A stretch of 64,000 nt of DNA from the NCBI RefSeq assembly GCF_002001165.1, contig NZ_MUNQ01000026.1, forward strand, positions 1-64,000, read 5' to 3'. This DNA comes from Rhodanobacter sp. C05. Lineage in GTDB: Bacteria; Pseudomonadota; Gammaproteobacteria; Xanthomonadales; Rhodanobacteraceae. Under the pieces are notes generated by a model, which worked only from the letters and a program-made list of their open reading frames with translations, was not told where the DNA came from and ran no database searches. Below are positions 1 to 64,000 of the stretch, piece by piece. Each line of letters starts with the position of its first letter. The first letter of the stretch is position 1. Both the position numbers and the translations under genes were made by a program.

Positions 1-117
1 GTTGCAACTCCGCACAGTACTGACACGCACGACGCAGCGAAGAGGACAACATGATGACCAGCATCGGTCCGAAAGCTCAGGGCAAGAGCATCAAGCGCCC
101 GGTATTGATCGGAAGTC

Positions 118-137
118 TCTTACGGAAATGTTAGGTG
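118..137 (-). repeat. right end of a degenerate attC site
   Basis: The core GTTAGGT at 130-136 has the form of an integron core site and coincides with the 3' end of the first cassette gene. The left half of the element was not recognised in bases 1-117, which show nothing else I can support. Low confidence because only one core is visible. Confidence 0.3.
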
Positions 138-486
138 CCGTTTGCGAGCAAGTATGCAGACACTAACGACATGAGTACGAAGAAGGCGAAAAAGTAGTTG
201 AGTGCGGCGATGAGGCAGATGGCGAAACTCTTGAGGTCGGAAGCCTTGCTGCTTCGGGAGAAGTAGACGGCTGTAATGATTGAAGCCGTGATGGCAGCAA
301 AAAGAATACTTGGTGCATAAGGCAGCCAAGCGGAAAAACTCTCGCCCGCCATTGTGACTTTTGGGCCGACGAACGAAGATGCCCAGGCCCATATACTCGC
401 AAGGTCAGTGAAGTGAGCGAAGCTGACACAAGTGCCGCAGCCACGCTGCTTAGAAAAATCCAAATGGCGAGAATCTTACGAGTCAT
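131..486 (-). pseudogene. cassette-borne small membrane protein, reading frame apparently split
   Basis: Two overlapping minus-strand frames share this cassette. The frame starting at 486, four bases from the attC, encodes a good signal-like N-terminus (MTRKILAIWIFLSSVAA). The frame ending at 131 encodes two or three hydrophobic stretches (SILFAAITASIITAVYF and a later YFFAFFVLMSLVSAYLL) and stops inside the attC core, which is typical of cassettes. The simplest reading is one roughly 115-residue membrane protein interrupted by a frameshift around 400-420. Otherwise only one of the two frames is real. Function unknown. Confidence 0.4.
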
Positions 487-489
487 GGC

Positions 490-546
490 ACCTAACGCTG
501 GAGTTAAGCGGCGGCGAAGCCGTCCGCCTTGAACGATGTGTTAGAA
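490..546 (-). repeat. attC site (short class)
   Basis: 57-bp imperfect palindrome bounded by CCTAAC on the left and GTTAGA on the right, with inner arms GGCGGCGAAGCCGTCCGCC. It is one of five near-identical copies in the first 3.3 kb. On the minus strand it lies just 3' of the gene at 556-942. Confidence 0.85.
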
Positions 547-555
547 CCCATGTAC

Positions 556-942
556 CTATAGTACGTGGATGTCGTGGAGGACAACTGCGAAACCATTGGG
601 ACGTTTGAGAAACTCGAACTGGGCAGTAAGGTCCGACCACTGACCATTGAGCGGAAGATCATGAACGTAAGCGTAGCCAGAACGATCGGCTAGTGCGGTG
701 AGACTTGCATGTTGCTGGCCTGAAGCAGAAGACGGCGATGTAACAACAGGCAATATGCTGTTGCCGCCATAGGACCTGAGCGCTGAGGAAAGGTGCTCCG
801 GCTCCCACTTGATGCCGTAGGAATTGGACTCGTCGATTAGAGCCATAGCCTCGGCCGCTTGCCCTTGAGCGAGCAACGCGAACCAGCGAAAGACGAGCTC
901 CCGAAAGGCCGCTTCTGGGTTGATTGGATGACCGTAGAGCAT
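556..942 (-). CDS. hypothetical cassette protein, 128 aa
   Basis: Soluble protein without signal peptide or membrane segment; I do not recognise a family with certainty. The N-terminal half (PEAAFRELVFRWFALLAQGQ, then AMALIDE) looks helical and resembles the start of NTF2/SnoaL-like folds. The C-terminus (FEFLKRPNGFAVVLHDIHVL) looks like beta strands. The start lies 10 bp from the preceding attC and the stop 10 bp from the following one, so the gene fills its cassette exactly. No promoter is visible; expression would depend on a promoter near attI or on read-through. Confidence 0.7.
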   Translation of the reverse strand: MLYGHPINPEAAFRELVFRWFALLAQGQAAEAMALIDESNSYGIKWEPEHLSSALRSYGGNSILPVVTSPSSASGQQHASLTALADRSGYAYVHDLPLNGQWSDLTAQFEFLKRPNGFAVVLHDIHVL

Positions 943-951
943 CGCAATGGG

Positions 952-1008
952 TTCTAACGCTGGAGTTAAGCGGCGGCGAAGCCGTCCGCCTTGAACGAAA
1001 TGTTAGAC
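952..1008 (-). repeat. attC site (short class)
   Basis: Same 57-bp element as at 490-546, with cores TCTAAC and GTTAGA. The 3' end of the SMI1-like gene (stop at 1003-1005) lies inside the right core. Confidence 0.85.
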
Positions 1009-1500
1009 CTCAGCCGCATACACATCGCTGCTGACAAGGCCATTGATGAACGACTGAAAATTGCTAGCTAAGAATGTGACCTGAAGAGGAGAGCATTCGG
1101 TTTCTACGTGAACGACACGAGGCTCGCCAGAAGCACCACAGAGAGAATAGTCGAGCATGACAGCGTCATGGCCCGCTGACGGACACTCGCCTATAACGAT
1201 ACCAATATTTGGGTAGCCCCATTCTTGAATCATAGGTATGGAGCCAAGACTCGCTGAGTCGATGCCCCATTCACCGCCGACACCACGGATGCCGGAAAGC
1301 GCAATGTGGTCTTTAGCCCACAAAGTTGGTGTGGTTGTTGGAAAGCAATCTCGAATGGGAGTGCCTCCGTTGCGAGATTGAAGCAGAGCAATGTACGACG
1401 CCGGCAACTTATAACCGAGAAGGGCCTCAGCCTCTTGCACCATGCCGTCCCGCAAGGGCGGCCCGGTGAAGTATTTGCTGTTGGTCCAGAATTCGTCCAT
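1003..1500 (-). CDS. SMI1/KNR4-family protein, cassette-borne
   Basis: 165-residue soluble protein with the SMI1/KNR4 (SUKH) pattern: an N-terminal helix (VQEAEALLGYKLPASYIALLQSR), the NGG turn, then a beta-rich core with a late aromatic/hydrophobic strand and FINGL near the C-terminus. Known SUKH members include immunity proteins of contact-dependent or polymorphic toxins; that role cannot be shown here because no toxin gene adjoins it. It is a complete integron cassette: the start is 12 bp from one attC and the stop overlaps the core of the next. Family assignment is fairly confident, biological role open. Confidence 0.75.
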   Translation of the reverse strand: MDEFWTNSKYFTGPPLRDGMVQEAEALLGYKLPASYIALLQSRNGGTPIRDCFPTTTPTLWAKDHIALSGIRGVGGEWGIDSASLGSIPMIQEWGYPNIGIVIGECPSAGHDAVMLDYSLCGASGEPRVVHVETECSPLQVTFLASNFQSFINGLVSSDVYAAEV

Positions 1501-1512
1501 GTCTGTTCTGAG

Positions 1513-1604
1513 GTCTAACGCCTAAGCTAAGCGGCCTGCGCGGCCGCGGTGTGTGATCGCGCGAGCAGCTTACTCCGCCGGTCCGCTTGAGCGCATAGTT
1601 AGGC
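1513..1604 (-). repeat. attC site (long class)
   Basis: 92-bp attC with outer cores TCTAAC and GTTAGG, inner arms GCCTAAGCTAAGCGG and CCGCTTGAGCGCATAG, and a longer GC-rich centre. It belongs to a different class from its neighbours and matches, in the opposite orientation, the site at 46769-46863. Confidence 0.8.
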
Positions 1605-1620
1605 CACTTCACCGTGACCA

Positions 1621-2121
1621 CTACCGCTTGCTCTTTTCGAGGTACTCCATGCACTGGCTGCCAAACGGATGGCTCATGATGCCGCGCCTGACATGAAGCA
1701 AGAAGGTCTTGGCCTCCTCGGGTGATCTCCTCACCTGCGCGTGGTTCTGCCACATGAAGGCGAAATGCAGAGCAAACGGAGACTTTTGATAGTAGTGGAT
1801 TAGAACTACGGGCGGATGGAGGTCAGGCACCCATGCTTCAATCAAGAGAACATCGCGCTTTTTCCCATCGCCAGGGTCTATGAGACCTTCGCGACCGGAG
1901 CTCCAACCATCTGGCCCCAATGCGCGATCCTCACATGCCTTAACGGCCAAACCGACTGCTTGCTCTTGCGTTTGTGCCGGATAAGGAATTGGACGAGGCG
2001 TTTCCTTGCTCCAATGCACAACGAACGGAACCATCAGTTCGTTGTCAGCCATCACGTGCTGCAAGTTGACGGCCTGGCAAAATGCGTACCCTGTGTATAA
2101 GGCAAGTGCATCGACGTTCAA
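1621..2121 (-). CDS. hypothetical cassette protein, 166 aa
   Basis: Soluble protein of no family I recognise. It carries a proline-rich stretch (SKETPRPIPYPAQ), a segment that reads like two beta strands (DVLLIEAWVPD and PVVLIHYYQ), and a charged C-terminus (MEYLEKSKR). No signal peptide or membrane segment. It lies between a long-class and a short-class attC with short flanks, so it is a complete cassette. Confidence 0.7.
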   Translation of the reverse strand: MNVDALALYTGYAFCQAVNLQHVMADNELMVPFVVHWSKETPRPIPYPAQTQEQAVGLAVKACEDRALGPDGWSSGREGLIDPGDGKKRDVLLIEAWVPDLHPPVVLIHYYQKSPFALHFAFMWQNHAQVRRSPEEAKTFLLHVRRGIMSHPFGSQCMEYLEKSKR

Positions 2122-2139
2122 CTGTACTCTCCCATTGTG

Positions 2140-2196
2140 GCCTAACGCTGGAGTTAAGCGGCGCCGGAGGCGTCCGCCTTGAACGATTGGTTAGGC
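2140..2196 (-). repeat. attC site (short class)
   Basis: Same 57-bp family; cores CCTAAC and GTTAGG. The inner arms differ by compensating changes (GGCGCCGGAGGCGTCCGCC), so the fold is kept while the sequence drifts. Confidence 0.85.
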
Positions 2197-2203
2197 CCCA
2201 GCA

Positions 2204-2650
2204 TTACGATTTGGAGCGTCCGCCCTGTGCGAAGATACCAAGTAAAAATATGGGCGCAGTTAGCGCCGCCATGAGAACGCTCTCGATCTCGTTTTGTAGC
2301 CGGGGGCCCGGCTCACCGAGCTCCGAGATGCCAGGATCAGACCCGACGTAATAGACCAGCACTGAAGTGCCGACCTCTAGCGATCCAAATTTCGGGTTGC
2401 CGGAGCCGACTGTCCCGACCCCTTTGTATGTGTTACCGGCTACCTGATAGGAGTAGCGCACGCCCTGGTGATCTTCGGGTTCTAGAGCTATGACTGTTCC
2501 AGAAGTCTTGATGCCTTGGGAGTCGAGCGCGTAATAGCGATGCAGATTTTGTGATCCAAGAAGGCTGCCGATCGCGAGTGCCAATACGATCCAGAGGCCA
2601 ACATACATAAGCGCCTTGTGTTTGGAATTGTTGACGACGGTTGAGGACAT
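2204..2650 (-). CDS. DUF3592-like membrane protein, cassette-borne
   Basis: About 148 residues. An N-terminal membrane helix (LMYVGLWIVLALAIGSLLG) is followed by an extracytoplasmic beta domain (TSGTVIALEPEDHQGVRYSY, then VGTSVLVYYVGSDPG) and a C-terminal helix (LMAALTAPIFLLGIF). This layout and the VxVYYxxxxPG segment are those of DUF3592 proteins, whose function is unknown. I chose the ATG at 2650 (MSSTVV) over an upstream ATG at 2665; either is possible. It fills a complete cassette between two short-class attC sites. Confidence 0.7.
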   Translation of the reverse strand: MSSTVVNNSKHKALMYVGLWIVLALAIGSLLGSQNLHRYYALDSQGIKTSGTVIALEPEDHQGVRYSYQVAGNTYKGVGTVGSGNPKFGSLEVGTSVLVYYVGSDPGISELGEPGPRLQNEIESVLMAALTAPIFLLGIFAQGGRSKS

Positions 2651-2669
2651 AGACTGACCTGCCAATCTG

Positions 2670-2726
2670 GCCTAACGCTGGAGTTAAGCGGCGGCGTAGC
2701 CGTCCGCCTTGAACGAAATGTTAGAC
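2670..2726 (-). repeat. attC site (short class)
   Basis: 57-bp element almost identical to the one at 952-1008; cores CCTAAC and GTTAGA. It is followed by an 86-bp stretch before the next stop codon, longer than in the other cassettes, in which I see no gene. Confidence 0.85.
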
Positions 2727-2812
2727 GCCAGCGCGCTGCGCCAGCCCTTTGCGGACACGATAGCGCCGCTTTGAATGCCCGGCAATGCCGCGAAAGTTGT
2801 GGCCTGCACTTT

Positions 2813-3226
2813 CTAGTGCCTGCATGGATATTGCAGTTGCAGATCCTTGACAGCGCTCTTGATGCCATACCTCTCAGCGGTTTCTGCGTCGATGCAAAGG
2901 CCGTTACGCGGAATGCCAGACCAACCAAGGGTCGCCTTACCGTTGATGCTCTTGACCAAAAGATAGTAGTTCGATCCTTGGATGGGTTCTGGCGTTCTCC
3001 AAGTTAGAGTGATAAGCCGGTTCGGCAGTGTGCCGATCAAAATCCTTGAGACCTTAAAGGTAAGCCGATAGGTCCCGTCAACGGTGACATGATTTGTGGG
3101 GACACTAACGTCTTGCACATGCACCAATCGTGCAGCGACAAGCGCAACTTCAGATGGAGCTGCATACGTTACGGGAGCTACCACACTCAGAACCAACACT
3201 AGAATTGCGGCAGTCTTGAACAACAT
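2813..3226 (-). CDS. hypothetical exported cassette protein, 137 aa
   Basis: A clear signal peptide (MLFKTAAILVLVLSVVAPVTYA) is followed by a beta-rich domain (TYRLTFKVSRILIG, NRLITLTWRT, SNYYLLVKSINGKATLGW) with two cysteines, one near the C-terminus. It is probably periplasmic. I see no catalytic motif and recognise no family. A GTG at 3250 in the same frame would only lengthen the signal peptide, so the ATG at 3226 is preferred. Complete cassette. Confidence 0.65.
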   Translation of the reverse strand: MLFKTAAILVLVLSVVAPVTYAAPSEVALVAARLVHVQDVSVPTNHVTVDGTYRLTFKVSRILIGTLPNRLITLTWRTPEPIQGSNYYLLVKSINGKATLGWSGIPRNGLCIDAETAERYGIKSAVKDLQLQYPCRH

Positions 3227-3267
3227 GATCACCAATTTCTGTAGATACACGAGACAATTCGTGTGAG

Positions 3268-3320
3268 GTCTAACGCTAGAGTTGAGCGGCGGCGAAGCCG
3301 CCTTGAACGAATTGTTAGGC
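3268..3320 (-). repeat. attC site (short class, diverged)
   Basis: 53-bp variant of the short class: TCTAACGCTAGAGTTGAGCG on the left, GTTAGGC on the right, with a 4-bp deletion in the inner arm. The divergence suggests an older cassette end. Confidence 0.8.
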
Positions 3321-3325
3321 CGCCT

Positions 3326-3739
3326 TTAGTACGGAGCATTCCTAACAACGATATGGCTTGCAGACGCGATGCAGACGAATTGCATGTGCATGGGCTTTTG
3401 CTCGCTGAGTGGTCGCACAACTATGTCTGCGTAAAGCACGTTGCCGGGGCTAATAACGCGAGCAACATTAACAGGCAAGTCGCACGTAGCCCAGTCAGGA
3501 AAACCTAGATACCGCTTTGTGCCTACAGGCCAGATCCAAACTGAAATCGTATCGGCGCCGATCTGCAAACGTGCGTGTATGGATTTGCAAGGGCTGACGA
3601 ATCTAGAGGCAGAAGATGCACACACATCTTTCGCCGGAATGTTGCCGCCTTGTGCAGCCCAACAGGCACCGCTAGGGCCCGAAAGAAACAAGCCCGCTGA
3701 AATTTGAAGGCATAGCGCAAAGGAGCGCGGTTTCATCAT
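3326..3739 (-). CDS. hypothetical exported protein, first cassette of the array
   Basis: 137 residues with a cleavable signal peptide (ending ...GPSGACWAAQ) and several cysteines (CASSASRFVSPCK, WATCDLP, FVCIAS), suggesting a disulphide-bonded periplasmic protein. No family recognised. Its start codon is 2 bp from the core GTTAGGC at the putative attI, which makes it the first, most recently inserted cassette of the minus-strand array. Confidence 0.65.
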   Translation of the reverse strand: MMKPRSFALCLQISAGLFLSGPSGACWAAQGGNIPAKDVCASSASRFVSPCKSIHARLQIGADTISVWIWPVGTKRYLGFPDWATCDLPVNVARVISPGNVLYADIVVRPLSEQKPMHMQFVCIASASHIVVRNAPY

Positions 3740-3740
3740 T

Positions 3741-3882
3741 GAGGCCTAACTACTGAATAGACGGACCCACGGGTCCGGTTATACATCCCTGATCCCCAGC
3801 CAAAGATTCGGCGTAAGGCTCTGATTCAACGCGAGCTTATCTGTGCTGGGTCCGGCTAACAACCAGACGTATAACCGGACCC
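3741..3882 (-). other. candidate attI region and array boundary
   Basis: A core GTTAGGC (minus strand, 3741-3748) marks the point where cassettes begin, but no attC follows on the right. Instead there is about 120 bp with an inverted pair, GGGTCCGGTTATAC at 3770-3783 and GTATAACCGGACCC near 3869-3882. It lies between the first cassette and the divergent integrase stump, which is where attI and the cassette promoter sit in integrons. I cannot point to a specific promoter. Identification is by position. Confidence 0.5.
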
Positions 3883-3950
3883 AGTGGACTGGTTCTATCA
3901 CCTAAGCTCATCCCATTTCGACCACATGGAGCGACCGTCATGGTGTGAAC
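3871..3950 (+). repeat. 80-bp repeat, copy A (integrase upstream region)
   Basis: Spans the segment beginning ATAACCGGACCCAGTGGACT and ending at the integrase start (ACCACATGGAGCGACCGTC). It aligns over its whole length with 5188-5267 in the same orientation, differing at roughly a quarter of positions. It indicates a duplicated integron platform. Confidence 0.75.
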
Positions 3951-4129
3951 TTCCCGCAACACCTCCCCCCGCCCTACGCCTTATGAATCAGATCTCCACG
4001 ATCTGCCGGCGGCGACACCTGAGTCAGCGCACCGAGGAGGCTTATCGCTTCTGGATTCGGCGATACATCCTGTTCCACTGCAAGCAGCACCCTCGCGACA
4101 TCGGGCCGGCCGCGTCATCGTGTTTGTGA
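3926..4129 (+). pseudogene. intI: integron integrase intI, N-terminal stump
   Basis: Residues following LRLMNQISTICRRRHLS, then QRTEEAYRFWIRRYILFHCK and QHPRDIG, match the N-terminal SAM-like domain of integron tyrosine recombinases (family pattern: RxxHYSxRTExAYxxWIRRFIxFHxxRHPxxxG). Homology stops near 4108, after about 60 residues. The catalytic domain (R, HxxR, Y) and the IntI-specific insertion are missing, so the gene cannot make a working recombinase. It is transcribed away from the minus-strand cassettes, the usual intI/array geometry. Start taken at the ATG at 3926; the ATG at 3983 is an alternative. Confidence 0.8.
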
Positions 4130-4173
4130 ACTACTCGGCGGGCGAGTTGCACGAGGAGTCCGCACACAAATGG

Positions 4174-4623
4174 TCAGGTGCCAGATGTGATCAGCTCAAC
4201 ATCCGGAACCCACAGTTGCGACCATCGTGCGACCTTTTCACCCGGAGCCAGCAATTGCGGCGAAGACGGGGCCGCACTCCCAAAGCCCGTCGGCCCCTCC
4301 AGGGATCGTGCATTGACGGCTCCGTAGATGCGCGCATTTTGCTCAAAGACGACTGCAACCAGCACGCCGCATCGATCGCAGAGCAGGAATTCGGCAGTAT
4401 TTGATCCCTGCCTGTACCGGCGCAGTGCACCTGGGCTCCGCATGATTACAGACAGTTGCCCGGCCGGATCTGAAACGTAGGCGGCACCGTGCTTTTGGCA
4501 GAACGAGCAATCGCAGGCCCGAGGGACAATGCTTGCCGGGTCCAGCGCGGTCGAAAAGGTTACGTGAAGCTGACCGCAGTGACAGCCGCCACGAAACACA
4601 AATGCATTATTCAATGACGGCAT
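4174..4623 (-). CDS. GFA/CENP-V family zinc protein
   Basis: 149 residues with the zinc-ligand pattern of the GFA (glutathione-dependent formaldehyde-activating enzyme-like) family: GGCHCGQLHV near residue 12, CDCSFCQKHG near 37 and LCDRCGV near 80, plus the conserved late segment RIYGAVNARSLEG. Members bind two zinc ions and include S-(hydroxymethyl)glutathione synthase, but most are uncharacterised, so the substrate is unknown. The gene looks intact. Its 3' end runs directly into the integrase stump, so the attC expected there is missing. A C-terminal remnant of a second copy lies at 48343-48408. Confidence 0.85.
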   Translation of the reverse strand: MPSLNNAFVFRGGCHCGQLHVTFSTALDPASIVPRACDCSFCQKHGAAYVSDPAGQLSVIMRSPGALRRYRQGSNTAEFLLCDRCGVLVAVVFEQNARIYGAVNARSLEGPTGFGSAAPSSPQLLAPGEKVARWSQLWVPDVELITSGT

Positions 4624-4633
4624 CGTTGCACCT

Positions 4634-4707
4634 GGAACCTGACGTTTGAGACAAGCCTCCCGCAGATGGCGCAGCCAGGAGCGATGCGTCTTGACCGACG
4701 GTTAGAC
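4634..4707 (-). repeat. possible degenerate attC between the GFA and VOC genes
   Basis: ACCTGAC at the left and GTTAGAC at 4701-4707 could be decayed cores about 70 bp apart, in the right place between two cassette-like genes. The inner arms do not pair well, so this may be only a single surviving core. Confidence 0.3.
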
Positions 4708-4738
4708 CGAAGATTTTTGCTGAGGCCGATTGCCCTGG

Positions 4739-5125
4739 TCATTGGCCGGCAGGCGGCTGCCAAAGTTCCACCTTGTTTCCTTCCGGATCGATGACCCAGG
4801 CAAACTTCCCGTACTCGGAATCGTCAATCTTCTCGAGAACGTTGCAGCCTTCTTCGCGCAAGACTTTAACCAGGGCGTGCAGATCCTCCACCCGGTAATT
4901 GACCATGAACGTTGCAGTGCTGGGTGCAAACTGGTCACCTTGCGCCGAACCAATCGACCAGACGGTTGTTCCGGCAACCGGCTTGCCTTCATCGTCGGTC
5001 CAGGTGAAAGCTGTGCCACCCCATCCTTGGACATCGATTCCAAGGTGCTGCTTGTACCAGGCCTGTAGTGCTGGAGCGTCTTTGGCTTTGAAGAAGATGC
5101 CGCCAATGCCAGTGACTCGCTTCAT
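4739..5125 (-). CDS. VOC-family (glyoxalase/bleomycin resistance-like) protein
   Basis: 128 residues with the paired beta-alpha-beta-beta-beta modules of vicinal oxygen chelate proteins: ITGIGGIFFKAKD-type start, ALQAWYKQHLGID, then DSEYGKFAWVIDPEGNKVELWQPP, the classic C-terminal metal-ligand segment (E in VELWQP). Substrate cannot be told from sequence. Start at 5125 (MKRVTG) is supported by a GGAGG ribosome site 6 bp upstream. It behaves as a cassette: a diverged attC left-end sequence (GGCCTGACACTGGAGTCAA at 5174-5192) precedes it. Confidence 0.85.
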   Translation of the reverse strand: MKRVTGIGGIFFKAKDAPALQAWYKQHLGIDVQGWGGTAFTWTDDEGKPVAGTTVWSIGSAQGDQFAPSTATFMVNYRVEDLHALVKVLREEGCNVLEKIDDSEYGKFAWVIDPEGNKVELWQPPAGQ

Positions 5126-5170
5126 GGAACCTCCGATGGACGTGTGGTGATGAGGGAGAGTGCGTTTTCT

Positions 5171-5267
5171 GCGGCCTGACACTGGAGTCAACCGGACCCA
5201 GCAGACTGGCCCTATCGCGTAATTTTGTCCCATTTCGTCCACAAGGAGCGACTGTCGTGTGTAGAAC
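5171..5267 (+). repeat. 80-bp repeat, copy B, preceded by an attC-like edge
   Basis: 5188-5267 repeats 3871-3950 in the same orientation, but the integrase start codon is lost (ACAAGGAGCG where copy A has ACATGGAGCG) and no integrase coding sequence follows. The preceding bases resemble the left half of the short-class attC. The remaining stretch to 5492 shows no convincing gene; it presumably holds the promoter of the OmpA-like gene. Confidence 0.65.
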
Positions 5268-5492
5268 GGCCTAGCCTACTTTAACTAGCAGGCTTCTTCG
5301 ATTTGCGCTCTGAAGCCGACCTCACTCCGAAAACAGCTCGCTTTTTCGTCAATGCAAAGGATGCGTCGAGCACCAGATCCGGCAGAAAATGCCGGCCCTG
5401 TTGACGCACGCTCAACAGGCCATGACAGCTTTTGTTGTTGCGGCGCTTTGGCCTAGGATGCCGGTCGACATTTCCGTCAGGGGGGATCGGCA

Positions 5493-6743
5493 ATGCAAAA
5501 GCATGGCTTTCGTCTGATCGGGTTGCTTCTGCTTCTGGGCCTGTCGTTGACACCAATGCATGCATTGGTGGCCGGGGAAGCTGGCAAGGACTGCCCATTC
5601 GTCGGTTCGCTGGACAGCTTCGCGCCGTCGCGTGATCTGGACTGGGTCCCCTACACGCAGCTGGATTTCAGGACCGCCGACGGCAAGGTCACCAAGTTCG
5701 GCAAGCTCTGCTATCAGCAATACGACCTCAAGCCCGGCCAGCAGAAAATGAGCGGGCTCGAGATCATGTCGAACTACGCGCAGGCGATGGCAGCCGCCGG
5801 CGCCCAGATCACCAACACCAAGCGCGCCGACGACGACGATATCTATGCGACGCTGACCAAGGACGGTGCGGAATACTGGTTCTATATCTGGGAAGGCAAT
5901 GGCGATGTTGTCGGCGTGAAAGTGCTGCAGATCGCGCCGTTCAAGTATTCGATGCTCCCACCGAGCGGCAACGACTATGCACCGCTCGGCCATATGCCGC
6001 ATTCGGTTGCCAGGGCTCCCTACAAATCGAACTACGAAGAAGTGGCGTTCCGCGTGCAATCAGGCAATTCGACCCAGGTCGTCAAGGTCCGTGGCACCCA
6101 CTACAAGGTGGTCTACGATTTTTCGAACTATCGGAAGGGCCCTTACACGAGCTACCTCGAAGTCCAGCAGAACTATCGCGCAGCGCTCAAGGACATGGGC
6201 GCCGACATTCTCTTCGCCGCTCCTGACGACGACCCGCACACGGTCGCTCGCTTCGACAACAAGGGCACGACGGTGTGGATGGATATCGACAGCAATGGCG
6301 CCGCCGGGGTCATCGCATCGGTCACCGTCGATGTGATCGAGGAAAAGCCCTTGCAGATGACGATCAAGCCGCCGCAGGCCGGCGAGATGAAGACCGCGCT
6401 CGACCACGACGGCAAGATCATTCTCTATGTCAACTTCGACTTCAACAAGGCCACGTTGAAGCCCGATGCACAGCCGGTGATCGCACAGGTGGCGGCGCTG
6501 CTGAAGGCCAATCCGGACCTCAAGTTCTCCGTCGAAGGTCATACCGACAACATCGGCCAGCATGACTACAACCTGAAATTGTCAAAGGACCGCGCGGCCG
6601 CGGTGGTCGCAGCGCTGGTGGCTCAGTCGATCGATGCCAGCCGCCTTAGCTCGACAGGTTACGGTCCCGACAAACCGATTGCTCCGAATGATACGGAGGA
6701 AGGGCGCGCCAAGAACCGACGGGTGGAGTTGGTCAAGAAATAA
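5493..6743 (+). CDS. OmpA-family cell-wall-anchoring protein
   Basis: 416 residues. A signal peptide (ending near HALVAG) is followed by about 270 residues with two DUF4892-like or unassigned repeats: MSGLEIMSNYAQAMAAAGAQI with EYWFYIW, then TSYLEVQQNYRAALKDMGADI with TVWMDID. A C-terminal OmpA domain follows (about residues 305-416): VNFDFNKATLKPDAQPVI, the peptidoglycan-binding EGHTDNIG, LSKDRAAAVV and GRAKNRRVEL. The domain should bind diaminopimelate in peptidoglycan, placing the protein in the periplasm or outer membrane. No beta-barrel is evident. The ribosome site GGGGGATCGG precedes the ATG. A hairpin follows the gene. Confidence 0.85.
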   Translation: MQKHGFRLIGLLLLLGLSLTPMHALVAGEAGKDCPFVGSLDSFAPSRDLDWVPYTQLDFRTADGKVTKFGKLCYQQYDLKPGQQKMSGLEIMSNYAQAMAAAGAQITNTKRADDDDIYATLTKDGAEYWFYIWEGNGDVVGVKVLQIAPFKYSMLPPSGNDYAPLGHMPHSVARAPYKSNYEEVAFRVQSGNSTQVVKVRGTHYKVVYDFSNYRKGPYTSYLEVQQNYRAALKDMGADILFAAPDDDPHTVARFDNKGTTVWMDIDSNGAAGVIASVTVDVIEEKPLQMTIKPPQAGEMKTALDHDGKIILYVNFDFNKATLKPDAQPVIAQVAALLKANPDLKFSVEGHTDNIGQHDYNLKLSKDRAAAVVAALVAQSIDASRLSSTGYGPDKPIAPNDTEEGRAKNRRVELVKK

Positions 6744-6802
6744 GTGTTTCTGTTGTTACGCCACTCATCAGCCCTACCCAGACAGCGCATCAATAAGGGG
6801 GC

Positions 6803-6833
6803 AGAGACATTTCTAGTCGTGAGAAATGTCTCT
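6803..6833. terminator. 12-bp perfect hairpin between convergent genes
   Basis: AGAGACATTTCT and AGAAATGTCTCT pair perfectly around a 7-nt loop, between the 3' ends of the OmpA-like gene and the RND pump gene. No T-tract follows on either strand, so it could be a repeat element rather than a classical terminator. Confidence 0.5.
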
Positions 6834-6871
6834 AGCGCTCCAAAGAACGCTCACGCTTACTGACAGCCAGA

Positions 6872-9800
6872 TCACACTTCCAACCGGTCATCCGGCCTCG
6901 CCACCAGCGCATACAGCACCGGCATCAGGAAGATGCTGATCAGCAGTCGCGTGAACAGGCCGCTGACGATGACCAGGGCGAACGGTTTCTGGGTATCCGT
7001 GCCGACGCCGGTGGCCAGTGCTGCGGGCAGCAGGCCGAGTGCGGCCACCAGTGCAGTCATCATGATCGGGCGCAGGCGCAGGATCGCGCCTTCGCGGATG
7101 GCCTCGTTGAGGGTGGTGCCACCGCGGCGCAGTTCGTTGACGTAGGAGATGTAGACGACAGCCGTCTGTACCGAGACACCGAACAGGGCCAGGAAGCCGA
7201 TGCCGGAGGACACCGAGAACGGTGTGCCGGTAAGCCACAGCGCCACGATGCCACCTACCGGCGCCGACAGCAGCACGCCGATCACGGTGATGAACGGGAA
7301 CTTGAAGTTGCTGTAGAGGGTGAACAGCAGCAGGAAGATCAGCGCCAGGGTCAGCGGCAGGATGACATTTAGCTGCGCGCGCGACGCCGTGTACTCCGTG
7401 TATTCGCCGCCCCAGTCCAGGTGATAGCCCTGCGGCAGGCTGACCTTCTGGTTGACCTGTGCGATGGCATCTTCCACCGCGCCGGCCAGATCGCGCCCTT
7501 CCACCGAGAACTGCACGCCGATGTAGCGTGAATTGAACTGGCGATAGATGAACGAGGCGCCGTTGGTCACCTGGATGTCGGCAAATTCCTTGAGCGGAAG
7601 CTGCTGGCCGCCGGACGTGGCTACCAGGATGTTGCCGATTTCCTCGGGGTTGTCTCGATACTGGTGGTCGAGGCGCACGACGAGGTCGAACTGCTTCTCG
7701 CCCTGCATCACCTCGGTGGCCACATCGCCACCGATCGCGGTGGTGATCAGGCCATTGATGTCATCGACATTCAAACCGTAGCGGGCGATCTTCGCGCGAT
7801 CGATCTTGATGGCCAGGCTGGGTTGGCCGAGTTCCTGCACCAGGGTCACGTCATGGATGCCGCGTACCTGCTCCAGGATTTTCTTGATCGATTTGCCCTT
7901 CTGTTCGAGCGTGTTCAGGTCGGAGCCGAAGACCTTGACCGCCAGCGCGCTCTTCAGACCGGTCTCCGCCTCGTCCACCGCATCCTCGGCCGGCTGGGTG
8001 TAGTTGAAGGTGATGCCGGGGAAGGCCACCAGCTTCTTGTTGATCGCCTCGATCAGCGCAGCCTTGGTGTGGTAGTCGCCGTTCCACGCCGAATAGGGTT
8101 TGAGGCCCACGTAGAACTCGACGTTGAAGAAACCGGTCGAATCCGTGCCGTCGTCAGGCCGACCCAGTTCCGAGGCAACCGTGGTGACTTCGGGGAAGGT
8201 GCGCAGGATGTCGCGCACCTTGGGCGTGATCCTGGCCGACTCGTCGAACGAGATGGTATAGGGCATGGTTGCACGCACCCACAGCGCGCCCTCGTCCAGT
8301 TGAGGCATGAACTCCGCACCGATGCGCGGTATCAGCATCAGCGAAACCACCAGCACGATGGCCGAGGCAATCGTGGTGCCCCACGGGCGCGCGAGGCAGA
8401 AATCGAGGCCCTTGATGTAAGCCGACTTGATCGCCTCAAAGGCGCGATTGCGCCGCTCCTTAACACCCTTGCGCATGAACCACGCACACAGCACCGGCAG
8501 CAGGGTCAGCGTGACGATCAGCGAACCGACCAGGGCGAACACCATGGTGTCGGCCATCGGTTTGAACAGCGTGCCGGAAGGTCCGGACAGCACATAGATC
8601 GGCAGGAAGCTGACCACGATCACTGCGACCGCGTAGAACAGCGGGCGATCCACTTCGGCCGCCGCGTCCTTGATGATCTCTCTGACGCTGAGCGGTGTTC
8701 CCTTGCGCTCGGCGATCTGGCGGAAGATGTTTTCCACCATCACCACCGCGCCATCCACCAGGATGCCGAAATCTATCGCGCCGATGGAGAGCAGATTGGC
8801 TGACGCGTTCTGCAGATCGAGACAGATGAACGCAAACAGCAGCGCCAGCGGAATGGTGGTGGCGACGATCAGTCCTGCACGGACATCGTAGAGAAAGAAG
8901 ATGAGGATCACGACGACCAGAAGCATGCCGCGCAGCAGGTTGTCCTCCACCACCTTCGTGGTCAGCGCGATCAGGTCGGTGCGGTCGTAGAACGGCACGA
9001 CCTTGATGTCCTTGGGCAGGATCTGGTCGTTGAGCTCCTTGGTCTTCGCTTCGACCCGCTTCAGCACGTCCTGGGTCTTCTCACCCGTGCGCAGCAGGAT
9101 CACGCCCTCCACTGCGTCGTCCTGTTTCTCGAAACCGAACTCGCCCAGACGCGGAGCGATGCCGATGACTACACGGCCGACATCCTTCAGCAGCACCGGG
9201 GTGCCGTTGTGCACCGCCAGCACCACGTTGCCGATATCCTCCACCGTGCTCAGGCGTCCTTCGCCGCGCACGTAATAGAACTGGCTGCCCTGCGTATAGA
9301 ACCCGCCGCCTGCGTTGCTGTTGTTGGCCGTCAGCGCGGCCTCCACTTGCACCGCCGACAGACCGACGCCGGCAATTTTCGCGGGATCGAGCAGCACCTG
9401 GTACTGCATGGTGCCGCCGCCGAAGCCCGAGTCGTCCGCCACGCCTGGCACGGATCTGAACTGCGGCTCGATGATCCAGTCCTCGAAGGTCTTCAGCTCC
9501 ATCGGCGAGCGGTCGGAGCTTTGCAGCACGTAGCGGTAGATCAGCCCCGACGGCGCCGACAGCGGCGATACCGAAGGAGTCACGCCCGCCGGCAGGCTCA
9601 GGCTGGGCAAGCGGTTGAAGACTTCCTGTCGGGTGGGCAGATCGCCGGCGCCGTTGTTGAACGTGATGATGACGTCGGACAGGCCATACAGGGAGATCGA
9701 GCGGACATTCGCCGAATTCGGGATGCCGGTCATGCCGAGCTCGACCGGCACGGTGATCAGCCGCTCCACTTCCTCGGCGGCGTGGCCGGGCCATTGCGTG

Positions 9801-9991
9801 ACGATCTCGACGATGGGCGGCGAAAGATCCGGATAGGCATCCACCGGCAGGCGCTGCAGCGAGCGCGCTCCGGATCCGACCAGCAGCAGCGTCATCAGGA
9901 TGACGAGAATGGGCTGCCCCAGCGAGGCGCCCACCAGCCGATTCATGAACGACGCCGTCCGCGACGGCGATGGAGACTGTTGGTCGCTCAT
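6872..9991 (-). CDS. heavy-metal RND efflux pump, CzcA/CusA family
   Basis: 1039-residue inner-membrane proton antiporter, third gene of a tripartite efflux operon. Seen: N-terminal helix (LGQPILVILMTLLLVGSG), the HME-family segment VDAYPDLSPPIVEI, the porter domain motif (QWPGHAAEEVERLITVPVE), and the proton-relay helix TM4 with AIDFGILVDGAVVMVENIF. The last matches the DFG..VDG pattern of CzcA-type pumps rather than the drug-exporting HAE group. Length is normal for the family. The start is ATG at 9991, overlapping the adaptor stop as ATGA, so the two genes are translationally coupled. The transported metal (Zn/Co/Cd, Ni or Cu/Ag) cannot be fixed from these motifs. Confidence 0.9.
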   Translation of the reverse strand: MSDQQSPSPSRTASFMNRLVGASLGQPILVILMTLLLVGSGARSLQRLPVDAYPDLSPPIVEIVTQWPGHAAEEVERLITVPVELGMTGIPNSANVRSISLYGLSDVIITFNNGAGDLPTRQEVFNRLPSLSLPAGVTPSVSPLSAPSGLIYRYVLQSSDRSPMELKTFEDWIIEPQFRSVPGVADDSGFGGGTMQYQVLLDPAKIAGVGLSAVQVEAALTANNSNAGGGFYTQGSQFYYVRGEGRLSTVEDIGNVVLAVHNGTPVLLKDVGRVVIGIAPRLGEFGFEKQDDAVEGVILLRTGEKTQDVLKRVEAKTKELNDQILPKDIKVVPFYDRTDLIALTTKVVEDNLLRGMLLVVVILIFFLYDVRAGLIVATTIPLALLFAFICLDLQNASANLLSIGAIDFGILVDGAVVMVENIFRQIAERKGTPLSVREIIKDAAAEVDRPLFYAVAVIVVSFLPIYVLSGPSGTLFKPMADTMVFALVGSLIVTLTLLPVLCAWFMRKGVKERRNRAFEAIKSAYIKGLDFCLARPWGTTIASAIVLVVSLMLIPRIGAEFMPQLDEGALWVRATMPYTISFDESARITPKVRDILRTFPEVTTVASELGRPDDGTDSTGFFNVEFYVGLKPYSAWNGDYHTKAALIEAINKKLVAFPGITFNYTQPAEDAVDEAETGLKSALAVKVFGSDLNTLEQKGKSIKKILEQVRGIHDVTLVQELGQPSLAIKIDRAKIARYGLNVDDINGLITTAIGGDVATEVMQGEKQFDLVVRLDHQYRDNPEEIGNILVATSGGQQLPLKEFADIQVTNGASFIYRQFNSRYIGVQFSVEGRDLAGAVEDAIAQVNQKVSLPQGYHLDWGGEYTEYTASRAQLNVILPLTLALIFLLLFTLYSNFKFPFITVIGVLLSAPVGGIVALWLTGTPFSVSSGIGFLALFGVSVQTAVVYISYVNELRRGGTTLNEAIREGAILRLRPIMMTALVAALGLLPAALATGVGTDTQKPFALVIVSGLFTRLLISIFLMPVLYALVARPDDRLEV

Positions 9992-11190
9992 TGATTTTGC
10001 ATGAACTGGATGAAGAGGCCGCCATTGACGACGACCTGGTCGCCCGCCTTGAGACCGTCGGGAATATCGTATTGATCGCCGACGCGATGACCCAGGGTCA
10101 CATGCTGGCGCGCGAAACTGCCATCGGGCTGCACGGCATAGACAAACGGCAGGTTCTCGTCGTCGCGCAGGATCGCCGAAACCGGAATCAGCGTTCCGCT
10201 GCTTGGCTGGCCTGAATGAATCTGCACGCGCACATACATCTGCTTCTTCAACAGGCCTTTCGGATTGGCGACGACCACTCGCGCGACCACCGCACGGGTG
10301 TCGGGATCGACCAGGGCCGAGATGTTGTCCACGGTGCCGGAAATCTTGTTGCCGGCAATGCCGGTCTCCACGTCGGCCGTGTCGCCGACGCTGACCGAGG
10401 CAAGGTCGGCACCGGAAATCTGCGCCATGACCCAGACGCGCGAAAGATCGGCCACGGTGAAGCATGGCGTGGTGCCTGCCTGCAGCAGCAGCCCAGGCGT
10501 GATCAGCTTCTCCACCACGATGCCCGAGATCGGCGAGCGGATCATGCCCTCCACGACGTGCGAAACAGGCCGGCCGGCCTGGATGTCCTTGATCGTGCGC
10601 GGATCGACATTCAACGAAACCAGTGCCTGCAGCGCTGCATCGCGATCGGCTTCGGCGCTGGCCGCGTCGGTCTGCGCCTGCTCATATTCGCGCTGGGAAA
10701 CGCCGTTGTGCTGGACAAGATCCTTGTCCGCATCGGCAAGCCGGCGGCTGTTGGTCGCGGTAACGAGCGCCTTGCTGTACGTGCTGATGGCTACCGCAAA
10801 GTCGGGCGAATCCACCACCGCCAGCGGGTCACCCTTCTTCACCTTGTCGCCCGGCGAAACCAGCAGCCGCGACACCGGACCGGAAATGGGCGCCAGCACG
10901 CTGGTAGCCTGATCGTTGTCGAAGTCCACCGCACCGATGGCTTGCACCGTCTGGTGGAACTGCGACGCAGCGACAGTGTAAAGCTGGATGTGCTGCCGCT
11001 GGTCTGCTGTCAGCGTCACGTTGCTGACCGTCGTGGCGGCGGTTTGCGCGCTGCTGTCGGTCTTGTTGTCGTTCCTGGATGAACAGCCGGCGGACGACAG
11101 CATGACGGCGATCAGCATGCAGGCGACGCCGTGCGGAAATCTGCCCGGGCGTGTCGTGGCCGGCATTCCGTAAAGTGATTTATTTTTCAT
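9988..11190 (-). CDS. RND efflux periplasmic adaptor (CzcB/CusB-like membrane fusion protein)
   Basis: 400 residues. The N-terminus carries a lipoprotein-type signal with SAGC at the lipobox, suggesting anchoring by a lipid. Then come the adaptor domains: a barrel-sandwich half-motif (SVLAPISGPVSRLLVSPGDK), a long coiled hairpin with Ala/Glu-rich helices (EYEQAQTDAASAEADRDAAL), the second half (IRSPISGIVVEKLITPGLL) and a beta-barrel (GDTADVETGIAGNKISGTVD). It links pump and outer-membrane channel. Start taken at 11190 (MKNKSLYG), which overlaps the preceding gene by 11 bp. A longer in-frame start at 11244 would lie inside that gene's repetitive tail. Confidence 0.9.
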   Translation of the reverse strand: MKNKSLYGMPATTRPGRFPHGVACMLIAVMLSSAGCSSRNDNKTDSSAQTAATTVSNVTLTADQRQHIQLYTVAASQFHQTVQAIGAVDFDNDQATSVLAPISGPVSRLLVSPGDKVKKGDPLAVVDSPDFAVAISTYSKALVTATNSRRLADADKDLVQHNGVSQREYEQAQTDAASAEADRDAALQALVSLNVDPRTIKDIQAGRPVSHVVEGMIRSPISGIVVEKLITPGLLLQAGTTPCFTVADLSRVWVMAQISGADLASVSVGDTADVETGIAGNKISGTVDNISALVDPDTRAVVARVVVANPKGLLKKQMYVRVQIHSGQPSSGTLIPVSAILRDDENLPFVYAVQPDGSFARQHVTLGHRVGDQYDIPDGLKAGDQVVVNGGLFIQFMQNQ

Positions 11191-12793
11191 CTTTGCCCTG
11201 GGTCGAATCCGTCCGGGTTGAATCACCCCGGCTTGAATCTGCATGGTTTGAATCCGTCTGGTTCAAGTCCGCGCGATGCCACCAGCCGCCGCCAAGCGCC
11301 TGGAACAGCGCCGCCGTGTCGGCATAGCGATTGGACTGGGCTTGCACCAGGTTGATCCTGGCCTGCTGATCGGCCTGCTCTGCGCTCAACAGCGAGAGAT
11401 AATTGGCATAGCCGTCCTTCCACTGCCGCTGCGACAGATCGAGCGTGACCTTGGCGGCATCTGCCGCGGCCGCAGCCGCTTTCAGACCTTCGGCATCCTG
11501 TTCGAGCGCAGTCAAGGTGTCGGCGACATTCTGGAAGGCCGTCAGCACCGTGCTGCGATATTGCTCGGCCGCCTCGACATAAGCCGCCTTCGCGGCGCGC
11601 TCCTGGTGCAGCAGCGTCCCGCCCTGGAAAATCGGGGCAGCCAGATCCGCGCCCAGACCCCAGAAGCCGGTGCCCGACTTGAACACCTGGCCAATCGCCA
11701 GCGCCGTACTGCCGGCATTTGCGGTCAACGTGATATTCGGCAAACGGTTCGCGATGGCGATGCCGATCTGGGCACTCGCGGCATGCATATTGGCTTCGGC
11801 CTGAAGCACATCCGGACGCTGCGCCACCAACTCCGACGGAAGGCTCACCGGCAGATCCTGCGGCAATTGCAGGCTCGCAAGTTCGAATTTTTCAGCCGGC
11901 GCCTGGTTCGGAAACCGGCCGGCCAGTACGGCCAGAAGATCATGCTGCTGGGCCAGTTGCCGGAGCAGCGGCGGCAGCGTGGCGTTGACCTGCGCGAGCT
12001 GCGACTCCTGCGCGGCCACATCCAGCCGGCTGGCATAACCCTTGGCGAACTGGTAGCGCAGGATCTGCAGCATCTTGCTGTTGATGTCGACCAGCTGACG
12101 TGTCGCATCCACCTGCGACTGCAGTGCCGCCTCCTGCACCGCGGCAGCCACCACATTGGTGCTCAAGGTGATCTGCGTCGCGATCATCTGGTAGCGGACA
12201 GCCTGCGCCTGTGCCTTTACGGACTCCATGGTCCGGCGGTTCAGACCGAAAACATCCGGCACATATGAAACGCTGACCTGCGGAGTGAACACGTTGTACA
12301 GGAGGGCATTCGAGCTGGGCGTCGGCGAAATGGTCCCCGGCGTCTTCTGGCGGCTGGCCGAAAAATCGGCCGAAACATTGGGGTAGTAGCTGCCACGTTG
12401 CGCCAGGACATTTTCCCTGGCCACGGACAAGGCTGCCTGCGCAGCCTTCAGGTCGGGATTGTTCTTGAGCGACTGTTCGATCAGTGCATTCAGCTGACTG
12501 GAATGAAACAGGGTCCACCAGTCTCCGGGAATATCGCTGCCGCTGGCAAAGCGCTGGGCTTCTCCACCGACGACATCCTTGCTGGCAACCGTTGTTGCAA
12601 GTGGATGTGCGGTGTAACCGTTGACATCCGGCGCAGCCGGTCGCTTGAAGTCGGGACCCACGGCGCAACCGGCAATCAGCAACGAGACCAGGGCCGCGAG
12701 GAAATGCAGCGCGTGCGATCGTGTCGCGTTGGCAAGGAATGCGGCATTCCCTGTTATCTCACCTCTCATCAGCTTTGGCCCCGGCGAACACAT
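11180..12793 (-). CDS. RND efflux outer-membrane factor (NodT/TolC-like lipoprotein)
   Basis: 537 residues. The lipoprotein signal is LVSLLIAGCAVGPDF with the lipid-accepting Cys, the standard CAVGPDF start of NodT-type channels. Two OEP repeats follow (SFQSxxxx-type start DIPGDWWTLFHSSQLNALIEQSLKNN is split over about residues 85-115, and DLPVSLPSELVAQRPDVLQAE opens the second). It forms the trimeric exit duct of the pump. First gene of the operon. Oddity: the last 35 residues are a low-complexity tail of repeated (S/T)DS units ending GKDEK, encoded by 15-bp imperfect repeats. The ATG at 12769 (MRGEIT) is an alternative start. Confidence 0.9.
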   Translation of the reverse strand: MCSPGPKLMRGEITGNAAFLANATRSHALHFLAALVSLLIAGCAVGPDFKRPAAPDVNGYTAHPLATTVASKDVVGGEAQRFASGSDIPGDWWTLFHSSQLNALIEQSLKNNPDLKAAQAALSVARENVLAQRGSYYPNVSADFSASRQKTPGTISPTPSSNALLYNVFTPQVSVSYVPDVFGLNRRTMESVKAQAQAVRYQMIATQITLSTNVVAAAVQEAALQSQVDATRQLVDINSKMLQILRYQFAKGYASRLDVAAQESQLAQVNATLPPLLRQLAQQHDLLAVLAGRFPNQAPAEKFELASLQLPQDLPVSLPSELVAQRPDVLQAEANMHAASAQIGIAIANRLPNITLTANAGSTALAIGQVFKSGTGFWGLGADLAAPIFQGGTLLHQERAAKAAYVEAAEQYRSTVLTAFQNVADTLTALEQDAEGLKAAAAAADAAKVTLDLSQRQWKDGYANYLSLLSAEQADQQARINLVQAQSNRYADTAALFQALGGGWWHRADLNQTDSNHADSSRGDSTRTDSTQGKDEK

Positions 12794-12815
12794 TGGCCCA
12801 CGTCTTGTTCATGCG

Positions 12816-12870
12816 AACGCATCTTCGAGAGAAATAATCAGGATGTAACGATATATCGTATCAAATATAA
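12816..12870 (-). promoter_or_regulatory. putative promoter and operator of the metal-efflux operon
   Basis: On the minus strand TTGATA (revcomp of 12857-12862) could be a -35, with TGATTAT-like bases about 18-20 nt downstream as -10. The perfect 12-bp palindrome ACGATATATCGT (12848-12859) lies in the spacer, where a repressor would block polymerase. No regulator gene adjoins. Pattern-based only. Confidence 0.4.
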
Positions 12871-13024
12871 GCGGAAGCCATGCCGGAGGTCATGGATTAA
12901 AAGCAGGGTGTGCAGCAGTCAAAAGGCCGTAAATGGCCACACCGGATGGCGTTATTTACACCACCTGTAATTTCATGCGATCCGAGGGCAATGAAATTGT
13001 GGCGTCTGGCGCTGAAAGCGCGAA

Positions 13025-14647
13025 TTAATCGAATCTCGCGGATAACCCGACCTGCCCCGATAGCGCATTCGTGGCGCAACGTTGCTGATGAGCCGGGCCA
13101 AGCGTCACCACCACCGTGTCATCGACCAGATACAGGCTGTAAAACCTTGTGGTGCGTGCCGCGGGCATCTGGCAGCTTCTTGCCAACAGCCCGGGCGCAC
13201 GCTGCAAGTCTGTGGCACTGGGTTCGAAACCCATGTCGGTGAGATCCGGGAGGTAATACATGAGAAACATGTGGCTATGAAACGCGTCGCCCACGGAAAT
13301 ATAGGGAATGATCAGCGTATGGACGAGCGGAAACTGCTCGGCAACATGCGCCGTGATCGGTGAATACCCGATGCCGCCTTCGAGCAGGAAGGAATCGATG
13401 GTGTGGCTCGCCTTCAGCTCGGCAAGATCCTCGGCAAGACCCGCAGCAATCCGGTCCTCGTAATTCTTCTGCTCTCCAAGGGCATTGCCATAAGCACTGG
13501 CAAAGACACACATGCCCAGTGCAAGCATGCAGGCCACCGACAAGGTCCATTTGCCCGACGACTGCCATTGCTGCAGGGCAGCCTGCATGACGATCAAGGC
13601 CGCCGCCAACAGTGCTCCGATCCCCATCAACACGCGTGGTTCGATTTCCGGCCTGAGCAGCAGCAGCATGGGGCCGAGGGCGCTGGCAAGCGCAGCCAGA
13701 GGCAGCAGCAGGCTGATGGCGAACAGGCCGGCACTGGCCCAGACCGGTTGCGTGCGCCGCACCCTGATCGCGTAACGGATGCCGATGGCCATCGGAAACA
13801 GTGCCAGCAGGATCAAGATGGGGGTGAAGAATCGCCACCACTGCTGACTGAAGCTGTGAGCAATAAACGCATAGAAGTCGACGATATTGGCCCTTATCAC
13901 CGGAAGGTCATGCAATCCGTGGATCTTTTCGCCCTGCTGCTTCACCCAGCCATGGATGTGGATGCCAATCACGAGTTCATAGACAAGCATGGCCAGCCCC
14001 GCCTGCCATATCCGTGACAGGAATTGCAGCGCGAGCCGACGAGGTGGCTGGTCGTGCAACTGTGCCAGCGCGACATCCAGCAGAATGAAGATCAGGCAGG
14101 CATTGATGGCTGGTTGATAGAAGCTGAGGCTTGCAAAAAGCGACAGCACACCCAGCCACCAGCCTCGGCGGTTGTCCTTGAAGGCGAGCATGGGCAGCAG
14201 GGCGAGCAGCATCGCCACGCTCATGCTCAAGGCATCGAATTTGTAGGAAAGATTTTCCAGATAGAACGGCTGTGCACCGAGCGGAAATGCCACGAGTGCC
14301 GCCATCCAGGGTGAACGTATGGCATATCGACGTGCGATCAGCACACCAAGCCACGAGAATATCGCGATGGCTCCGATCTGCGTCAGTGGCGAAATGTCGA
14401 CCATGGCGCGGTCATAGCCCTGCAGCAATCTCATCAGCAGGGTCGTCAGTGGTCGACCGTTGGAATCCCAGCCAGTACGGCCGATCAGCGCCCGTTTCAG
14501 GTCGTCATCGAAATAGCGATTCGCGCGCAGGATGGGAAACAGGATCAGAAAATAAAGCGCGAGCAGGATGACAAAAACGCTGTGGTCACTACGCACGGAT
14601 TCCGGACTGGCGCTGACCGGGGCATCGCGTGAAATCGACAGGCTCAC
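13025..14647 (-). CDS. GtrII-like glucosyltransferase domain membrane protein
   Basis: 540 residues with about 10-11 hydrophobic helices. After the first helix (FVILLALYFLILFPILRANRY is split by an acidic loop) comes RYFDDDLKRALIGRTGWDSNGRPL, the double-Asp and G/N/GRPL signature of the Glucos_trans_II family. These enzymes add glucosyl residues from a lipid carrier to O-antigen or other surface glycans on the periplasmic side. A C-terminal periplasmic domain (about 130 residues) follows the last helix. The start is GTG with GGAG upstream. It stands alone, without the usual gtrA/gtrB partners, so the carrier source is unknown. Confidence 0.8.
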   Translation of the reverse strand: MSLSISRDAPVSASPESVRSDHSVFVILLALYFLILFPILRANRYFDDDLKRALIGRTGWDSNGRPLTTLLMRLLQGYDRAMVDISPLTQIGAIAIFSWLGVLIARRYAIRSPWMAALVAFPLGAQPFYLENLSYKFDALSMSVAMLLALLPMLAFKDNRRGWWLGVLSLFASLSFYQPAINACLIFILLDVALAQLHDQPPRRLALQFLSRIWQAGLAMLVYELVIGIHIHGWVKQQGEKIHGLHDLPVIRANIVDFYAFIAHSFSQQWWRFFTPILILLALFPMAIGIRYAIRVRRTQPVWASAGLFAISLLLPLAALASALGPMLLLLRPEIEPRVLMGIGALLAAALIVMQAALQQWQSSGKWTLSVACMLALGMCVFASAYGNALGEQKNYEDRIAAGLAEDLAELKASHTIDSFLLEGGIGYSPITAHVAEQFPLVHTLIIPYISVGDAFHSHMFLMYYLPDLTDMGFEPSATDLQRAPGLLARSCQMPAARTTRFYSLYLVDDTVVVTLGPAHQQRCATNALSGQVGLSARFD

Positions 14648-14970
14648 GTATCAAGGCTCCATGAACAAACGACGGTATCGATTGACGACTGCGTCTGCAG
14701 CCCCTGCTGGCCCATGCCGTAAATTTCACGGGGCGACTCTATGGCCATTCCCGGCAGCCTGCCAATGAATCCTGGCGACTGCGCGTTCACTTGCACAGAG
14801 TATGTTCAGGCTGGCTGAGTATCTGCTGACAGTGAGGGTTGTGCGACATCCACGGCGAACCGGCATCACCTAATACACCGAAAGTGATGACACACCACAC
14901 CGCTTGTTCACCGCAGGTTGATTTGGCTCGCTCAAGACTCGGGCTTCCTGCAGGCAACGAGGAACTGTCC
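14648..14970. other. intergenic stretch without a recognised gene
   Basis: 323 bp between two divergent genes. Short open frames are present but none has a good ribosome site or family resemblance. The stretch should hold both promoters. No operator palindrome or RNA gene was recognised. Confidence 0.5.
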
Positions 14971-15435
14971 ATGAAGAACATGCTCATCAAGAACAGGCCC
15001 ATCAAGAACAGGATTGCTTCACTGACTTTCGCGCTCACGCTCGGCACGCTTTGCCTTGGTATCTCCAGCGCTGTCGTCGCGCAACAGGCCATGACCGAAC
15101 CGCAGGTGCACAGCACGCTCACCGAGCAGGGTTACACCAAGGTACATGACCTCAAGTTTCGTGATGGCATGTGGTACGCACGCGCCCGCAGTGCCAACGG
15201 CAAAAGCGTGGATATCCACATCGATGCAAAGACCGGCCAGGTCTATCCGGACGAGCAGGTATCGCGACTGAGCGAACGCGATGTACGCGCCTCACTGGAA
15301 ACCCAGGGCTATACGCATGTCCATGATGTGGACTACAAGGACGGCATGTGGACCGCCAAGGCTGAAAATCCGGCGGGCAATCACGTACGACTGAAAGTCG
15401 ACGCCAGCAGTGGCAAGGTGGTTGGCACCGAATGA
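14971..15435 (+). CDS. PepSY-domain periplasmic protein, tandem repeat
   Basis: 154 residues: signal peptide (ASLTFALTLGTLCLGISSAVVA) then two PepSY-like units of about 55 residues. Each has the form (V/L)...LxxQGYTxVHDxxxxDGMWxAxAxxxxGxxVxxxxDAxxGxV, at about residues 48-100 and 102-152. PepSY units in secreted proteins are thought to inhibit or modulate proteases; a direct target here is unknown, though an M28 peptidase gene lies 149 bp downstream on the same strand. The start at 14971 is supported by GAGGAA 7 bp upstream. A hairpin terminator follows, so it is probably transcribed alone. Confidence 0.8.
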   Translation: MKNMLIKNRPIKNRIASLTFALTLGTLCLGISSAVVAQQAMTEPQVHSTLTEQGYTKVHDLKFRDGMWYARARSANGKSVDIHIDAKTGQVYPDEQVSRLSERDVRASLETQGYTHVHDVDYKDGMWTAKAENPAGNHVRLKVDASSGKVVGTE

Positions 15436-15457
15436 ATCCACTGCACGGCATGGATGA

Positions 15458-15484
15458 ACCCGGCACACATCAGCTGTGCCGGGT
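15458..15484 (+). terminator. hairpin terminator after the PepSY gene
   Basis: ACCCGGCACA and TGTGCCGGGT form a perfect 10-bp stem with a 7-nt loop, 23 bp after the stop codon. There is no T-tract, so termination strength is uncertain. Confidence 0.5.
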
Positions 15485-15583
15485 CATGACTGCGGTACCT
15501 TGCGGGTGGGCCAAAGGATGGGTAGACCGATGTCTGGTGGCTGACTAGTATCGGGTGTTCCCTCCCCCGCGACAGGTACCTCC

Positions 15584-17242
15584 GTGAAGCGACTGATGCT
15601 TTCCACCCTTGCCCTGGCCGTATCCTCGGCGCTGATGGCTGCCGCCGTGCCGACACCGGCGTTCGATCCCCACCGCCTGTCCGACGAAGTGAAGACCTTG
15701 TCCTCGGACGCCTTCGAGGGCCGCGGCCCGAACACGCCGGGCGAGACCAGGACCATCGACTACATGGTGGCGCAGATGAAGGCCGCCGGACTGCAGCCCG
15801 GTGGTGACCTCAAGGATGGCAAGCGCAGCTGGACGCAGGCGGTGCCGCTGCTGCGCACCGAGATCATCGGCACACCGACGCTGACACTGACGCTGAAGGG
15901 TAACAACCAGACGCTGACGCAAGGCAACGAGATTGCTGTGCGCGCCCCGATGGACGGCTCGACTGCGGTGGCGATCGTCGATGCGCCGCTGGTATTTGTC
16001 GGCTATGGCGTGAAGGCGCCGGAGCGCCACTGGGACGACTTCAAGGGCGTCGACCTGCACGGCAAGATCGCCGTGGTGCTGATCAACGATCCGGATTTCG
16101 AGACCGGCGTGGGCGACTTCGGTGGCAAGACGATGACCTACTACGGTCGCTGGACCTACAAGTACGAAGAGGCTGCGCGCCGGGGTGCGCTGGGCGTGCT
16201 GATCGTGCACGAGACCGCACCGGCCTCGTATGGCTGGGCCACAGTGAAGAATTCCAATACCAACACGATGTTCGACATCGTGCGCGACAAGCCGGCTGCC
16301 GTGCATCCGCAGCTGGAGGCATGGATCCAGCGCGACCTCGCGGTCAGCATGTTCAAGCAGGCCGGGCTCGATTTCGAGACGCTGAAGAAGCTGGCACAGA
16401 CGCGCGATTTCAAGCCGGTGCTGCTGAAGGGCGAGAGCCTGTCGGCCAGCTTCAAGGTCGACAAGAGCGTGATCACCTCGCACAACATCGTCGGTCGCAT
16501 CGAAGGCAGCAAGCACCCGGACCAGACGGTGATCTACAGCGCGCACTGGGATCATCTCGGGGTCGGCCAGCCCGACGCCAAGGGTGATCGCATCTACAAC
16601 GGCGCGGTCGACAATGCCACCGGCACCGCGTCACTGATCGAGCTGGGCCGCGCATTTGCGCACGCACCACGGCCCGAGCGTTCGGTGGTGTTCCTCAATG
16701 TCACCGCCGAGGAGAAGGGTCTGCTCGGTTCGGAATACTACGCGGCGAACCCGCTGTATCCGCTGGCCAAGACGGCCGGCGTGCTCAACATGGATGCACT
16801 CGACCCGAATGGCCCGGCGCGCAACTTCACCATCTCCGGCAGCGCCAAGCTCGGTCTGCTGGACGACCTGATTGCCGACGCGAAGAAGTTCGACATGAGC
16901 TACACCGCCGACCCGAAGCCGGAAGCCGGGCATTTCTTCCGCTCCGATCACTTCTCGTTCGCCAAGCGCGGCGTACCGGCAATCTCGTTCGGCTCGGGCA
17001 ACGACTGGGTCGATGGCGGACTGGCAGCGGGCAAGGCTGCCGAAGACGAATACGTTGCCAAGCACTATCACCAACCGTCCGACGAATGGCAGGCCAGCTG
17101 GCCGTTCACCGGCATGGCGCGCGACCTGCAACTGCTCTACACGGTAGGTAGCCAGCTCGCCAATTCCGACCAGTGGCCGGACTGGAGCAAGGATTCGGAA
17201 TTCCGTGCCACGCGTGATGCAACAGCGGCAGAGCGTAAATAA
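15584..17242 (+). CDS. secreted M28-family metallopeptidase
   Basis: 552 residues with a signal peptide (MKRLMLSTLALAVSSALMAA). The catalytic M28 domain shows the expected two-zinc ligands: HWDHLG (about 322), DNATG (about 345), the EE pair in TAEEKGLLGSEYY (about 378), NMDALDP, and a late His in KHYHQPSDEW. An inserted protease-associated-like segment lies between about 130 and 260. Such enzymes are zinc aminopeptidases or glutamate carboxypeptidase-like exopeptidases of the periplasm or medium. Length and motif order are typical and no key residue is missing. Confidence 0.9.
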   Translation: MKRLMLSTLALAVSSALMAAAVPTPAFDPHRLSDEVKTLSSDAFEGRGPNTPGETRTIDYMVAQMKAAGLQPGGDLKDGKRSWTQAVPLLRTEIIGTPTLTLTLKGNNQTLTQGNEIAVRAPMDGSTAVAIVDAPLVFVGYGVKAPERHWDDFKGVDLHGKIAVVLINDPDFETGVGDFGGKTMTYYGRWTYKYEEAARRGALGVLIVHETAPASYGWATVKNSNTNTMFDIVRDKPAAVHPQLEAWIQRDLAVSMFKQAGLDFETLKKLAQTRDFKPVLLKGESLSASFKVDKSVITSHNIVGRIEGSKHPDQTVIYSAHWDHLGVGQPDAKGDRIYNGAVDNATGTASLIELGRAFAHAPRPERSVVFLNVTAEEKGLLGSEYYAANPLYPLAKTAGVLNMDALDPNGPARNFTISGSAKLGLLDDLIADAKKFDMSYTADPKPEAGHFFRSDHFSFAKRGVPAISFGSGNDWVDGGLAAGKAAEDEYVAKHYHQPSDEWQASWPFTGMARDLQLLYTVGSQLANSDQWPDWSKDSEFRATRDATAAERK

Positions 17243-17299
17243 CGCATGATGTATTCACTGCTCGACGAGCAGTGACCAACACCGAGCTCTTGATGTGCT

Positions 17300-17400
17300 C
17301 CCTCCCCTGCTTGCAGGGGAGGGTTGGGGAGGGGTGGGCTTTTGATCTTTCGCAAGCTCGGACAACCCCCTCCCAGCCTCCCCCTGTATGCAGGGGGAGG
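17300..17400. repeat. inverted pair of G/C-rich palindromic repeats
   Basis: Two hairpins face each other: CCCTCCCCTGC/GCAGGGGAGGG (17300-17323) and CCTCCCCCTG/CAGGGGGAGG (17377-17400). Each is flanked by the same G- or C-rich tail (TTGGGGAGGGGTGGG and its complement). They form a composite like the REP/BIME elements seen between genes in this group. The position between two convergent genes also allows a terminator role. Confidence 0.65.
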
Positions 17401-17444
17401 AGCCAGAGCCTTGCTGCATCAGCAAGGGCTGCGCTGCATCAGGT

Positions 17445-18458
17445 TCAATGTTTACCGTAAGCCCATAGCAGAAACGGCGGCAACATCTGCTTCCACGCCG
17501 CCTGGTTGTGCCTGCCACCCTGCAGCAGGAACAGCGCGATATCCGTCCGGCGCGATGGGTGCCGTGCATAGTCAAGATTGACCGAGTAGCCCAGCTGTTT
17601 CAGGCCGCCCTCGTGAAAACCGTCAGCGCCGCGATATCCCTCGATGACATCCTGCACATCATTGACCGCATCGATGATGCCGTTGCCATCGCGATCACTG
17701 TTTTCTTCCGCGGTGCCGACCGCAAACCACATCTTCAGACCGGCGCGTTTGCCTCCGCGATCGACCATGCCCTGCACCAGTCGCGTGTGCTCGATTGCCG
17801 TCGCATTGCTGCGATCAGTCGCCAGCCAGAACGATGGCGAGAACGCACCGACCCGACCGAATACATCCGGATACTGCCAGCCAAGATTGAACGCATTCAG
17901 CGCACCGAGCGACCAGCCGAGCATCGCGCGATCGCGGACGGATCGGCGTGTGCGGTAGTGCGCATCGATATACGGCACCAGCTGCGTGGCAACCCAGGCG
18001 GAATACTCCTGCGCGCGGGTGCCGATCGGACCAATCGGCGAGCCGCCCACCAGGCTGCGTGATGTCGAGCGATCGGACAGTCCGTAGCCGCTGGCGCGGT
18101 CGGCCAGCATGTCGATCGCGACCACGATGACGGGCTGGATCGCATGCTGGCGATAAAGTTGCGCCAGTGTCGCCTGCAGCCCCACAGCGGCCATGTCCTG
18201 ACCATCATTCGCGTACAGCACCGGATAGTGCCGGCCTGATGCGGCACTGCTGTCGTAGTCCTGTGGCAGGTACACCGCCACCTTGATCCGCTCCGGCGCG
18301 AAAGCTGTCGCATCGAGTTGCAGGCTAATCACGGCGCTGTTGGCATCGGCGACCGTCGTCACCGTGGCAGCTACAGCCCAGCCATTACCTGCGCAACACG
18401 CCAGCAGCCATGCGAGCAACAGACACGTACCCGACCTGCTTGCGCGCGACAAACGCAT
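17445..18458 (-). CDS. secreted esterase of the EstD/feruloyl-esterase-like alpha/beta hydrolase family
   Basis: 337 residues with a signal peptide (LLLAWLLACCAGNGWAVAA). The PF00756-type core includes KVAVYLPQDYDSS, YPVLYANDGQDM, the nucleophile elbow GWSLGALNAF (Ser) and a late GGRHNQAAWKQML bearing the likely catalytic His. It could remove acyl groups from sugars or act on other esters; the substrate is not predictable. The start ATG at 18458 shares its A with the stop of the upstream GH13 gene (TGATG), so translation is coupled and the two belong to one operon. A much longer upstream frame is a shadow of that neighbour. Confidence 0.85.
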   Translation of the reverse strand: MRLSRASRSGTCLLLAWLLACCAGNGWAVAATVTTVADANSAVISLQLDATAFAPERIKVAVYLPQDYDSSAASGRHYPVLYANDGQDMAAVGLQATLAQLYRQHAIQPVIVVAIDMLADRASGYGLSDRSTSRSLVGGSPIGPIGTRAQEYSAWVATQLVPYIDAHYRTRRSVRDRAMLGWSLGALNAFNLGWQYPDVFGRVGAFSPSFWLATDRSNATAIEHTRLVQGMVDRGGKRAGLKMWFAVGTAEENSDRDGNGIIDAVNDVQDVIEGYRGADGFHEGGLKQLGYSVNLDYARHPSRRTDIALFLLQGGRHNQAAWKQMLPPFLLWAYGKH

Positions 18459-20077
18459 CAGTCCAGGCTGGCAAACCACACGCCATGGCCTGGCAGTTGC
18501 AACTGGCGGCCTTCCAGATGAGCCTGCAACAGACCATGACCATCCACCGCCACCGGCTTGCCGAGCGTGGCCGGCAGGGTCAGTTCGGCGGCGGCATCGG
18601 CAAGGTTGAACACCACCAGCAAGGTCTGTCCGGCAAAGCGGCGAATGAAGGCCAGCACCGGCTCGGCGGTATCCAGGAAATGGATGTCGCCCCAGCGCAG
18701 CGCCGGTTGCAACTGGCGCCAGTGCATGAAGGTGCGGAAGCCGTTCAACACAGAATGCGGATCGGCCTCCTGGTGCGCTACCGCCAGTGAACGATGCTCC
18801 CGCGGCACCGGCAACCAGGGCATGCCCCGACTGAAGCCGGCATGCGCATCGTCGCTCCACGGCATCGGCGTACGGCAACCGTCGCGTCCCTTGAACTGCG
18901 GCCAGAACGCAATGCCGTAGGGATCCTGCAGGGATTCAAAGGGCAGCTCCGCCTCGGTCAGACCAAGCTCCTCGCCCTGGTACACGCAGACCGAACCGCG
19001 CAGCGAGCAGACCATGGCGGTAAGCAGGTTGGGCAGTTGCCCGGAAGCCTGTCCCTTGCCCCAGCGTGTCAGCACACGTTCGACATCGTGGTTGGAGATC
19101 GCCCAGCACGGCCAGCCTTCGGTCATCTGCGCTTCCAGCGTCTGCACCGTGCCCCGGATGTGCGCAGCGCTGAAGTCGTCGGTCAACAGCTCGAAGCTGT
19201 AGCCCATGTGCAGGTGGCCATCGCGGGTGTATTCGGCCATTGTCGCCAGCGAATCCTCGGAGGAGATTTCACCCAGCGCGGCGACATCCGGATAGCGGTC
19301 CATCAAGGCACGCAGCTCGCCGAGAAACGCCAGGTTCTCCGGCTGCGTGTTGTTGTAGTAGTGGTACTGGAAAGCGTAGGGGTTGTCCGGGCTGAAGCCG
19401 CGACCCACGCGCTTCTCCTTCGGCTTCGGCGGGTTGTCGCGCAGCTGCTGATCGTGGAAACAGAAGTTGATCGCATCCAGACGTACCCCGTCCACACCCT
19501 TGTCCAGCCAGAAACGCACGCTGTCGAGAATCGCCGCGCGCACCTCGGCATCGTGGAAATTCAGATCCGGCTGCGAAGTCAGAAAATTGTGCAGGTAGTA
19601 CTGGCCGCGGCGAGGTTCCCACTGCCAGGCCGAACCGCCGAACAGCGACAGCCAGTTGTTCGGCGCACTGCCGTCGGCGCGCGCGTCGGCCCACACATAC
19701 CAGTCGGCCTTCGGGTTGTTGCGACTCTGCCGGCTTTCGAGGAACCACTCATGCTCGGCCGAGGTATGGCTGAGCACCTGATCGATCATCACCTTCAAAC
19801 CCAGACCATGCGCCTTGCCGAGCAGGCGGTCGAAGTCGGCCAGCGTGCCGAACAGCGGGTCGACATTGCGGTAGTCGGCGATGTCGTAGCCGAAGTCGGC
19901 CATTGGCGACTTGAAGAAGGGAGCGATCCAGATCGCGTCGACCCCCAGGCTGGCCACGTAGTCGAGCCGCTCGATGATGCCCGGCAGATCGCCCACGCCG
20001 TCGCCGTCCGTGTCCTGAAAACTGCGTGGATAGATCTGATAGGTGACGGCGCCGCGCCACCAGGGTGCATCACTCAT
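18458..20077 (-). CDS. cytoplasmic GH13 alpha-glucosidase (GH13_23-like)
   Basis: 539 residues without a signal peptide. It shows the GH13 conserved regions: GVDAIWIAPFFKSPMADFGY, DQVLSHTS, DGVRLDAINF (nucleophile Asp), AALGEISSED (acid/base Glu) and AISNHDVERV (third Asp). The sequence closely follows the Xanthomonas alpha-glucosidase that hydrolyses and transfers alpha-glucosyl units, from recollection of that protein. It would finish maltose or other alpha-glucosides in the cytosol. Start at 20077 (MSDAPWW) chosen for the GGGA ribosome site; 20083 is an alternative. An ATACGTAT-type palindrome lies 109 bp upstream. Confidence 0.9.
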   Translation of the reverse strand: MSDAPWWRGAVTYQIYPRSFQDTDGDGVGDLPGIIERLDYVASLGVDAIWIAPFFKSPMADFGYDIADYRNVDPLFGTLADFDRLLGKAHGLGLKVMIDQVLSHTSAEHEWFLESRQSRNNPKADWYVWADARADGSAPNNWLSLFGGSAWQWEPRRGQYYLHNFLTSQPDLNFHDAEVRAAILDSVRFWLDKGVDGVRLDAINFCFHDQQLRDNPPKPKEKRVGRGFSPDNPYAFQYHYYNNTQPENLAFLGELRALMDRYPDVAALGEISSEDSLATMAEYTRDGHLHMGYSFELLTDDFSAAHIRGTVQTLEAQMTEGWPCWAISNHDVERVLTRWGKGQASGQLPNLLTAMVCSLRGSVCVYQGEELGLTEAELPFESLQDPYGIAFWPQFKGRDGCRTPMPWSDDAHAGFSRGMPWLPVPREHRSLAVAHQEADPHSVLNGFRTFMHWRQLQPALRWGDIHFLDTAEPVLAFIRRFAGQTLLVVFNLADAAAELTLPATLGKPVAVDGHGLLQAHLEGRQLQLPGHGVWFASLD

Positions 20078-20150
20078 TCGCATGTCCCATGGATTCCTGC
20101 CCGAACTGCAGCGATATGCCCGGCGGGCGCTCCTTCGCAGCTTGTCAGGG

Positions 20151-20199
20151 AGCTTAATGGCTGCATGCAATGACGACCGCGACACTGCATACGTATTCA
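20151..20199 (-). promoter_or_regulatory. operator 1 and -10 element upstream of the GH13 glucosidase
   Basis: The palindrome TGAATACGTATGCA (minus strand, 20186-20199) is followed after exactly 29 nt by TAAGCT (20156-20151), a plausible -10. There is no good -35 between them. The same arrangement recurs at three other promoters in the window. Confidence 0.65.
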
Positions 20200-20401
20200 T
20201 GTATCGCACCTATCGCATTGCAGCATTTCATGCTTCAACGCCATATGGACGTCCATTTGAAAAATGAAGAAACCTTCACAAATGGAGTCTGGCACTGGAT
20301 TGCACACGCATGCGCATGGTGCGCAGGCAACCCGGACAAGGGTGTGCACGCGACCACTTTTCCCGAGTCGCAATGCGGGTTTGCGGTGCACAGCAGCACA
20401 A

Positions 20402-20450
20402 TGAATACGTATTCAGTAAACGATCCGCTTGCAAAAGAGCGCCCTACCAT
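20402..20450 (+). promoter_or_regulatory. operator 2 and -10 element upstream of TonB receptor 1
   Basis: The perfect 14-bp palindrome TGAATACGTATTCA (20402-20415) is followed after 29 nt by TACCAT (20445-20450). The TonB receptor start is 113 nt further on. The 485-bp divergent region 20078-20562 thus has one site per direction. I see nothing else of note in it. Confidence 0.7.
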
Positions 20451-20562
20451 GATCCCCACGTTGACGGGTCATCGGCTCATGCGACCGTGCTGTTCACCGA
20501 AAACGTTGGGGCAATGACCGCAACCACAACAATATGATGTGCAACCCTGGGAGGGGATAACG

Positions 20563-23526
20563 ATGGTACTGAAACGCAATGTGCTGGCCCTGGCGCTTGC
20601 TTCTGCTGGATTCTGCTTCTCGCTTGGAGTCCATGCGACACCCGCTGACAACAACGCGAATCCGGGCAGTGCATCCGTCTCGTCCAATGCGCAGGCACCC
20701 AACCCGCAGAGCACCGATACGCAAAGCCAGACCGCTACGTCAAACGACACTGCGGCGCCTAAAAAAGCCGACCAGAAAACTCAGCTGGCCAAGAGCCTCG
20801 GCGCGATCACGGTGACCGGCTACAGCAAGAGCATCGAGACAGCGGTCGACATCCAGCGCTATGCGGACACCATCCAGAACGTGGTGACGGCCGCGGACAT
20901 CGGCGGCCTGCCGGACCAGTCGATCGCCGACGCACTGACCCGCCTGCCCGGCGTCACTGCCGAGCGCATCGGTGGCGAAGCCTCGCAGATCAACTGCAAC
21001 GGCCTGTCGGGCAACTTCATCCAGACCACGCTGGACGGCCGTGTGCAGCCGTCGACCAGCGGCACCAACTACATCCAGTTCGACCAGTACCCGGCCGAGC
21101 TGATCAATCAGGCCACCGTGTACAAATCGCAGCAGGCCAACCTGATCGAAGGTGGCGTAGGCTGCTCGATCGCAATGCAGACGGCCAATCCGCTTGAAGC
21201 CAAGCAGGAGCAGACCGTCAACATCGACATGCGTGGCAGCTACAACAACCAGGCCAGCGATGTATTCGGCGCCAATCCGGAAGGCTACCGCTTCAGTGCT
21301 GCATGGCAGGGCAAGTTCCTCAACGACACGCTGGGCGTGGGCCTGGGCTTCGCCCGCATGCAGCAGCCGCATGTTTCCGAGCAGTGGGTGGGTGAGGCCT
21401 TCGACGGGCAGCAACCCATCAACAATGCATTGCAGCAGGCCTATCCTTCCCAGGGTATCCAGGTGCAACAGAACGGTGGTGAGGAGCGCCGCAACGGCTA
21501 TCTGTCGACCATCGTGTGGAAACCCACCGACAACCTGCAGATCAGCGGCAACGGCTTCTACTCGCAATACGACGACGCCTCATTCGGCCGCGGCTTCCGC
21601 GCACAGCTGTTCGATCAGAATCAGGCGCAGATCACCAATCCGGTACTGCTGCCGAATGGCGCGATCGTCGGCGGCACGGTCACCAGCAACCCGATGACTG
21701 GCCTCGATCCGCGAACCGCCGGCGACTGCAACAACGGAACGACCGCCTGTCCGTACAGCCACAATTTCGGCCTGGAAACCACCGCCGACAACTACACCAC
21801 GCATACCACCGTGTTCTCCGGTGGTCTGAATGCGAAGTGGACCAGCGGCCCGTGGACGGTGGTGGCCGACGCCTCGATGTCACGCGCGACCAGTGCCCAG
21901 ATCAATGTCGACACCACCGCCGATCCCTACAATGGCCTGGGCACGGCTTCACCCTCGTTGATGGGCCAGTCGCTCACCTACGGACTGAACGGCCTCAACG
22001 TCGGCTCGCTCACGGTACCCAACCCGGGCATCTACACCAATCTCGGTGACATGGCGTTGTCGCGCTACGGCGTCTATCCGTACGTCTATCACGACCTCGA
22101 CAAGGGCTTCCGTCTCGAGTCCACCTACGAGCTTTCGAACAGTTCGCTGCTCTCGGCGATCGAGGGCGGCGTCTACATCAACAACCATACCTACAATGCC
22201 GACCGCTCGGCCTATGTGTACGGTTCGGAATGGGGTGACAACCTGTCGGCCGGCGCACCGCTGCTGCTCAACAGCAGCAATGCGATCAACACTTGCTGGC
22301 GCGGCGACTTTGCCGGCATGCCGTGCTTCCTCGCGCTGAACGGCCCGGCCATCCTGGCGGCGAACGGCATCACCAATACCACGCCACTGAAGAGCTGGGC
22401 CAACAACTGGACCTACATCCAGAGCGGCCAGGTCGACGTGAAATCGCGCGATGCCTACCTGATGGCTGACATCGACACCAACCTGTTCGATCACAGCGTG
22501 ACCGGCAACGTGGGCGTGCGCGTGGTGCGTACCTCGCAATACAGCAGCGGCCTGCAGCAGGTGGGCAATGGTGCCGGCATACCGATCACCGATCAGACTG
22601 GCGTGACCAGCAGCGACTACATCCCGGTGACTCAGGGCAAGACCTACACCGATGTGCTGCCGTCGATCAACCTGACCTACCACTTCGACGAGGCGAACCA
22701 GCTGCGCTTCTCTGCGGCCAAGGTGATGGCACCGCCGCCGATCAGCTCGCTGCTGGCCGGCCACGGCTCCTGGGTATCTGACGGGCAGTACAACCTGTGG
22801 AGCAACACCAGCCCGCTGCTCGACCCGATGTACGCCGGCCAGTTCGACCTGAGCTTCGAGCACTACTTCCCCGAATCGAGCGGTGCGTTCACCGCACACG
22901 TGTTCACCAAGCACATCGACTCGTTCGTGCAGCAGATCGTCTACAACGACTTCGACTTCGCCAGTGCCGGCATCACGGTACCGATCGATCCGACCACCGG
23001 CAGGCCGTACCTCAACGGCCAGTACCAGACCTCGTTCAACAACACCAAGGGCGGCACGGTTCACGGCCTGGATCTGTTCTACCAGAAGACCCACTTCCTG
23101 CCCGGCGTATGGTCTGGACTGGGCGTAAGCGCCGGCTTCTCGCTGACCCAGAGTGCCGTGCAGTCGCTCTCGGCACTGAGCGGGCCGCCGCAGAACCAGG
23201 GCCTGCCGGGCCTGTCGAAGAAGTCGGCCAGCGCGGCACTGTTCTACGACAACGGCACGTTCTCGGTCCGCCTGAACGGCACCTACCGCTCGTCGTTCGT
23301 GTCCGACTCGCAGATGTCGGTGAACAACCAGATCGTCTATTTCGCTCCCGAGACGGTGTTCGACCTGCAGACGGCCTACAACTTCACCAAGAACGTGAGC
23401 CTGCTGTTCCAGATCCTCAACCTGACCAACCAGCCGACCCGTACCTACTTCGGCAACACGCAGCAGACCGGCACGATCCAGTACTTCGGTCAGACGACCT
23501 ACCTCGGCGTCAACATCAAGCTGTAA
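20563..23526 (+). CDS. TonB-dependent receptor, Xanthomonas/Caulobacter sugar type
   Basis: 987-residue outer-membrane transporter. A signal peptide is followed by a Gln/Ser/Thr-rich linker, a TonB-box-like AITVTGYSKS, then the plug: AADIGGLPDQSIADALTRLPGVTAER and the DGR...QFDQYPAELI and LIEGGVGCSI segments typical of the TonB-Xanth-Caul group. The 22-strand barrel ends in an aromatic-alternating strand (QTTYLGVNIKL). Members of this group carry oligosaccharides such as maltodextrins and xylo-oligomers. The context of three alpha-glucan enzymes suggests maltodextrin or starch fragments; this is inference. Start at 20563 has the strong ribosome site GGGAGGGG. Terminator hairpins follow. Confidence 0.92.
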   Translation: MVLKRNVLALALASAGFCFSLGVHATPADNNANPGSASVSSNAQAPNPQSTDTQSQTATSNDTAAPKKADQKTQLAKSLGAITVTGYSKSIETAVDIQRYADTIQNVVTAADIGGLPDQSIADALTRLPGVTAERIGGEASQINCNGLSGNFIQTTLDGRVQPSTSGTNYIQFDQYPAELINQATVYKSQQANLIEGGVGCSIAMQTANPLEAKQEQTVNIDMRGSYNNQASDVFGANPEGYRFSAAWQGKFLNDTLGVGLGFARMQQPHVSEQWVGEAFDGQQPINNALQQAYPSQGIQVQQNGGEERRNGYLSTIVWKPTDNLQISGNGFYSQYDDASFGRGFRAQLFDQNQAQITNPVLLPNGAIVGGTVTSNPMTGLDPRTAGDCNNGTTACPYSHNFGLETTADNYTTHTTVFSGGLNAKWTSGPWTVVADASMSRATSAQINVDTTADPYNGLGTASPSLMGQSLTYGLNGLNVGSLTVPNPGIYTNLGDMALSRYGVYPYVYHDLDKGFRLESTYELSNSSLLSAIEGGVYINNHTYNADRSAYVYGSEWGDNLSAGAPLLLNSSNAINTCWRGDFAGMPCFLALNGPAILAANGITNTTPLKSWANNWTYIQSGQVDVKSRDAYLMADIDTNLFDHSVTGNVGVRVVRTSQYSSGLQQVGNGAGIPITDQTGVTSSDYIPVTQGKTYTDVLPSINLTYHFDEANQLRFSAAKVMAPPPISSLLAGHGSWVSDGQYNLWSNTSPLLDPMYAGQFDLSFEHYFPESSGAFTAHVFTKHIDSFVQQIVYNDFDFASAGITVPIDPTTGRPYLNGQYQTSFNNTKGGTVHGLDLFYQKTHFLPGVWSGLGVSAGFSLTQSAVQSLSALSGPPQNQGLPGLSKKSASAALFYDNGTFSVRLNGTYRSSFVSDSQMSVNNQIVYFAPETVFDLQTAYNFTKNVSLLFQILNLTNQPTRTYFGNTQQTGTIQYFGQTTYLGVNIKL

Positions 23527-23533
23527 GCACCAC

Positions 23534-23561
23534 GCCGGACATCGCCCTCACGATGTCCGGC
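23534..23561 (+). terminator. hairpin terminator after TonB receptor 1
   Basis: GCCGGACATCG and CGATGTCCGGC form an 11-bp perfect stem, 6-nt loop, followed by a pyrimidine run CTCTTCTCT. It begins 8 bp after the stop codon. Confidence 0.7.
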
Positions 23562-23573
23562 CTCTTCTCTCCA

Positions 23574-23605
23574 AACCGGTTCTGCAGCATGTAGCGGAAC
23601 CGGTT
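23574..23605 (+). promoter_or_regulatory. paired AACCGGTT palindromes before the amylase gene
   Basis: AACCGGTTC at 23574-23582 and GAACCGGTT at 23597-23605 are inverted copies, and each core AACCGGTT is itself a palindrome. It could be a second terminator stem (CTTTT follows) or a double operator for the downstream amylase gene. The sequence does not decide. Confidence 0.4.
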
Positions 23606-23746
23606 CTTTTGAACACGATTCGATGTGACACGCCAAGGGCGGTTGCCGGCCTTCCACCTGGCCGACGAATCATCTGCCGACCTGCTCCATCACCGCCCCG
23701 TGCTTCCGCCCGCACAATGAACGCGCGACCACTTCAGCAGGCCGAC

Positions 23747-25324
23747 ATGCCCAGACTCTCCTTTCTCGCTTGCGGCATCGCCACTGCGCTCGCCCTGCTC
23801 TCGCCAGGGCTGGCCCGCAGCCATGCTGACACCACGCTGCACGCACCCTCAACCACCGCTTCGCCAAAGACGTCATCCGACGTGTGGTACGAGATCTTCG
23901 TGCGCTCCTGGGCCGACAGCAACAGCGACGGCATCGGCGATCTCAATGGCATCACCGCACGGCTCGATTACCTGAAGTCACTCGGTGTCAGCGGCATCTG
24001 GCTGATGCCGATCAACCCGTCGCCGAGCTATCACGGCTACGACGTTACCGACTTCTACGGGATCAACCCGCAATACGGCACGATGGCCGATTTCCAGCAC
24101 CTGCTGGACGCGGCGCACCAGCGCGGCATCAAGGTGATCATCGATCTGGTGATCAACCACACCAGCGCGCTGCACCCGTGGTTCATCGCCGCCAACAACC
24201 CGCAGGATCCGCATCACGACTGGTACAACTGGGCACGCCCGGGCACCAACCTCGATGCGATCAGCGCCACCGGCACACCAGCCTGGCACACGACACCAGC
24301 CGGCCAGCACTACATCGGTGTGTTCACCGGCATGATGCCTGACCTGGATTACGACACGCCTGCCGTGCGCGAGGAGATGATCCGCGTGGGCCAGTTCTGG
24401 TTGAAGAAGGGTGTCGACGGTTTCCGGCTGGATGCGGCCCAGCACATCTACTACGACTTCAAGTCGCAGGACGGCGATCCGGTCGTGTTGAAAAAAAACT
24501 TGGCGTGGTGGTCGCAGTTCCGCCATGGCATCGATGCGGTCACCCCCCATGCCTACGTGGTAGGCGAAGTCGCGCAGGAAACACCCGACCGACTGGCGCC
24601 GTATCTAAGTCCGCTGAGTTCCGTGTTCGATTTTCCACTGGCGAAGCAGCTGATCGACAGTGCGAAGAGCGAACATGCCGGCCAGCTCGCTGCGCTGCTC
24701 GCGCAGACCGAGGCCGACTATCGCAAGGTCACTGGCAAGTCCGGTGTGGATGCGCCGTTCCTTTCAAATCACGACCAGGAACGCGTGATGAGCCAGCTCG
24801 ACGGCAACCCGAAGCACATGCGCATGGCCGCCGCGATGCTGCTCACCCTGCCCGGCCAGCCGTTCATCTACTACGGCGAGGAACTGGGCATGCGCGGGCA
24901 GAAACCCGATGAGGATCTGCGTGAACCGATGCGCTGGAACCGCTCGTCAAAAGCACCAGGCGAAGCCACCTGGAAAACCTCGACCTCACACGACGGACCG
25001 TCGGTATCGGTGGAGTCGGAACAGGCCAACCCTGATTCGTTGCTGCACTTCTACACCAGACTTATCCACTGGCGCAGCCAGGTGAGCGCACTGCGCGACG
25101 GTGCGATCCAGCCGCTCACACTGACCAATCCGCAGCTTGTCGGGTGGAAGCTCGACGACACCAGCGGCCATGTACTGGTGGTGCATAACCTGTCCGGCCA
25201 GCCGCAAAGCCTGCCGCTGCACGACAGCCACATCCATGCCGTGTTGCTGCAAAGCGCCAGCGGCAGCACGCTGCAGAAAGGTGAGTTGCAGATCCCGGCC
25301 TACAGCACGGCGATTCTGCAGTGA
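23747..25324 (+). CDS. periplasmic alpha-amylase-type GH13 enzyme
   Basis: 525 residues with a signal peptide (LSFLACGIATALALLSPGLARS). GH13 motifs: IWLMPINPSPSYHGYDVTDF, DLVINHTS, DGFRLDAAQHI (nucleophile Asp), YVVGEVAQE (acid/base Glu) and FLSNHDQERV (Asp), followed by a short beta-sandwich domain. It should cut alpha-1,4-glucans or maltodextrins in the periplasm after uptake through the neighbouring receptor. Start at 23747 preferred because the signal peptide begins there; 23717 is in frame. The GH31 gene follows after 30 bp, indicating co-transcription. Confidence 0.9.
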   Translation: MPRLSFLACGIATALALLSPGLARSHADTTLHAPSTTASPKTSSDVWYEIFVRSWADSNSDGIGDLNGITARLDYLKSLGVSGIWLMPINPSPSYHGYDVTDFYGINPQYGTMADFQHLLDAAHQRGIKVIIDLVINHTSALHPWFIAANNPQDPHHDWYNWARPGTNLDAISATGTPAWHTTPAGQHYIGVFTGMMPDLDYDTPAVREEMIRVGQFWLKKGVDGFRLDAAQHIYYDFKSQDGDPVVLKKNLAWWSQFRHGIDAVTPHAYVVGEVAQETPDRLAPYLSPLSSVFDFPLAKQLIDSAKSEHAGQLAALLAQTEADYRKVTGKSGVDAPFLSNHDQERVMSQLDGNPKHMRMAAAMLLTLPGQPFIYYGEELGMRGQKPDEDLREPMRWNRSSKAPGEATWKTSTSHDGPSVSVESEQANPDSLLHFYTRLIHWRSQVSALRDGAIQPLTLTNPQLVGWKLDDTSGHVLVVHNLSGQPQSLPLHDSHIHAVLLQSASGSTLQKGELQIPAYSTAILQ

Positions 25325-25354
25325 TGTTGCAGCAGGCAAAAGGAGCTTGATCCG

Positions 25355-27745
25355 ATGAGGGCATCGCACCGTCTTATCCGAGCCGTCGCAGCGATGGCAT
25401 CGCTGTGGCTCGCTTTCGCATTCGCACCGACCGACGCGGCAACTGCTGCCACGTCTGCAGTACAGGCAGACCCGATGTCGCAAATCGTCAACCACCGCAT
25501 CATGATCAACCTGGGTACGGACCGGCTTTCCATCCGCTTCGTCGCGCCCAACATCGTGCATGTGCACTACCAGCAGGATGGCCAGGGCAATGCGCCCGCC
25601 CTGGTAATCGACAGCGATGCCCAGCCCTCGACCTTCGAGCAGGTACGCGACGAGGACAGCGCCGGTGTGATCAGCCTTGCCACCGATCGCGGCTCGGTGC
25701 ATTGGGATCAACAAAGACGCCAACTGAGGATCGAGGATGCGCAACAGCGCAGCGTGCTGCTGCAGACCGATATCGACTCGCTTCAACATGGCCGTCTGAA
25801 CCTGGAACATGGGCCACGCGATGCGCTGTATGGCATCGGTGGCTACAACGCGACGGAGAACGCCGCAGCCGGTCTGCTGCGCAGCGGCCACGTGCCGGCC
25901 ACTGCCGGCGAACAAGGCCATGCCGGTGCACCGTTCGTGTGGAGCACAGCCGGCTACGGTGTGCTGCTCGACAGCGATGGCGCCCATTTCACGCTGAAGC
26001 CGACCACGCTCAGCATGAGCGATCCTGTGCGCAAGGATCCCGACTATTACATCGTGCTCGGCACGCCGGCGGAGATCTTCGGCGCACTGGCGCAGCTCAG
26101 CGGTCGCACGCCGCTGTTCCCGAAATGGGCGATGGGCTTCACCAACAGCCAGTGGGGCATCGACCAGAAAGAGTTGCTGCAGATCGTCGACACCTACCGC
26201 ACCAGGCATATCCCGCTCGACAACTTCACCTTCGACTTCGACTGGAAGGCCTGGGGCGAGGACGACTATGGCGAGTTCCGCTGGAATGCCACGAAATTTC
26301 CGGATGGTCCCGACGGCAAGCTGAAGGCGGAGCTCGATCAGCGCGGCATCCACCTCACCGGCATCATGAAGCCGCGCGTCCACGTCGACACGGTGGAAGG
26401 CCGCTACGCCACCGCGCATGACTTGTGGCGCCCGGGCGAGGAGGCCACACCCGACTACTTCTCGCACAAGCCGGTGAAGGACATCGACTTCGACAAGCCG
26501 GCGGCGCGCGCCTGGTTCTTCAACGACGCGCTGAAGCACAGCTTCGCCACCGGCATCGTGGGCTGGTGGAACGACGAGGCCGACAATACGCCCAGCAACA
26601 CCCAGTTCCTCAACATGCAACGCGCACTGTACGACGGTCAGCGCGCGATCTCGAACCAGCGCGTGTGGTCGATCAACCGCAACTTCTGGCTGGGTTCGCA
26701 GCGCTACGCCTACGGCCTGTGGTCAGGCGACATCCCCACCGGCTTCGCCAGCATGGCCGGCCAGCGCGCGCGCATGCTCAGCGCGATCAATGTGGGCGCG
26801 ATGCAATGGGGCATGGATGGCGGCGGCTTCAAGGACGGTACGCCGACGCCGGAGAACTACGCGCGCTGGATCGAGTTCGGTGCGTTCACGCCGATCTTCC
26901 GGGTGCACGGTGATTTCGGCCAGAAGCGCCAGCCATGGGTGTATGGCACAACTGCAGAGAAGGCCACCACCGACGCGATCCGTCTGCGCTATGCGCTGAT
27001 CCCGTACATCTACAGCTATGAATACCAGCGCCGCGTCAACGGCGTGGGCCTGGTGCGCCCGCTGCTGTTCGACTGGCCGAACGATCCCAACGTACGCAAC
27101 AATGTCGACGCATGGCTGTTCGGCGACTACCTGCTCGTTTCGCCGGTGGTCGAACCCGGCCAGACCTCGAAGGATATCTATTTGCCGGCCGGTCGCTGGA
27201 CCGACTGGTTCAGCGGCAAGGTCTACCAGGGCGGCCAGACCATACATCTGGCGATCGACAACCAGCACTGGGGCGACATCCCGCTGTTCATCCGCGAGGG
27301 CGCGATCATCCCGACCCAGCCGGCGATGGATTATGTCGGGCAGAAGCCGATCACCCAGCTCGATGTGGATGTGTTTCCGGACACGCAGCGCAGCGCCTTC
27401 GATTATTACGATGACGACGGCGACACCTATGATTACGAGCATGGCGCATATTTCAGCCAGTCGCTGTCGGTGCAGCAGCAAGGTGATGTGGTGCACTTCG
27501 ATACCACCGCATCGGCCGGCAGTTTCAAGCCTGCACTGAAGTTCTATTTGCTGAAGATCCATGGCGATGCCGCCACCGCGGTGACCAGCGCGAGTGGCGC
27601 GCTGTCCTCGTTCGCAAGTCTCGATGCGCTCCAGCAAAGCCAGGGCGAAGGCTGGGCCAGCGGTCATGACCGCTATGGCACGGTCACCTGGGTGCGGGTG
27701 AACGCAGCGGTGGCCCAGCGCATCACGCTCTCGACGAAATCGTAG
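25355..27745 (+). CDS. exported GH31 glycoside hydrolase (alpha-glucosidase/alpha-xylosidase type)
   Basis: 796 residues. Signal peptide (about residues 1-29), N-terminal beta-sandwich (NLGTDRLSIRFVAPNIVHVHY), then the barrel: PKWAMGFTNSQWG, NFTFDFDWKAWGEDDYGEF, GIVGWWNDEAD with the nucleophile Asp, and YGLWSGDIPTGF with the acid/base Asp. C-terminal beta domains follow, including a DUF5110-like region (DVFPDTQRSAFDYYDDDGDT). Specificity among alpha-glucosidase, alpha-xylosidase and transglucosidase cannot be read off. Its location behind the amylase favours action on alpha-glucan fragments in the periplasm. A strong hairpin follows. Confidence 0.9.
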   Translation: MRASHRLIRAVAAMASLWLAFAFAPTDAATAATSAVQADPMSQIVNHRIMINLGTDRLSIRFVAPNIVHVHYQQDGQGNAPALVIDSDAQPSTFEQVRDEDSAGVISLATDRGSVHWDQQRRQLRIEDAQQRSVLLQTDIDSLQHGRLNLEHGPRDALYGIGGYNATENAAAGLLRSGHVPATAGEQGHAGAPFVWSTAGYGVLLDSDGAHFTLKPTTLSMSDPVRKDPDYYIVLGTPAEIFGALAQLSGRTPLFPKWAMGFTNSQWGIDQKELLQIVDTYRTRHIPLDNFTFDFDWKAWGEDDYGEFRWNATKFPDGPDGKLKAELDQRGIHLTGIMKPRVHVDTVEGRYATAHDLWRPGEEATPDYFSHKPVKDIDFDKPAARAWFFNDALKHSFATGIVGWWNDEADNTPSNTQFLNMQRALYDGQRAISNQRVWSINRNFWLGSQRYAYGLWSGDIPTGFASMAGQRARMLSAINVGAMQWGMDGGGFKDGTPTPENYARWIEFGAFTPIFRVHGDFGQKRQPWVYGTTAEKATTDAIRLRYALIPYIYSYEYQRRVNGVGLVRPLLFDWPNDPNVRNNVDAWLFGDYLLVSPVVEPGQTSKDIYLPAGRWTDWFSGKVYQGGQTIHLAIDNQHWGDIPLFIREGAIIPTQPAMDYVGQKPITQLDVDVFPDTQRSAFDYYDDDGDTYDYEHGAYFSQSLSVQQQGDVVHFDTTASAGSFKPALKFYLLKIHGDAATAVTSASGALSSFASLDALQQSQGEGWASGHDRYGTVTWVRVNAAVAQRITLSTKS

Positions 27746-27760
27746 GGAATCCCCGTATCC

Positions 27761-27802
27761 GGTTCCCTGTCATTCCGGCTTTGGCCGGGATGACAGGGAA
27801 CC
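27761..27802. terminator. 19-bp hairpin between the GH31 and GH39 genes
   Basis: GGTTCCCTGTCATTCCGGC pairs with GCCGGGATGACAGGGAACC around TTTG, with a single G-T wobble. The core resembles the common CGTCATTCC...GGAATGACG intergenic palindromes, so it may be a repeat element used as a terminator. A related element lies at 53583-53695. Confidence 0.65.
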
Positions 27803-27851
27803 GTTTCGTCCCGGGTGGACGTCTCCCCGAAGCTGTAGGAAACTGTATCGA

Positions 27852-27869
27852 CATGTAAACGTTTACGTG
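27852..27869. promoter_or_regulatory. LacI-type operator upstream of the GH39 gene
   Basis: CATGTAAACGTTTACGTG is an 18-bp palindrome with one mismatch pair; the inner GTAAACGTTTAC is perfect. It has the central CG and spacing of LacI/GalR-family operators, and lies 66 bp before the GH39 start. Its sequence differs from the two other operator types in the island, so a separate regulator is likely. Confidence 0.6.
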
Positions 27870-27934
27870 CCGATGCCAGCTCGCCTCGGCACACCTTGCT
27901 CCTGCGTCCCCACGCGCCAGAAAGGACCCCGGTG

Positions 27935-29488
27935 ATGACCCTCTTGCGATCGATCCGACACCTCGCCCTCGGCGCATGCGCCGCCATCCTGCTGACCGGC
28001 AACGCTGCCTTCGCCGACACCACAGCGGCCAATACCAGCATCCATCTCGATGCCACGGCCCAGGGCACGCCGTTCCCGCATTTCTGGGAACAGATGTTCG
28101 GCTCCGGCCGCGCCTCGCTCGCCCTGCGCGACGACTACCGCAAGGACCTCAATGCGGTACATCAGGCCACCGGCTTCGGCTACATCCGCTTCCACGGCAT
28201 CTTCGATCGCGATGTCGGCCTGGTACGCCGCGGCACCGACGGCAAGATCAGCTACAACTTCTCCTACGTCGACCAGATCTACGACGGACTGCTCGAGCAT
28301 GGCGTCAAGCCCTTCGTCGAATTGAGCTTCATGCCCGAGGAGCTCACCTCCGATCCGAAGGCGATCCAGGCATTCTGGTACCGGCCGAACATCGCCCCAC
28401 CGAAGGACTATGCCGAGTGGGACTCGATGATCGGCGCCTTCGCGCAGCATCTGATCGCACGCTACGGCATCGACGAAGTCTCCAGCTGGTACTTCGAGGT
28501 GTGGAACGAGCCGAACATCGGCTTCTGGGCCGGCACGCCGGCGCAGCCTACTTACTTCGCCCTGTACGACCACACCGTGCGCGCACTCAAGGCGGTGAAC
28601 CCGCGCTTGCGCGTCGGCGGCCCGAGCACGGCGCAGGCCGCGTGGGTGCCGGACTTCCTCAAGCACACGCACGACGCCAAGGTGCCGGTGGATTTCGTCA
28701 GCACCCATGTCTACGGCGACGACACCGCCGACAACGTGTTCCACAGCAAGGAGAACATCCCGCGAGCGGACATGGTCTGCCGTTCGGTGGACAAGGTGCA
28801 CAAGGAGATCGCCGCGTCACCGTATCCGCACATGCCGCTGATCTTCAGCGAGTACAACGCCTCGTACGCGAACCTGCCGAATGTCACCGACACCGTGTAC
28901 ATGGGTCCGTGGATGGCCAACACCATCCGCGAGTGCGCCGGCAAGGTCGAGATCATGAGCTACTGGTCGTTCTCCGACGTGTTCGAGGAACAGGGCGTGG
29001 TGCAGAACCCGTTCTACGGCGGCTTCGGCCTGATCGCCGCCAACCGCATCAACAAGCCGGCGTTCAACGCGTTCACGATGCTGCACAAGCTGGGCGAAAC
29101 GCGGCTGCCGACCAGCTCCGATTCGGCACTCGTCACCAAACGCAGTGATGGCAGCCTGGTGATCGCGCTATGGAACTACGCGCCACCGGTGGGTGACACG
29201 GCCAGCTATACGAAGGGCGAGCCCAGCGGCACCCCGAAACACTTCAGCGTTGATGCCGCCCATCTCGCCGCCGCAGCCCATGCCACGGTGTGGCGGCTCG
29301 ACGAACAGCATGGCAATGCCGTCGCCCTGTTCGACCAGATGGGTCGCCCCGACTTCCCCAGTCGCGAGCAGATTGCGCAGTTGCGTCAGGCTGCCCAGCT
29401 ACCAGCCCCCGAACAGCTGGATGTGCAGAACGGCAAGCTCGACATCAGCATCCCGCCGCAAGGGCTGGTGGTGATCGAGCTGCGCTGA
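27935..29488 (+). CDS. exported GH39 glycosidase (beta-xylosidase-like)
   Basis: 517 residues with a signal peptide (LALGACAAILLTGNAAFA). GH39 features: FPHFWEQMFGSGRASLALRD, YIRFHGIFDRDVG, the acid/base Glu in YFEVWNEPNIGFW, and the nucleophile Glu in MPLIFSEYNASY, followed by a C-terminal beta domain (TKRSDGSLVIALWNYAPP). Known members are beta-xylosidases and alpha-L-iduronidases; bacterial enzymes of this layout are mostly xylosidases. It stands as a single unit between two strong hairpins with its own operator, so it is probably regulated apart from the alpha-glucan genes. Ribosome site AAAGGA. Confidence 0.88.
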   Translation: MTLLRSIRHLALGACAAILLTGNAAFADTTAANTSIHLDATAQGTPFPHFWEQMFGSGRASLALRDDYRKDLNAVHQATGFGYIRFHGIFDRDVGLVRRGTDGKISYNFSYVDQIYDGLLEHGVKPFVELSFMPEELTSDPKAIQAFWYRPNIAPPKDYAEWDSMIGAFAQHLIARYGIDEVSSWYFEVWNEPNIGFWAGTPAQPTYFALYDHTVRALKAVNPRLRVGGPSTAQAAWVPDFLKHTHDAKVPVDFVSTHVYGDDTADNVFHSKENIPRADMVCRSVDKVHKEIAASPYPHMPLIFSEYNASYANLPNVTDTVYMGPWMANTIRECAGKVEIMSYWSFSDVFEEQGVVQNPFYGGFGLIAANRINKPAFNAFTMLHKLGETRLPTSSDSALVTKRSDGSLVIALWNYAPPVGDTASYTKGEPSGTPKHFSVDAAHLAAAAHATVWRLDEQHGNAVALFDQMGRPDFPSREQIAQLRQAAQLPAPEQLDVQNGKLDISIPPQGLVVIELR

Positions 29489-29510
29489 GTCTGGCACTGA
29501 CTTGTACAAA

Positions 29511-29541
29511 CACGAAGGCCGCGCTCGACGCGGCCTTCGTG
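29511..29541. terminator. bidirectional hairpin between convergent genes
   Basis: CACGAAGGCCGCG and CGCGGCCTTCGTG form a perfect 13-bp stem with loop CTCGA, between the GH39 gene and the convergent serine hydrolase gene. Confidence 0.75.
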
Positions 29542-29586
29542 CTGCTGATTTGCTGATCCGTACCCCGCCCGATCAGCTGCAAAACC

Positions 29587-31548
29587 TCAATAGTTCAAAT
29601 GCAGGCACAGCAAGTGCAGACTGAAGACGAACCAGAGTGCGACGAGACTGGCCAGCACCAGCATCGTGCTGTTCGCCTTGCGCCACCAGCCACCGGGTTC
29701 ACGCCACGCATGCCACGCGTTGGAGATCACGGCCAGCGTGCCGATGACGGCCACCAGGCCGACCAGTTGAATCAGCCGCAACGTCATGTCCAGGCCGTTG
29801 CCGAGATTCGCGAAGCTGTCGTCTGCCAGTTTCAGCACGTACAACCAGCCCGCGGTGAACAATAGGTATAGCAACGCCGCGACTCGGCTCAAGCGGTACC
29901 AGCGCGTCGCCTGCACTGACAGCTGTGGCGATTGGCGATAGCGCCGACGCACCAGCGCCGCAATCGGCCACAGCAACACGGTCAACAGGAAGACCACCAG
30001 CACACCAGACAGCAGCGGCAGGTTCCACGCCGCGGATTGCCAGCCCGGCACCGGCATGAAAACCACGACCGGCGCCGCCTCGTCGTAGGAGATCCAGCGC
30101 AGCTTGCCATCCTGGATCAGCGCACCGAGATGACTGCCACTGGCATCATCGAGCCAGACGAACGGTTTTACTTCGCGCCAATGCCGCGGTTGCTCGGCAA
30201 GATCCTTGAAATCGGATGTGACCAGCGTCCCGTCCTTGTCCATCGAGATCTGCGATTGCCCCAGCAGCTTCAGCATGCTCATGAAACTGGACGCCGCTGT
30301 GCGGCTGGCGATGTAACGCCCCACCAGCAACGCACCATGCTCGCGCGCGGTCGCCAGCGTCGGCTGCGGCAACTGCGGCAACGCCGGAAAATAGCGATCG
30401 GCAAAACCGTTCAACAGCTGCCGGAGCAGGCCACCATCGTCTTCGCCATCGATGGACACGAACACGCCCACGTTCTGCTGCAGGTATAACGCCATATCGC
30501 TGTGGAACAGTTCAGTGTCGCCACCATGGCCGATGATGTCCTGGCCATTGCGATCCATATGATAGAAACCCAGCGCGATCGGCAGCAGGCCAGGCACCGA
30601 AGAGTGCGTGAAGTTGTGCATCAGCTGCGCGGTCTGCGGGCGCAGGATCTGTGCATCCCCATCATGGCCGTCCTGCAACTGGGCGATCATGAAGCGCGCC
30701 ATGTCCCCGCCGCTGACCGACAGCGCACCTGCCGCCACCGCGTTCACCAGTTCGAACGGTCGCGCCGGCTCGCTGGCCTTGGCATAACTCTTCGCCATGT
30801 CCGGCGCGAGCGACGCCGGCAGCGGCTGGCGGAACGTCGCGTGCTGCATGCCCAGCGGCTGCAGGATGTGCTGCTCGATGTAGTCATCGAACGGCTGACC
30901 GGAGACACGCTGCACGATGTAACCCGCCAGCGCAGCACCGTAGTTGGAATAGGCCGTGACCTCGCCCGGCGGGTAGATCCGCTCGGGCACCCATTCCTTG
31001 ACCCAGGCCTCGTTGCTCATCAGCCGCGCCGGATCGTTGCCGCCGAGGTTCTTCATGGTTTCCTCGAAACCCGGCGTGTGCGTCATCAGCTCGCGCAGGG
31101 TGATCGGCTTGCCGCCACGGGGAGGAATGGTGAAGTCCAGGTACTTGTTGACGTCCGCATCGAGATCGAGCTTGCCCTGCTCGACCAGCTGCATCACCGC
31201 CGTCCAGGTGAACGTCTTGGAGATCGAGCCGACGCGGAACAGCGTCGTCATCGGATCCACCGGCTTCTTCGCGGACACATCCGCGTAGCCGTAACCTTTC
31301 GCCAGCAGGACCTGGCCGTCTTTAACCACGACGACCACGGCGCCGGCGATGTTGTTCTTCTTCACCCCATATGGGAACAGGCCGTCCAGCCAGGCTTCGA
31401 CATCGGCCGCAGTCAACTCATGCGCGCTCAGCGGCCTCGCCACCGCGGGTTTCTGATCCGGCAGGGGATTGATCTGGATCTGCGCAATACACAACGATGA
31501 GGACAGGACCAGGCCAACGAGCGTCAACAAGCGCAACAGACTTTTCAT
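29587..31548 (-). CDS. membrane-anchored serine hydrolase, class C beta-lactamase/PBP4* family
   Basis: 653 residues. Signal peptide, then a beta-lactamase-fold domain with the SISK nucleophile motif at about 108-111, YSNYG (second motif) near 198, and HGGDTELFHS replacing the KTG box. After about residue 490 come four hydrophobic helices (NLPLLSGVLVVFLLTVLLWPI and three more), so the enzyme faces the periplasm. Family members hydrolyse peptides, esters or amide bonds in the cell envelope. The start at 31548 is set by the signal peptide; the long upstream frame is not coding. The gene is divergent from a glycosidase gene; whether the operator between them affects it is unclear. Confidence 0.85.
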   Translation of the reverse strand: MKSLLRLLTLVGLVLSSSLCIAQIQINPLPDQKPAVARPLSAHELTAADVEAWLDGLFPYGVKKNNIAGAVVVVVKDGQVLLAKGYGYADVSAKKPVDPMTTLFRVGSISKTFTWTAVMQLVEQGKLDLDADVNKYLDFTIPPRGGKPITLRELMTHTPGFEETMKNLGGNDPARLMSNEAWVKEWVPERIYPPGEVTAYSNYGAALAGYIVQRVSGQPFDDYIEQHILQPLGMQHATFRQPLPASLAPDMAKSYAKASEPARPFELVNAVAAGALSVSGGDMARFMIAQLQDGHDGDAQILRPQTAQLMHNFTHSSVPGLLPIALGFYHMDRNGQDIIGHGGDTELFHSDMALYLQQNVGVFVSIDGEDDGGLLRQLLNGFADRYFPALPQLPQPTLATAREHGALLVGRYIASRTAASSFMSMLKLLGQSQISMDKDGTLVTSDFKDLAEQPRHWREVKPFVWLDDASGSHLGALIQDGKLRWISYDEAAPVVVFMPVPGWQSAAWNLPLLSGVLVVFLLTVLLWPIAALVRRRYRQSPQLSVQATRWYRLSRVAALLYLLFTAGWLYVLKLADDSFANLGNGLDMTLRLIQLVGLVAVIGTLAVISNAWHAWREPGGWWRKANSTMLVLASLVALWFVFSLHLLCLHLNY

Positions 31549-31669
31549 CAGTGCAGATCCTGATGGAGAGGGATGAAGAATGCAGGCTGCGCCCATCAAC
31601 ACAAGGTCAATGACCGCAAGCCGCATGGATACATCGCCACAGGTTACCGAATGGTGGCATTCGCCCGCA

Positions 31670-31718
31670 TGAATACGTATGCAGAGGCTGGTTGCTGCAT
31701 TGCGACGGTCCCTACCAT
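31670..31718 (+). promoter_or_regulatory. operator 3 and -10 element of the six-hairpin glycosidase gene
   Basis: TGAATACGTATGCA (31670-31683) followed after 29 nt by TACCAT (31713-31718). The whole segment 31668-31870 is clearly similar to 42643-42850, including the operator, the -10, a TGACATAAC box before the ribosome site, and a short leader frame. Confidence 0.7.
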
Positions 31719-31809
31719 GCGGGATCAATGCAGATAGCCGCGGCTGTCGATGCTGCGCCTGCAACATGCGGGGCACGTCGCACCGTGACATAACAGCTGC
31801 GGGAGGGAC

Positions 31810-31863
31810 ATGCCGATGAAACACCAGAGCCACACCGGTAGCGCTGGGGTATGCGCATGCTGA
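31810..31863 (+). CDS. putative 17-residue leader peptide
   Basis: ATG at 31810 is preceded by GGGAGGGAC, a strong ribosome site. It encodes MPMKHQSHTGSAGVCAC and stops at TGA (31861-31863). Two bases later comes an ATG (31866) of the glycosidase gene, in the -1 frame. A similar frame occurs at 42793-42840 in the duplicated promoter. It may couple translation of the next gene, or mark a frameshifted original N-terminus. No peptide evidence. Confidence 0.4.
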   Translation: MPMKHQSHTGSAGVCAC

Positions 31864-34061
31864 GCATGCTGCTGGTCGCAGGCATGGCGGCAAGCGCCAA
31901 TGCGCCGGCATGGCAGGACGGCCTTGACTGGCACGGTGTGCACGTGAGCATGAGCCAGGACGCGCAAGGCAGCTACACGCTGGCGTGGCCGTACGGGCAA
32001 CGCGTGATCCCGGCTCAGCCACTGCACACCAAGACTGCCAGCCTGCTGTTCGACGGCTTGTTCGCGATGGCGCAGGACGACCTGAAACAGGATTCGGTAA
32101 CGGCGATCCGCGATGGTGCGTTCGATCACGGCCAGCCGATTCCCTGCCAGTGTTTCGAGACCGGCCTGAAGTGGCCGTATGTGTGGACGCGCGATCTTTC
32201 GTATTCGGTCGACCTCGGTCTGTGGCGCTTCGATCCTGCGCGTTCGCGCAACGGCCTGCAGTTCAAGCTTTCTGACGTACGCGTGCCGTCTGCGCCGCAG
32301 GGTTCGGCTTCAAGACAATACGTTGTGATGCAGGACACCGGCTCCGGCGGCAGCTGGCCGATCAGCACCGACCGTGTGGTGTGGTTTCTCGGCGCACAGC
32401 ATCTGCTCGGTGACAAGGCCTTCGCCGAGGACGTCTACCATGCGCTGGGCAACACGCTGACGCAGGATCGGCAGTACGCATTCGACGCCACGTTCGGACT
32501 CTATCGCGGCGAAACCTCCTTCCTCGACTGGCGCGAGCAGACCTATCCGGCATGGACGGCGGATAACGTCGTCACTATCGGGCAGTCGTTCGCGTTATCC
32601 ACCAATGTGCTGCATTATCAGGCACTGCAGCTGGCCGCCACGCTGGCCGACGCACACCACGATGCACAGGCAGCCACCGACTATAGCGCGCAGGCTGTGG
32701 CGCTGAAGACGGCAATCAACGCGCACTTCTGGCGCGCCGACCGCGGCCTCTATATGAGCTACCTCGGCGGCGACGGTACGCCTTATGACACCTACGACCT
32801 GCTCGGCATCGCGCTGGCGGTCACCAGCGGCGTGGCCGATGGCGCGCGCGCACAGCAGACGCTGGCGAACTATCCGACCTGGCCGGCTGGCAGTCCGGTG
32901 ATCTGGCCCGAGCGCGCCGACCAGCCGATCTATCACAATCGTGCGATCTGGCCGTTCGTCAGCGCCTACGCACTGCGTGCTGCGCGCGTAGTGAACGCGC
33001 CGGCGCGCATTGCGCACGAGATCGAATCGGTGATGCGCGGGGCCGCGCTGTACGGCTCCAACATGGAAAACTACGAACTGCTGACCCAGGGTCAGCACGT
33101 GGACGAGGGCAAGCTCAGCGGCCCTGTGGTGAATTCGCCGCGGCAAGTGTGGTCGGTGGCTGCCTATCTCGCGGTGGTGACCGAAGGCGTGTTCGGTCTC
33201 ACTGAAGATGGCCGCGTCGAACCGAAGCTGCCCACCTCGCTGGTGCCGATGCTGTTCGGTCAGCGCACGTCGATCAAACTGGATCTGCCGGATCGACAGA
33301 TCACGTTGCAACTTCCCGCGCACGTCGACGGCAACCTGCTGGTCGCCGACCGCACCGACACGCACGGCACCAACACGGTCGTCACGCTCAAGGCGATCCA
33401 GGTGCCGGATCTGCCATTGCGCACCGATGCACCGCCGTATGCACCGGCCGCCCCACCCGCGCCCGTGCTGATCGCTGATGCCGACGGCTGGCGCGTGCAG
33501 GTCGACGGCAAGGTTGTGCTTTATATCAACGGCAAACGCCACGGCAGCATCGACGGCAACGGCCAGCTCGCGCATCAGCCGGGACTGAGCTGCGTCAGCG
33601 CCACGCGCATCGATGCACATGGCCTCGAATCACTGCACAGCCCCGACACCTGCGTGGGCGATGTGATGAAAGTAGTTGGCAGTTGGCCACGCACGTGGAC
33701 AGCGCCAGCCACCGGCAACTATCGCGTTTCACTCGACTACGCGAACGCACATGGCCCGATCAACACCGGCGTCACCGCCGCCGTGAAGATGCTGCTGATC
33801 CGCTGTCACGGCAGCGACGAGCAGCGCCTGCCGATCGTGATGCCGCACAGCATCGGCGTGCAGCGCTCGACCTGGGGCCGCTTCGCCGCGAAAGCCGGCG
33901 CCAGCTGCCACTTCGCACTCGATGACGGTTTCAACATGAGCTATCTCACCCACTTCGCGCATTACACCGGCGGCGCCGGTGGCACCGACGGCCCGTTGAA
34001 CAGCGCCAGCATCGGCGATCTGCTGATTGCGCCACTGGGCGTCGCGATCGCCACGCCATGA
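31851..34061 (+). CDS. exported six-hairpin (alpha/alpha barrel) glycosidase-like protein
   Basis: 736 residues. Short signal peptide (MLLVAGMAASANA), an N-terminal beta region, then a helical barrel with glycosidase-like aromatic/acidic motifs: CFETGLKWPYVWTRDLSYSV, FLDWREQTYPAWT, YDLLGIALAV, IWPERADQPIYHNRAIWPF, GSNMENYELLTQGQ and NSPRQVWSVAAYL. A C-terminal jelly-roll-like domain with several cysteines follows. The pattern is that of (alpha/alpha)6 enzymes such as MGH1/GH63-like families; I cannot assign a GH number or the catalytic pair. Start uncertain among ATGs at 31851, 31857 and 31866, all overlapping the leader frame. The operator shared with the receptor and transporter genes suggests the same sugar regulon. 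Confidence 0.75.
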   Translation: MRMLSMLLVAGMAASANAPAWQDGLDWHGVHVSMSQDAQGSYTLAWPYGQRVIPAQPLHTKTASLLFDGLFAMAQDDLKQDSVTAIRDGAFDHGQPIPCQCFETGLKWPYVWTRDLSYSVDLGLWRFDPARSRNGLQFKLSDVRVPSAPQGSASRQYVVMQDTGSGGSWPISTDRVVWFLGAQHLLGDKAFAEDVYHALGNTLTQDRQYAFDATFGLYRGETSFLDWREQTYPAWTADNVVTIGQSFALSTNVLHYQALQLAATLADAHHDAQAATDYSAQAVALKTAINAHFWRADRGLYMSYLGGDGTPYDTYDLLGIALAVTSGVADGARAQQTLANYPTWPAGSPVIWPERADQPIYHNRAIWPFVSAYALRAARVVNAPARIAHEIESVMRGAALYGSNMENYELLTQGQHVDEGKLSGPVVNSPRQVWSVAAYLAVVTEGVFGLTEDGRVEPKLPTSLVPMLFGQRTSIKLDLPDRQITLQLPAHVDGNLLVADRTDTHGTNTVVTLKAIQVPDLPLRTDAPPYAPAAPPAPVLIADADGWRVQVDGKVVLYINGKRHGSIDGNGQLAHQPGLSCVSATRIDAHGLESLHSPDTCVGDVMKVVGSWPRTWTAPATGNYRVSLDYANAHGPINTGVTAAVKMLLIRCHGSDEQRLPIVMPHSIGVQRSTWGRFAAKAGASCHFALDDGFNMSYLTHFAHYTGGAGGTDGPLNSASIGDLLIAPLGVAIATP

Positions 34062-34123
34062 AAAGCTGATCCGCCCGGCCCCTCCCTTCAACACGGAGGA
34101 GCACGGCAGGTGCGATCGTCAGT

Positions 34124-35719
34124 TCAACTGCCAGCGGCTGCAGCCATATCTGCACGCGGCCGGATGCGCTGCATATGTTCGCGGCACAGCTGTTCGACCA
34201 GCGCACGATGATCCGGCAGGTCATCGAGTGCGTGACTGGCCGCCTGCTGGATCATCGCGAATTCCCGACTTGCCGCCTCCATGTGCGGATAGGCGCTGCG
34301 CATGGGTTCGAAGTCGGTCTGGAACTCCATGCCGTACAGCACGTACTGCCAGCTGGCGGTCATGAACATTTCCAGGTCGCCGACGAAATCCAGCCGATGC
34401 GGCGGCCGATGCTTCCACTTCGCGAGCTTTTCCTGCAGGGTTTGCGGGATGCTGGCCGCGTCGGAGTTGTCGATCCAGAACCGCGAGTCGCGCCGCTGGC
34501 TCAGGCAGTAGTGCATCTTGATGAAGTCGATGATGCGGTCGTAGCGTGCAACCATCATCTCGTTGAAATGACGCGCGGCACTTTCCATGTTGTCGGTGTC
34601 GCCTGGCAACAGATGAGTAAGCAGATACGTAGCCAGTTCGATCAACGCGATTCCGGTCGATTCCAGCGGCTCCACGAAGCCACCTGCAAGGCCGACCGCA
34701 ACACAATTCTTGCGCCAGTGCTCGGGCCGGTAACCGGTTTCGAACTTGATGTGCATGGCTGCCAGCCCTTCGCCGGCCGAACCCAGGTAACGGCGGAACA
34801 CTGCCTCCGCACGCTCGTCATCCGTGTGGCGCGAGGAATACACGTAGCCGACACCGCGGCGCTTCTGCAAGCCGATGTCCCAGATCCAGCCGGCCTCCTG
34901 CGCGCTGGAGATGGTGTAAGGCGGGATCGGCGCATCCGGCTTCGCATAAGGCACCTGCATCGCCACCGCGCGGTCGGCGAACAGGACGTCCCGGCGGCTG
35001 CGGAACGGCGACTGCATGATGCCGCCGATCAAGGTGCCGCGCAGGCCGGTGCAATCCACGTAGAGATCTGCGGTCAGCTCCCCGAGTTCCTTGGTCACTA
35101 CACATGCGATGGCGCCCTGCTCGTCCAGCACGGCGCGCTCGACGGTTGCGACGTGCCGCTTCACTCCCAGCGTTTCCTGACCGTGTTCCGCCAGCACCTT
35201 GGCGAAGCAGGCAGCATCGAAATGGAACGCATGATTCATCGGTCCCTGGTAATCGGGATCGGTCGAGCGCCTCGGGCCGCGTCCGTGATCGACCAGGGTG
35301 CTCTGCATGGTCACTGCATCGGCGAACGACACCCCCGCGGGAGCGGCTCCCAGCAGCCAGTACGGCAACAGCTCGGGGCCGCCAGGGCGCTGGCTCGGCT
35401 GGCTGAAAGGGTGGAAGAAATGGTCACTGCCGGGCGTGCCCGGCGGCCTGACCCAATGGCGATAGTGGATACCCTGCTTGTAGGTTGCCGTGGCCCCCAC
35501 CAGGAAGCGTCGCTCGTCCAGCCCGATCGCCGCCAAGGTGCCGCGGATCGAAGGAAACGTGGCCTCGCCCACCCCGAGCAGGCCGATATGGTCCGACTCG
35601 ACCAGATGCACCTGGACACTGTCCGGATGAACCGCATTCATGGCCTTGGCCAGGTAACACGCAGCCAGCCAGCCGGCCGTACCGCCGCCCACCACCAGCA
35701 CTTTCTTCAATCTCGACAT
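34124..35719 (-). CDS. flavin-dependent halogenase of the tryptophan halogenase family
   Basis: 531 residues. The FAD-binding GGGTAG is at 11-16, GVGEATFPS at about 49-57, and a Lys at 81 (TYKQGIHYRHW) matches the catalytic lysine of PrnA-type enzymes. The family WxWxIP motif appears as WIWDIG, lacking the usual Pro. Ends with the typical helical region. Characterised members chlorinate or brominate tryptophan, indole or phenols with reduced flavin from a separate reductase; no reductase gene is seen here. It follows TonB receptor 2 and a GH3 on the same strand. Similar halogenase/receptor pairs are known in xanthomonads and Caulobacterales, where substrates are mostly unknown. Ribosome site AGGAACAGG; start 35719. 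Confidence 0.88.
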   Translation of the reverse strand: MSRLKKVLVVGGGTAGWLAACYLAKAMNAVHPDSVQVHLVESDHIGLLGVGEATFPSIRGTLAAIGLDERRFLVGATATYKQGIHYRHWVRPPGTPGSDHFFHPFSQPSQRPGGPELLPYWLLGAAPAGVSFADAVTMQSTLVDHGRGPRRSTDPDYQGPMNHAFHFDAACFAKVLAEHGQETLGVKRHVATVERAVLDEQGAIACVVTKELGELTADLYVDCTGLRGTLIGGIMQSPFRSRRDVLFADRAVAMQVPYAKPDAPIPPYTISSAQEAGWIWDIGLQKRRGVGYVYSSRHTDDERAEAVFRRYLGSAGEGLAAMHIKFETGYRPEHWRKNCVAVGLAGGFVEPLESTGIALIELATYLLTHLLPGDTDNMESAARHFNEMMVARYDRIIDFIKMHYCLSQRRDSRFWIDNSDAASIPQTLQEKLAKWKHRPPHRLDFVGDLEMFMTASWQYVLYGMEFQTDFEPMRSAYPHMEAASREFAMIQQAASHALDDLPDHRALVEQLCREHMQRIRPRADMAAAAGS

Positions 35720-35840
35720 GTCCTGTTCCTTTCGCAGACGGTACAGACGACACCCTCTGACTCGGCAATTGCATGGCTCGATGACCACGTGGTCAATTTG
35801 CACCGCAAGAAACACGCCTCGTCGCAGCCTCCCAAAGAAA

Positions 35841-35865
35841 GGCCGGACTCCAGGGGAGTCCGGCC
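35841..35865 (-). terminator. intrinsic terminator of TonB receptor 2
   Basis: GGCCGGACTCC and GGAGTCCGGCC form an 11-bp stem with a 3-nt loop. On the minus strand it is followed by TTTCTTT. It lies between the receptor and halogenase genes, so the halogenase depends on read-through or its own promoter. Confidence 0.7.
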
Positions 35866-35958
35866 AAAGTGCCATTCAGGGGAGGGTTGAAGACATCCTC
35901 GTCGTGATGCCTTCAGAACGGCAACGGTGTTGCGTCACTAGCCGCACGGACTCGACCA

Positions 35959-38391
35959 TCAGAACCAGAAGCCGAGCTGGACACCGTAGGTGCGCGGCGG
36001 CAGGTATTGGGAGATGTATACGAGGTCGCCATTGACCAGGCTGCTGCCTGCGCTGGTCTTGATGCGGTCGTCCGAGACGTTCTGCACATACACATTGACG
36101 TACCAGCGATCGCCTGGCTCGCTGTAACGCAGCGAGAGGTCGCCACGTACATACGCCTTCTGCTCGTCGGGTGCCCCCAGGTTGAACCAGCTGAGCCACT
36201 GCGCGCTCTGATACTGGGCGCTCAGGCGCGGCGTCAGGCGGCCGCCATTGCCCAGGTGGAAGTCATGCTCGTAGATGCCGGTCAGCGAGACGTTCGGTGC
36301 ATGCGGCAGGTCGTTGCCGGTAACGTTCAGGCAGTTGCCCACGCCCAGCGGCGCGGTCGGCGGGCATGCCGGGAAACCGGCGTAGTCGTTGCTGCCGGCA
36401 TAAAGCAGCGTGCCGAGCTTCTTCTTGGGGATGGCCGAGAAGATCAGGTTGAGACGGTCATCCTGTTGCTGGTAAGCCAGCTCCGACTCGAAGCCGATCA
36501 CTTCGGTATTGCCCTGCACGTTCGAGAAGCCCAGGCCATGCGCGCCATTGGCATAGGTGATTGGCGCGGACAGCTGGAAATTCTTGAAGTCTTCGTAGTA
36601 CGCGGCACTGTTCCAGGTCAGATGCCCGTTGAAGAACGCGAACTTGGTGCCGATTTCGTAGTTGGTAAGTGACTCGGGCTTGTACAGCGCACCACCGTCC
36701 TGGGTGCCGCCGGACTTGTAGCCGGTCGAGACGCTGGCATAGGCCAGGCCATGCTCACCGAGGTCGGTGTCCACGCGGGTCAGCCAGGTGATCTTGCTCT
36801 TGCTGTACGTGGCGGTGTTGTACTGGCCCGCGCTGAAGCCGGTCGATGGACCCGGCAGGACACCCGGAGAAATCGGCTGCTGCGGCACCGTCGGATCGTA
36901 GTCCCAATCCCAGTTGATGCCGCCGTCGTTGGCCTTGTCGTCATGCGACCAGCGTGCACCGGCAGTCAGGCGCCAATGATCGGACATATGCCAGGTGGCT
37001 TGGCCGAATACCGCCTTGGACTCCACCGTTTCCTTCGGCTGGATGAACGAACCCTGCCAGTTGACCGTACCCTGCTGGGTACCGTTCATGATCGGAATGT
37101 CGAAGCGGATGTTGTTGTCTTCGTATTCGTAGTAGGCACCGACGATCCAGTCGATCGCCTGCTGGCCCTTCGACTTCAGGTCGACCTCGCTGCTGTAGCT
37201 TTCGTAGTTCGAATAGTTGGTGCGGTCTTCCTGGCGCACGCCGCCGGTGGTGAAGCTGGTGGGTACGGCCACGCCGACGTCCTGGTCGAAGTCGCTCTTG
37301 CCGGAATAGCGGTTGTAGCCGGCGATATAGCTGAGTTCCATGCCGTCGTTGATTTCCCAGTCCATCCGGCTACGCACCGTCTTGGAAGTTCGATCCAGAT
37401 ACGGCGCGGTGTCGATCAGCGCCGACCAGAAATCCTGGCCCGGGCGTGGCTGCTGCATCAGGCTCAGGCTGGGCGTGCCGCGATCGACGAAATACTCGTA
37501 CGACAGGTTCCACTTGAACGCGTCGCTGGGCTGCCACAGCGCGCTCACGCGGACGGCGGACTGATCCTGCGCGTCGTACTTCTTGCCGCTCTGGATGAAC
37601 TGGTTGAGATTGATCGGCTGGAAACTTGCCGGATTGCCGCCCGAGGCGAGATAGGTCGCCTGCTGCTGTGCCACCGACGGGATCTCGCTGGCCGGGTTCT
37701 GGTAGTTGACGTAGCCATCATGCTGCTCGTGCACCGCCGCCACGCGCATCGCAAAGGTGCTGCTGATCGGCAGGTTGATCGCGGCGCGCGTTCCCATCTG
37801 GCTGTAATTGCCTGCCTCGATCTGCCCATTGCCGTAGAAGCCGCCGTTGATGTCGGGCTTGGCCGTCTGGAAGCTGATCGCGCCAGCGGTGGCGTTGCGA
37901 CCCCACAGCGTGCCCTGCGGGCCACGCAGCGCTTCGACGCTGTCCATGTCCAGCAGCAGACCCGAGGCAGCCTCGGCGCGAGGCGCATACACGCCGTCGA
38001 CGAAGGTGGCGACTTCAGGATCGGCATACTCGGTCTTGGCGCTGTCGTTGCCGATGCCGCGCATGGTCAGCGTCACCACGTCATGGTCGCCCTCCGACGT
38101 ACCCTGCAGGCCCGGTACCAGCTTGGTCAGGTCCTGCACGGTCATCACGCGCTCCTTGTCGAGCGTGTCCGCCGTGATCGCCGTGACTGCCACCGGCGTT
38201 TTCTGCAGCGGCGTCTCGCGCTTGGTCGCGGTAACCGAGATGGCATCCAGATCCTTGACTTTCTTGTCAGCGGCGTTCGGATTCTGCGATGACGGGTTTG
38301 GCGCCGGTGCGTCCTGACCTGCCGCAAGCAGCGTGCCCGGAGCGAGCACGAGTGCCATGGCGACATACAACAACTTGTGATGCAGATTCAT
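35959..38391 (-). CDS. TonB-dependent receptor 2 (FyuA/CirA-like)
   Basis: 810-residue outer-membrane receptor: signal peptide, short linker, TonB-box-like AISVTATKRE, a plug (VQDLTKLVPGLQ, TMRGIG, ATFVDGVYAPRAEAASGLLL, VEALRGPQGTLWGRNATAGAIS) and a barrel ending TYGVQLGFWF, with the terminal Phe required for barrel assembly. It belongs to a different receptor subgroup from the one at 20563-23526: the plug is of the general TBDR type with the RGPQGTLWGRNA signature. Paired with a GH3 enzyme and the TGACAGCGCTGTCA operator, it probably imports beta-glycosides or a glycosylated aromatic; this is inference. Confidence 0.9.
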   Translation of the reverse strand: MNLHHKLLYVAMALVLAPGTLLAAGQDAPAPNPSSQNPNAADKKVKDLDAISVTATKRETPLQKTPVAVTAITADTLDKERVMTVQDLTKLVPGLQGTSEGDHDVVTLTMRGIGNDSAKTEYADPEVATFVDGVYAPRAEAASGLLLDMDSVEALRGPQGTLWGRNATAGAISFQTAKPDINGGFYGNGQIEAGNYSQMGTRAAINLPISSTFAMRVAAVHEQHDGYVNYQNPASEIPSVAQQQATYLASGGNPASFQPINLNQFIQSGKKYDAQDQSAVRVSALWQPSDAFKWNLSYEYFVDRGTPSLSLMQQPRPGQDFWSALIDTAPYLDRTSKTVRSRMDWEINDGMELSYIAGYNRYSGKSDFDQDVGVAVPTSFTTGGVRQEDRTNYSNYESYSSEVDLKSKGQQAIDWIVGAYYEYEDNNIRFDIPIMNGTQQGTVNWQGSFIQPKETVESKAVFGQATWHMSDHWRLTAGARWSHDDKANDGGINWDWDYDPTVPQQPISPGVLPGPSTGFSAGQYNTATYSKSKITWLTRVDTDLGEHGLAYASVSTGYKSGGTQDGGALYKPESLTNYEIGTKFAFFNGHLTWNSAAYYEDFKNFQLSAPITYANGAHGLGFSNVQGNTEVIGFESELAYQQQDDRLNLIFSAIPKKKLGTLLYAGSNDYAGFPACPPTAPLGVGNCLNVTGNDLPHAPNVSLTGIYEHDFHLGNGGRLTPRLSAQYQSAQWLSWFNLGAPDEQKAYVRGDLSLRYSEPGDRWYVNVYVQNVSDDRIKTSAGSSLVNGDLVYISQYLPPRTYGVQLGFWF

Positions 38392-38490
38392 CTGGCTCTC
38401 CCTCTAAATCGTTCGGATGGTTGTTGGCCGCCACGAACACCGGCCAAGACAAAGATTTCCCCGCTCCCCACGCCACACCGTTGATCCTGA

Positions 38491-38508
38491 AATGACAGCG
38501 CTGTCATT
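38491..38508. promoter_or_regulatory. operator A, upstream of TonB receptor 2
   Basis: AATGACAGCGCTGTCATT is a perfect 18-bp palindrome with a central GCGC, 100 bp before the receptor start. A -10-like TATGAT (minus strand, around 38514-38519) lies just upstream of it, so the site would overlap the transcription start and act as a block. The 14-bp core recurs at 41441-41454. Confidence 0.75.
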
Positions 38509-38578
38509 GACTGATCATAGAGCGCCTCTGCGATGAATGCTTGTCGCACAGCAACAAGCCATCAAGGCATTCACAACC

Positions 38579-38818
38579 TCATGCTTTACGGCCCCTCACG
38601 CCGCTTGCTTGGCCTTCCAACAGCTTGTTATTGATGCAACGCAAATAGACGTCTTGGCGTCCAATCCCGCGAAGACGGCATCCACCTGTCGACCTGCGCC
38701 TGCTGAAAGTGGAGTAGCTGATTCCGAAGTCGTGCCGGCGCAACGACCCGGCCAACATCGCGAAACCCGCAATGAACACCATTGACATCACCACTGCGGA
38801 CAACGGCTCGACATTCAT
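38579..38818 (-). CDS. possible small membrane protein coupled to the GH3 gene
   Basis: 79 codons starting MNVEPLSAVVMSMVFIAG, with one hydrophobic helix, then basic residues (SLRRHDFG, FSRRRSTGG). The ATG overlaps the GH3 stop as ATGA, which favours translation. The C-terminal part is low in structure and could be out-of-frame remnant of a longer membrane protein. No family recognised. The upstream part of the region, 38392-38578, holds only the receptor promoter and operator. Confidence 0.4.
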   Translation of the reverse strand: MNVEPLSAVVMSMVFIAGFAMLAGSLRRHDFGISYSTFSRRRSTGGCRLRGIGRQDVYLRCINNKLLEGQASGVRGRKA

Positions 38819-41382
38819 GGCTTGCCCCCGTGAGCCGGACACGCCAGCGTCCGGTCCGCTACCGTGCCGAGCGACACGTCGGTGACGGCGACCTGTTCAC
38901 CGGAATGACTGGTCCATTCGAATGGCCGGTCCAGGCTGCTCATGTTGGCGCCGGCGTCGCGGAAGCATTTCAGCGGAATGCCCAAGCGCAGCCACTGCCC
39001 GTGAGGCAACGCAGCAAGCTGTCGGCCGACTGGCACCTCACCGCTGCAGCCGATGCCGCAACCGACACCGATCGAAGTTTCCCCGGACGACACCGCATCG
39101 ACCCGCAACGTGGTCACCAGCAACACATCGCCATTGGTTTCACGTTCCACGTCCAGCGGCGCAGGTGCCACCAGCGCGACATCTGCCGCACCGTTGCCGG
39201 ACCAGCTCAGGCTGCGCGCGTCCTCCTGCGCCTTGTAGTCGAGCGCGCCGATGCGCAGGCTGCCGTCGGGCGTGGCGGCAGGGGTGGCGGCGACATTCGT
39301 GGCCGCCCCGTTCGCACCGGTCAGGCGCAGTGTGAAACCCTGCGTCGGCTTGCCATGGGTGAAGTAGACGCCGGCCCGCGCAGCGCTCAACACGATCCCG
39401 GCATCCTCGGACAACGGGCCGGTGTTGCCGCGATCGGCATAGGTCAGGCCGAAGCCGTAGGGGAACTGCGGACGCTCGCCCCGCGCGGCGGCGACGACGG
39501 GGATCTGCACCGCGCTGCGCGGCCACGCATAGGCCAGTTTGCCGTGGAAGTCGTGCGCGATGCGGCCGTCGCGGGTGCGCAGCAGCACGTCGGCAATGCC
39601 CTCGCCTTCGCTGCCCGGCAGCCATGCCACCACGAAGGCATCGGCGGCGTTGATCTCGCGATTCATCCACAGCGGTCGCCCGGTCAGGAACACCGCCACC
39701 ACCGGCAATCCCTGCACGTGCAGGCGACGCAACAGGTCGAGGTCGTGGTCGTTGCCCGGACGGTAGGCCAGATTCGGCAGGTCACCCTGGAATTCGGCGT
39801 AGGGATCCTCGCCGAACACCACGATGGCGACGTCGGGCCTCTGCTTGTAATCGCCATCCACCGCCAGCTCGGCGCTGCCGCCAGCCGCCTGCACCTGCGC
39901 GCGAAGACCGGCCCAGATCGAGGTGGCCCCGGGGAAATTCGCATTGGTCAGGCCAGTGCCCTGCCAAGTCAGCGTCCAGCCACCGTTCTGCTTGGAGATG
40001 TTGTCGGCGCCGTCGCCGGCGACCAGGATGTGCTTGCGCGGATCGATCGGCAACACGCCGTGGTTGTTTTTCAGCAGCACCAGCGACTCGCGTACCGCCC
40101 GGCGTGCCAGTGCGCGATGCGCGGGACTGCCGATCACCTGCGCCGACCGGGCCACCAGCGGGTTGGCCGATGGCGGACCGGCCTCGAACATGCCCAGGCG
40201 CAGCTTCACCCGCAGGATGCGGGTCACCGCATCGTCTACGCGGCTCATCGGGATCACCCCACCCTTCACCTCGGCCAGGGTGTTCTCATACAGACCCTTC
40301 CAGGAATCGGGCGCCTCCAGCATGTCCAGCCCGGCGTTGTACGCCACCGGACAATCCTCGTTGGTGCAGCCGGGTACCTGGCCGTGCGCGTTCCAGTCGC
40401 CCAGCACGATCCCGTCGAAGCCCATGCGCTCCTTCAGCACGTCGGTGATCAGCGCCTTGTTGCCGGCCATCTTCACCCCGTTCCAGCTGGAGAACGAGAC
40501 CATCACCACCTGCACGCCGGCCTTGATCGCGGGCGGGTAGCCGGCCGCGTGCACATCGCGCAACACCGCCTCGCTGACCTCGGCATCGCCCTGGTCCTTG
40601 CCGTCGCGGGTGCCGCCGTCGCCGACAAAATGCTTGGCGGTGGCGATCACGTGCTCGGCATCCAGGAACTGCGGTGTACCCGGCTTGCCTTCCAGACCGC
40701 CGACCACGGCGGCGGCGTATTGCGCCACCAGTGCCGGATTCTGCGAATAACCTTCGTAGGAACGGCCCCAGCGCACATCCTGCGGCACCGTGAGCGTGGG
40801 CGCGAAAGTCCAGTTGATGCCGCTGGCGCGCAACTCCTTCGCAGTGACCTCGCCGATCTCGTGGATCAGCTGCGGATCGCGCGTGGCACCCAGCGCGGAG
40901 TTCTGCGGAAACAGCGTGCTGCCGACGAGGTTGTTGTGGCCATGCACGGCGTCGATGCCGAACAGCACCGGGATCGCCAGACGACCGCCCGCGGTGTCCA
41001 TCGAGGCGTGGTAGAACGCATCGGACAGCTGCTGCCACTGCACCGCCGTTGCGGTCTGTTGCCCGTTCGGCTTGGAGTTGCCACCGGCCAGGATCGAGCC
41101 CAGACGGTACTTGCGCGCATCGTCCGGGGTCACGTACTTGATGTCGGCCTGGATCATCTGGCCGACCTTGTCTGCCACCGACATCTTCGCCAGAAGCGCC
41201 TGCACCCGGGACTCGAGCACGGGATCAGGTGGCAGCGGCGAGCTGACTTCCGGCCACAGCTCGGGGTGGACAACAGCCGTGTCGCCGGCCATGGCGGGAA
41301 CGGTCATGAGCAGTACGCCAGCGAGTGACAAAGCCATGGAGAGGTGTCGCAGCAACGGGCTCGATGGGGGCGACAGTGGCAC
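38815..41382 (-). CDS. exported GH3 beta-glucosidase/exoglucanase
   Basis: 855 residues with a signal peptide (LSLAGVLLMTVPAMAGD). The (beta/alpha)8 domain includes IPVLFGIDAVHGHNN, ATRDPQLIHEIG, ATAKHFVGDGGTRDGKD and the nucleophile Asp in GIVLGDWNAHGQV. The second alpha/beta domain begins near residue 440 (RESLVLLKNNHGVLPI), with FGEDPYAEFQGD and the GxPVVAVFLTGRPLW strand. A C-terminal beta domain of about 200 residues is the ExoP-type extension of exo-1,4-beta-glucosidases. It should release glucose from beta-glucan oligomers in the periplasm. The operator TGACAGCGCTGTCA lies 59 bp upstream. Confidence 0.92.
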   Translation of the reverse strand: MPLSPPSSPLLRHLSMALSLAGVLLMTVPAMAGDTAVVHPELWPEVSSPLPPDPVLESRVQALLAKMSVADKVGQMIQADIKYVTPDDARKYRLGSILAGGNSKPNGQQTATAVQWQQLSDAFYHASMDTAGGRLAIPVLFGIDAVHGHNNLVGSTLFPQNSALGATRDPQLIHEIGEVTAKELRASGINWTFAPTLTVPQDVRWGRSYEGYSQNPALVAQYAAAVVGGLEGKPGTPQFLDAEHVIATAKHFVGDGGTRDGKDQGDAEVSEAVLRDVHAAGYPPAIKAGVQVVMVSFSSWNGVKMAGNKALITDVLKERMGFDGIVLGDWNAHGQVPGCTNEDCPVAYNAGLDMLEAPDSWKGLYENTLAEVKGGVIPMSRVDDAVTRILRVKLRLGMFEAGPPSANPLVARSAQVIGSPAHRALARRAVRESLVLLKNNHGVLPIDPRKHILVAGDGADNISKQNGGWTLTWQGTGLTNANFPGATSIWAGLRAQVQAAGGSAELAVDGDYKQRPDVAIVVFGEDPYAEFQGDLPNLAYRPGNDHDLDLLRRLHVQGLPVVAVFLTGRPLWMNREINAADAFVVAWLPGSEGEGIADVLLRTRDGRIAHDFHGKLAYAWPRSAVQIPVVAAARGERPQFPYGFGLTYADRGNTGPLSEDAGIVLSAARAGVYFTHGKPTQGFTLRLTGANGAATNVAATPAATPDGSLRIGALDYKAQEDARSLSWSGNGAADVALVAPAPLDVERETNGDVLLVTTLRVDAVSSGETSIGVGCGIGCSGEVPVGRQLAALPHGQWLRLGIPLKCFRDAGANMSSLDRPFEWTSHSGEQVAVTDVSLGTVADRTLACPAHGGKP

Positions 41383-41440
41383 GGCAACGCTCCTGGCTGG
41401 CGCACCGGCGGTGCGCGTCTGAGCCGCAGGGTGGCAGAAA

Positions 41441-41454
41441 TGACAGCGCTGTCA
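41441..41454. promoter_or_regulatory. operator A, upstream of the GH3 gene
   Basis: Perfect 14-bp palindrome TGACAGCGCTGTCA, identical to the core at 38493-38506. On the minus strand the bases AATTGACAGC would put a TTGACA-like -35 within the operator, again suggesting repression. Confidence 0.75.
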
Positions 41455-41502
41455 ATTTGCTCTGCAACATGACTGCCGAGTCGTGCGGCGGAGTGGGTGG
41501 CC

Positions 41503-42516
41503 TCAGGGGGCAGCGGCAGTGGAGCCGCGGATCTGCAGGACGAAGGGCACCTGCACCAGCTGGCCAGCGCCGTGACCGCGCAATGCGCCGAGCAATTGCT
41601 CAGCGGCGATCTTGCCCATCTCGCGACTCGGTTGCTGGACGGTGGTGAGCGCCGGCCACAGCTGGCGCGACAGCGGCGTATCGTCGAAGCCGCAGACCGA
41701 CAGGTCTTGCGGTACCTTCAAGCCGTACTCGCCAGCCGCCCACATCACGCCGGTGGCCATGTCGTCGTTGGCGGCGAACACCGCCGTCGGCCGTTTGGCC
41801 AGCGCAAACAACTTCCGCGCCGCCTCCACGCCGGAGCCGAAGGTGAAGGCGCCCTGCACCACCATGGCCGGATCCTCCGGCAGGCCCGCGGCGGCCATCG
41901 CCTCGCGGTAACCAGCCAGACGCCAGCGGCTGGCACCGTGGTCGGCGATGCCGATTACGTGGGCAATCCGCCGATGCCCCAGTTCCAGCAGATGTTCCAC
42001 GATCGCCCGTGCGGCCCGCTGCTCGTCCATCGTGACGCCGATGACTTTGCCACGCCGCTGCGGCGACACGCTGGCGTACGGTACGTTGGACTCGCGCAGG
42101 CGTTTCAGCAGCGGCGCATAGTCGGTGATCGGTGGCGTCAGCACGACGCCATCGGGGTGATGATCGGAAATCAGTGCATCGAAGCGACGGATGAAATCAC
42201 CGCCGCGCATGCGAAGCGGACGCACCATCATGCTGTAGCGATGCGCGTCGCAAGCCTCCAATACACCATCCTGAATCTCGGCCAGATAGGTCGAGGCCGG
42301 ATTGTCATTGTTGTCGTACAACATCGCCACCAGGAACGAGCGATTGCCCGCCAGACTGCGCGCCGATGGATGCGGGCGATAGTCCATCGCCTCCATGGCG
42401 GCGCGCACGCGCTGACGCGTGGCATCGGTCACGTTGGCCTCGTCATTGAGCACACGCGACACCGTCTTGGGCGATACATTCGCCGCGCGCGCCACATCTT
42501 CGAGGCGTACCCGCAT
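41503..42516 (-). CDS. LacI-family transcriptional regulator 1
   Basis: 337 residues: N-terminal helix-turn-helix (RLEDVARAANVSPKTVSRVL) with hinge helix (RPHPSARSLAG), then a periplasmic-binding-protein-like sugar sensor (SFLVAMLYDNNDNPAS, VFAANDDMATGVMWAAGEY, LSVCGFDDTPLSRQLWPALT). Start at 42516 is supported by GGAG 9 bp upstream. It directly precedes the operator-A-controlled GH3 gene on the same strand, which makes it the best candidate to bind TGACAGCGCTGTCA. The other operator type also lies within 130 bp upstream, so that assignment is inference. Confidence 0.9.
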   Translation of the reverse strand: MRVRLEDVARAANVSPKTVSRVLNDEANVTDATRQRVRAAMEAMDYRPHPSARSLAGNRSFLVAMLYDNNDNPASTYLAEIQDGVLEACDAHRYSMMVRPLRMRGGDFIRRFDALISDHHPDGVVLTPPITDYAPLLKRLRESNVPYASVSPQRRGKVIGVTMDEQRAARAIVEHLLELGHRRIAHVIGIADHGASRWRLAGYREAMAAAGLPEDPAMVVQGAFTFGSGVEAARKLFALAKRPTAVFAANDDMATGVMWAAGEYGLKVPQDLSVCGFDDTPLSRQLWPALTTVQQPSREMGKIAAEQLLGALRGHGAGQLVQVPFVLQIRGSTAAAP

Positions 42517-42644
42517 GGATTCTCCGTGGTCGTCACACTGTCGATCGACTATGCCGCCAGAGCCCTCCGCTTTACAAGGACGCTTTACAGGGACGATCGG
42601 CGTTGCAGGGAGCGAGGCCGCTACGCGGCGTGCCGACGCAGCCA

Positions 42645-42693
42645 TGAATACGTATGCAGGCGCTGGTTACTGCACTGCGACGCTGCCTACCAT
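42645..42693 (+). promoter_or_regulatory. operator 4 and -10 element upstream of the sugar MFS gene
   Basis: TGAATACGTATGCA (42645-42658), 29 nt, then TACCAT (42688-42693). Part of the segment duplicated from or into 31668-31870. The divergent region 42517-42901 otherwise holds two short frames chained by overlapping stops and starts. Confidence 0.7.
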
Positions 42694-42792
42694 GCAGGGC
42701 TGTCGCCCGGCAGCAAGGTGCACCGATGCTGCGCCCGCAGCATGCGGGATGCGCCACGCCATGACATAACTGCTGCCTGAGGGGAGGTGCCA

Positions 42793-42840
42793 ATGATCCG
42801 GATCAACCACAGCTCAGTACCCACGGTGCGCGTGTGTTGA
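42793..42840 (+). CDS. putative 15-residue leader peptide
   Basis: ATG at 42793, preceded by GAGGGGAGG, encodes MIRINHSSVPTVRVC and stops at TGA. After two bases an ATG (42843) opens a 20-codon frame whose TGA (42903-42905) overlaps the ATG of the transporter gene (42902). It mirrors the leader at 31810-31863 in position, in its Cys-ending last codon and in the TGAGCATG junction. The second short frame looks like the decayed N-terminus of the gene that follows the other copy. Confidence 0.4.
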   Translation: MIRINHSSVPTVRVC

Positions 42841-42901
42841 GCATGCCGCGAGCGAACGCGGGCGCGCCGCGCGACATCACCTGCAACAAGGATAGCCACC
42901 G

Positions 42902-44371
42902 ATGACGCCGAAACCCGCACTGTCGTTCTGGCAGATCTGGAACATGTGCTTCGGCTTTCTCGGCCTCCAGTTCGGCTTTGCGCTGCAGAACGCGAACGTC
43001 AGCCGGATATTCCAGACGCTGGGCGCGAACGTGAACGACATCCCGGCGCTATGGATCGCCGCGCCATTGACCGGGCTGATCGTGCAACCGATCATCGGCC
43101 ACTACTCCGATCGCACCTGGAACCGGCTGGGCCGGCGCCGGCCGTACTTCCTGCTCGGCGCGGTGTTCGCCTCGCTGGCGCTGCTGTGGATGCCGAACGC
43201 ACCGATGCTGTGGGTGGCCGCCGGCCTGCTGTGGATCCTGGATGCGTCGATCAACGTGTCGATGGAGCCGTTCCGTGCCTTCGTCGGCGATCAACTGCCC
43301 ACGCAGCAACGACCTGCCGGTTATGCGATGCAGAGTTTCTTCATCGGTGCTGGCGCGGTGATCGCCTCCATGTTGCCGTGGATCCTGGCGCAGTTCGGTG
43401 TGGCCAACGTGGCGACGGACGGAGGCATCCCCGATACGGTGAAGTACGCGTTCTACGCCGGTGGCGCGGTGCTGCTTGGCGCGGTGCTCTGGACCATCCT
43501 GACCACGCGCGAATACCCGCCCGCGCAGTTGCAATCGTTCACCGACAACGTGGCAGATGAACCGGCCGTGGATGCATCGCGCGCCTGGCGGCCGGGCGTG
43601 CTGCTGCTGCTGGTCGGTATCGCGGTGCTGCTCGCGATCAGGCATTTCACGCTGGAGAAAGAGGTCTACCTGCTGGCCGGCGGCCTGATCGTGTTCGGCC
43701 TGCTGTTCGCATGGCTGAGTCGCACCCGCAGCCACCGCATGTTGCGCGAAGTGATGGGCGACCTCTATGGCATGCCGGCTTCGATGCGGCGGCTGGCCTG
43801 GGTGCAGCTGTTCTCCTGGTTCGCGCTGTTCGCGATGTGGATCTACACCACCTCGGGCGTGACACAGACGATCTACGGCACCATCGATACCGGCTCGTCC
43901 GCCTACAACGAGGGTGCCAACTGGGTCGGCGTGCTGTTCGCCGCGTATAACGGTTTTGCCGCACTGGCCGCGGTGCTTATCCCGCTGATGGTGCGTCGAT
44001 GGGGCCTGCGCATCAGCCATGTGGTGAACCTGTGTCTTGGGGGTGCTGGTCTGCTGTCCTTCCTGTACATCCGCGATCCACACTGGCTGCTCGCCTCGAT
44101 GGTCGGCGTCGGCTTTGCGTGGGCCTCGATCCTGTCGCTGCCTTATGCGTTGCTGTCGGACAACCTGCCCACGGCGAAGATGGGCGTCTACATGGGCATC
44201 TTCAATTTCTTCATCGTGATCCCGCAACTGCTCGCCGCCAGCGTGCTCGGCCTGCTGCTGCGGCTGTGCTTCCACAACCAGCCGATCTGGGCACTCGGCC
44301 TGGGCGGCGCCAGCCTGCTCATCGCGGGCCTGTGCACGCTGCGCGTGCCCGAACCCGAGGCTAGCGTGTAA
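42902..44371 (+). CDS. MFS sugar transporter, SLC45/GPH-like
   Basis: 489 residues with 12 predicted membrane helices. Signatures: WQIWNMCFGFLGLQFGFALQ at the N-terminus, GHYSDRTWNRLGRRRPYF in the helix 2-3 loop (the MFS motif A region), and SMEPFRAFVGDQLP after helix 4. These match the proton-coupled disaccharide carriers related to SLC45 and to the maltose transporter of Caulobacter. It should move maltose, sucrose or similar sugars across the inner membrane. A GH13 gene follows after 37 bp; both probably form one operon under operator 4. Start chosen for AAGGATAG upstream and the ATGA junction. Confidence 0.88.
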   Translation: MTPKPALSFWQIWNMCFGFLGLQFGFALQNANVSRIFQTLGANVNDIPALWIAAPLTGLIVQPIIGHYSDRTWNRLGRRRPYFLLGAVFASLALLWMPNAPMLWVAAGLLWILDASINVSMEPFRAFVGDQLPTQQRPAGYAMQSFFIGAGAVIASMLPWILAQFGVANVATDGGIPDTVKYAFYAGGAVLLGAVLWTILTTREYPPAQLQSFTDNVADEPAVDASRAWRPGVLLLLVGIAVLLAIRHFTLEKEVYLLAGGLIVFGLLFAWLSRTRSHRMLREVMGDLYGMPASMRRLAWVQLFSWFALFAMWIYTTSGVTQTIYGTIDTGSSAYNEGANWVGVLFAAYNGFAALAAVLIPLMVRRWGLRISHVVNLCLGGAGLLSFLYIRDPHWLLASMVGVGFAWASILSLPYALLSDNLPTAKMGVYMGIFNFFIVIPQLLAASVLGLLLRLCFHNQPIWALGLGGASLLIAGLCTLRVPEPEASV

Positions 44372-44408
44372 CTGACACACCCGCGCCCCGCTCCATAGAG
44401 CCCCAACC

Positions 44409-46097
44409 ATGCCCAAGCTGCACCTGCTTCCCGTCCTCGTCGCCACTCTCGCCTGCAGCCTCGTGCACGCGGCCACACCAACCAAGACACCCGAGTTCGT
44501 TGGCACCGACGAGCCGTTCGCATCCAACGCGATCTACTTCGTGATGACCGACCGCTTCGTCAACGGCGATCCGTCCAACGATCAGCGCCATCAGGGCGGC
44601 GCGCATCCCACCTTCGATATTCCGGTAGCGGGCGCACCCAAGGGCCAGAGCGACAACATCGGCTACCTCGGCGGCGACTTCAAGGGCGTGCTGGACAACG
44701 CCGGCTATATCCGCAGCATGGGCTTCGGCGCGGTGTGGATCACCCCGATCGTGCAGAACCCGGACGAGGCGTTCACCGGCGGCGACCCGGTGAGCTGGGG
44801 CTCGAAGTTCACCGACCGCGGCAAGACCGGCTTCCACGGCTACTGGGGCGTCAACTTCTACAAGCTCGACCCGCACCTGCCCAGCAAGAACCTCGACTTC
44901 GCCCAGTTCACCGCAGCGATGCACGCGCAGGGGCTGAAGGTGGTGCAGGACATCGTCGCCAATCACGGCTCGCCCGCCTTCAGCATGCCGAAGGCGCAGC
45001 CGATGTTCGGCCAGATTTACGACAAGGACGGCAAGCTGATCGCCGACGAGCAGAACCTGCGACCGGACCAGCTCGACCCCGTGCGCAATCCGCTGCATCG
45101 CTTCTATCACGCGTACGAGGATCTGGCCCAGCTCTCCAACAACGACGACGAGAATCCGGCCGTGCTGGACTACTTCGTCGGTGCGTATCTGCAATGGGCC
45201 GCCGAAGGTGCCGACGCTTTCCGCATCGACACCATCAGCCACATGCCCACCGCGTTCTGGAAACAGTTCGCCGCACGCATCCGCGCGAAGCATCCGGGCT
45301 TCTTCATGTTCGGCGAGGCGTTCGACTACAGCCCCGACAACATCGGCCAGTACACCTGGGCGAAGAGCGGCGGCATCAGCGTGCTCGACTTCCCGCTGCG
45401 CGGGCGCGTCGCCGACGTATTCGAACATCCCGGCAGCGACTACGCCCACCTGCTCGACCGCCTCTACCTCACCAACGGCCCCTACGCGAACCCGTACGAC
45501 CTGGTCACCTTCTACGACAACCACGACATGGCGCGACTCAACGCCAGCGACAACGGCTTCATTGACGCCAACAACTGGCTGTTCACCGCGCGCGGCATTC
45601 CGGCCATCTACTACGGCTCGGAAACCGGCTTCGAGCGCGGCAAGGCCGAGCATGAAGGCAACCGCAACTACTACGGTCAGCAGCGCATCGACGACGCGTC
45701 AAAGAGTCCGATCTACGAACATCTCAAGCGCATCGCGCAACTGCGCGAGCACACGCCCGCTCTGCAACGCGGCCTGATGCTGCCGCTGCGCTTCGCCGGG
45801 GATCAGGCTGCGTTCTATCGCGTCTATCAGAAAGGCGAGGTGCACCAGATTGCGCTGGTGCTGCTCAACAAGGGCGACCAGTCGGCCGACTTCACCATCA
45901 GCGACGACTTGCAGCCGGGTCATTGGAAAGCTGCCGTCGGTGACAGCTCGATCGAGGTAGCCAATGGCGGCCATCTGCACGCCAGCGTCGGCGCACACGA
46001 CGTACAGGTCTATCTGTTTGATGCAGCCATCACCCGTACCGATCTTGTTGCTGAGCTGACGCGACTGGTGCAGGAACGCGGACATCCAGCCAACTAA
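44409..46097 (+). CDS. exported GH13 alpha-amylase/cyclomaltodextrinase-like enzyme
   Basis: 562 residues with a signal peptide (LHLLPVLVATLACSLVHA). The N-terminal region FASNAIYFVMTDRFVNGDPSN and the long first loop (GGDFKGVLDNAGYI, VWITPIVQNP) match GH13_19-type periplasmic amylases. Catalytic residues: DAFRIDTISHM (Asp), FFMFGEAFDY (Glu) and FYDNHDMARL (Asp). The C-terminal beta domain is short. It would break maltodextrins to small sugars for the adjacent MFS carrier. It is the third GH13 in the island and the only one with its own transporter. The coding end (46097) is about 150 bp from the first attC core of the second array. Confidence 0.9.
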   Translation: MPKLHLLPVLVATLACSLVHAATPTKTPEFVGTDEPFASNAIYFVMTDRFVNGDPSNDQRHQGGAHPTFDIPVAGAPKGQSDNIGYLGGDFKGVLDNAGYIRSMGFGAVWITPIVQNPDEAFTGGDPVSWGSKFTDRGKTGFHGYWGVNFYKLDPHLPSKNLDFAQFTAAMHAQGLKVVQDIVANHGSPAFSMPKAQPMFGQIYDKDGKLIADEQNLRPDQLDPVRNPLHRFYHAYEDLAQLSNNDDENPAVLDYFVGAYLQWAAEGADAFRIDTISHMPTAFWKQFAARIRAKHPGFFMFGEAFDYSPDNIGQYTWAKSGGISVLDFPLRGRVADVFEHPGSDYAHLLDRLYLTNGPYANPYDLVTFYDNHDMARLNASDNGFIDANNWLFTARGIPAIYYGSETGFERGKAEHEGNRNYYGQQRIDDASKSPIYEHLKRIAQLREHTPALQRGLMLPLRFAGDQAAFYRVYQKGEVHQIALVLLNKGDQSADFTISDDLQPGHWKAAVGDSSIEVANGGHLHASVGAHDVQVYLFDAAITRTDLVAELTRLVQERGHPAN

Positions 46098-46224
46098 ACC
46101 ACTCGACTCAACATGGCCAGATTAGGTTGCAGGATTGGGCTGCGCCCTGCGACCCAAGCTGTTTATCTTCATGGGCCGACGTCTTGCAAACAGAGCACAT
46201 CGCACGGGATAGGCTGCAGGGATT

Positions 46225-46257
46225 AGACTGCAATTTGAAATCTGCTTAGCGTTAGGC
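46225..46257 (+). repeat. remnant attC edge, left boundary of the second cassette array
   Basis: A core GTTAGGC at 46251-46257, preceded by TGCTTAGC as in long-class attC sites, opens the cassette containing the next gene. The partner half to the left is not recognisable, so this is a decayed site or a breakpoint. Confidence 0.5.
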
Positions 46258-46283
46258 CGTCAAAACCAACAGCGGAGGCTGCG

Positions 46284-46691
46284 GTGAGATCTATCGTTTT
46301 CATATTTCTATTTCTTGCTTCGGGCGCGGCGCATGCTCTGGGTCCAGATGAAATGGAGTTTGTCGGAAAGCTAGGCCGCGACCACTTAGTGCTTGAGTTC
46401 AAAGCGGATCCCCACATTTATGGGGCAATCAACTCAAAGCTCGCGCACTGTGTCGCAGACGGAACAGTCATCGAATGTCGTCGTCAGGAAGGCGAGGTCA
46501 TATATTCTCAAGGAGTACGGAACTCACGGCAGTTCTTCGCGGCTCGCGCTCTGTACAGAGAAATCTATCCAAAGCAAAAGGTCGGTGTGTGGTACGAAAA
46601 AGGCGCCTACAATGACACGTTTTTTGTGTGTGCAAAGGGGTGCTCAAGCTCCGTCCCGGAGCTATTCATTCAAGTTACCCACGGTGATTAA
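46284..46691 (+). CDS. hypothetical exported cassette protein, 135 aa
   Basis: GTG start with GGAGG 8 bp upstream and a signal peptide (SIVFIFLFLASGAAHA). The mature part has four cysteines (HCVADGTVIECRR and FFVCAKGCSS) that could form two disulphides. No family recognised. Base composition is visibly less GC-rich than the sugar genes next to it, in line with capture as a cassette. It lies between attC cores on the plus strand. Confidence 0.65.
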   Translation: MRSIVFIFLFLASGAAHALGPDEMEFVGKLGRDHLVLEFKADPHIYGAINSKLAHCVADGTVIECRRQEGEVIYSQGVRNSRQFFAARALYREIYPKQKVGVWYEKGAYNDTFFVCAKGCSSSVPELFIQVTHGD

Positions 46692-46768
46692 TTTTTTGTA
46701 GGTCTACTAGTCACTGGTTCCCCATTCGGGCCCGTCAAGAGAAGCGCTCTCGTCGCGCAGCGTCACGG

Positions 46769-46863
46769 TCTGACTATGCGCTCAAGCGGACCGTGCGGGA
46801 GGAAGTTTCCGGTGCAATCATGCGTTGCGGCCCGCACGGCCGCTTAGCTTAGGCGTTAGGCGT
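46769..46863 (+). repeat. attC site (long class)
   Basis: Begins TCTGACTATGCGCTCAAGCGGACC and ends with GGCCGCTTAGCTTAGGCGTTAGGC (each given here only as edge segments). It matches the complement of 1513-1604, so the two arrays share this attC class. The left core is degenerate (TGAC for TAAC). Confidence 0.75.
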
Positions 46864-46944
46864 CACCTCGAGAACGCGGTCCGCGCATAGGTTTACCCTT
46901 AGCAGGACCTGTCAGGTTCTTCATTTTTCTGAAAAGGAGACACC

Positions 46945-47313
46945 ATGAACACGATTGAGATCGCGACCAAGCTGGTGGAACTATGCAAGCAAGGAAAGAA
47001 CAGCGAGGCGAAGGCCCTGTACGCTGCTGATGCAGTGAGCGTAGAAGCATTCGCACCACCTGGCGGGCAACAAGAAGCGAGGGGGCTTGCAGCAATTCAG
47101 GCAAAAGGTGAATGGTGGAGCGCCAATCACGAGATCCACTCTGCCTCTGTAACCGGTCCTTGGCCGCACGGCGACAGATTCATCGTCGGGTTCCAATACG
47201 ACGTGACGAACAAGCCCTCCGGGCAACGAATGAAGATGGACGAGGTTGGTCTGTTTACCGTAAAGAACGGAAAGATAATACGAGAGGAATTTTTCTACGC
47301 AGGTGGTGCGTAA
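46945..47313 (+). CDS. SnoaL/NTF2-like protein, cassette-borne
   Basis: 122 residues of the NTF2-like cone fold: an N-terminal helix (IEIATKLVELCKQGKNSEA), ALYAADAVSVEA, a middle helix ARGLAAIQAKGEWWSAN, and closing strands MKMDEVGLFTVKNGKIIREE. This is the nuclear-transport-factor-2/SnoaL-like pattern found in many small proteins of unknown role, including cassette proteins. The ribosome site AAAAGGAG is strong. About 80 bp separates it from the attC core, so it may carry its own promoter. Confidence 0.8.
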   Translation: MNTIEIATKLVELCKQGKNSEAKALYAADAVSVEAFAPPGGQQEARGLAAIQAKGEWWSANHEIHSASVTGPWPHGDRFIVGFQYDVTNKPSGQRMKMDEVGLFTVKNGKIIREEFFYAGGA

Positions 47314-47352
47314 GACACGAGCCTAGCTAGGCTGGTGCAAGTTCGTCGAGTA

Positions 47353-47410
47353 CCGCCTAATCCTTCCATTGAGCGGACTGGCCATTCGCTCATCTCAAAT
47401 GTTGGGCCTT
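47353..47410 (+). repeat. attC site (short, diverged)
   Basis: CGCCTAAT at the left and TGTTGGGC at the right, with pairing arms CATTGAGCG and CGCTCATCTCAAATG containing a bulge. It fits attC structure but little sequence is shared with the other short sites. Confidence 0.5.
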
Positions 47411-47412
47411 GC

Positions 47413-47745
47413 ATGAAACTTGCGGATGTTCGTCGTTTTGCGCTCGGGCTTCCTGACGTTACCGAGGAGCCTCATCACGAGTACTCCTCGTTCCGCGTGC
47501 AAGGCAAAATCTTTGTTACAGTCCCCCCGCACGGCGAACACATTCACGTCTTCGTCAACGAAACTTCTCGCGAGCACGCGCTTGCGCTATTTCCGCAATT
47601 CATCGAAAAGCTTTTGTGGGGCGGCAAGGTTCGAGGTATTCGCATCCAGCTTGCTGCTGCTACACCTGACGCGGTCAGGACCTTGGTTCGCTCCGCGTGG
47701 ATAAACAAGGCACCCCCCTCGCTCACGCAGCGTGGCGAAGCCTGA
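47413..47745 (+). CDS. MmcQ/YjbR-like protein, cassette-borne
   Basis: 110 residues with the MmcQ/YjbR fold pattern: a start of type (M)KLADVRRFALGLPDVTEEPH, then FRVQGKIFVTVPPHGEHIHV and a C-terminal TLVRSAWINKAPP. These are small DNA-binding-like proteins of unknown function, frequent in cassettes and mobile DNA. The ATG at 47413 follows the attC core by only a few bases; an in-frame start at 47335 would run through the attC and is rejected. Confidence 0.8.
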   Translation: MKLADVRRFALGLPDVTEEPHHEYSSFRVQGKIFVTVPPHGEHIHVFVNETSREHALALFPQFIEKLLWGGKVRGIRIQLAAATPDAVRTLVRSAWINKAPPSLTQRGEA

Positions 47746-47796
47746 CTACTCATCCGAGAGGACGGCTACGCCGCCGCTTGACTCAAGCGTTAGATG
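47740..47796 (+). repeat. attC site (short class, plus orientation)
   Basis: Starts GCCTGACTACTC, carries the arms GACGGCTACGCCGCCGCTTGACTC, split here as GACGGCTACGCC and GCCGCTTGACTC, and ends GCGTTAGATG. It is the same class as the five sites in the first 3.3 kb, in the opposite orientation. Confidence 0.75.
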
Positions 47797-47847
47797 ATCA
47801 GTGAACCATTAGTAGTCTAGTAACCAAAGATCCGATGGGGATTAGGC

Positions 47848-48099
47848 ATGCAAACAAACTGTAATCACGCCTTTGGGGAATGGATTCAGGCCGGTACTGC
47901 TCGGCACCGTGCATGCAGTCGATGTGGCACGAATGAAAATCAGGTTTCCCTGCCGTGTTCGGACTGCAACGGGACCGGTGCCTGTCCCCGCTGCCACGGT
48001 TCATGTAGCGATTCCTATGGTCGGAGCTGTGACCTTTGTTGCGGGGAGGGCGACTGCCGATACTGCAACGGGAACCGGGTGAGCTGGTACATGCAGTAA
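47848..48099 (+). CDS. small cysteine-rich zinc-ribbon-like protein
   Basis: 83 residues with about 14 cysteines in paired knuckles: CSRCG, CSDCNGTGACPRCHG, CDLCCGEGDCRYCNG. The CxxCxGxGxCxxCxG pattern is that of the DnaJ-type zinc-binding domain, here standing alone without a J domain. The rest is a short N-terminal segment (CNHAFGEWIQAGTARH). It probably binds two zinc ions and a peptide or nucleic acid; function unknown. No clear attC follows it directly: the next recognisable one is at 48403, after a gene remnant. Confidence 0.65.
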   Translation: MQTNCNHAFGEWIQAGTARHRACSRCGTNENQVSLPCSDCNGTGACPRCHGSCSDSYGRSCDLCCGEGDCRYCNGNRVSWYMQ

Positions 48100-48342
48100 G
48101 TCAGCGACGTTCACGACCGGTCAGACGACCAAAACGTGCAACACCATATTGCTTTTGTCGCTCTTGCCTGCACAAGCATCACAAAACGGGGTGCCTCCAA
48201 CGCCTCAGCAGCAAAACACGCCCATTGAAGAAATCACGATGGTGTTATCCGATCATGGTGTGGTCGCAAGCGATCATCATCTGCAAAGCAGATGGGCGTG
48301 AGCTACATACCCGCGTTCAGCCCGCTTCCCCGACGGCATGCT

Positions 48343-48408
48343 GAAAGGGTCGCACGATGGTCGCAACCGTGGATTCCGGATGTTGAGCTGGTCACGTCCA
48401 GCACCTAA
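48343..48408 (+). pseudogene. C-terminal remnant of a GFA-family gene
   Basis: 22 codons reading ERVARWSQPWIPDVELVTSST and a stop, against EKVARWSQLWVPDVELITSGT at the end of the intact gene at 4174-4623. DNA identity is high over about 65 bp. Upstream (48100-48342) I see no rest of the gene, so most of it is deleted. The stop codon lies in the left core of the following attC, as in an intact cassette. Confidence 0.75.
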
Positions 48409-48459
48409 CCATTCGTTCGAGGTGGACGGTTACGCCGCCGCTTGACTCCAACGTTCGGC
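48403..48459 (+). repeat. attC site (short class), last of the second array
   Basis: ACCTAACC at the left, inner arms GGACGGTTACGCCGCC, ending AACGTTCGGC. The right core is mutated (GTTCGGC for GTTAGGC). It marks the right end of the second array, 100 bp before the oxidoreductase gene. Confidence 0.75.
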
Positions 48460-48559
48460 GGAAATCAGCGAGTGAGATACCAGGGCAAGTCGAAGAATGA
48501 TCGAGCAGATGCAACGTGAAGAAGTTGAAGCCGTCGGTAACCAAGGGTTGCCCAAGCAT

Positions 48560-49566
48560 ATGCAGGCATTCGTATTGAAGGCCTACGGTGGCCCTGAATG
48601 CACGAGCCTGACGCAAGTGCCGCTGCCTGAGCCTGCCTCGCGGCAGTTGCTCGTCAGGGTGCGTGCTGCAGGCCTGAACCCGGTGGACTTCAAGACTCGC
48701 CGGGGCGACTTGCGGCCTGTGCAGCGCTATCGACTGCCAGCCGTACTTGGCAATGAACTGGCTGGCGAAGTGGTCGCGTGCGGCGACCAGGTGCAGCGTT
48801 TTCGTGTCGGTGACCGGGTGTTCGCACGCGTCGACAAAAGCGCCATGGGCGCATTCGCCCAGTTCGCAGTCGTCGAGGACGGCCATGCTGCCGTGATGCC
48901 TGCGAGCCTCGATTTCGCGACGGCCGCCGCCATTCCCCTCGCCGGCCTCACCGCGCTGCAAGCTCTGCGCGACGAGCTGCACGTCGCGAGCGGGCAGCGC
49001 ATCTTCATCTCCGGCGGCGCCGGCGGCGTGGGCAGCTTCGCCATACAGATCGCAAAGCACCTTGGCGCCCAGGTGGCGACAACTGCGTCGCCCCGAGGGG
49101 AAGCGCTGGTGCGACAGCTTGGCGCCGACACGGTCGTGGACTACACGAAAGAATCTCCCGAAACAGTTCTTTCGGGATTCGACGGGGCATTTGATCTTGT
49201 CGGCGGCCGTGCGCTTGCGCAAGCGTTTGCCATAGTGCGGCCGGGCGCCACCGTCCTCAGCATCGCCGGGATGCCCGAGCCACAAACGGCATCGAAGGAC
49301 CTGGGACGCGTGCTGGGGTTGCAGGCGTTGTCTGGGTGGCGAGCTTCCCGCTAAGACTCCGCGCCCGCCAGCACGGGGTGCGCTACCGCTACCTCTTCAT
49401 GCACCCGAGCAGCGAGGACTTGTCCGAGCTTGCCCGTCTTGTCGATGCTGGTGCACTCAAGGCAATTGTCGACAGCGCGTATCCCTTCGAGCGAATCGCC
49501 GAGGCGATGTCCAGGCTTGAAGCGGGGCATGCCAAGGGCAAGATTGTCGTCACCATGCCCGGGTAA
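48560..49566 (+). pseudogene. zinc-independent quinone oxidoreductase (MDR family), frameshifted
   Basis: The first frame (to 49354) encodes QAFVLKAYGGPE, the GroES-like domain (NPVDFKTRRGDLR, LGNELAGEVVACG), and the NADPH-binding FISGGAGGVGSFAIQIAKHLGA. It then breaks near 49330. The remaining C-terminus continues in the next frame (RARQHGVRYRYLFMHPSSED to GHAKGKIVVTMPG, ending 49566). One missing base around GCGTTGTCTGGG explains it. Joined, the two parts give a normal length of about 335 residues. It may be a real mutation or a sequence error. ATG at 48560 preferred over 48497. Confidence 0.8.
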
Positions 49567-49585
49567 TCAAAGCGCACTGCGCTCA

Positions 49586-50380
49586 TCAAACCACCGACCG
49601 CACCACCCCACCATCCACACGCACTGCCGCGCCAGTGGTCGCCGAGGCCTGCTCCGAAGCGAGATACACCGCGAGGTTGGCAACTTCCTCGACGGTGGCC
49701 AGCCGCTTGATCAGCGACGACGGGCGATGGGTGGCGATGAAATCGCGTTCGACCTGTTCCAGTGGCACACCCTGCTCCGTCGCAATCTTGCCGAAGAAAT
49801 CGCCGACGCCTTCCGAGCGCGTCGGGCCGGGCAGGATCGCATTGACGGTGACGCCGGTGCCGGCAAGTGATTCGGCAAGGCCGCGCGACACGGCGAGCTG
49901 GGCGGTCTTGGTGGTGCCGTAGTGGACCATCTCGGCGGGAATCTGCACGCCCGATTCGCTGGAGATGAACTGCACGCGGCCCCAACCGCGCTGCGCCATG
50001 CCCTGTGCGTAATGCCGCGCCAGCCGCACGCCACTCATCACGTTGACCTCGAAGAAGTGCAGCCAGTCTGCGTCGGTAATCTCGAAGAACGCCTTCGGCT
50101 CGAAGATGCCGAGGTTGTTGACCAGGATGTCGGTCTGCGGCACCTGCGCGATCAAGTGCTCGGCACCTTCGCGCGTGCCGAGGTCGCCGGCCACGCCGCT
50201 GAGGCGCGCACCGCTGACGTTCTTGGTGATGCTGGCGATGGCTTCGTCCACACGTGCCAGCGTGCGCCCCGTGATGACGACGTGCGCACCCGCCGCAGCG
50301 AGGCCGCTGGCGATCGCCAGGCCGATGCCGGCGGTGGAGCCGGTGACGATCGCGCGGCGCTTGCTCAGGTCGATATGCAT
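49586..50380 (-). CDS. short-chain dehydrogenase/reductase (SDR)
   Basis: 264 residues of the classical SDR family: cofactor motif TGSTAGIGLAIA, the NNLG motif in ILVNNLGIFE, catalytic Ser in VQFISSESGV, and the YxxxK motif in MVHYGTTKTAQLAVSRGLAE. It ends in the typical PGPTRSEG and DGGVVRSVV. It reduces or oxidises an unidentified small alcohol or carbonyl with NAD(P)H. Start at 50380 has GGAGAACC upstream. It converges with the frameshifted oxidoreductase, 19 bp apart. Confidence 0.88.
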   Translation of the reverse strand: MHIDLSKRRAIVTGSTAGIGLAIASGLAAAGAHVVITGRTLARVDEAIASITKNVSGARLSGVAGDLGTREGAEHLIAQVPQTDILVNNLGIFEPKAFFEITDADWLHFFEVNVMSGVRLARHYAQGMAQRGWGRVQFISSESGVQIPAEMVHYGTTKTAQLAVSRGLAESLAGTGVTVNAILPGPTRSEGVGDFFGKIATEQGVPLEQVERDFIATHRPSSLIKRLATVEEVANLAVYLASEQASATTGAAVRVDGGVVRSVV

Positions 50381-50531
50381 GAAGGTTCTCCGGTGAGAAT
50401 GACGACGCGGCGCAAGGCCACTTACTCCAGTGCACTGGATTGAGGGCAGCAAGCCGCTGAATCAAGCCACACAGACGGATGCATGCAATACAGCAATCAT
50501 GGAATGAAGACTGCTGCAGCCCGACGTGCCG

Positions 50532-53441
50532 CTAACCCACCTTCTGCGGCACACCGAAGAACGCCTCGGCCTGATGCGCCGGCAAGGCGGCACCCAGGTG
50601 ATTGCCCTGCAATTCGTCGCAGCCCATCCGGGCCAGAAAGGTGGCCTGTGCCGGCGTCTCCACGCCCTCGGCGGCCACCTCCATGTGCAGCTGGTGGGCG
50701 AGCTCGACGATGGTCTGGGCGATCGCACTGTCGTCGACATCGGTCGGCAGACCACGGACAAAGCTCTGGTCGATCTTGAGCTTGTCGATCGGAAACTGTT
50801 TCAGATAGGCCAGGCTGGAATAGCCGGTACCGAAATCATCCAGCGAAAGCCGGGCTCCCAGCAGCTTGAGCCCGGTCAGTGTGCGGCGGATTCGCGCGAC
50901 GTTTTCCATCAACGCGCTCTCGGTCATCTCGATATCCAGCATGCTTGCTGGCACCGCATACCGATGCAGCGCCTCACTGACCTGCTCGACCAGATCGGGA
51001 TGCTGCAGTTGCTGCGCCGAGACATTGACGGCCACGGTGAAGTCGCGATGTCCGCGATCCAGCCACGCACGCATCTGCCGGGCAGCGCGATCCAGCACCC
51101 ATTCGCCGATCTCGGGCATCATGCCCAGCGCCTCGGCAATCGGAATGAAACGGCCCGGCGAGACCAGGCCAAGCTCCCGGCTGTTCCAGCGCAGCAACGC
51201 CTCGAAGCCGGTCAACGCACGATCAGCCGCGCCGTGCTGCGGTTGGAAGTAGAGCTCCAGCTCATCTTGCTGAATCGCATCGCGCAGATGGCGGCCCAGC
51301 AACAGCCGATCCTCGAGGTCGTGCATCTGTCCGATGGAGAATTCGCAGACCCGGTCGCGCCCCTCGCGTTTGGCCTGTGTCATCGCCGCTTCGGCGCTGC
51401 GCAGCAGGCTGCGCGCATTCTCGCCATGATCGGGCGAATGGCTGATACCGACGCTGGCGGTCAGCAACAGCCGGTAATCGCGACCCTCGATCGGTTCGGC
51501 AACAACCATGCGCAACTGCTCGGCCAGCTCCAGTGCCGCGTGCCGCGACAGGCCACGCGCAGCGACCACGAACTTGTCGCCGGCGATGCGTGCGATCTGC
51601 CCCTGTGCGCCCACCGCGGCCCGCAGCCGGCTGGCCAGACGCTGCAACACATCGTCACCGGTGATGTGACCTACCGACTCGTTGACTACCTGGAAGCGAT
51701 CGAGGCCGACGATCAGCACCCATGCCGGCATGGCTGGATCCTGCAGCATCACGGCAAGCGCACGCTCCAGCATCAGGTGATGCGGCAAGCCGGTGACCGC
51801 ATCGTGGCTGGAGGCATAGGCCAGTTCCTCCTCGGCGCGGCGGCGCTCGGTGATGTCGCGCGCCACGGCGTAGAGCATGCCGTCCGGGGCGGCAAACGAA
51901 ACCCACTCCAGCAAGTGTTCGCTGCCGTCCCGGGACACGCAGCGGTTGACGAACTCATGTACCCGCGGCCCCGACCCGGTCATGACCGGCATCGGATCCG
52001 ATGTACTTGCGCCCTCCTCCGGCCGCAGAAAGTCACGGTAGCTTTTCGATATCAACTCTTCGGCGTTGTAACCGGTCACGCGCGGCAGCGACGGATTGAA
52101 CTGGATCAAGCGTTCGGTCTGCGGATCGAGGATGCAGAAAATTTCCAGCGACATTTCGAAGAAACGGTTGCGCTGGCGCAGGCGCTCGACCAGGCGATCG
52201 CTCTCGATCGCGATGCCGGTGATCGGCAGCATGCGATCAATACTCTGCAGTTCCTCCGGGCGCGGCTCACGCGATTCGCGGTAGTACACGGCGAACGTAC
52301 CGAGCACTTCGCCGTGGCTGCCGAACACCGGAGTCGACCAGCATGCTTTCAGCCCATGGGCGAGCGCGATTTCCCGATAATTCTCCCAGTGCCGGTGCGT
52401 GGCGATATCCGCCACCACGACACGCTCGCAGCGCCACGCGGCGGTGCCACATGAGCCGTGCGACTCGCCGATCTCCAGTCCATTCACGGACTGGTTGTAT
52501 GCATCGGGCAAGCTGGGCGCGGCGCCATGCAGTACGTGCCGGCCATCCTCGTCCAGCAGCAGCAGGGAGCACAGCGCGCCTGGATTCAGTGTCTCGTGCA
52601 GACATGCGATGCGTTGCAGACTTTCCGCGAGTGGCTGTTGTGCCGCGATCCCGACCAGGATTTCATGCTGGCCGGCAGCCATCTGCTCGGCCCGCTTGCG
52701 CTCGGTGATGTCCTGGCATGCACCCAGCATGCGGGTAGGCTGGCCTGTTTCGTCGACATCCACAGTGCCACGGCTGAACAGGGTGCGTTCGGTGCCATCC
52801 GCCCGCACGATGCGCTCCTCGAACTCGAACGGCTGCTGGTTCCGCAATGCCTGCTCGACGATCCCCTGCACGCGTGCCCGATCCAGCGGGTGCACCAGTG
52901 TCAGATAGGACTCGAATGTAGCTGCATGGTTCGCCGGTGCCGCACCATAGATGCGGTACAACTCAGCCGACCAGGTCACCCGATTGCCGACGATGTCCCA
53001 TTCCCAGCTACCGGTGTGCGCAACCTGCTGGGCCTGATCGAGCATGCGCTGCTGTTGCTGCAACGCCTGCTCGGCCTGCTTGCGCTCGGTGATGTCGAGG
53101 AAATAGATGGTCAGGCCGTTGGCCGACGGGTAGATGCGGTTCTCGAACCAGCGATTGTGCGGCGGGTAGAACGCCTCGAGCAGGATCGGACGTTGCTCGG
53201 CCATTGCCTGCTCGCAGGCGCGGTGGAACGGCTGGTCGATGCCTTCGGGAAATTCCGTCCAGATGTGCTTGCCGATCAGCTCCTCGGCGCGGCGGCCGAA
53301 GAATTCGCAGGCTTTCGCATTCAGACAGGTACAACGCCAATCGCGATCCAGGGCCACGTACGCATCGGTGATGCGGTCGAATACCTGATGAAACTCCGAC
53401 TCCTGCTGAGTGTGTTCCATGGAAGCACGCGATCCTGTCAT
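50532..53441 (-). CDS. PAS/GAF sensor with degenerate GGDEF and intact EAL domain
   Basis: 969 residues, no clear membrane segment. Order: PAS (about 15-110, FDRITDAYVALDRDWRC), PAS with PAC (about 130-255), GAF (about 265-410, HGSCGTAAWRCERVVVADIA), PAS (about 420-535), GGDEF (about 540-700), EAL (about 710-965). The GGDEF signature reads AGDKF near residue 620, so cyclase activity is unlikely. The EAL domain keeps EALLRW, VNVSAQ, EMTES, LDDFGTGYSS, KIDQSF and AEGVET, so it should hydrolyse cyclic di-GMP. Cytoplasmic signal sensor that lowers c-di-GMP. Start at 53441 or 53420 (MEHTQQ). Confidence 0.88.
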   Translation of the reverse strand: MTGSRASMEHTQQESEFHQVFDRITDAYVALDRDWRCTCLNAKACEFFGRRAEELIGKHIWTEFPEGIDQPFHRACEQAMAEQRPILLEAFYPPHNRWFENRIYPSANGLTIYFLDITERKQAEQALQQQQRMLDQAQQVAHTGSWEWDIVGNRVTWSAELYRIYGAAPANHAATFESYLTLVHPLDRARVQGIVEQALRNQQPFEFEERIVRADGTERTLFSRGTVDVDETGQPTRMLGACQDITERKRAEQMAAGQHEILVGIAAQQPLAESLQRIACLHETLNPGALCSLLLLDEDGRHVLHGAAPSLPDAYNQSVNGLEIGESHGSCGTAAWRCERVVVADIATHRHWENYREIALAHGLKACWSTPVFGSHGEVLGTFAVYYRESREPRPEELQSIDRMLPITGIAIESDRLVERLRQRNRFFEMSLEIFCILDPQTERLIQFNPSLPRVTGYNAEELISKSYRDFLRPEEGASTSDPMPVMTGSGPRVHEFVNRCVSRDGSEHLLEWVSFAAPDGMLYAVARDITERRRAEEELAYASSHDAVTGLPHHLMLERALAVMLQDPAMPAWVLIVGLDRFQVVNESVGHITGDDVLQRLASRLRAAVGAQGQIARIAGDKFVVAARGLSRHAALELAEQLRMVVAEPIEGRDYRLLLTASVGISHSPDHGENARSLLRSAEAAMTQAKREGRDRVCEFSIGQMHDLEDRLLLGRHLRDAIQQDELELYFQPQHGAADRALTGFEALLRWNSRELGLVSPGRFIPIAEALGMMPEIGEWVLDRAARQMRAWLDRGHRDFTVAVNVSAQQLQHPDLVEQVSEALHRYAVPASMLDIEMTESALMENVARIRRTLTGLKLLGARLSLDDFGTGYSSLAYLKQFPIDKLKIDQSFVRGLPTDVDDSAIAQTIVELAHQLHMEVAAEGVETPAQATFLARMGCDELQGNHLGAALPAHQAEAFFGVPQKVG

Positions 53442-53582
53442 GCGACGTGGCCAGGCGGCTTTGGCAGGTTAAGCCATGCCGCGCAAGGGCCGCAATGCGG
53501 ATTTTTCCCAGGTGCACACGATGTCTGCGCAGACCCAAGGCATGCTGGAGGTTTGTGGAGCGGGGCTCGCGTATCCAAGGAT

Positions 53583-53695
53583 AGTCTGAATAACCCGTCA
53601 TCCCAGCGAAAGCTGGGGTCCAGGGCCGTCGCAAGTCACCAAAGACGCCGGATTCCAGCTTTCGCTGGAATGACGGCAAAGAATTATTCAGACCA
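53583..53695. repeat. 113-bp inverted repeat (REP/BIME-like)
   Basis: The outer ends AGTCTGAATAAC and GAATTATTCAGAC pair with each other. Inside are CCGTCATCCCAGCGAAAGC and GCTTTCGCTGGAATGACGG, the common CGTCATTCCAGCGAAAGCTGG intergenic palindrome. It separates the EAL gene and the LacI gene and may end transcription of the latter. Confidence 0.7.
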
Positions 53696-53698
53696 TCC

Positions 53699-54721
53699 CT
53701 AGCGCAGGCTCGACCGCCGCACCATCAGCTTCACCGGCAACACCTCGCTTTCCACTGACTCGCCGCGGATCAGGCTGAGCAGGCTGTCGACGAGAGTTTC
53801 GCCGGCCTGGCGGGTGTCCTGCAGGATCGTGGTCAACGGCGGATTGACGAAACTGGCCATGGCGATGTCATCGAAACCGGCCAGCGCAACATCCTGCGGT
53901 ACGCGCAAGCCGTGATCGCTGAGCGCGTGCATCGCGCCGATCGCGATCAGGTCGCTGGCGGCGAACACTGCGTCGAAGCCGGTCTCGCGCATGATCAGCG
54001 CGCGCATCGCTTCATAACCGGAACGTTCGGTGCTCTCGGCGTTTTCCTGCAACGCGGGATCGACCTCCACGCCGGCCTGTTGCAACGCATCGGCATAGCC
54101 GCGGTAGCGCGCGAAGAATTCCGGATAATGGCTGGAGGCGTCGCCGAGAAAGGCGATGCGGCGGCAGCCACGCTCCAGCAGGTGTTCGGCCACGTCCTGA
54201 CCGCCACGGAAGTTGTCACACCCGATCGAGACGCCGGGCTGATCGGGCAGCACCGCACCCCAGCGCACGAAACGGGTGCCTTGGGCGACCAGTTTTTCCA
54301 GCTTGTCGGTGTAGGCAAGATAATCGCCGTAGCCGAGCAGGATCAGCCCATCGGCCTTCTTGCTGTCGGCGAAATCGGCATGCCAGTCGCGCGAGAACTG
54401 CTGGAACGAGATCAGCAGATCGTAGCCCTGCAGCGCGCAGGCGCGGGTGATCGAGCCGAGCATCGACAGGAAGAACGGATTGATGTGCGACTCGTCGGCG
54501 GTGGGGTCCTCGAAGAACAGCAGCGCCAGCGTGCCGGTATGCATCCGGCGCAGGTTGGAGGCGTTCTTGTCGAGTTTGTAGTTCAGCTGTTCGGCGGCAG
54601 CTTCGATGCGCCGGCGGGTTTCCTCATTGACCAATGGACTGCCGCGCAGCGCGCGCGACACAGTGGCCTGCGAGACCCCGGCCAGATGGGCGATATCGAT
54701 GGATGTGGATTTTCCCTTCAT
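53699..54721 (-). CDS. LacI-family transcriptional regulator 2
   Basis: 340 residues: helix-turn-helix TSIDIAHLAGVSQATVSRAL, hinge region DKNASNLRRMHTG, and a sugar-binding sensor domain (AVFAASDLIAIGAMHALSDHGLRVPQ, LAGFDDIAMASFVNPPLT). It lies downstream of a sugar porter on the same strand, and that porter has an ATACGTAT-type operator upstream. This makes regulator 2 the likeliest protein to bind the five TGAATACGTATKCA sites; inference only. Start at 54721 (MKGKST), just 15 bp from a 17-bp hairpin; a start at 54748 would lie inside that hairpin. Confidence 0.88.
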   Translation of the reverse strand: MKGKSTSIDIAHLAGVSQATVSRALRGSPLVNEETRRRIEAAAEQLNYKLDKNASNLRRMHTGTLALLFFEDPTADESHINPFFLSMLGSITRACALQGYDLLISFQQFSRDWHADFADSKKADGLILLGYGDYLAYTDKLEKLVAQGTRFVRWGAVLPDQPGVSIGCDNFRGGQDVAEHLLERGCRRIAFLGDASSHYPEFFARYRGYADALQQAGVEVDPALQENAESTERSGYEAMRALIMRETGFDAVFAASDLIAIGAMHALSDHGLRVPQDVALAGFDDIAMASFVNPPLTTILQDTRQAGETLVDSLLSLIRGESVESEVLPVKLMVRRSSLR

Positions 54722-54735
54722 CTGCAGCCTGATCC

Positions 54736-54782
54736 GGATTCCGCTCAACGGGCGGCGAAACGCTACCCGTTGAGCGGAATCC
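54736..54782. repeat. 17-bp perfect hairpin immediately before the LacI gene
   Basis: GGATTCCGCTCAACGGG (54736-54752) and CCCGTTGAGCGGAATCC (54766-54782) pair perfectly around a 13-nt loop. Without a T-tract it is not a standard terminator. It would sit in the leader of the regulator mRNA or at its promoter. Confidence 0.6.
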
Positions 54783-54891
54783 TAGCTGCTTTGCGCGCCG
54801 CCTGTCGTATCCGGCCCGATGCGGCCGATGCGGGGGCAACCCGGTGGTGTCATTGAGGCAGTTGCCGGGAGGAATTCGCGATTGACGGCGC

Positions 54892-56313
54892 TCAGGCGCG
54901 CATGTCTTCCAGCTCGACCCCCTTGGTTTCGCGTACCGCGTACAGCACGAACAGCAGCGACAACAGGGCGAAGCCGGCGTAGAGGCCGTAGGCGAACGTG
55001 AGGCCGATTTCGGCCAGCGCCGGGAAGCTGCTGGTGATCGCGAAGTTCGCCAGCCACTGCGCTGCAGCGGCCACGGCCAGCGCGGTCGCGCGGATCCGGT
55101 TCGGGAACATCTCGCCCAGCAGCACCCACACCACCGGACCCCAGCTCACTCCGAAGAACACCACGTAGGCATTCGCCGCGACCAGCGCGACGATGCCGGT
55201 GGCACCTGGCAGGCTGAGCGTGGCACCGCTGCCGGTAGCCTGCGAGAAGCACCAGGCCATGAGCCCCAAGGTGATCGCCATGCCGGCCGAGCCGACCACC
55301 AGCAGCGGCTTGCGGCCGATCCTGTCGACCAGCGCGATCGCCACCAGGGTCACCAGCACGTTGACCACCGAGGTGACGACGGTGATCGTGAACGAATCCG
55401 CCTCGCTGAAGCCCACCGAATGCCACAGAGTAGACGAGTAATAGAAGATCACGTTGATGCCGACGAACTGCTGGAACACCGACAGCAGGATGCCGATCCA
55501 CACCACCGGCAGCAGACCCGCGGCCTTGCCGAGCAGGTCGCTCAGGCGCGGCTGATGTTCCGAACGCAGGCTGTCCTCGATGTCGTGCAGCTTGCTGTCC
55601 AGCGCGGCGTCGCTATGCATGTTCAACACCTGGCGCAGCACGTCCCTGGCTTCGGCCAGACGACCCTTGGCCACCAGATAGCGCGGCGACTCCGGCACAC
55701 CCAGCACCAGGGTGCCGTAGATCAGGGCCGGCAGCACCGCCGCCAGGAACATCCAGCGCCAGGCGCCCAGCCCGAACCACAGCGCATGCGACGCACCGCC
55801 AGCCGAACCGGCCAGCCACGCGTCACTGAGCAGGGCCGCGAAGATACCCAGCACGATCGCCAGCTGTTGCATCGAACCGAGCCGGCCGCGGATATACGCG
55901 GGCGATACTTCGGCGATATAGGTCGGCGCGATCACCGAGGCCACGCCGACGCCGATGCCACCGACCAGTCGCCACAGGATCAGCTGCCACACGGCACCCG
56001 CCAGTCCCGAACCCAGCGCGCTGGCCACCAGCAGCACGGCCGCCACCTGCATGGTGCGCACGCGACCCCAGCGGTTCGCCAGCATGCCGGCATACCACGC
56101 GCCCAACGCCGAACCGAGCAAGGCGCACGACACCGCAAAACCGGTCTGTGCAGCATCCAGCGTAAAAGCGCCACGGATCGCATCGACCGCGCCGTTGATC
56201 ACCGCCGTGTCGAAGCCGAACAGGAAGCCGCCCAGCGCCGCTGCCGCCGAGATCAACACCACCCGTGTGGTGGCGTGCTGGCCCGATCCATCTGTCGCGT
56301 CCATTGTGCTCAT
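54892..56313 (-). CDS. sugar porter-family MFS transporter
   Basis: 473 residues with 12 helices and sugar porter signatures: GGFLFGFDTAVINGAVDAI in helix 1, RVGGIGVG-type RLVGGIGVGVASVIAPTYI, the PESPRYL motif after helix 6, QQFVGINVIFYYSS in helix 7, and the helix 8-9 DRIGRKPL. Related to glucose, xylose and galactose proton symporters. Under an ATACGTAT-type operator (56387-56400) it probably takes up glucose released by the periplasmic enzymes at 23-46 kb; the regulon link is by operator only. The LacI regulator gene follows on the same strand. Confidence 0.9.
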   Translation of the reverse strand: MSTMDATDGSGQHATTRVVLISAAAALGGFLFGFDTAVINGAVDAIRGAFTLDAAQTGFAVSCALLGSALGAWYAGMLANRWGRVRTMQVAAVLLVASALGSGLAGAVWQLILWRLVGGIGVGVASVIAPTYIAEVSPAYIRGRLGSMQQLAIVLGIFAALLSDAWLAGSAGGASHALWFGLGAWRWMFLAAVLPALIYGTLVLGVPESPRYLVAKGRLAEARDVLRQVLNMHSDAALDSKLHDIEDSLRSEHQPRLSDLLGKAAGLLPVVWIGILLSVFQQFVGINVIFYYSSTLWHSVGFSEADSFTITVVTSVVNVLVTLVAIALVDRIGRKPLLVVGSAGMAITLGLMAWCFSQATGSGATLSLPGATGIVALVAANAYVVFFGVSWGPVVWVLLGEMFPNRIRATALAVAAAAQWLANFAITSSFPALAEIGLTFAYGLYAGFALLSLLFVLYAVRETKGVELEDMRA

Positions 56314-56386
56314 CGCGTCTCCCCAACGTTCATGGCATCAAATAATTGTGGACCGAGTCTGCACCGCAGTCCCCGTCGTGTCCGGC

Positions 56387-56400
56387 TGAATACGTATGCA
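56387..56400. promoter_or_regulatory. operator 5, upstream of the sugar porter gene
   Basis: TGAATACGTATGCA, 74 bp before the porter start and only 4 bp beyond the end of the convergently placed antiporter gene. Here the 29-nt position holds no -10-like hexamer; the nearest candidate CACAAT is at 36 nt. Confidence 0.65.
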
Positions 56401-56404
56401 GCAA

Positions 56405-58096
56405 CTAGTGCTGCAGTGCACCCAGATGCTCGAGCATGCCACGCGCCAGCTCGGGTTCGGCCAACACCACCAGATCGGCGCCCTGCTGCTGCAGGTGTGC
56501 CATGCAGGCATCGGAATCGGCGCGGGCAATGATCTGCAGTTGCGGATTGGCCAGCCGCGCGACCCGCACCACTTCGCCACTCTCGAACGCATCGGGCACG
56601 GTCACCACCAGCGCACGCGCCTGGGTGAGGTTGGCTGCTTCCAGCACATCGTCCCGTGCCGCGTTGCCGACGATCGTCTCGATGCCTTGCTGGCGCAGCA
56701 TCGCGACCCGCTCCTTTTCCTCTTCCAGCACCAGTACGGCATGACCCTGACCGTGCAACGCCTCGCCAACCAGCTGCCCGACCTGACCATAGCCGGCCAC
56801 CACCACATGCCCGCTCAGCGCGCTGGTGACGAGGATCTCGGGCGCCGGTTCGATACTCGCGGGTACAACCGCGTCGCCGAGCTGGCGTGCCTCGCGCGCA
56901 TCCAGCCACGGCTTGGCGCGATCGAGCAGCTTGAACAGCAGCGGGTTGATCAGGATCGAAAGGATCGCGGCGGCCAGCAGCACGTCCTGCGCTTCTTTCG
57001 ACACCAGGTTCTGCGCCACGCCCACGCCGATCAGGATGAACGAGAACTCGCCGATCTGCGCCAGGCTGGTGGCAATCGTCAGCGCGGTGCGCAATGGCCG
57101 TCCAAACGCCAGCACGATGCCGAACGCCGCCAGCGACTTGCCGATCACGATGATCGACAGCGCCGCCAGCACCACCAGCGGCTCGGTCAGCACCACGTGA
57201 TAGTTGAACAACATGCCGATCGAGACGAAGAACAGCACGGCGAACGCATCGCGCAGCGGCAGGGTTTCCTCGGTGGCGCGCTGGGCCAGCTTCGACTCGC
57301 CCATCATCATGCCGGCGAAGAACGCACCCAGCTCGAACGACACCCCGAACAGGCCCGCCGCACCGAACGCGACGCCGAGCGCGATCGCCAGCACGGCAAG
57401 GCGGAACAGTTCGCGCGAACCGGTGTGCGCGACGACCTTGAGGATCCACGGGATCAGTCGCTTGCCGACCACCAGCATCATCGCCACGAACAGCACCACC
57501 TTGCCGATGGTCAGCGCGACGGTGCCGGCGATCGCCCCGAACGACAAGGTGACACCGCCCTGCTCGCCGCCACCCAGTGCCAGTCCGATCGCCGGCAGCA
57601 GCACCAGCGCCAGCACCATCGCCAGATCCTCGACGATCAGCCAGCCGATCGCGATGCGGCCGCGCTCGGTTTCCATCAGGCGGCGTTCCTCCATCGCGCG
57701 CAGCAAGACCACGGTGCTGGCCACCGACAGTGCCAGGCCAAACACGAAGCCCTGCGCAAACGGCCAGCCAAGGCCCCAGCCAAGCAGCATGCCGAGCACG
57801 GTGGCCACCGCCATCTGGCCGAGCGCACCCGGGATCGCAATGTTCTTGACCGAGAGCAGATCCTTCAGCGAGAAATGCAGGCCGACGCCGAACATCAGCA
57901 GCACTACGCCCATCTCGGCCAGTTGGTGCGCGAGATGGCCATCGGCGACATAGCCCGGCGTAAACGGCCCGACCACCACACCGGCCATCAGGTAACCGGC
58001 CAGCGGCGGCAGCCTCAGCTTGTGCGCGATGGCGGCAAAGACGAAGGCCAGCACGATGCCGCTGACGATGGTGGCAATGAGCGGGGCGTCGTGCAT
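56405..58096 (-). CDS. ybaL: monovalent cation:proton antiporter of the KefB/YbaL (CPA2) family
   Basis: 563 residues. The first 390 form a 12-13 helix Na/H-exchanger domain (LIATIVSGIVLAFVFAAIAH, LPPLAGYLMAGVVVGPF, FELGAFFAGMMMGESKLAQR). The C-terminus is a TrkA-N/RCK domain with a Rossmann start HVVVAGYGQVGQLVGEAL, which binds nucleotides or glutathione adducts to gate the channel. YbaL-type proteins exchange potassium for protons. No TrkA-C domain is visible, as in YbaL. Start at 58096 (MHDAPL) is backed by AAAGGAT 7 bp upstream. The symbol is by resemblance. Confidence 0.85.
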   Translation of the reverse strand: MHDAPLIATIVSGIVLAFVFAAIAHKLRLPPLAGYLMAGVVVGPFTPGYVADGHLAHQLAEMGVVLLMFGVGLHFSLKDLLSVKNIAIPGALGQMAVATVLGMLLGWGLGWPFAQGFVFGLALSVASTVVLLRAMEERRLMETERGRIAIGWLIVEDLAMVLALVLLPAIGLALGGGEQGGVTLSFGAIAGTVALTIGKVVLFVAMMLVVGKRLIPWILKVVAHTGSRELFRLAVLAIALGVAFGAAGLFGVSFELGAFFAGMMMGESKLAQRATEETLPLRDAFAVLFFVSIGMLFNYHVVLTEPLVVLAALSIIVIGKSLAAFGIVLAFGRPLRTALTIATSLAQIGEFSFILIGVGVAQNLVSKEAQDVLLAAAILSILINPLLFKLLDRAKPWLDAREARQLGDAVVPASIEPAPEILVTSALSGHVVVAGYGQVGQLVGEALHGQGHAVLVLEEEKERVAMLRQQGIETIVGNAARDDVLEAANLTQARALVVTVPDAFESGEVVRVARLANPQLQIIARADSDACMAHLQQQGADLVVLAEPELARGMLEHLGALQH

Positions 58097-58221
58097 GCGC
58101 GATCCTTTCGACATGAAGTGCGGAGTGTGCACCGCCGTCCGATGCCGGCATGCATTCGCAATATCCTTCAGTTGTAAGGGCTTCGATGACCGGCACAAGC
58201 GCGTACACGCAGATCGATCGC

Positions 58222-60036
<1,815 letters not shown>

Positions 60037-60110
60037 CGGCAACATGGTAACAAACCGAGCCACCTGACCCTACGGCAAAACCTGCTGCGGATCGTCAGAG
60101 CCGCCACCAT

Positions 60111-60452
60111 TCAGGCGTCCGGCATGCCCCACAACGCATGGTCGAGATCACCGTCCAGTCCGAACCGCGACAATGGTACGCGGCCGTTCTTCACTTCGAC
60201 GCCTTCGGCCCGCAACAACCGGGACTGCTCGCGAAAGCCACGGCTGCCCGGAGGCATCGCGATGTGTCCGCTGGAACGCAGCACGCGATACCACGGCAGC
60301 TGCATGCCATCAGGAACTTCCCCGAGCAGCTTGCCGACCAGCCGCGCCCTTCCCGGCAGGCCGGCGCGAGCAGCGATGGCGCCATAACTGGCGACGCGAC
60401 CGGACGGAATCGCGGCAATGGCGGCGTAGATACGGCCGGCAGCATCATTCAT
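60111..60452 (-). CDS. alkyltransferase-like protein (ATL)
   Basis: 113 residues matching the DNA-binding domain of O6-alkylguanine-DNA alkyltransferase: IYAAIAAIPSGRVASYGAIA, LVGKLLG and the active-site region, but PCHRV is replaced by PWYRV. Trp in place of the alkyl-accepting Cys is the hallmark of ATL proteins, which flag O6-alkylguanine for nucleotide excision repair instead of reversing it. The start at 60452 gives the family length; 60476 is in frame. It is close to recQ on the same strand, a repair-themed pair. Confidence 0.88.
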   Translation of the reverse strand: MNDAAGRIYAAIAAIPSGRVASYGAIAARAGLPGRARLVGKLLGEVPDGMQLPWYRVLRSSGHIAMPPGSRGFREQSRLLRAEGVEVKNGRVPLSRFGLDGDLDHALWGMPDA

Positions 60453-60547
60453 GCGGATTGACTCGGACGGATTCATTCGAACTTGAGGCGACGCGGGCAG
60501 GCATACGTGGCAGAGTAGCAGCGCCTCTCGCCAGCGGAAGTCGCACC

Positions 60548-60952
60548 ATGCGCCACTTCGAAGCCGTGCGTTCCCATATCGGCAGCCAGCACGAGCTGCG
60601 CCACAACGATCCGTATCTGATCAGTTTCGATCTGAAGCTGACGCATGGCCGCCATCAAGGCATCTATCTGGCCGAACTCGAGGATGAGTCGGGGCGGCGC
60701 TATCTGCGCATCTCCACCCCGATCGGTCCATTGGCCGGCACCGATCCGAGCCGCTGTCTGCGCTTCAACTGGCAGCAGCGCACCGGTTTTCTCGCGGTCG
60801 CCGATCTGGATGGCTCACCCTATCTGCATCTGTGCGAAAACCGTCCGTACGAGTTTCTCGACCGCGCGGAGTTGCAGCGGGTGGTGGATGAACTCGGTGT
60901 GCTCGGCGACCAACTGGAGCAGATCGTCGTCAATGGCGGCGATGCACTCTGA
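60548..60952 (+). CDS. hypothetical protein, 134 aa
   Basis: Soluble protein with no signal peptide. The N-terminal half alternates strands (YLISFDLKLTHGRHQGIYLAE, then RRYLRISTPIGPL) and the C-terminal half has a helix (RAELQRVVDELGVLGDQLEQI). It resembles bacterial type III secretion chaperone-like or YbjN-like folds only superficially; I assign no family. Start ATG at 60548 is preferred over a 125-codon longer frame that overlaps the ATL gene antisense. It converges with the Pit gene, 6 bp apart. Confidence 0.75.
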   Translation: MRHFEAVRSHIGSQHELRHNDPYLISFDLKLTHGRHQGIYLAELEDESGRRYLRISTPIGPLAGTDPSRCLRFNWQQRTGFLAVADLDGSPYLHLCENRPYEFLDRAELQRVVDELGVLGDQLEQIVVNGGDAL

Positions 60953-60958
60953 GAGTCA

Positions 60959-62077
60959 TCACAAGCCCGTCGTAATGAGCCGCACCAACCCGTAGGCCAG
61001 CAGCGCAGTGACCGGCAGGGTCAGGATCCACGCCCAGACCATGCGCTCCACCACCGACCAGCGGATCGAGTTGAATCGTTTGGCCGCGCCCACGCCCATG
61101 ATCGAGGCCGACACGTTGTGCGTGGTCGACACCGGGATGCCGAACGCCGAGGCGGTGAGGATGACGATCGCGGAGCTGGTTTCGGCGGCGAAACCGTTGA
61201 TCGGATGCAGCTTGACCATCTTGTGGCCCAACGTCTTGATGATGCGCCAGCCGCCACCAGCCGTACCGCCAGCCATGGTCAGTGCGCAGACCACCTTCAC
61301 CCAGACCGGGATGACGAAGCCGCCCGCGGTGTTCTCGGCGATTTTCAGGAACCCCAGCCATTGCGGCAGCTGGTCGAACTGATGCGCCGCGGTGCCGCCG
61401 GCCAGTGCCAGCGCGATGATGCCCATGCTCTTCTGCGCATCGTTCATGCCGTGCGCCACGCCCATCGCGGTGGCCGAGACAATCTGCGCCCTGCCGAAAA
61501 AGCTGTTGACGAACGGCGTGCGTCCAAACCGGCGCAACCAACCCTGCCGGTTGGCAAACCAGGCCAGCAGCGCATACAACGCGCCCATCAACGCAAAGCT
61601 GATGATGAAACCGCCCAGCGGCGACAGCACCATCGGGATGATCACCTTGGGGATCACGCCATGCCCGGTGATCCAGTTGCCCTGCACCCAGATCACTGAG
61701 GCGAAATTGTTGCTGGACGCGGCCAGTGCGGCACCGACCAGCGAGCCGACCAGCGCGTGGCTGGAGCTGGACGGCAAGCCCAGCCACCAGGTGATCAGGT
61801 TCCACACGATAGCCGCCAGCAAGGCACAGATCACCAGCTGCGGGCCCACATCGATCACGCCGGTGTTGATCAGCCCCGAAGCAATCGTGGCCGCCACGGC
61901 GGTACCCAGCAGCGCACCGAACAGGTTGGTCACAGCCGCCAGCAATACCGCCTGGCCCGGCGTGAGCACCTTGGTCGCCACTACCGTGGCAATCGAATTG
62001 GCGGTGTCGTGGAAGCCATTGATATAGGTAAAGCCCAGTGCGATCAGCACTTCCGCCACGACCAGACTGAGACTCAT
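60959..62077 (-). CDS. pit: inorganic phosphate transporter of the Pit family
   Basis: 372 residues with about 10 helices and the two PiT signatures: GFTYINGFHDTANSIATVVATK near the N-terminus and the inverted copy MGVAHGMNDAQKSMGIIALAL in the second half. Low-affinity phosphate carrier coupled to protons, moving metal-phosphate complexes. The DUF47 gene upstream on the same strand (89 bp apart) is its usual partner, so the two form an operon. Confidence 0.92.
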   Translation of the reverse strand: MSLSLVVAEVLIALGFTYINGFHDTANSIATVVATKVLTPGQAVLLAAVTNLFGALLGTAVAATIASGLINTGVIDVGPQLVICALLAAIVWNLITWWLGLPSSSSHALVGSLVGAALAASSNNFASVIWVQGNWITGHGVIPKVIIPMVLSPLGGFIISFALMGALYALLAWFANRQGWLRRFGRTPFVNSFFGRAQIVSATAMGVAHGMNDAQKSMGIIALALAGGTAAHQFDQLPQWLGFLKIAENTAGGFVIPVWVKVVCALTMAGGTAGGGWRIIKTLGHKMVKLHPINGFAAETSSAIVILTASAFGIPVSTTHNVSASIMGVGAAKRFNSIRWSVVERMVWAWILTLPVTALLAYGLVRLITTGL

Positions 62078-62166
62078 GCGAAGTCTCCGGCGGCGACGAA
62101 TTCAACCCGAGAGAGTGTCCGTGTCACGACCGGGCAACACGCGAGGGAGAGGATCACGGCAGGTCC

Positions 62167-62805
62167 TCAGGAATTCTTCAGCACGATCGAATAGACGATG
62201 TTGCCGACGTCGCGGCACTTGTCGATTGCCTTCTCGATCAGCTCGAACAGGTCCTTTGCCAGCACCGCACGCATCACATCGCCGCCCTCGACATACAGCG
62301 TGCGGTACGGCGACAGCAGCATGCGATCACCTTCCGACTCCAGTGCCTGCAGGCGATCCTGCAGTTTCTTCACCGGGTCGATGCGCAGGCCGCGGCGCAG
62401 TTCGCCGATCATTTCGGCGACCACTTCGCTGGAACGCTCCAGCACCAGCGCACGCTGGGCGAAATCCACCCCGTCGAGGCGCGCAGCCACGATCTCGTAG
62501 CGTTCGGCGAATTTCTCGATCGTCTTGGGGATCTTGTACAGCGCGGAATTCAGCGCCTCGATGTCCTCGCGGTCGAGCGCCGTCACAAAGGTGTTCACCA
62601 GCCCCTCGCTGATCTGCGCCGCCAGCTCCTTCTCGCGGGCACGGGTGGCGGTAAAGGCGGCCATCACCGAACCCTGGCCGGGCTTGGCCAGCAGTTCATG
62701 CAGGGCTTTGGCGCTCTCGCAGACAGTGGCCGCGCTCTGTTCGAGCAAGCCGTAGAACTTGTCGCCTTTGCCAAAAATCGTCTGCAGTGAAAACATGTGA
62801 GCCAT
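62167..62805 (-). CDS. DUF47/PhoU-like regulator of the phosphate transporter
   Basis: 212 residues, all helical, of the TIGR00153/DUF47 family: FGKGDKFYGLLEQSAATV, AREKELAAQISE, LYKIPKTIEKFAERYE, and the C-terminal DLFELIEKAIDKCRDVGNIV with the DxxEKxxDxCxDV metal-binding pattern. Members form PhoU-like three-helix bundles and modulate the Pit transporter encoded next to them. Start at 62805 (MAHMFS) or 62796. Confidence 0.88.
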   Translation of the reverse strand: MAHMFSLQTIFGKGDKFYGLLEQSAATVCESAKALHELLAKPGQGSVMAAFTATRAREKELAAQISEGLVNTFVTALDREDIEALNSALYKIPKTIEKFAERYEIVAARLDGVDFAQRALVLERSSEVVAEMIGELRRGLRIDPVKKLQDRLQALESEGDRMLLSPYRTLYVEGGDVMRAVLAKDLFELIEKAIDKCRDVGNIVYSIVLKNS

Positions 62806-62942
62806 GCCTGATGGAACGGGATGACAGGCATGTTACAGGACTGCCGTGCTGCCCCGCACCACTGCGGCGATGCAGCGCGGATGTGAAGTGGAGGCCCGGC
62901 TGCCTTTACACTGCAGCCCATGGCCCACCTATCATTGCCGCG

Positions 62943-64000
62943 ATGCTGACCGAAATCGCACTCGTCCTCGTCCTGGCCCTGTGCAACGGCTTCTTCGCGC
63001 TTTCCGAGATGGCGCTGGTCGCCTCGCGCAAGAGCCGGCTCAAGCAGATGGCGAAAACCAGCCGTCGCGCCGCGCTGGCGCTGCGCCATGCCGAGGCGCC
63101 GGAGCACTTCCTGTCCACCGTGCAGGTCGGCATCACCCTGCTGATGCTGGTCACCGGCGCGATCGCCGGCGACGCGCTGGGCGGTCGCATCGCCGACGCA
63201 CTGCAAGGCGAGCCGGTGGCATGGCTGACGCCGTATACGCGGATCCTGGGCATCGCGCTCGGTTTCGTGCTGATCTCGTTCATCCAGATCGTGATCGGCG
63301 AACTGGTGCCGAAGCGACTGGCCCTGTCGGCGCCGGAGCGGTTCTCGACATACGCGGCGATTCCGATGCTGGTGCTGTCGCGGCTGACCGCGCCGTTCGT
63401 ATGGCTGCTGAACGTATCGAGCAACCTGCTGCTGCGGCTGCTGCGGGTCAACCAGCACGGTCAGGGCGTGGTCACCGAGGAGGAGATCCGCCTGCTGGTG
63501 GCCGAAAGCGCCGAACAGGGCGTGCTCGACCAGGACGAGCACAACATGGTCAACCGCGTGTTGCGCCTGGGCGACCGCACGGTGGACAGCGTGATGACCC
63601 CGCGCATGCGCATCGCCTGGCTGGACATGGCCGCCAGCCGCGAGGAGAACATCGAGGTGCTGCGCGAAACCCCGTACTCGCGTTACCCGGTCTACCGTGG
63701 TGACGAGAGCGACGTGGTCGGCGTGGTCGAGGTCAAGCGCCTGCTGCACAGTTTTGCCGAGGGCAAGCCGGAGCTGTTCGACCACCTGTCCAAACCGTTG
63801 TTCGTGCCTGCGACCGCACGTGCATTGGATCTGCTGGAAGAATTTCGCGATGCCGAAACGCCGCTGGCTCTGGTGGTCGACGAATACGGCGACATCGAGG
63901 GCGTGGTCACCGTCAACGACCTGCTGGCGGCGGTGGTCGGCGCCAGCCAGATCGGCCACAGCGGCGACGCCGAGGATGCCCCGATCGTGCAGCGCGCGGA
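62943..64000 (+). CDS. CNNM/CorC-type hemolysin family protein, cut by the window end
   Basis: At least 352 residues. The N-terminal DUF21/CNNM domain has four helices (TEIALVLVLALCNGFFALSE, LSTVQVGITLLMLVTGAIAG, IALGFVLISFIQIVIGELVPK). It is followed by a CBS pair (RVLRLGDRTVDSVMTPRMRI, SRYPVYRGDESDVVGVVEVK, LALVVDEYGDIEGVVTVNDL). The C-terminal CorC_HlyC transporter-associated domain would lie beyond the edge. Members are magnesium or cobalt transport-related membrane proteins. It is divergent from the DUF47 gene. Confidence 0.9.
   Translation, partial: MLTEIALVLVLALCNGFFALSEMALVASRKSRLKQMAKTSRRAALALRHAEAPEHFLSTVQVGITLLMLVTGAIAGDALGGRIADALQGEPVAWLTPYTRILGIALGFVLISFIQIVIGELVPKRLALSAPERFSTYAAIPMLVLSRLTAPFVWLLNVSSNLLLRLLRVNQHGQGVVTEEEIRLLVAESAEQGVLDQDEHNMVNRVLRLGDRTVDSVMTPRMRIAWLDMAASREENIEVLRETPYSRYPVYRGDESDVVGVVEVKRLLHSFAEGKPELFDHLSKPLFVPATARALDLLEEFRDAETPLALVVDEYGDIEGVVTVNDLLAAVVGASQIGHSGDAEDAPIVQRA

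Follow-up and report, generated by a model that had tools for sequence, protein, structure and literature searches.

A DNA stretch of 64,000 nucleotides from Rhodanobacter sp. C05 (hereafter the window, to which all positions refer) carries several copies of one palindromic operator ahead of genes for sugar uptake and breakdown, together with genes for two LacI-family proteins, LacI1 and LacI2. LacI is a textbook repressor family. A sequence-only reading of the window had nevertheless placed five of these operators in one regulon, with a −10-like hexamer at a fixed 29-nt distance from the first four, weak −35 elements and an activator-like operator position, and had named both LacI proteins as candidate regulators. 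The locus therefore raises two questions: which protein acts on these operators, and does it switch the genes on or off?

Operator sites in the window

We searched both strands of the window for the operator motif with up to three mismatches, which gave 12 matches, compared with a mean of 3.5 and a maximum of 10 in 100 shuffles. Exact matches were found at all five of the previously proposed positions, 20186 (minus strand), 20402, 31670, 42645, and 56387, and only the one at 20402 is a perfect palindrome. Pfam and NCBIfam searches bore out the genes assigned to them, namely a GH13 enzyme, a TonB receptor, a six-hairpin glycosidase, an MFS transporter with a second GH13 enzyme, and a sugar porter. 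In the list below, class A denotes the operators of the enzyme and TonB-receptor promoters, and class B denotes the reversed operator of the sugar porter-LacI2 operon.

20186..20199, minus strand: class A operator of the GH13 glucosidase gene, exact match to TGAATACGTATGCA
20151..20156, minus strand: −10-like hexamer TAAGCT, 29 nt past the operator, read from the sequence
18458..20077, minus strand: GH13 gene, start inferred; Pfam Alpha-amylase, 7e-124
20402..20415, plus strand: class A operator of TonB receptor 1, TGAATACGTATTCA, a perfect palindrome
20445..20450, plus strand: −10-like hexamer TACCAT, 29 nt past the operator (pattern match 20402-20450)
20563..23526, plus strand: TonB-dependent receptor 1; TIGR01782, 3.7e-151; start inferred from the ribosome site GGGAGGGG
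31670..31683, plus strand: class A operator of the six-hairpin glycosidase gene, exact match
31713..31718, plus strand: −10-like hexamer TACCAT of the six-hairpin promoter, pattern match
31851..34061, plus strand: six-hairpin glycosidase gene; product 52% identical to the X. euvesicatoria homologue (locus L262)
42645..42658, plus strand: class A operator of the MFS/GH13 pair, exact match; the promoter-leader segment shares homology with that at 31670
42688..42693, plus strand: −10-like hexamer TACCAT of the MFS/GH13 promoter, pattern match
42902..46097, plus strand: MFS/GH13 pair, with the MFS transporter at 42902-44371 (66% to L262) and the GH13 enzyme at 44409-46097 (62%)
56387..56400, minus strand: class B operator of the sugar porter-LacI2 operon, reversed, with the TGCA half distal
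56379..56384, minus strand: −35-like CGGACA, 2 nt past the operator, nearly invariant across 23 nonredundant promoters of class B, most of them orthologues
56356..56361, minus strand: −10-like CAGACT, 17 nt past the −35-like element; CAGAMT is the selection criterion of the set
54892..56313, minus strand: sugar porter of the MFS; Pfam Sugar_tr, 5e-107
53699..54748, minus strand: LacI2, proposed cognate regulator by co-occurrence, start codon uncertain; LacI HTH and Peripla_BP_3 domains
41503..42510, minus strand: LacI1, not required for the architecture, with a different recognition helix

The 29-nt geometry was found at the four class A sites, with TACCAT following the operators at 20402, 31670, and 42645 on the plus strand and TAAGCT following that at 20186 on the minus strand. 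Apart from these operators, CG-centred palindromes of the window with at least 6 of 7 arm pairs were not followed by TACCAT at 26–31 nt. The whole genome contains six exact operators (control, 0). The sixth is unlinked, lies on another contig (L001, G000:C1:37552-37565), shows the same N29-TACCAT pattern as the sites at 20402, 31670, and 42645, and stands before an isoamylase-like gene (6e-242 to isoamylase 1bf2) whose start resembles a signal peptide. Two further observations concern the gene content of the window. The GH13 product of 18458-20077 scores 812 bits against the NCBIfam model ‘beta-galactosidase BglA’ (cut-off 900), which is surprising beside its alpha-amylase domain, and the stretch between the six-hairpin and MFS/GH13 units (34124-42510) holds TonB receptor 2, a GH3 enzyme, and LacI1.

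The sites are not all of separate origin. Alignment of the promoter-leader segments at 31670 and 42645 gave a score of 82.5, against a maximum of 25 in 200 shuffles; from these sequences, the two are a promoter duplication and are not independent. The spacer that they share is also common, by eye, to the sixth site. The X. euvesicatoria locus L262 has its six-hairpin, MFS, and GH13 genes side by side on the same strand, behind a single operator, and the homologues of this trio form two units here, each with its own promoter copy; the promoter, leader, and start region of the six-hairpin gene thus appear to have been duplicated ahead of the MFS/GH13 pair (31670-31865 vs. 42645-42853). Because these promoters share an origin, the evidence from this genome is weaker than it looked, the geometry counting as some three separate lineages, and the case rests on order-wide evidence rather than on a single genome.

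Two features of the leaders were also recorded. A short upstream open reading frame (31810-31863), whose ATG is that at 31810 or that at 31816, closes with TGCTGA and there overlaps the six-hairpin gene at its ATGCTGAGC start, an arrangement that may reflect translational coupling. When any upstream in-frame ATG was accepted, 22 of 25 leaders scanned had an ATG-started frame at this place, a raw count that includes one TonB-receptor-like leader. The divergent operators at 20186 and 20402 might conceivably be joined by looping; in 16 genomes such pairs are 168–256 bp apart, and their raw phases at 10.5 bp per turn range from 0.00 to 0.57, most of them from 0.19 to 0.57.

Operator-to-hexamer distance across genomes

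We then compared the operator and its distance to the hexamer across genomes. Exact palindromes were present in 35 of 36 genomes of the genus, the present one included (none in G022), and in 43 of the 60 genomes of that sample. The operator-N29-TACCAT pattern occurred in 38 of 40 genus genomes and was missing in G022 and G061 (control, 0). When the spacer was allowed to vary from 14 to 44 nt, the pattern appeared in 98 of 299 genomes, from 30 of 85 genera, of the order to which Rhodanobacter and Xanthomonas belong, and the reversed-pattern control gave 0. Among the 150 matches listed in this search, the spacers were 27, 28, 29, and 30 nt in 23, 74, 51, and 2 cases, respectively. At distinct sites, TACCAT lay at 27, 28, 29, and 30 nt in 14, 27, 59, and 2 cases. 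For TAAGCT, with 35 sites in all, the distance was 28 nt in 3, 29 nt in 17, and 30 nt in 15. These two distance sets, like those used below for the −35 comparison, draw in part on loci that had been retrieved with the hexamer as a filter. The letters of the spacer are mostly unrelated from lineage to lineage. At four LacI2 loci whose operator has two mismatches, TACCAT still lies at 28 or 29 nt. The proposed fixed spacing thus held across the order as a nearly fixed distance, with a range of 27–30 nt rather than exactly 29.

A chance origin of the sites and their geometry was excluded by the shuffles together with the zero controls for the N29-TACCAT and order-wide patterns. Other CG palindromes at the examined loci had no TACCAT 27–30 nt away, nor did three exact xyl-box loci, a small sample. 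Outside the order, the pattern was found in 1 of 364 genomes, with a spacer of 28 nt (369 genomes were searched, 5 of them within the order), so the nearly fixed geometry allows a very specific prediction of targets. Some operators stand apart from this pattern: loci L020 and L049 have TGCATACGTATGCA sites without either promoter class, and L019 and L052 also have operators without a matching hexamer.

The candidate regulator

LacI2 has the domain order of the LacI/GalR family, an N-terminal HTH (PF00356, 1.1e-15) followed by a periplasmic-binding-protein-like domain (PF13377, 6.6e-36), and it matches LacI-family structures in the PDB. Its nearest relatives are in Rhodanobacter and, further out, in Dyella, Pseudoxanthomonas, and Xanthomonas. 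LacI2 was found (E ≤ 1e-75) in 96 of 98 order genomes with the architecture vs. 45 of 201 without it, a comparison among related genomes, which are not independent; 45 of the 141 genomes with LacI2 thus have no exact operator-N14–44-TACCAT match. The two exceptions are G187, whose site-bearing contig holds a 68% LacI2 fragment at its edge, and G094, in which no LacI2 was found in an assembly 86% complete. Within the genus, 36 of 40 genomes have a full-length LacI2 orthologue (at least 79%), G017 and G061 have partial ones, and none was found in G011 and G022. G011 has the sites in an assembly 89% complete, whereas G022 has neither LacI2 nor the palindrome. G061, which has no N29-TACCAT site, carries LacI2 matches that cover residues 5–147 and 303–349 and lie next to each other (L279, G061:C116:22123-22709), as if the middle of the gene were missing.

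LacI1, which adjoins the site at 42645, is a very improbable regulator of these operators. A LacI1 match of at least 80% (one of them partial) was found in 19 of 40 genus genomes, and 19 of the 21 without such a match keep the N29-TACCAT architecture. Its recognition helix also differs: LacI1 has PKTVSRVL, whereas Q-[APS]-TVSR is found in 76 of 80 LacI2 loci, the other four not being caught by the search expression. Between the two regulators proposed earlier, co-occurrence therefore retains LacI2 and sets aside the dispensable LacI1, and the regulator is likely to be LacI2 (53699-54748).

Promoter classes, predicted mode of control, and known systems

To describe operator orientation, only loci fetched without the hexamer filter were counted. 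On sides where the TGAA half is distal (TGAATACGTATGCA), TANNNT lay at 27–30 nt in 39 of 67 nonredundant cases, compared with 0.15 per offset elsewhere; the remaining 28 had neither TANNNT nor CAGAMT there, and many of them are the back of porter sites. On sides in the opposite orientation, TANNNT lay at 27–30 nt in 0 of 91, and CAGAMT lay at 25 nt in 11 of 91. The flanking base differs as well: in class A, the distal TGAA half is preceded by A at 129 of 142 sites, and in class B, the distal TGCA half is preceded by C at 27 of 32. Class B promoters have CGGACA, or a sequence close to it, separated by 17 nt from CAGA[A/C]TCG (23 nonredundant promoters, selected by CAGAMTC); all those seen come from the genus or its near relatives, and they are mostly one-genus orthologues, so that their conservation is partly descent. 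The porter site at 56387, with its reversed operator and −35/−10 pair, belongs to this class and stands apart from the four class A sites.

The two classes also differ in their −35 regions. For TACCAT-type class A promoters, the best −35 match at spacings of 15–19 was 2.60 of 6 positions vs. 2.48 for shuffled sequences (40 nonredundant), and for the TAAGCT type 2.59 vs. 2.62 (17 nonredundant), whereas class B reached 4.0 vs. 2.49 (18 nonredundant, largely orthologues). The weak −35 elements noted in the window are thus a property of class A at large, whose −35 regions are no better than shuffled sequence. Within 60 nt upstream of the class A operators, only the operator-adjacent A and two weak columns (−23 and −48) were conserved, and CRP-like sites showed no excess within 100 nt (0 of 58 with at least 8 of 10 positions matched). 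A second upstream activator was considered and finds no support in these counts. Because there is neither a −35 element nor another strong conserved block within 60 nt upstream, the operator is the best candidate for the activating element.

These distances acquire a meaning for transcription if the hexamer is a −10 element. Its types (TACCAT, TAAGCT, TAACAT, and TACTAT) agree in the outer T, A, and T and vary in the inner letters, as −10 elements do, and in a crude scan of 101 sites a start codon followed 10–229 nt downstream (median, 93). A near-invariant C stands directly before the hexamer (37 of 40 promoters), for which we know of no −10 rule; it would fit a reading in which TANNNT is part of the regulator target or of another protein's site and transcription starts elsewhere, which we regard as improbable. 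With the hexamer taken as the −10 element and a start about 7 nt downstream, the class A operators would centre at about −46.5 to −49.5, so that the activator-like position suggested for the window would extend across the order. On the same assumption, the operator is nearly fixed relative to the −10 element, as expected of an activator promoter with a weak or absent −35, and the gap of 27–30 nt keeps it from overlapping the core promoter or the start, as a repressor site would.

Taken together, these observations make it reasonably probable that LacI2 runs an alpha-glucan (starch and maltodextrin) regulon in the order and activates its class A promoters. A LacI2 dimer would sit on A-TGAATAC.GTATGCA, with its centre some 48 bp ahead of the transcription start, and would substitute for the missing −35 element by recruiting sigma70 RNA polymerase to the C-TAnnnT −10 element, with LacI2 probably active in its sugar-bound state. 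The targets include GH13 enzymes, sugar transporters, and the isoamylase-like gene, and conserved targets, the shared operator, and LacI2 recur together in xanthomonads (L262 and other Xanthomonas loci). We infer an alpha-glucan effector from these targets and from starch induction in X. citri, where most genes of the locus XAC2595-XAC2602 and amy (XAC0798) are reported to be starch-induced (PMC10714752).

Such induction does not separate activation from derepression, and it is compatible with LacI2 as an ordinary repressor. Apo-LacI2 bound upstream would then block the polymerase alpha/sigma4 contact until released by sugar, and the spacing would be the optimal blocking position. Two LacI-family regulators of Xanthomonas, SuxR (PMC1790865) and XylR (PMC10380989), are reported as repressors, which speaks for repression and against activation. 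We consider repression of class A rather unlikely, as the site is clear of −10 and +1 if the hexamer is the −10 element, and as repression needs an active core promoter, yet the −35 region scores like shuffled sequence, the spacer is rich in GC, and the 60 nt upstream showed no site for another activator. Recruitment of polymerase by LacI2 is the simplest reading of class A because a repressor needs a strong core promoter and none is visible.

A symmetric dimer does not, however, account for the strict orientation of the operator. In class B, just 2 nt separate the operator from the −35-like element, and control of either sign is possible there. LacI2 might therefore work in two modes, activating class A and repressing or autoregulating the porter-LacI2 promoter; the opposite operator orientations and different cores of the two classes fit this, whereas orientation could reflect another constraint and the class B promoters seen are confined to the genus and its near relatives. 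We hold these two modes possible, if on the unlikely side, and they overlap with activation of class A rather than exclude it. Slightly more doubtful is the specific proposal that operator polarity sets the sign, with a distal TGAA half activating −35-less promoters and a distal TGCA half near the −35 repressing or autoregulating the regulator's own operon.

If activation by LacI2 is true, the regulon would be a clean, order-wide natural system for LacI-family activation in place of a −35 element, and starch control in xanthomonads would have the opposite sign to the one presumed. On this prediction, some bacteria of soil and plants turn on their starch-eating genes with a LacI-type protein that sits a fixed distance from each gene start. 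We found no description of the operator, the near-fixed geometry, the absent −35, or the polarity switch in the literature searched, which mostly left out subscription papers.

Among the closest known systems is the X. citri locus, which, as described, likewise has a LacI-family regulator, MFS, GH13, TBDT, GH97, and an unlinked starch enzyme, together with a protein of 780 residues bearing an amylo-alpha-1,6-glucosidase-like motif (PMC10714752). The likeness is judged from this described gene content, and the accounts differ in that its authors suggest repression by the LacI protein of the locus (PMC10714752). The pattern operator-27-TACCAT precedes the homologues of the six-hairpin, MFS, and GH13 genes at L262 of X. 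euvesicatoria. SuxR and XylR resemble LacI2 in family, order, and kind of targets. Cra/FruR and the predicted PckR are LacI-family proteins that both activate and repress, the sign for PckR being predicted from site position (PMC4052901); they serve central metabolism, whereas LacI2 would serve a local sugar regulon with TonB receptors. LacI-family activators are already known, and the present case would be a variant. CcpA and the bifidobacterial AraQ/MalR1 are reported or predicted activators with upstream sites, which lie, in the cases described, 14–35 bp upstream of a recognisable −35 and at several distances (PMC6882875), whereas the class A operators have no recognisable −35 and keep a nearly constant distance to the −10.
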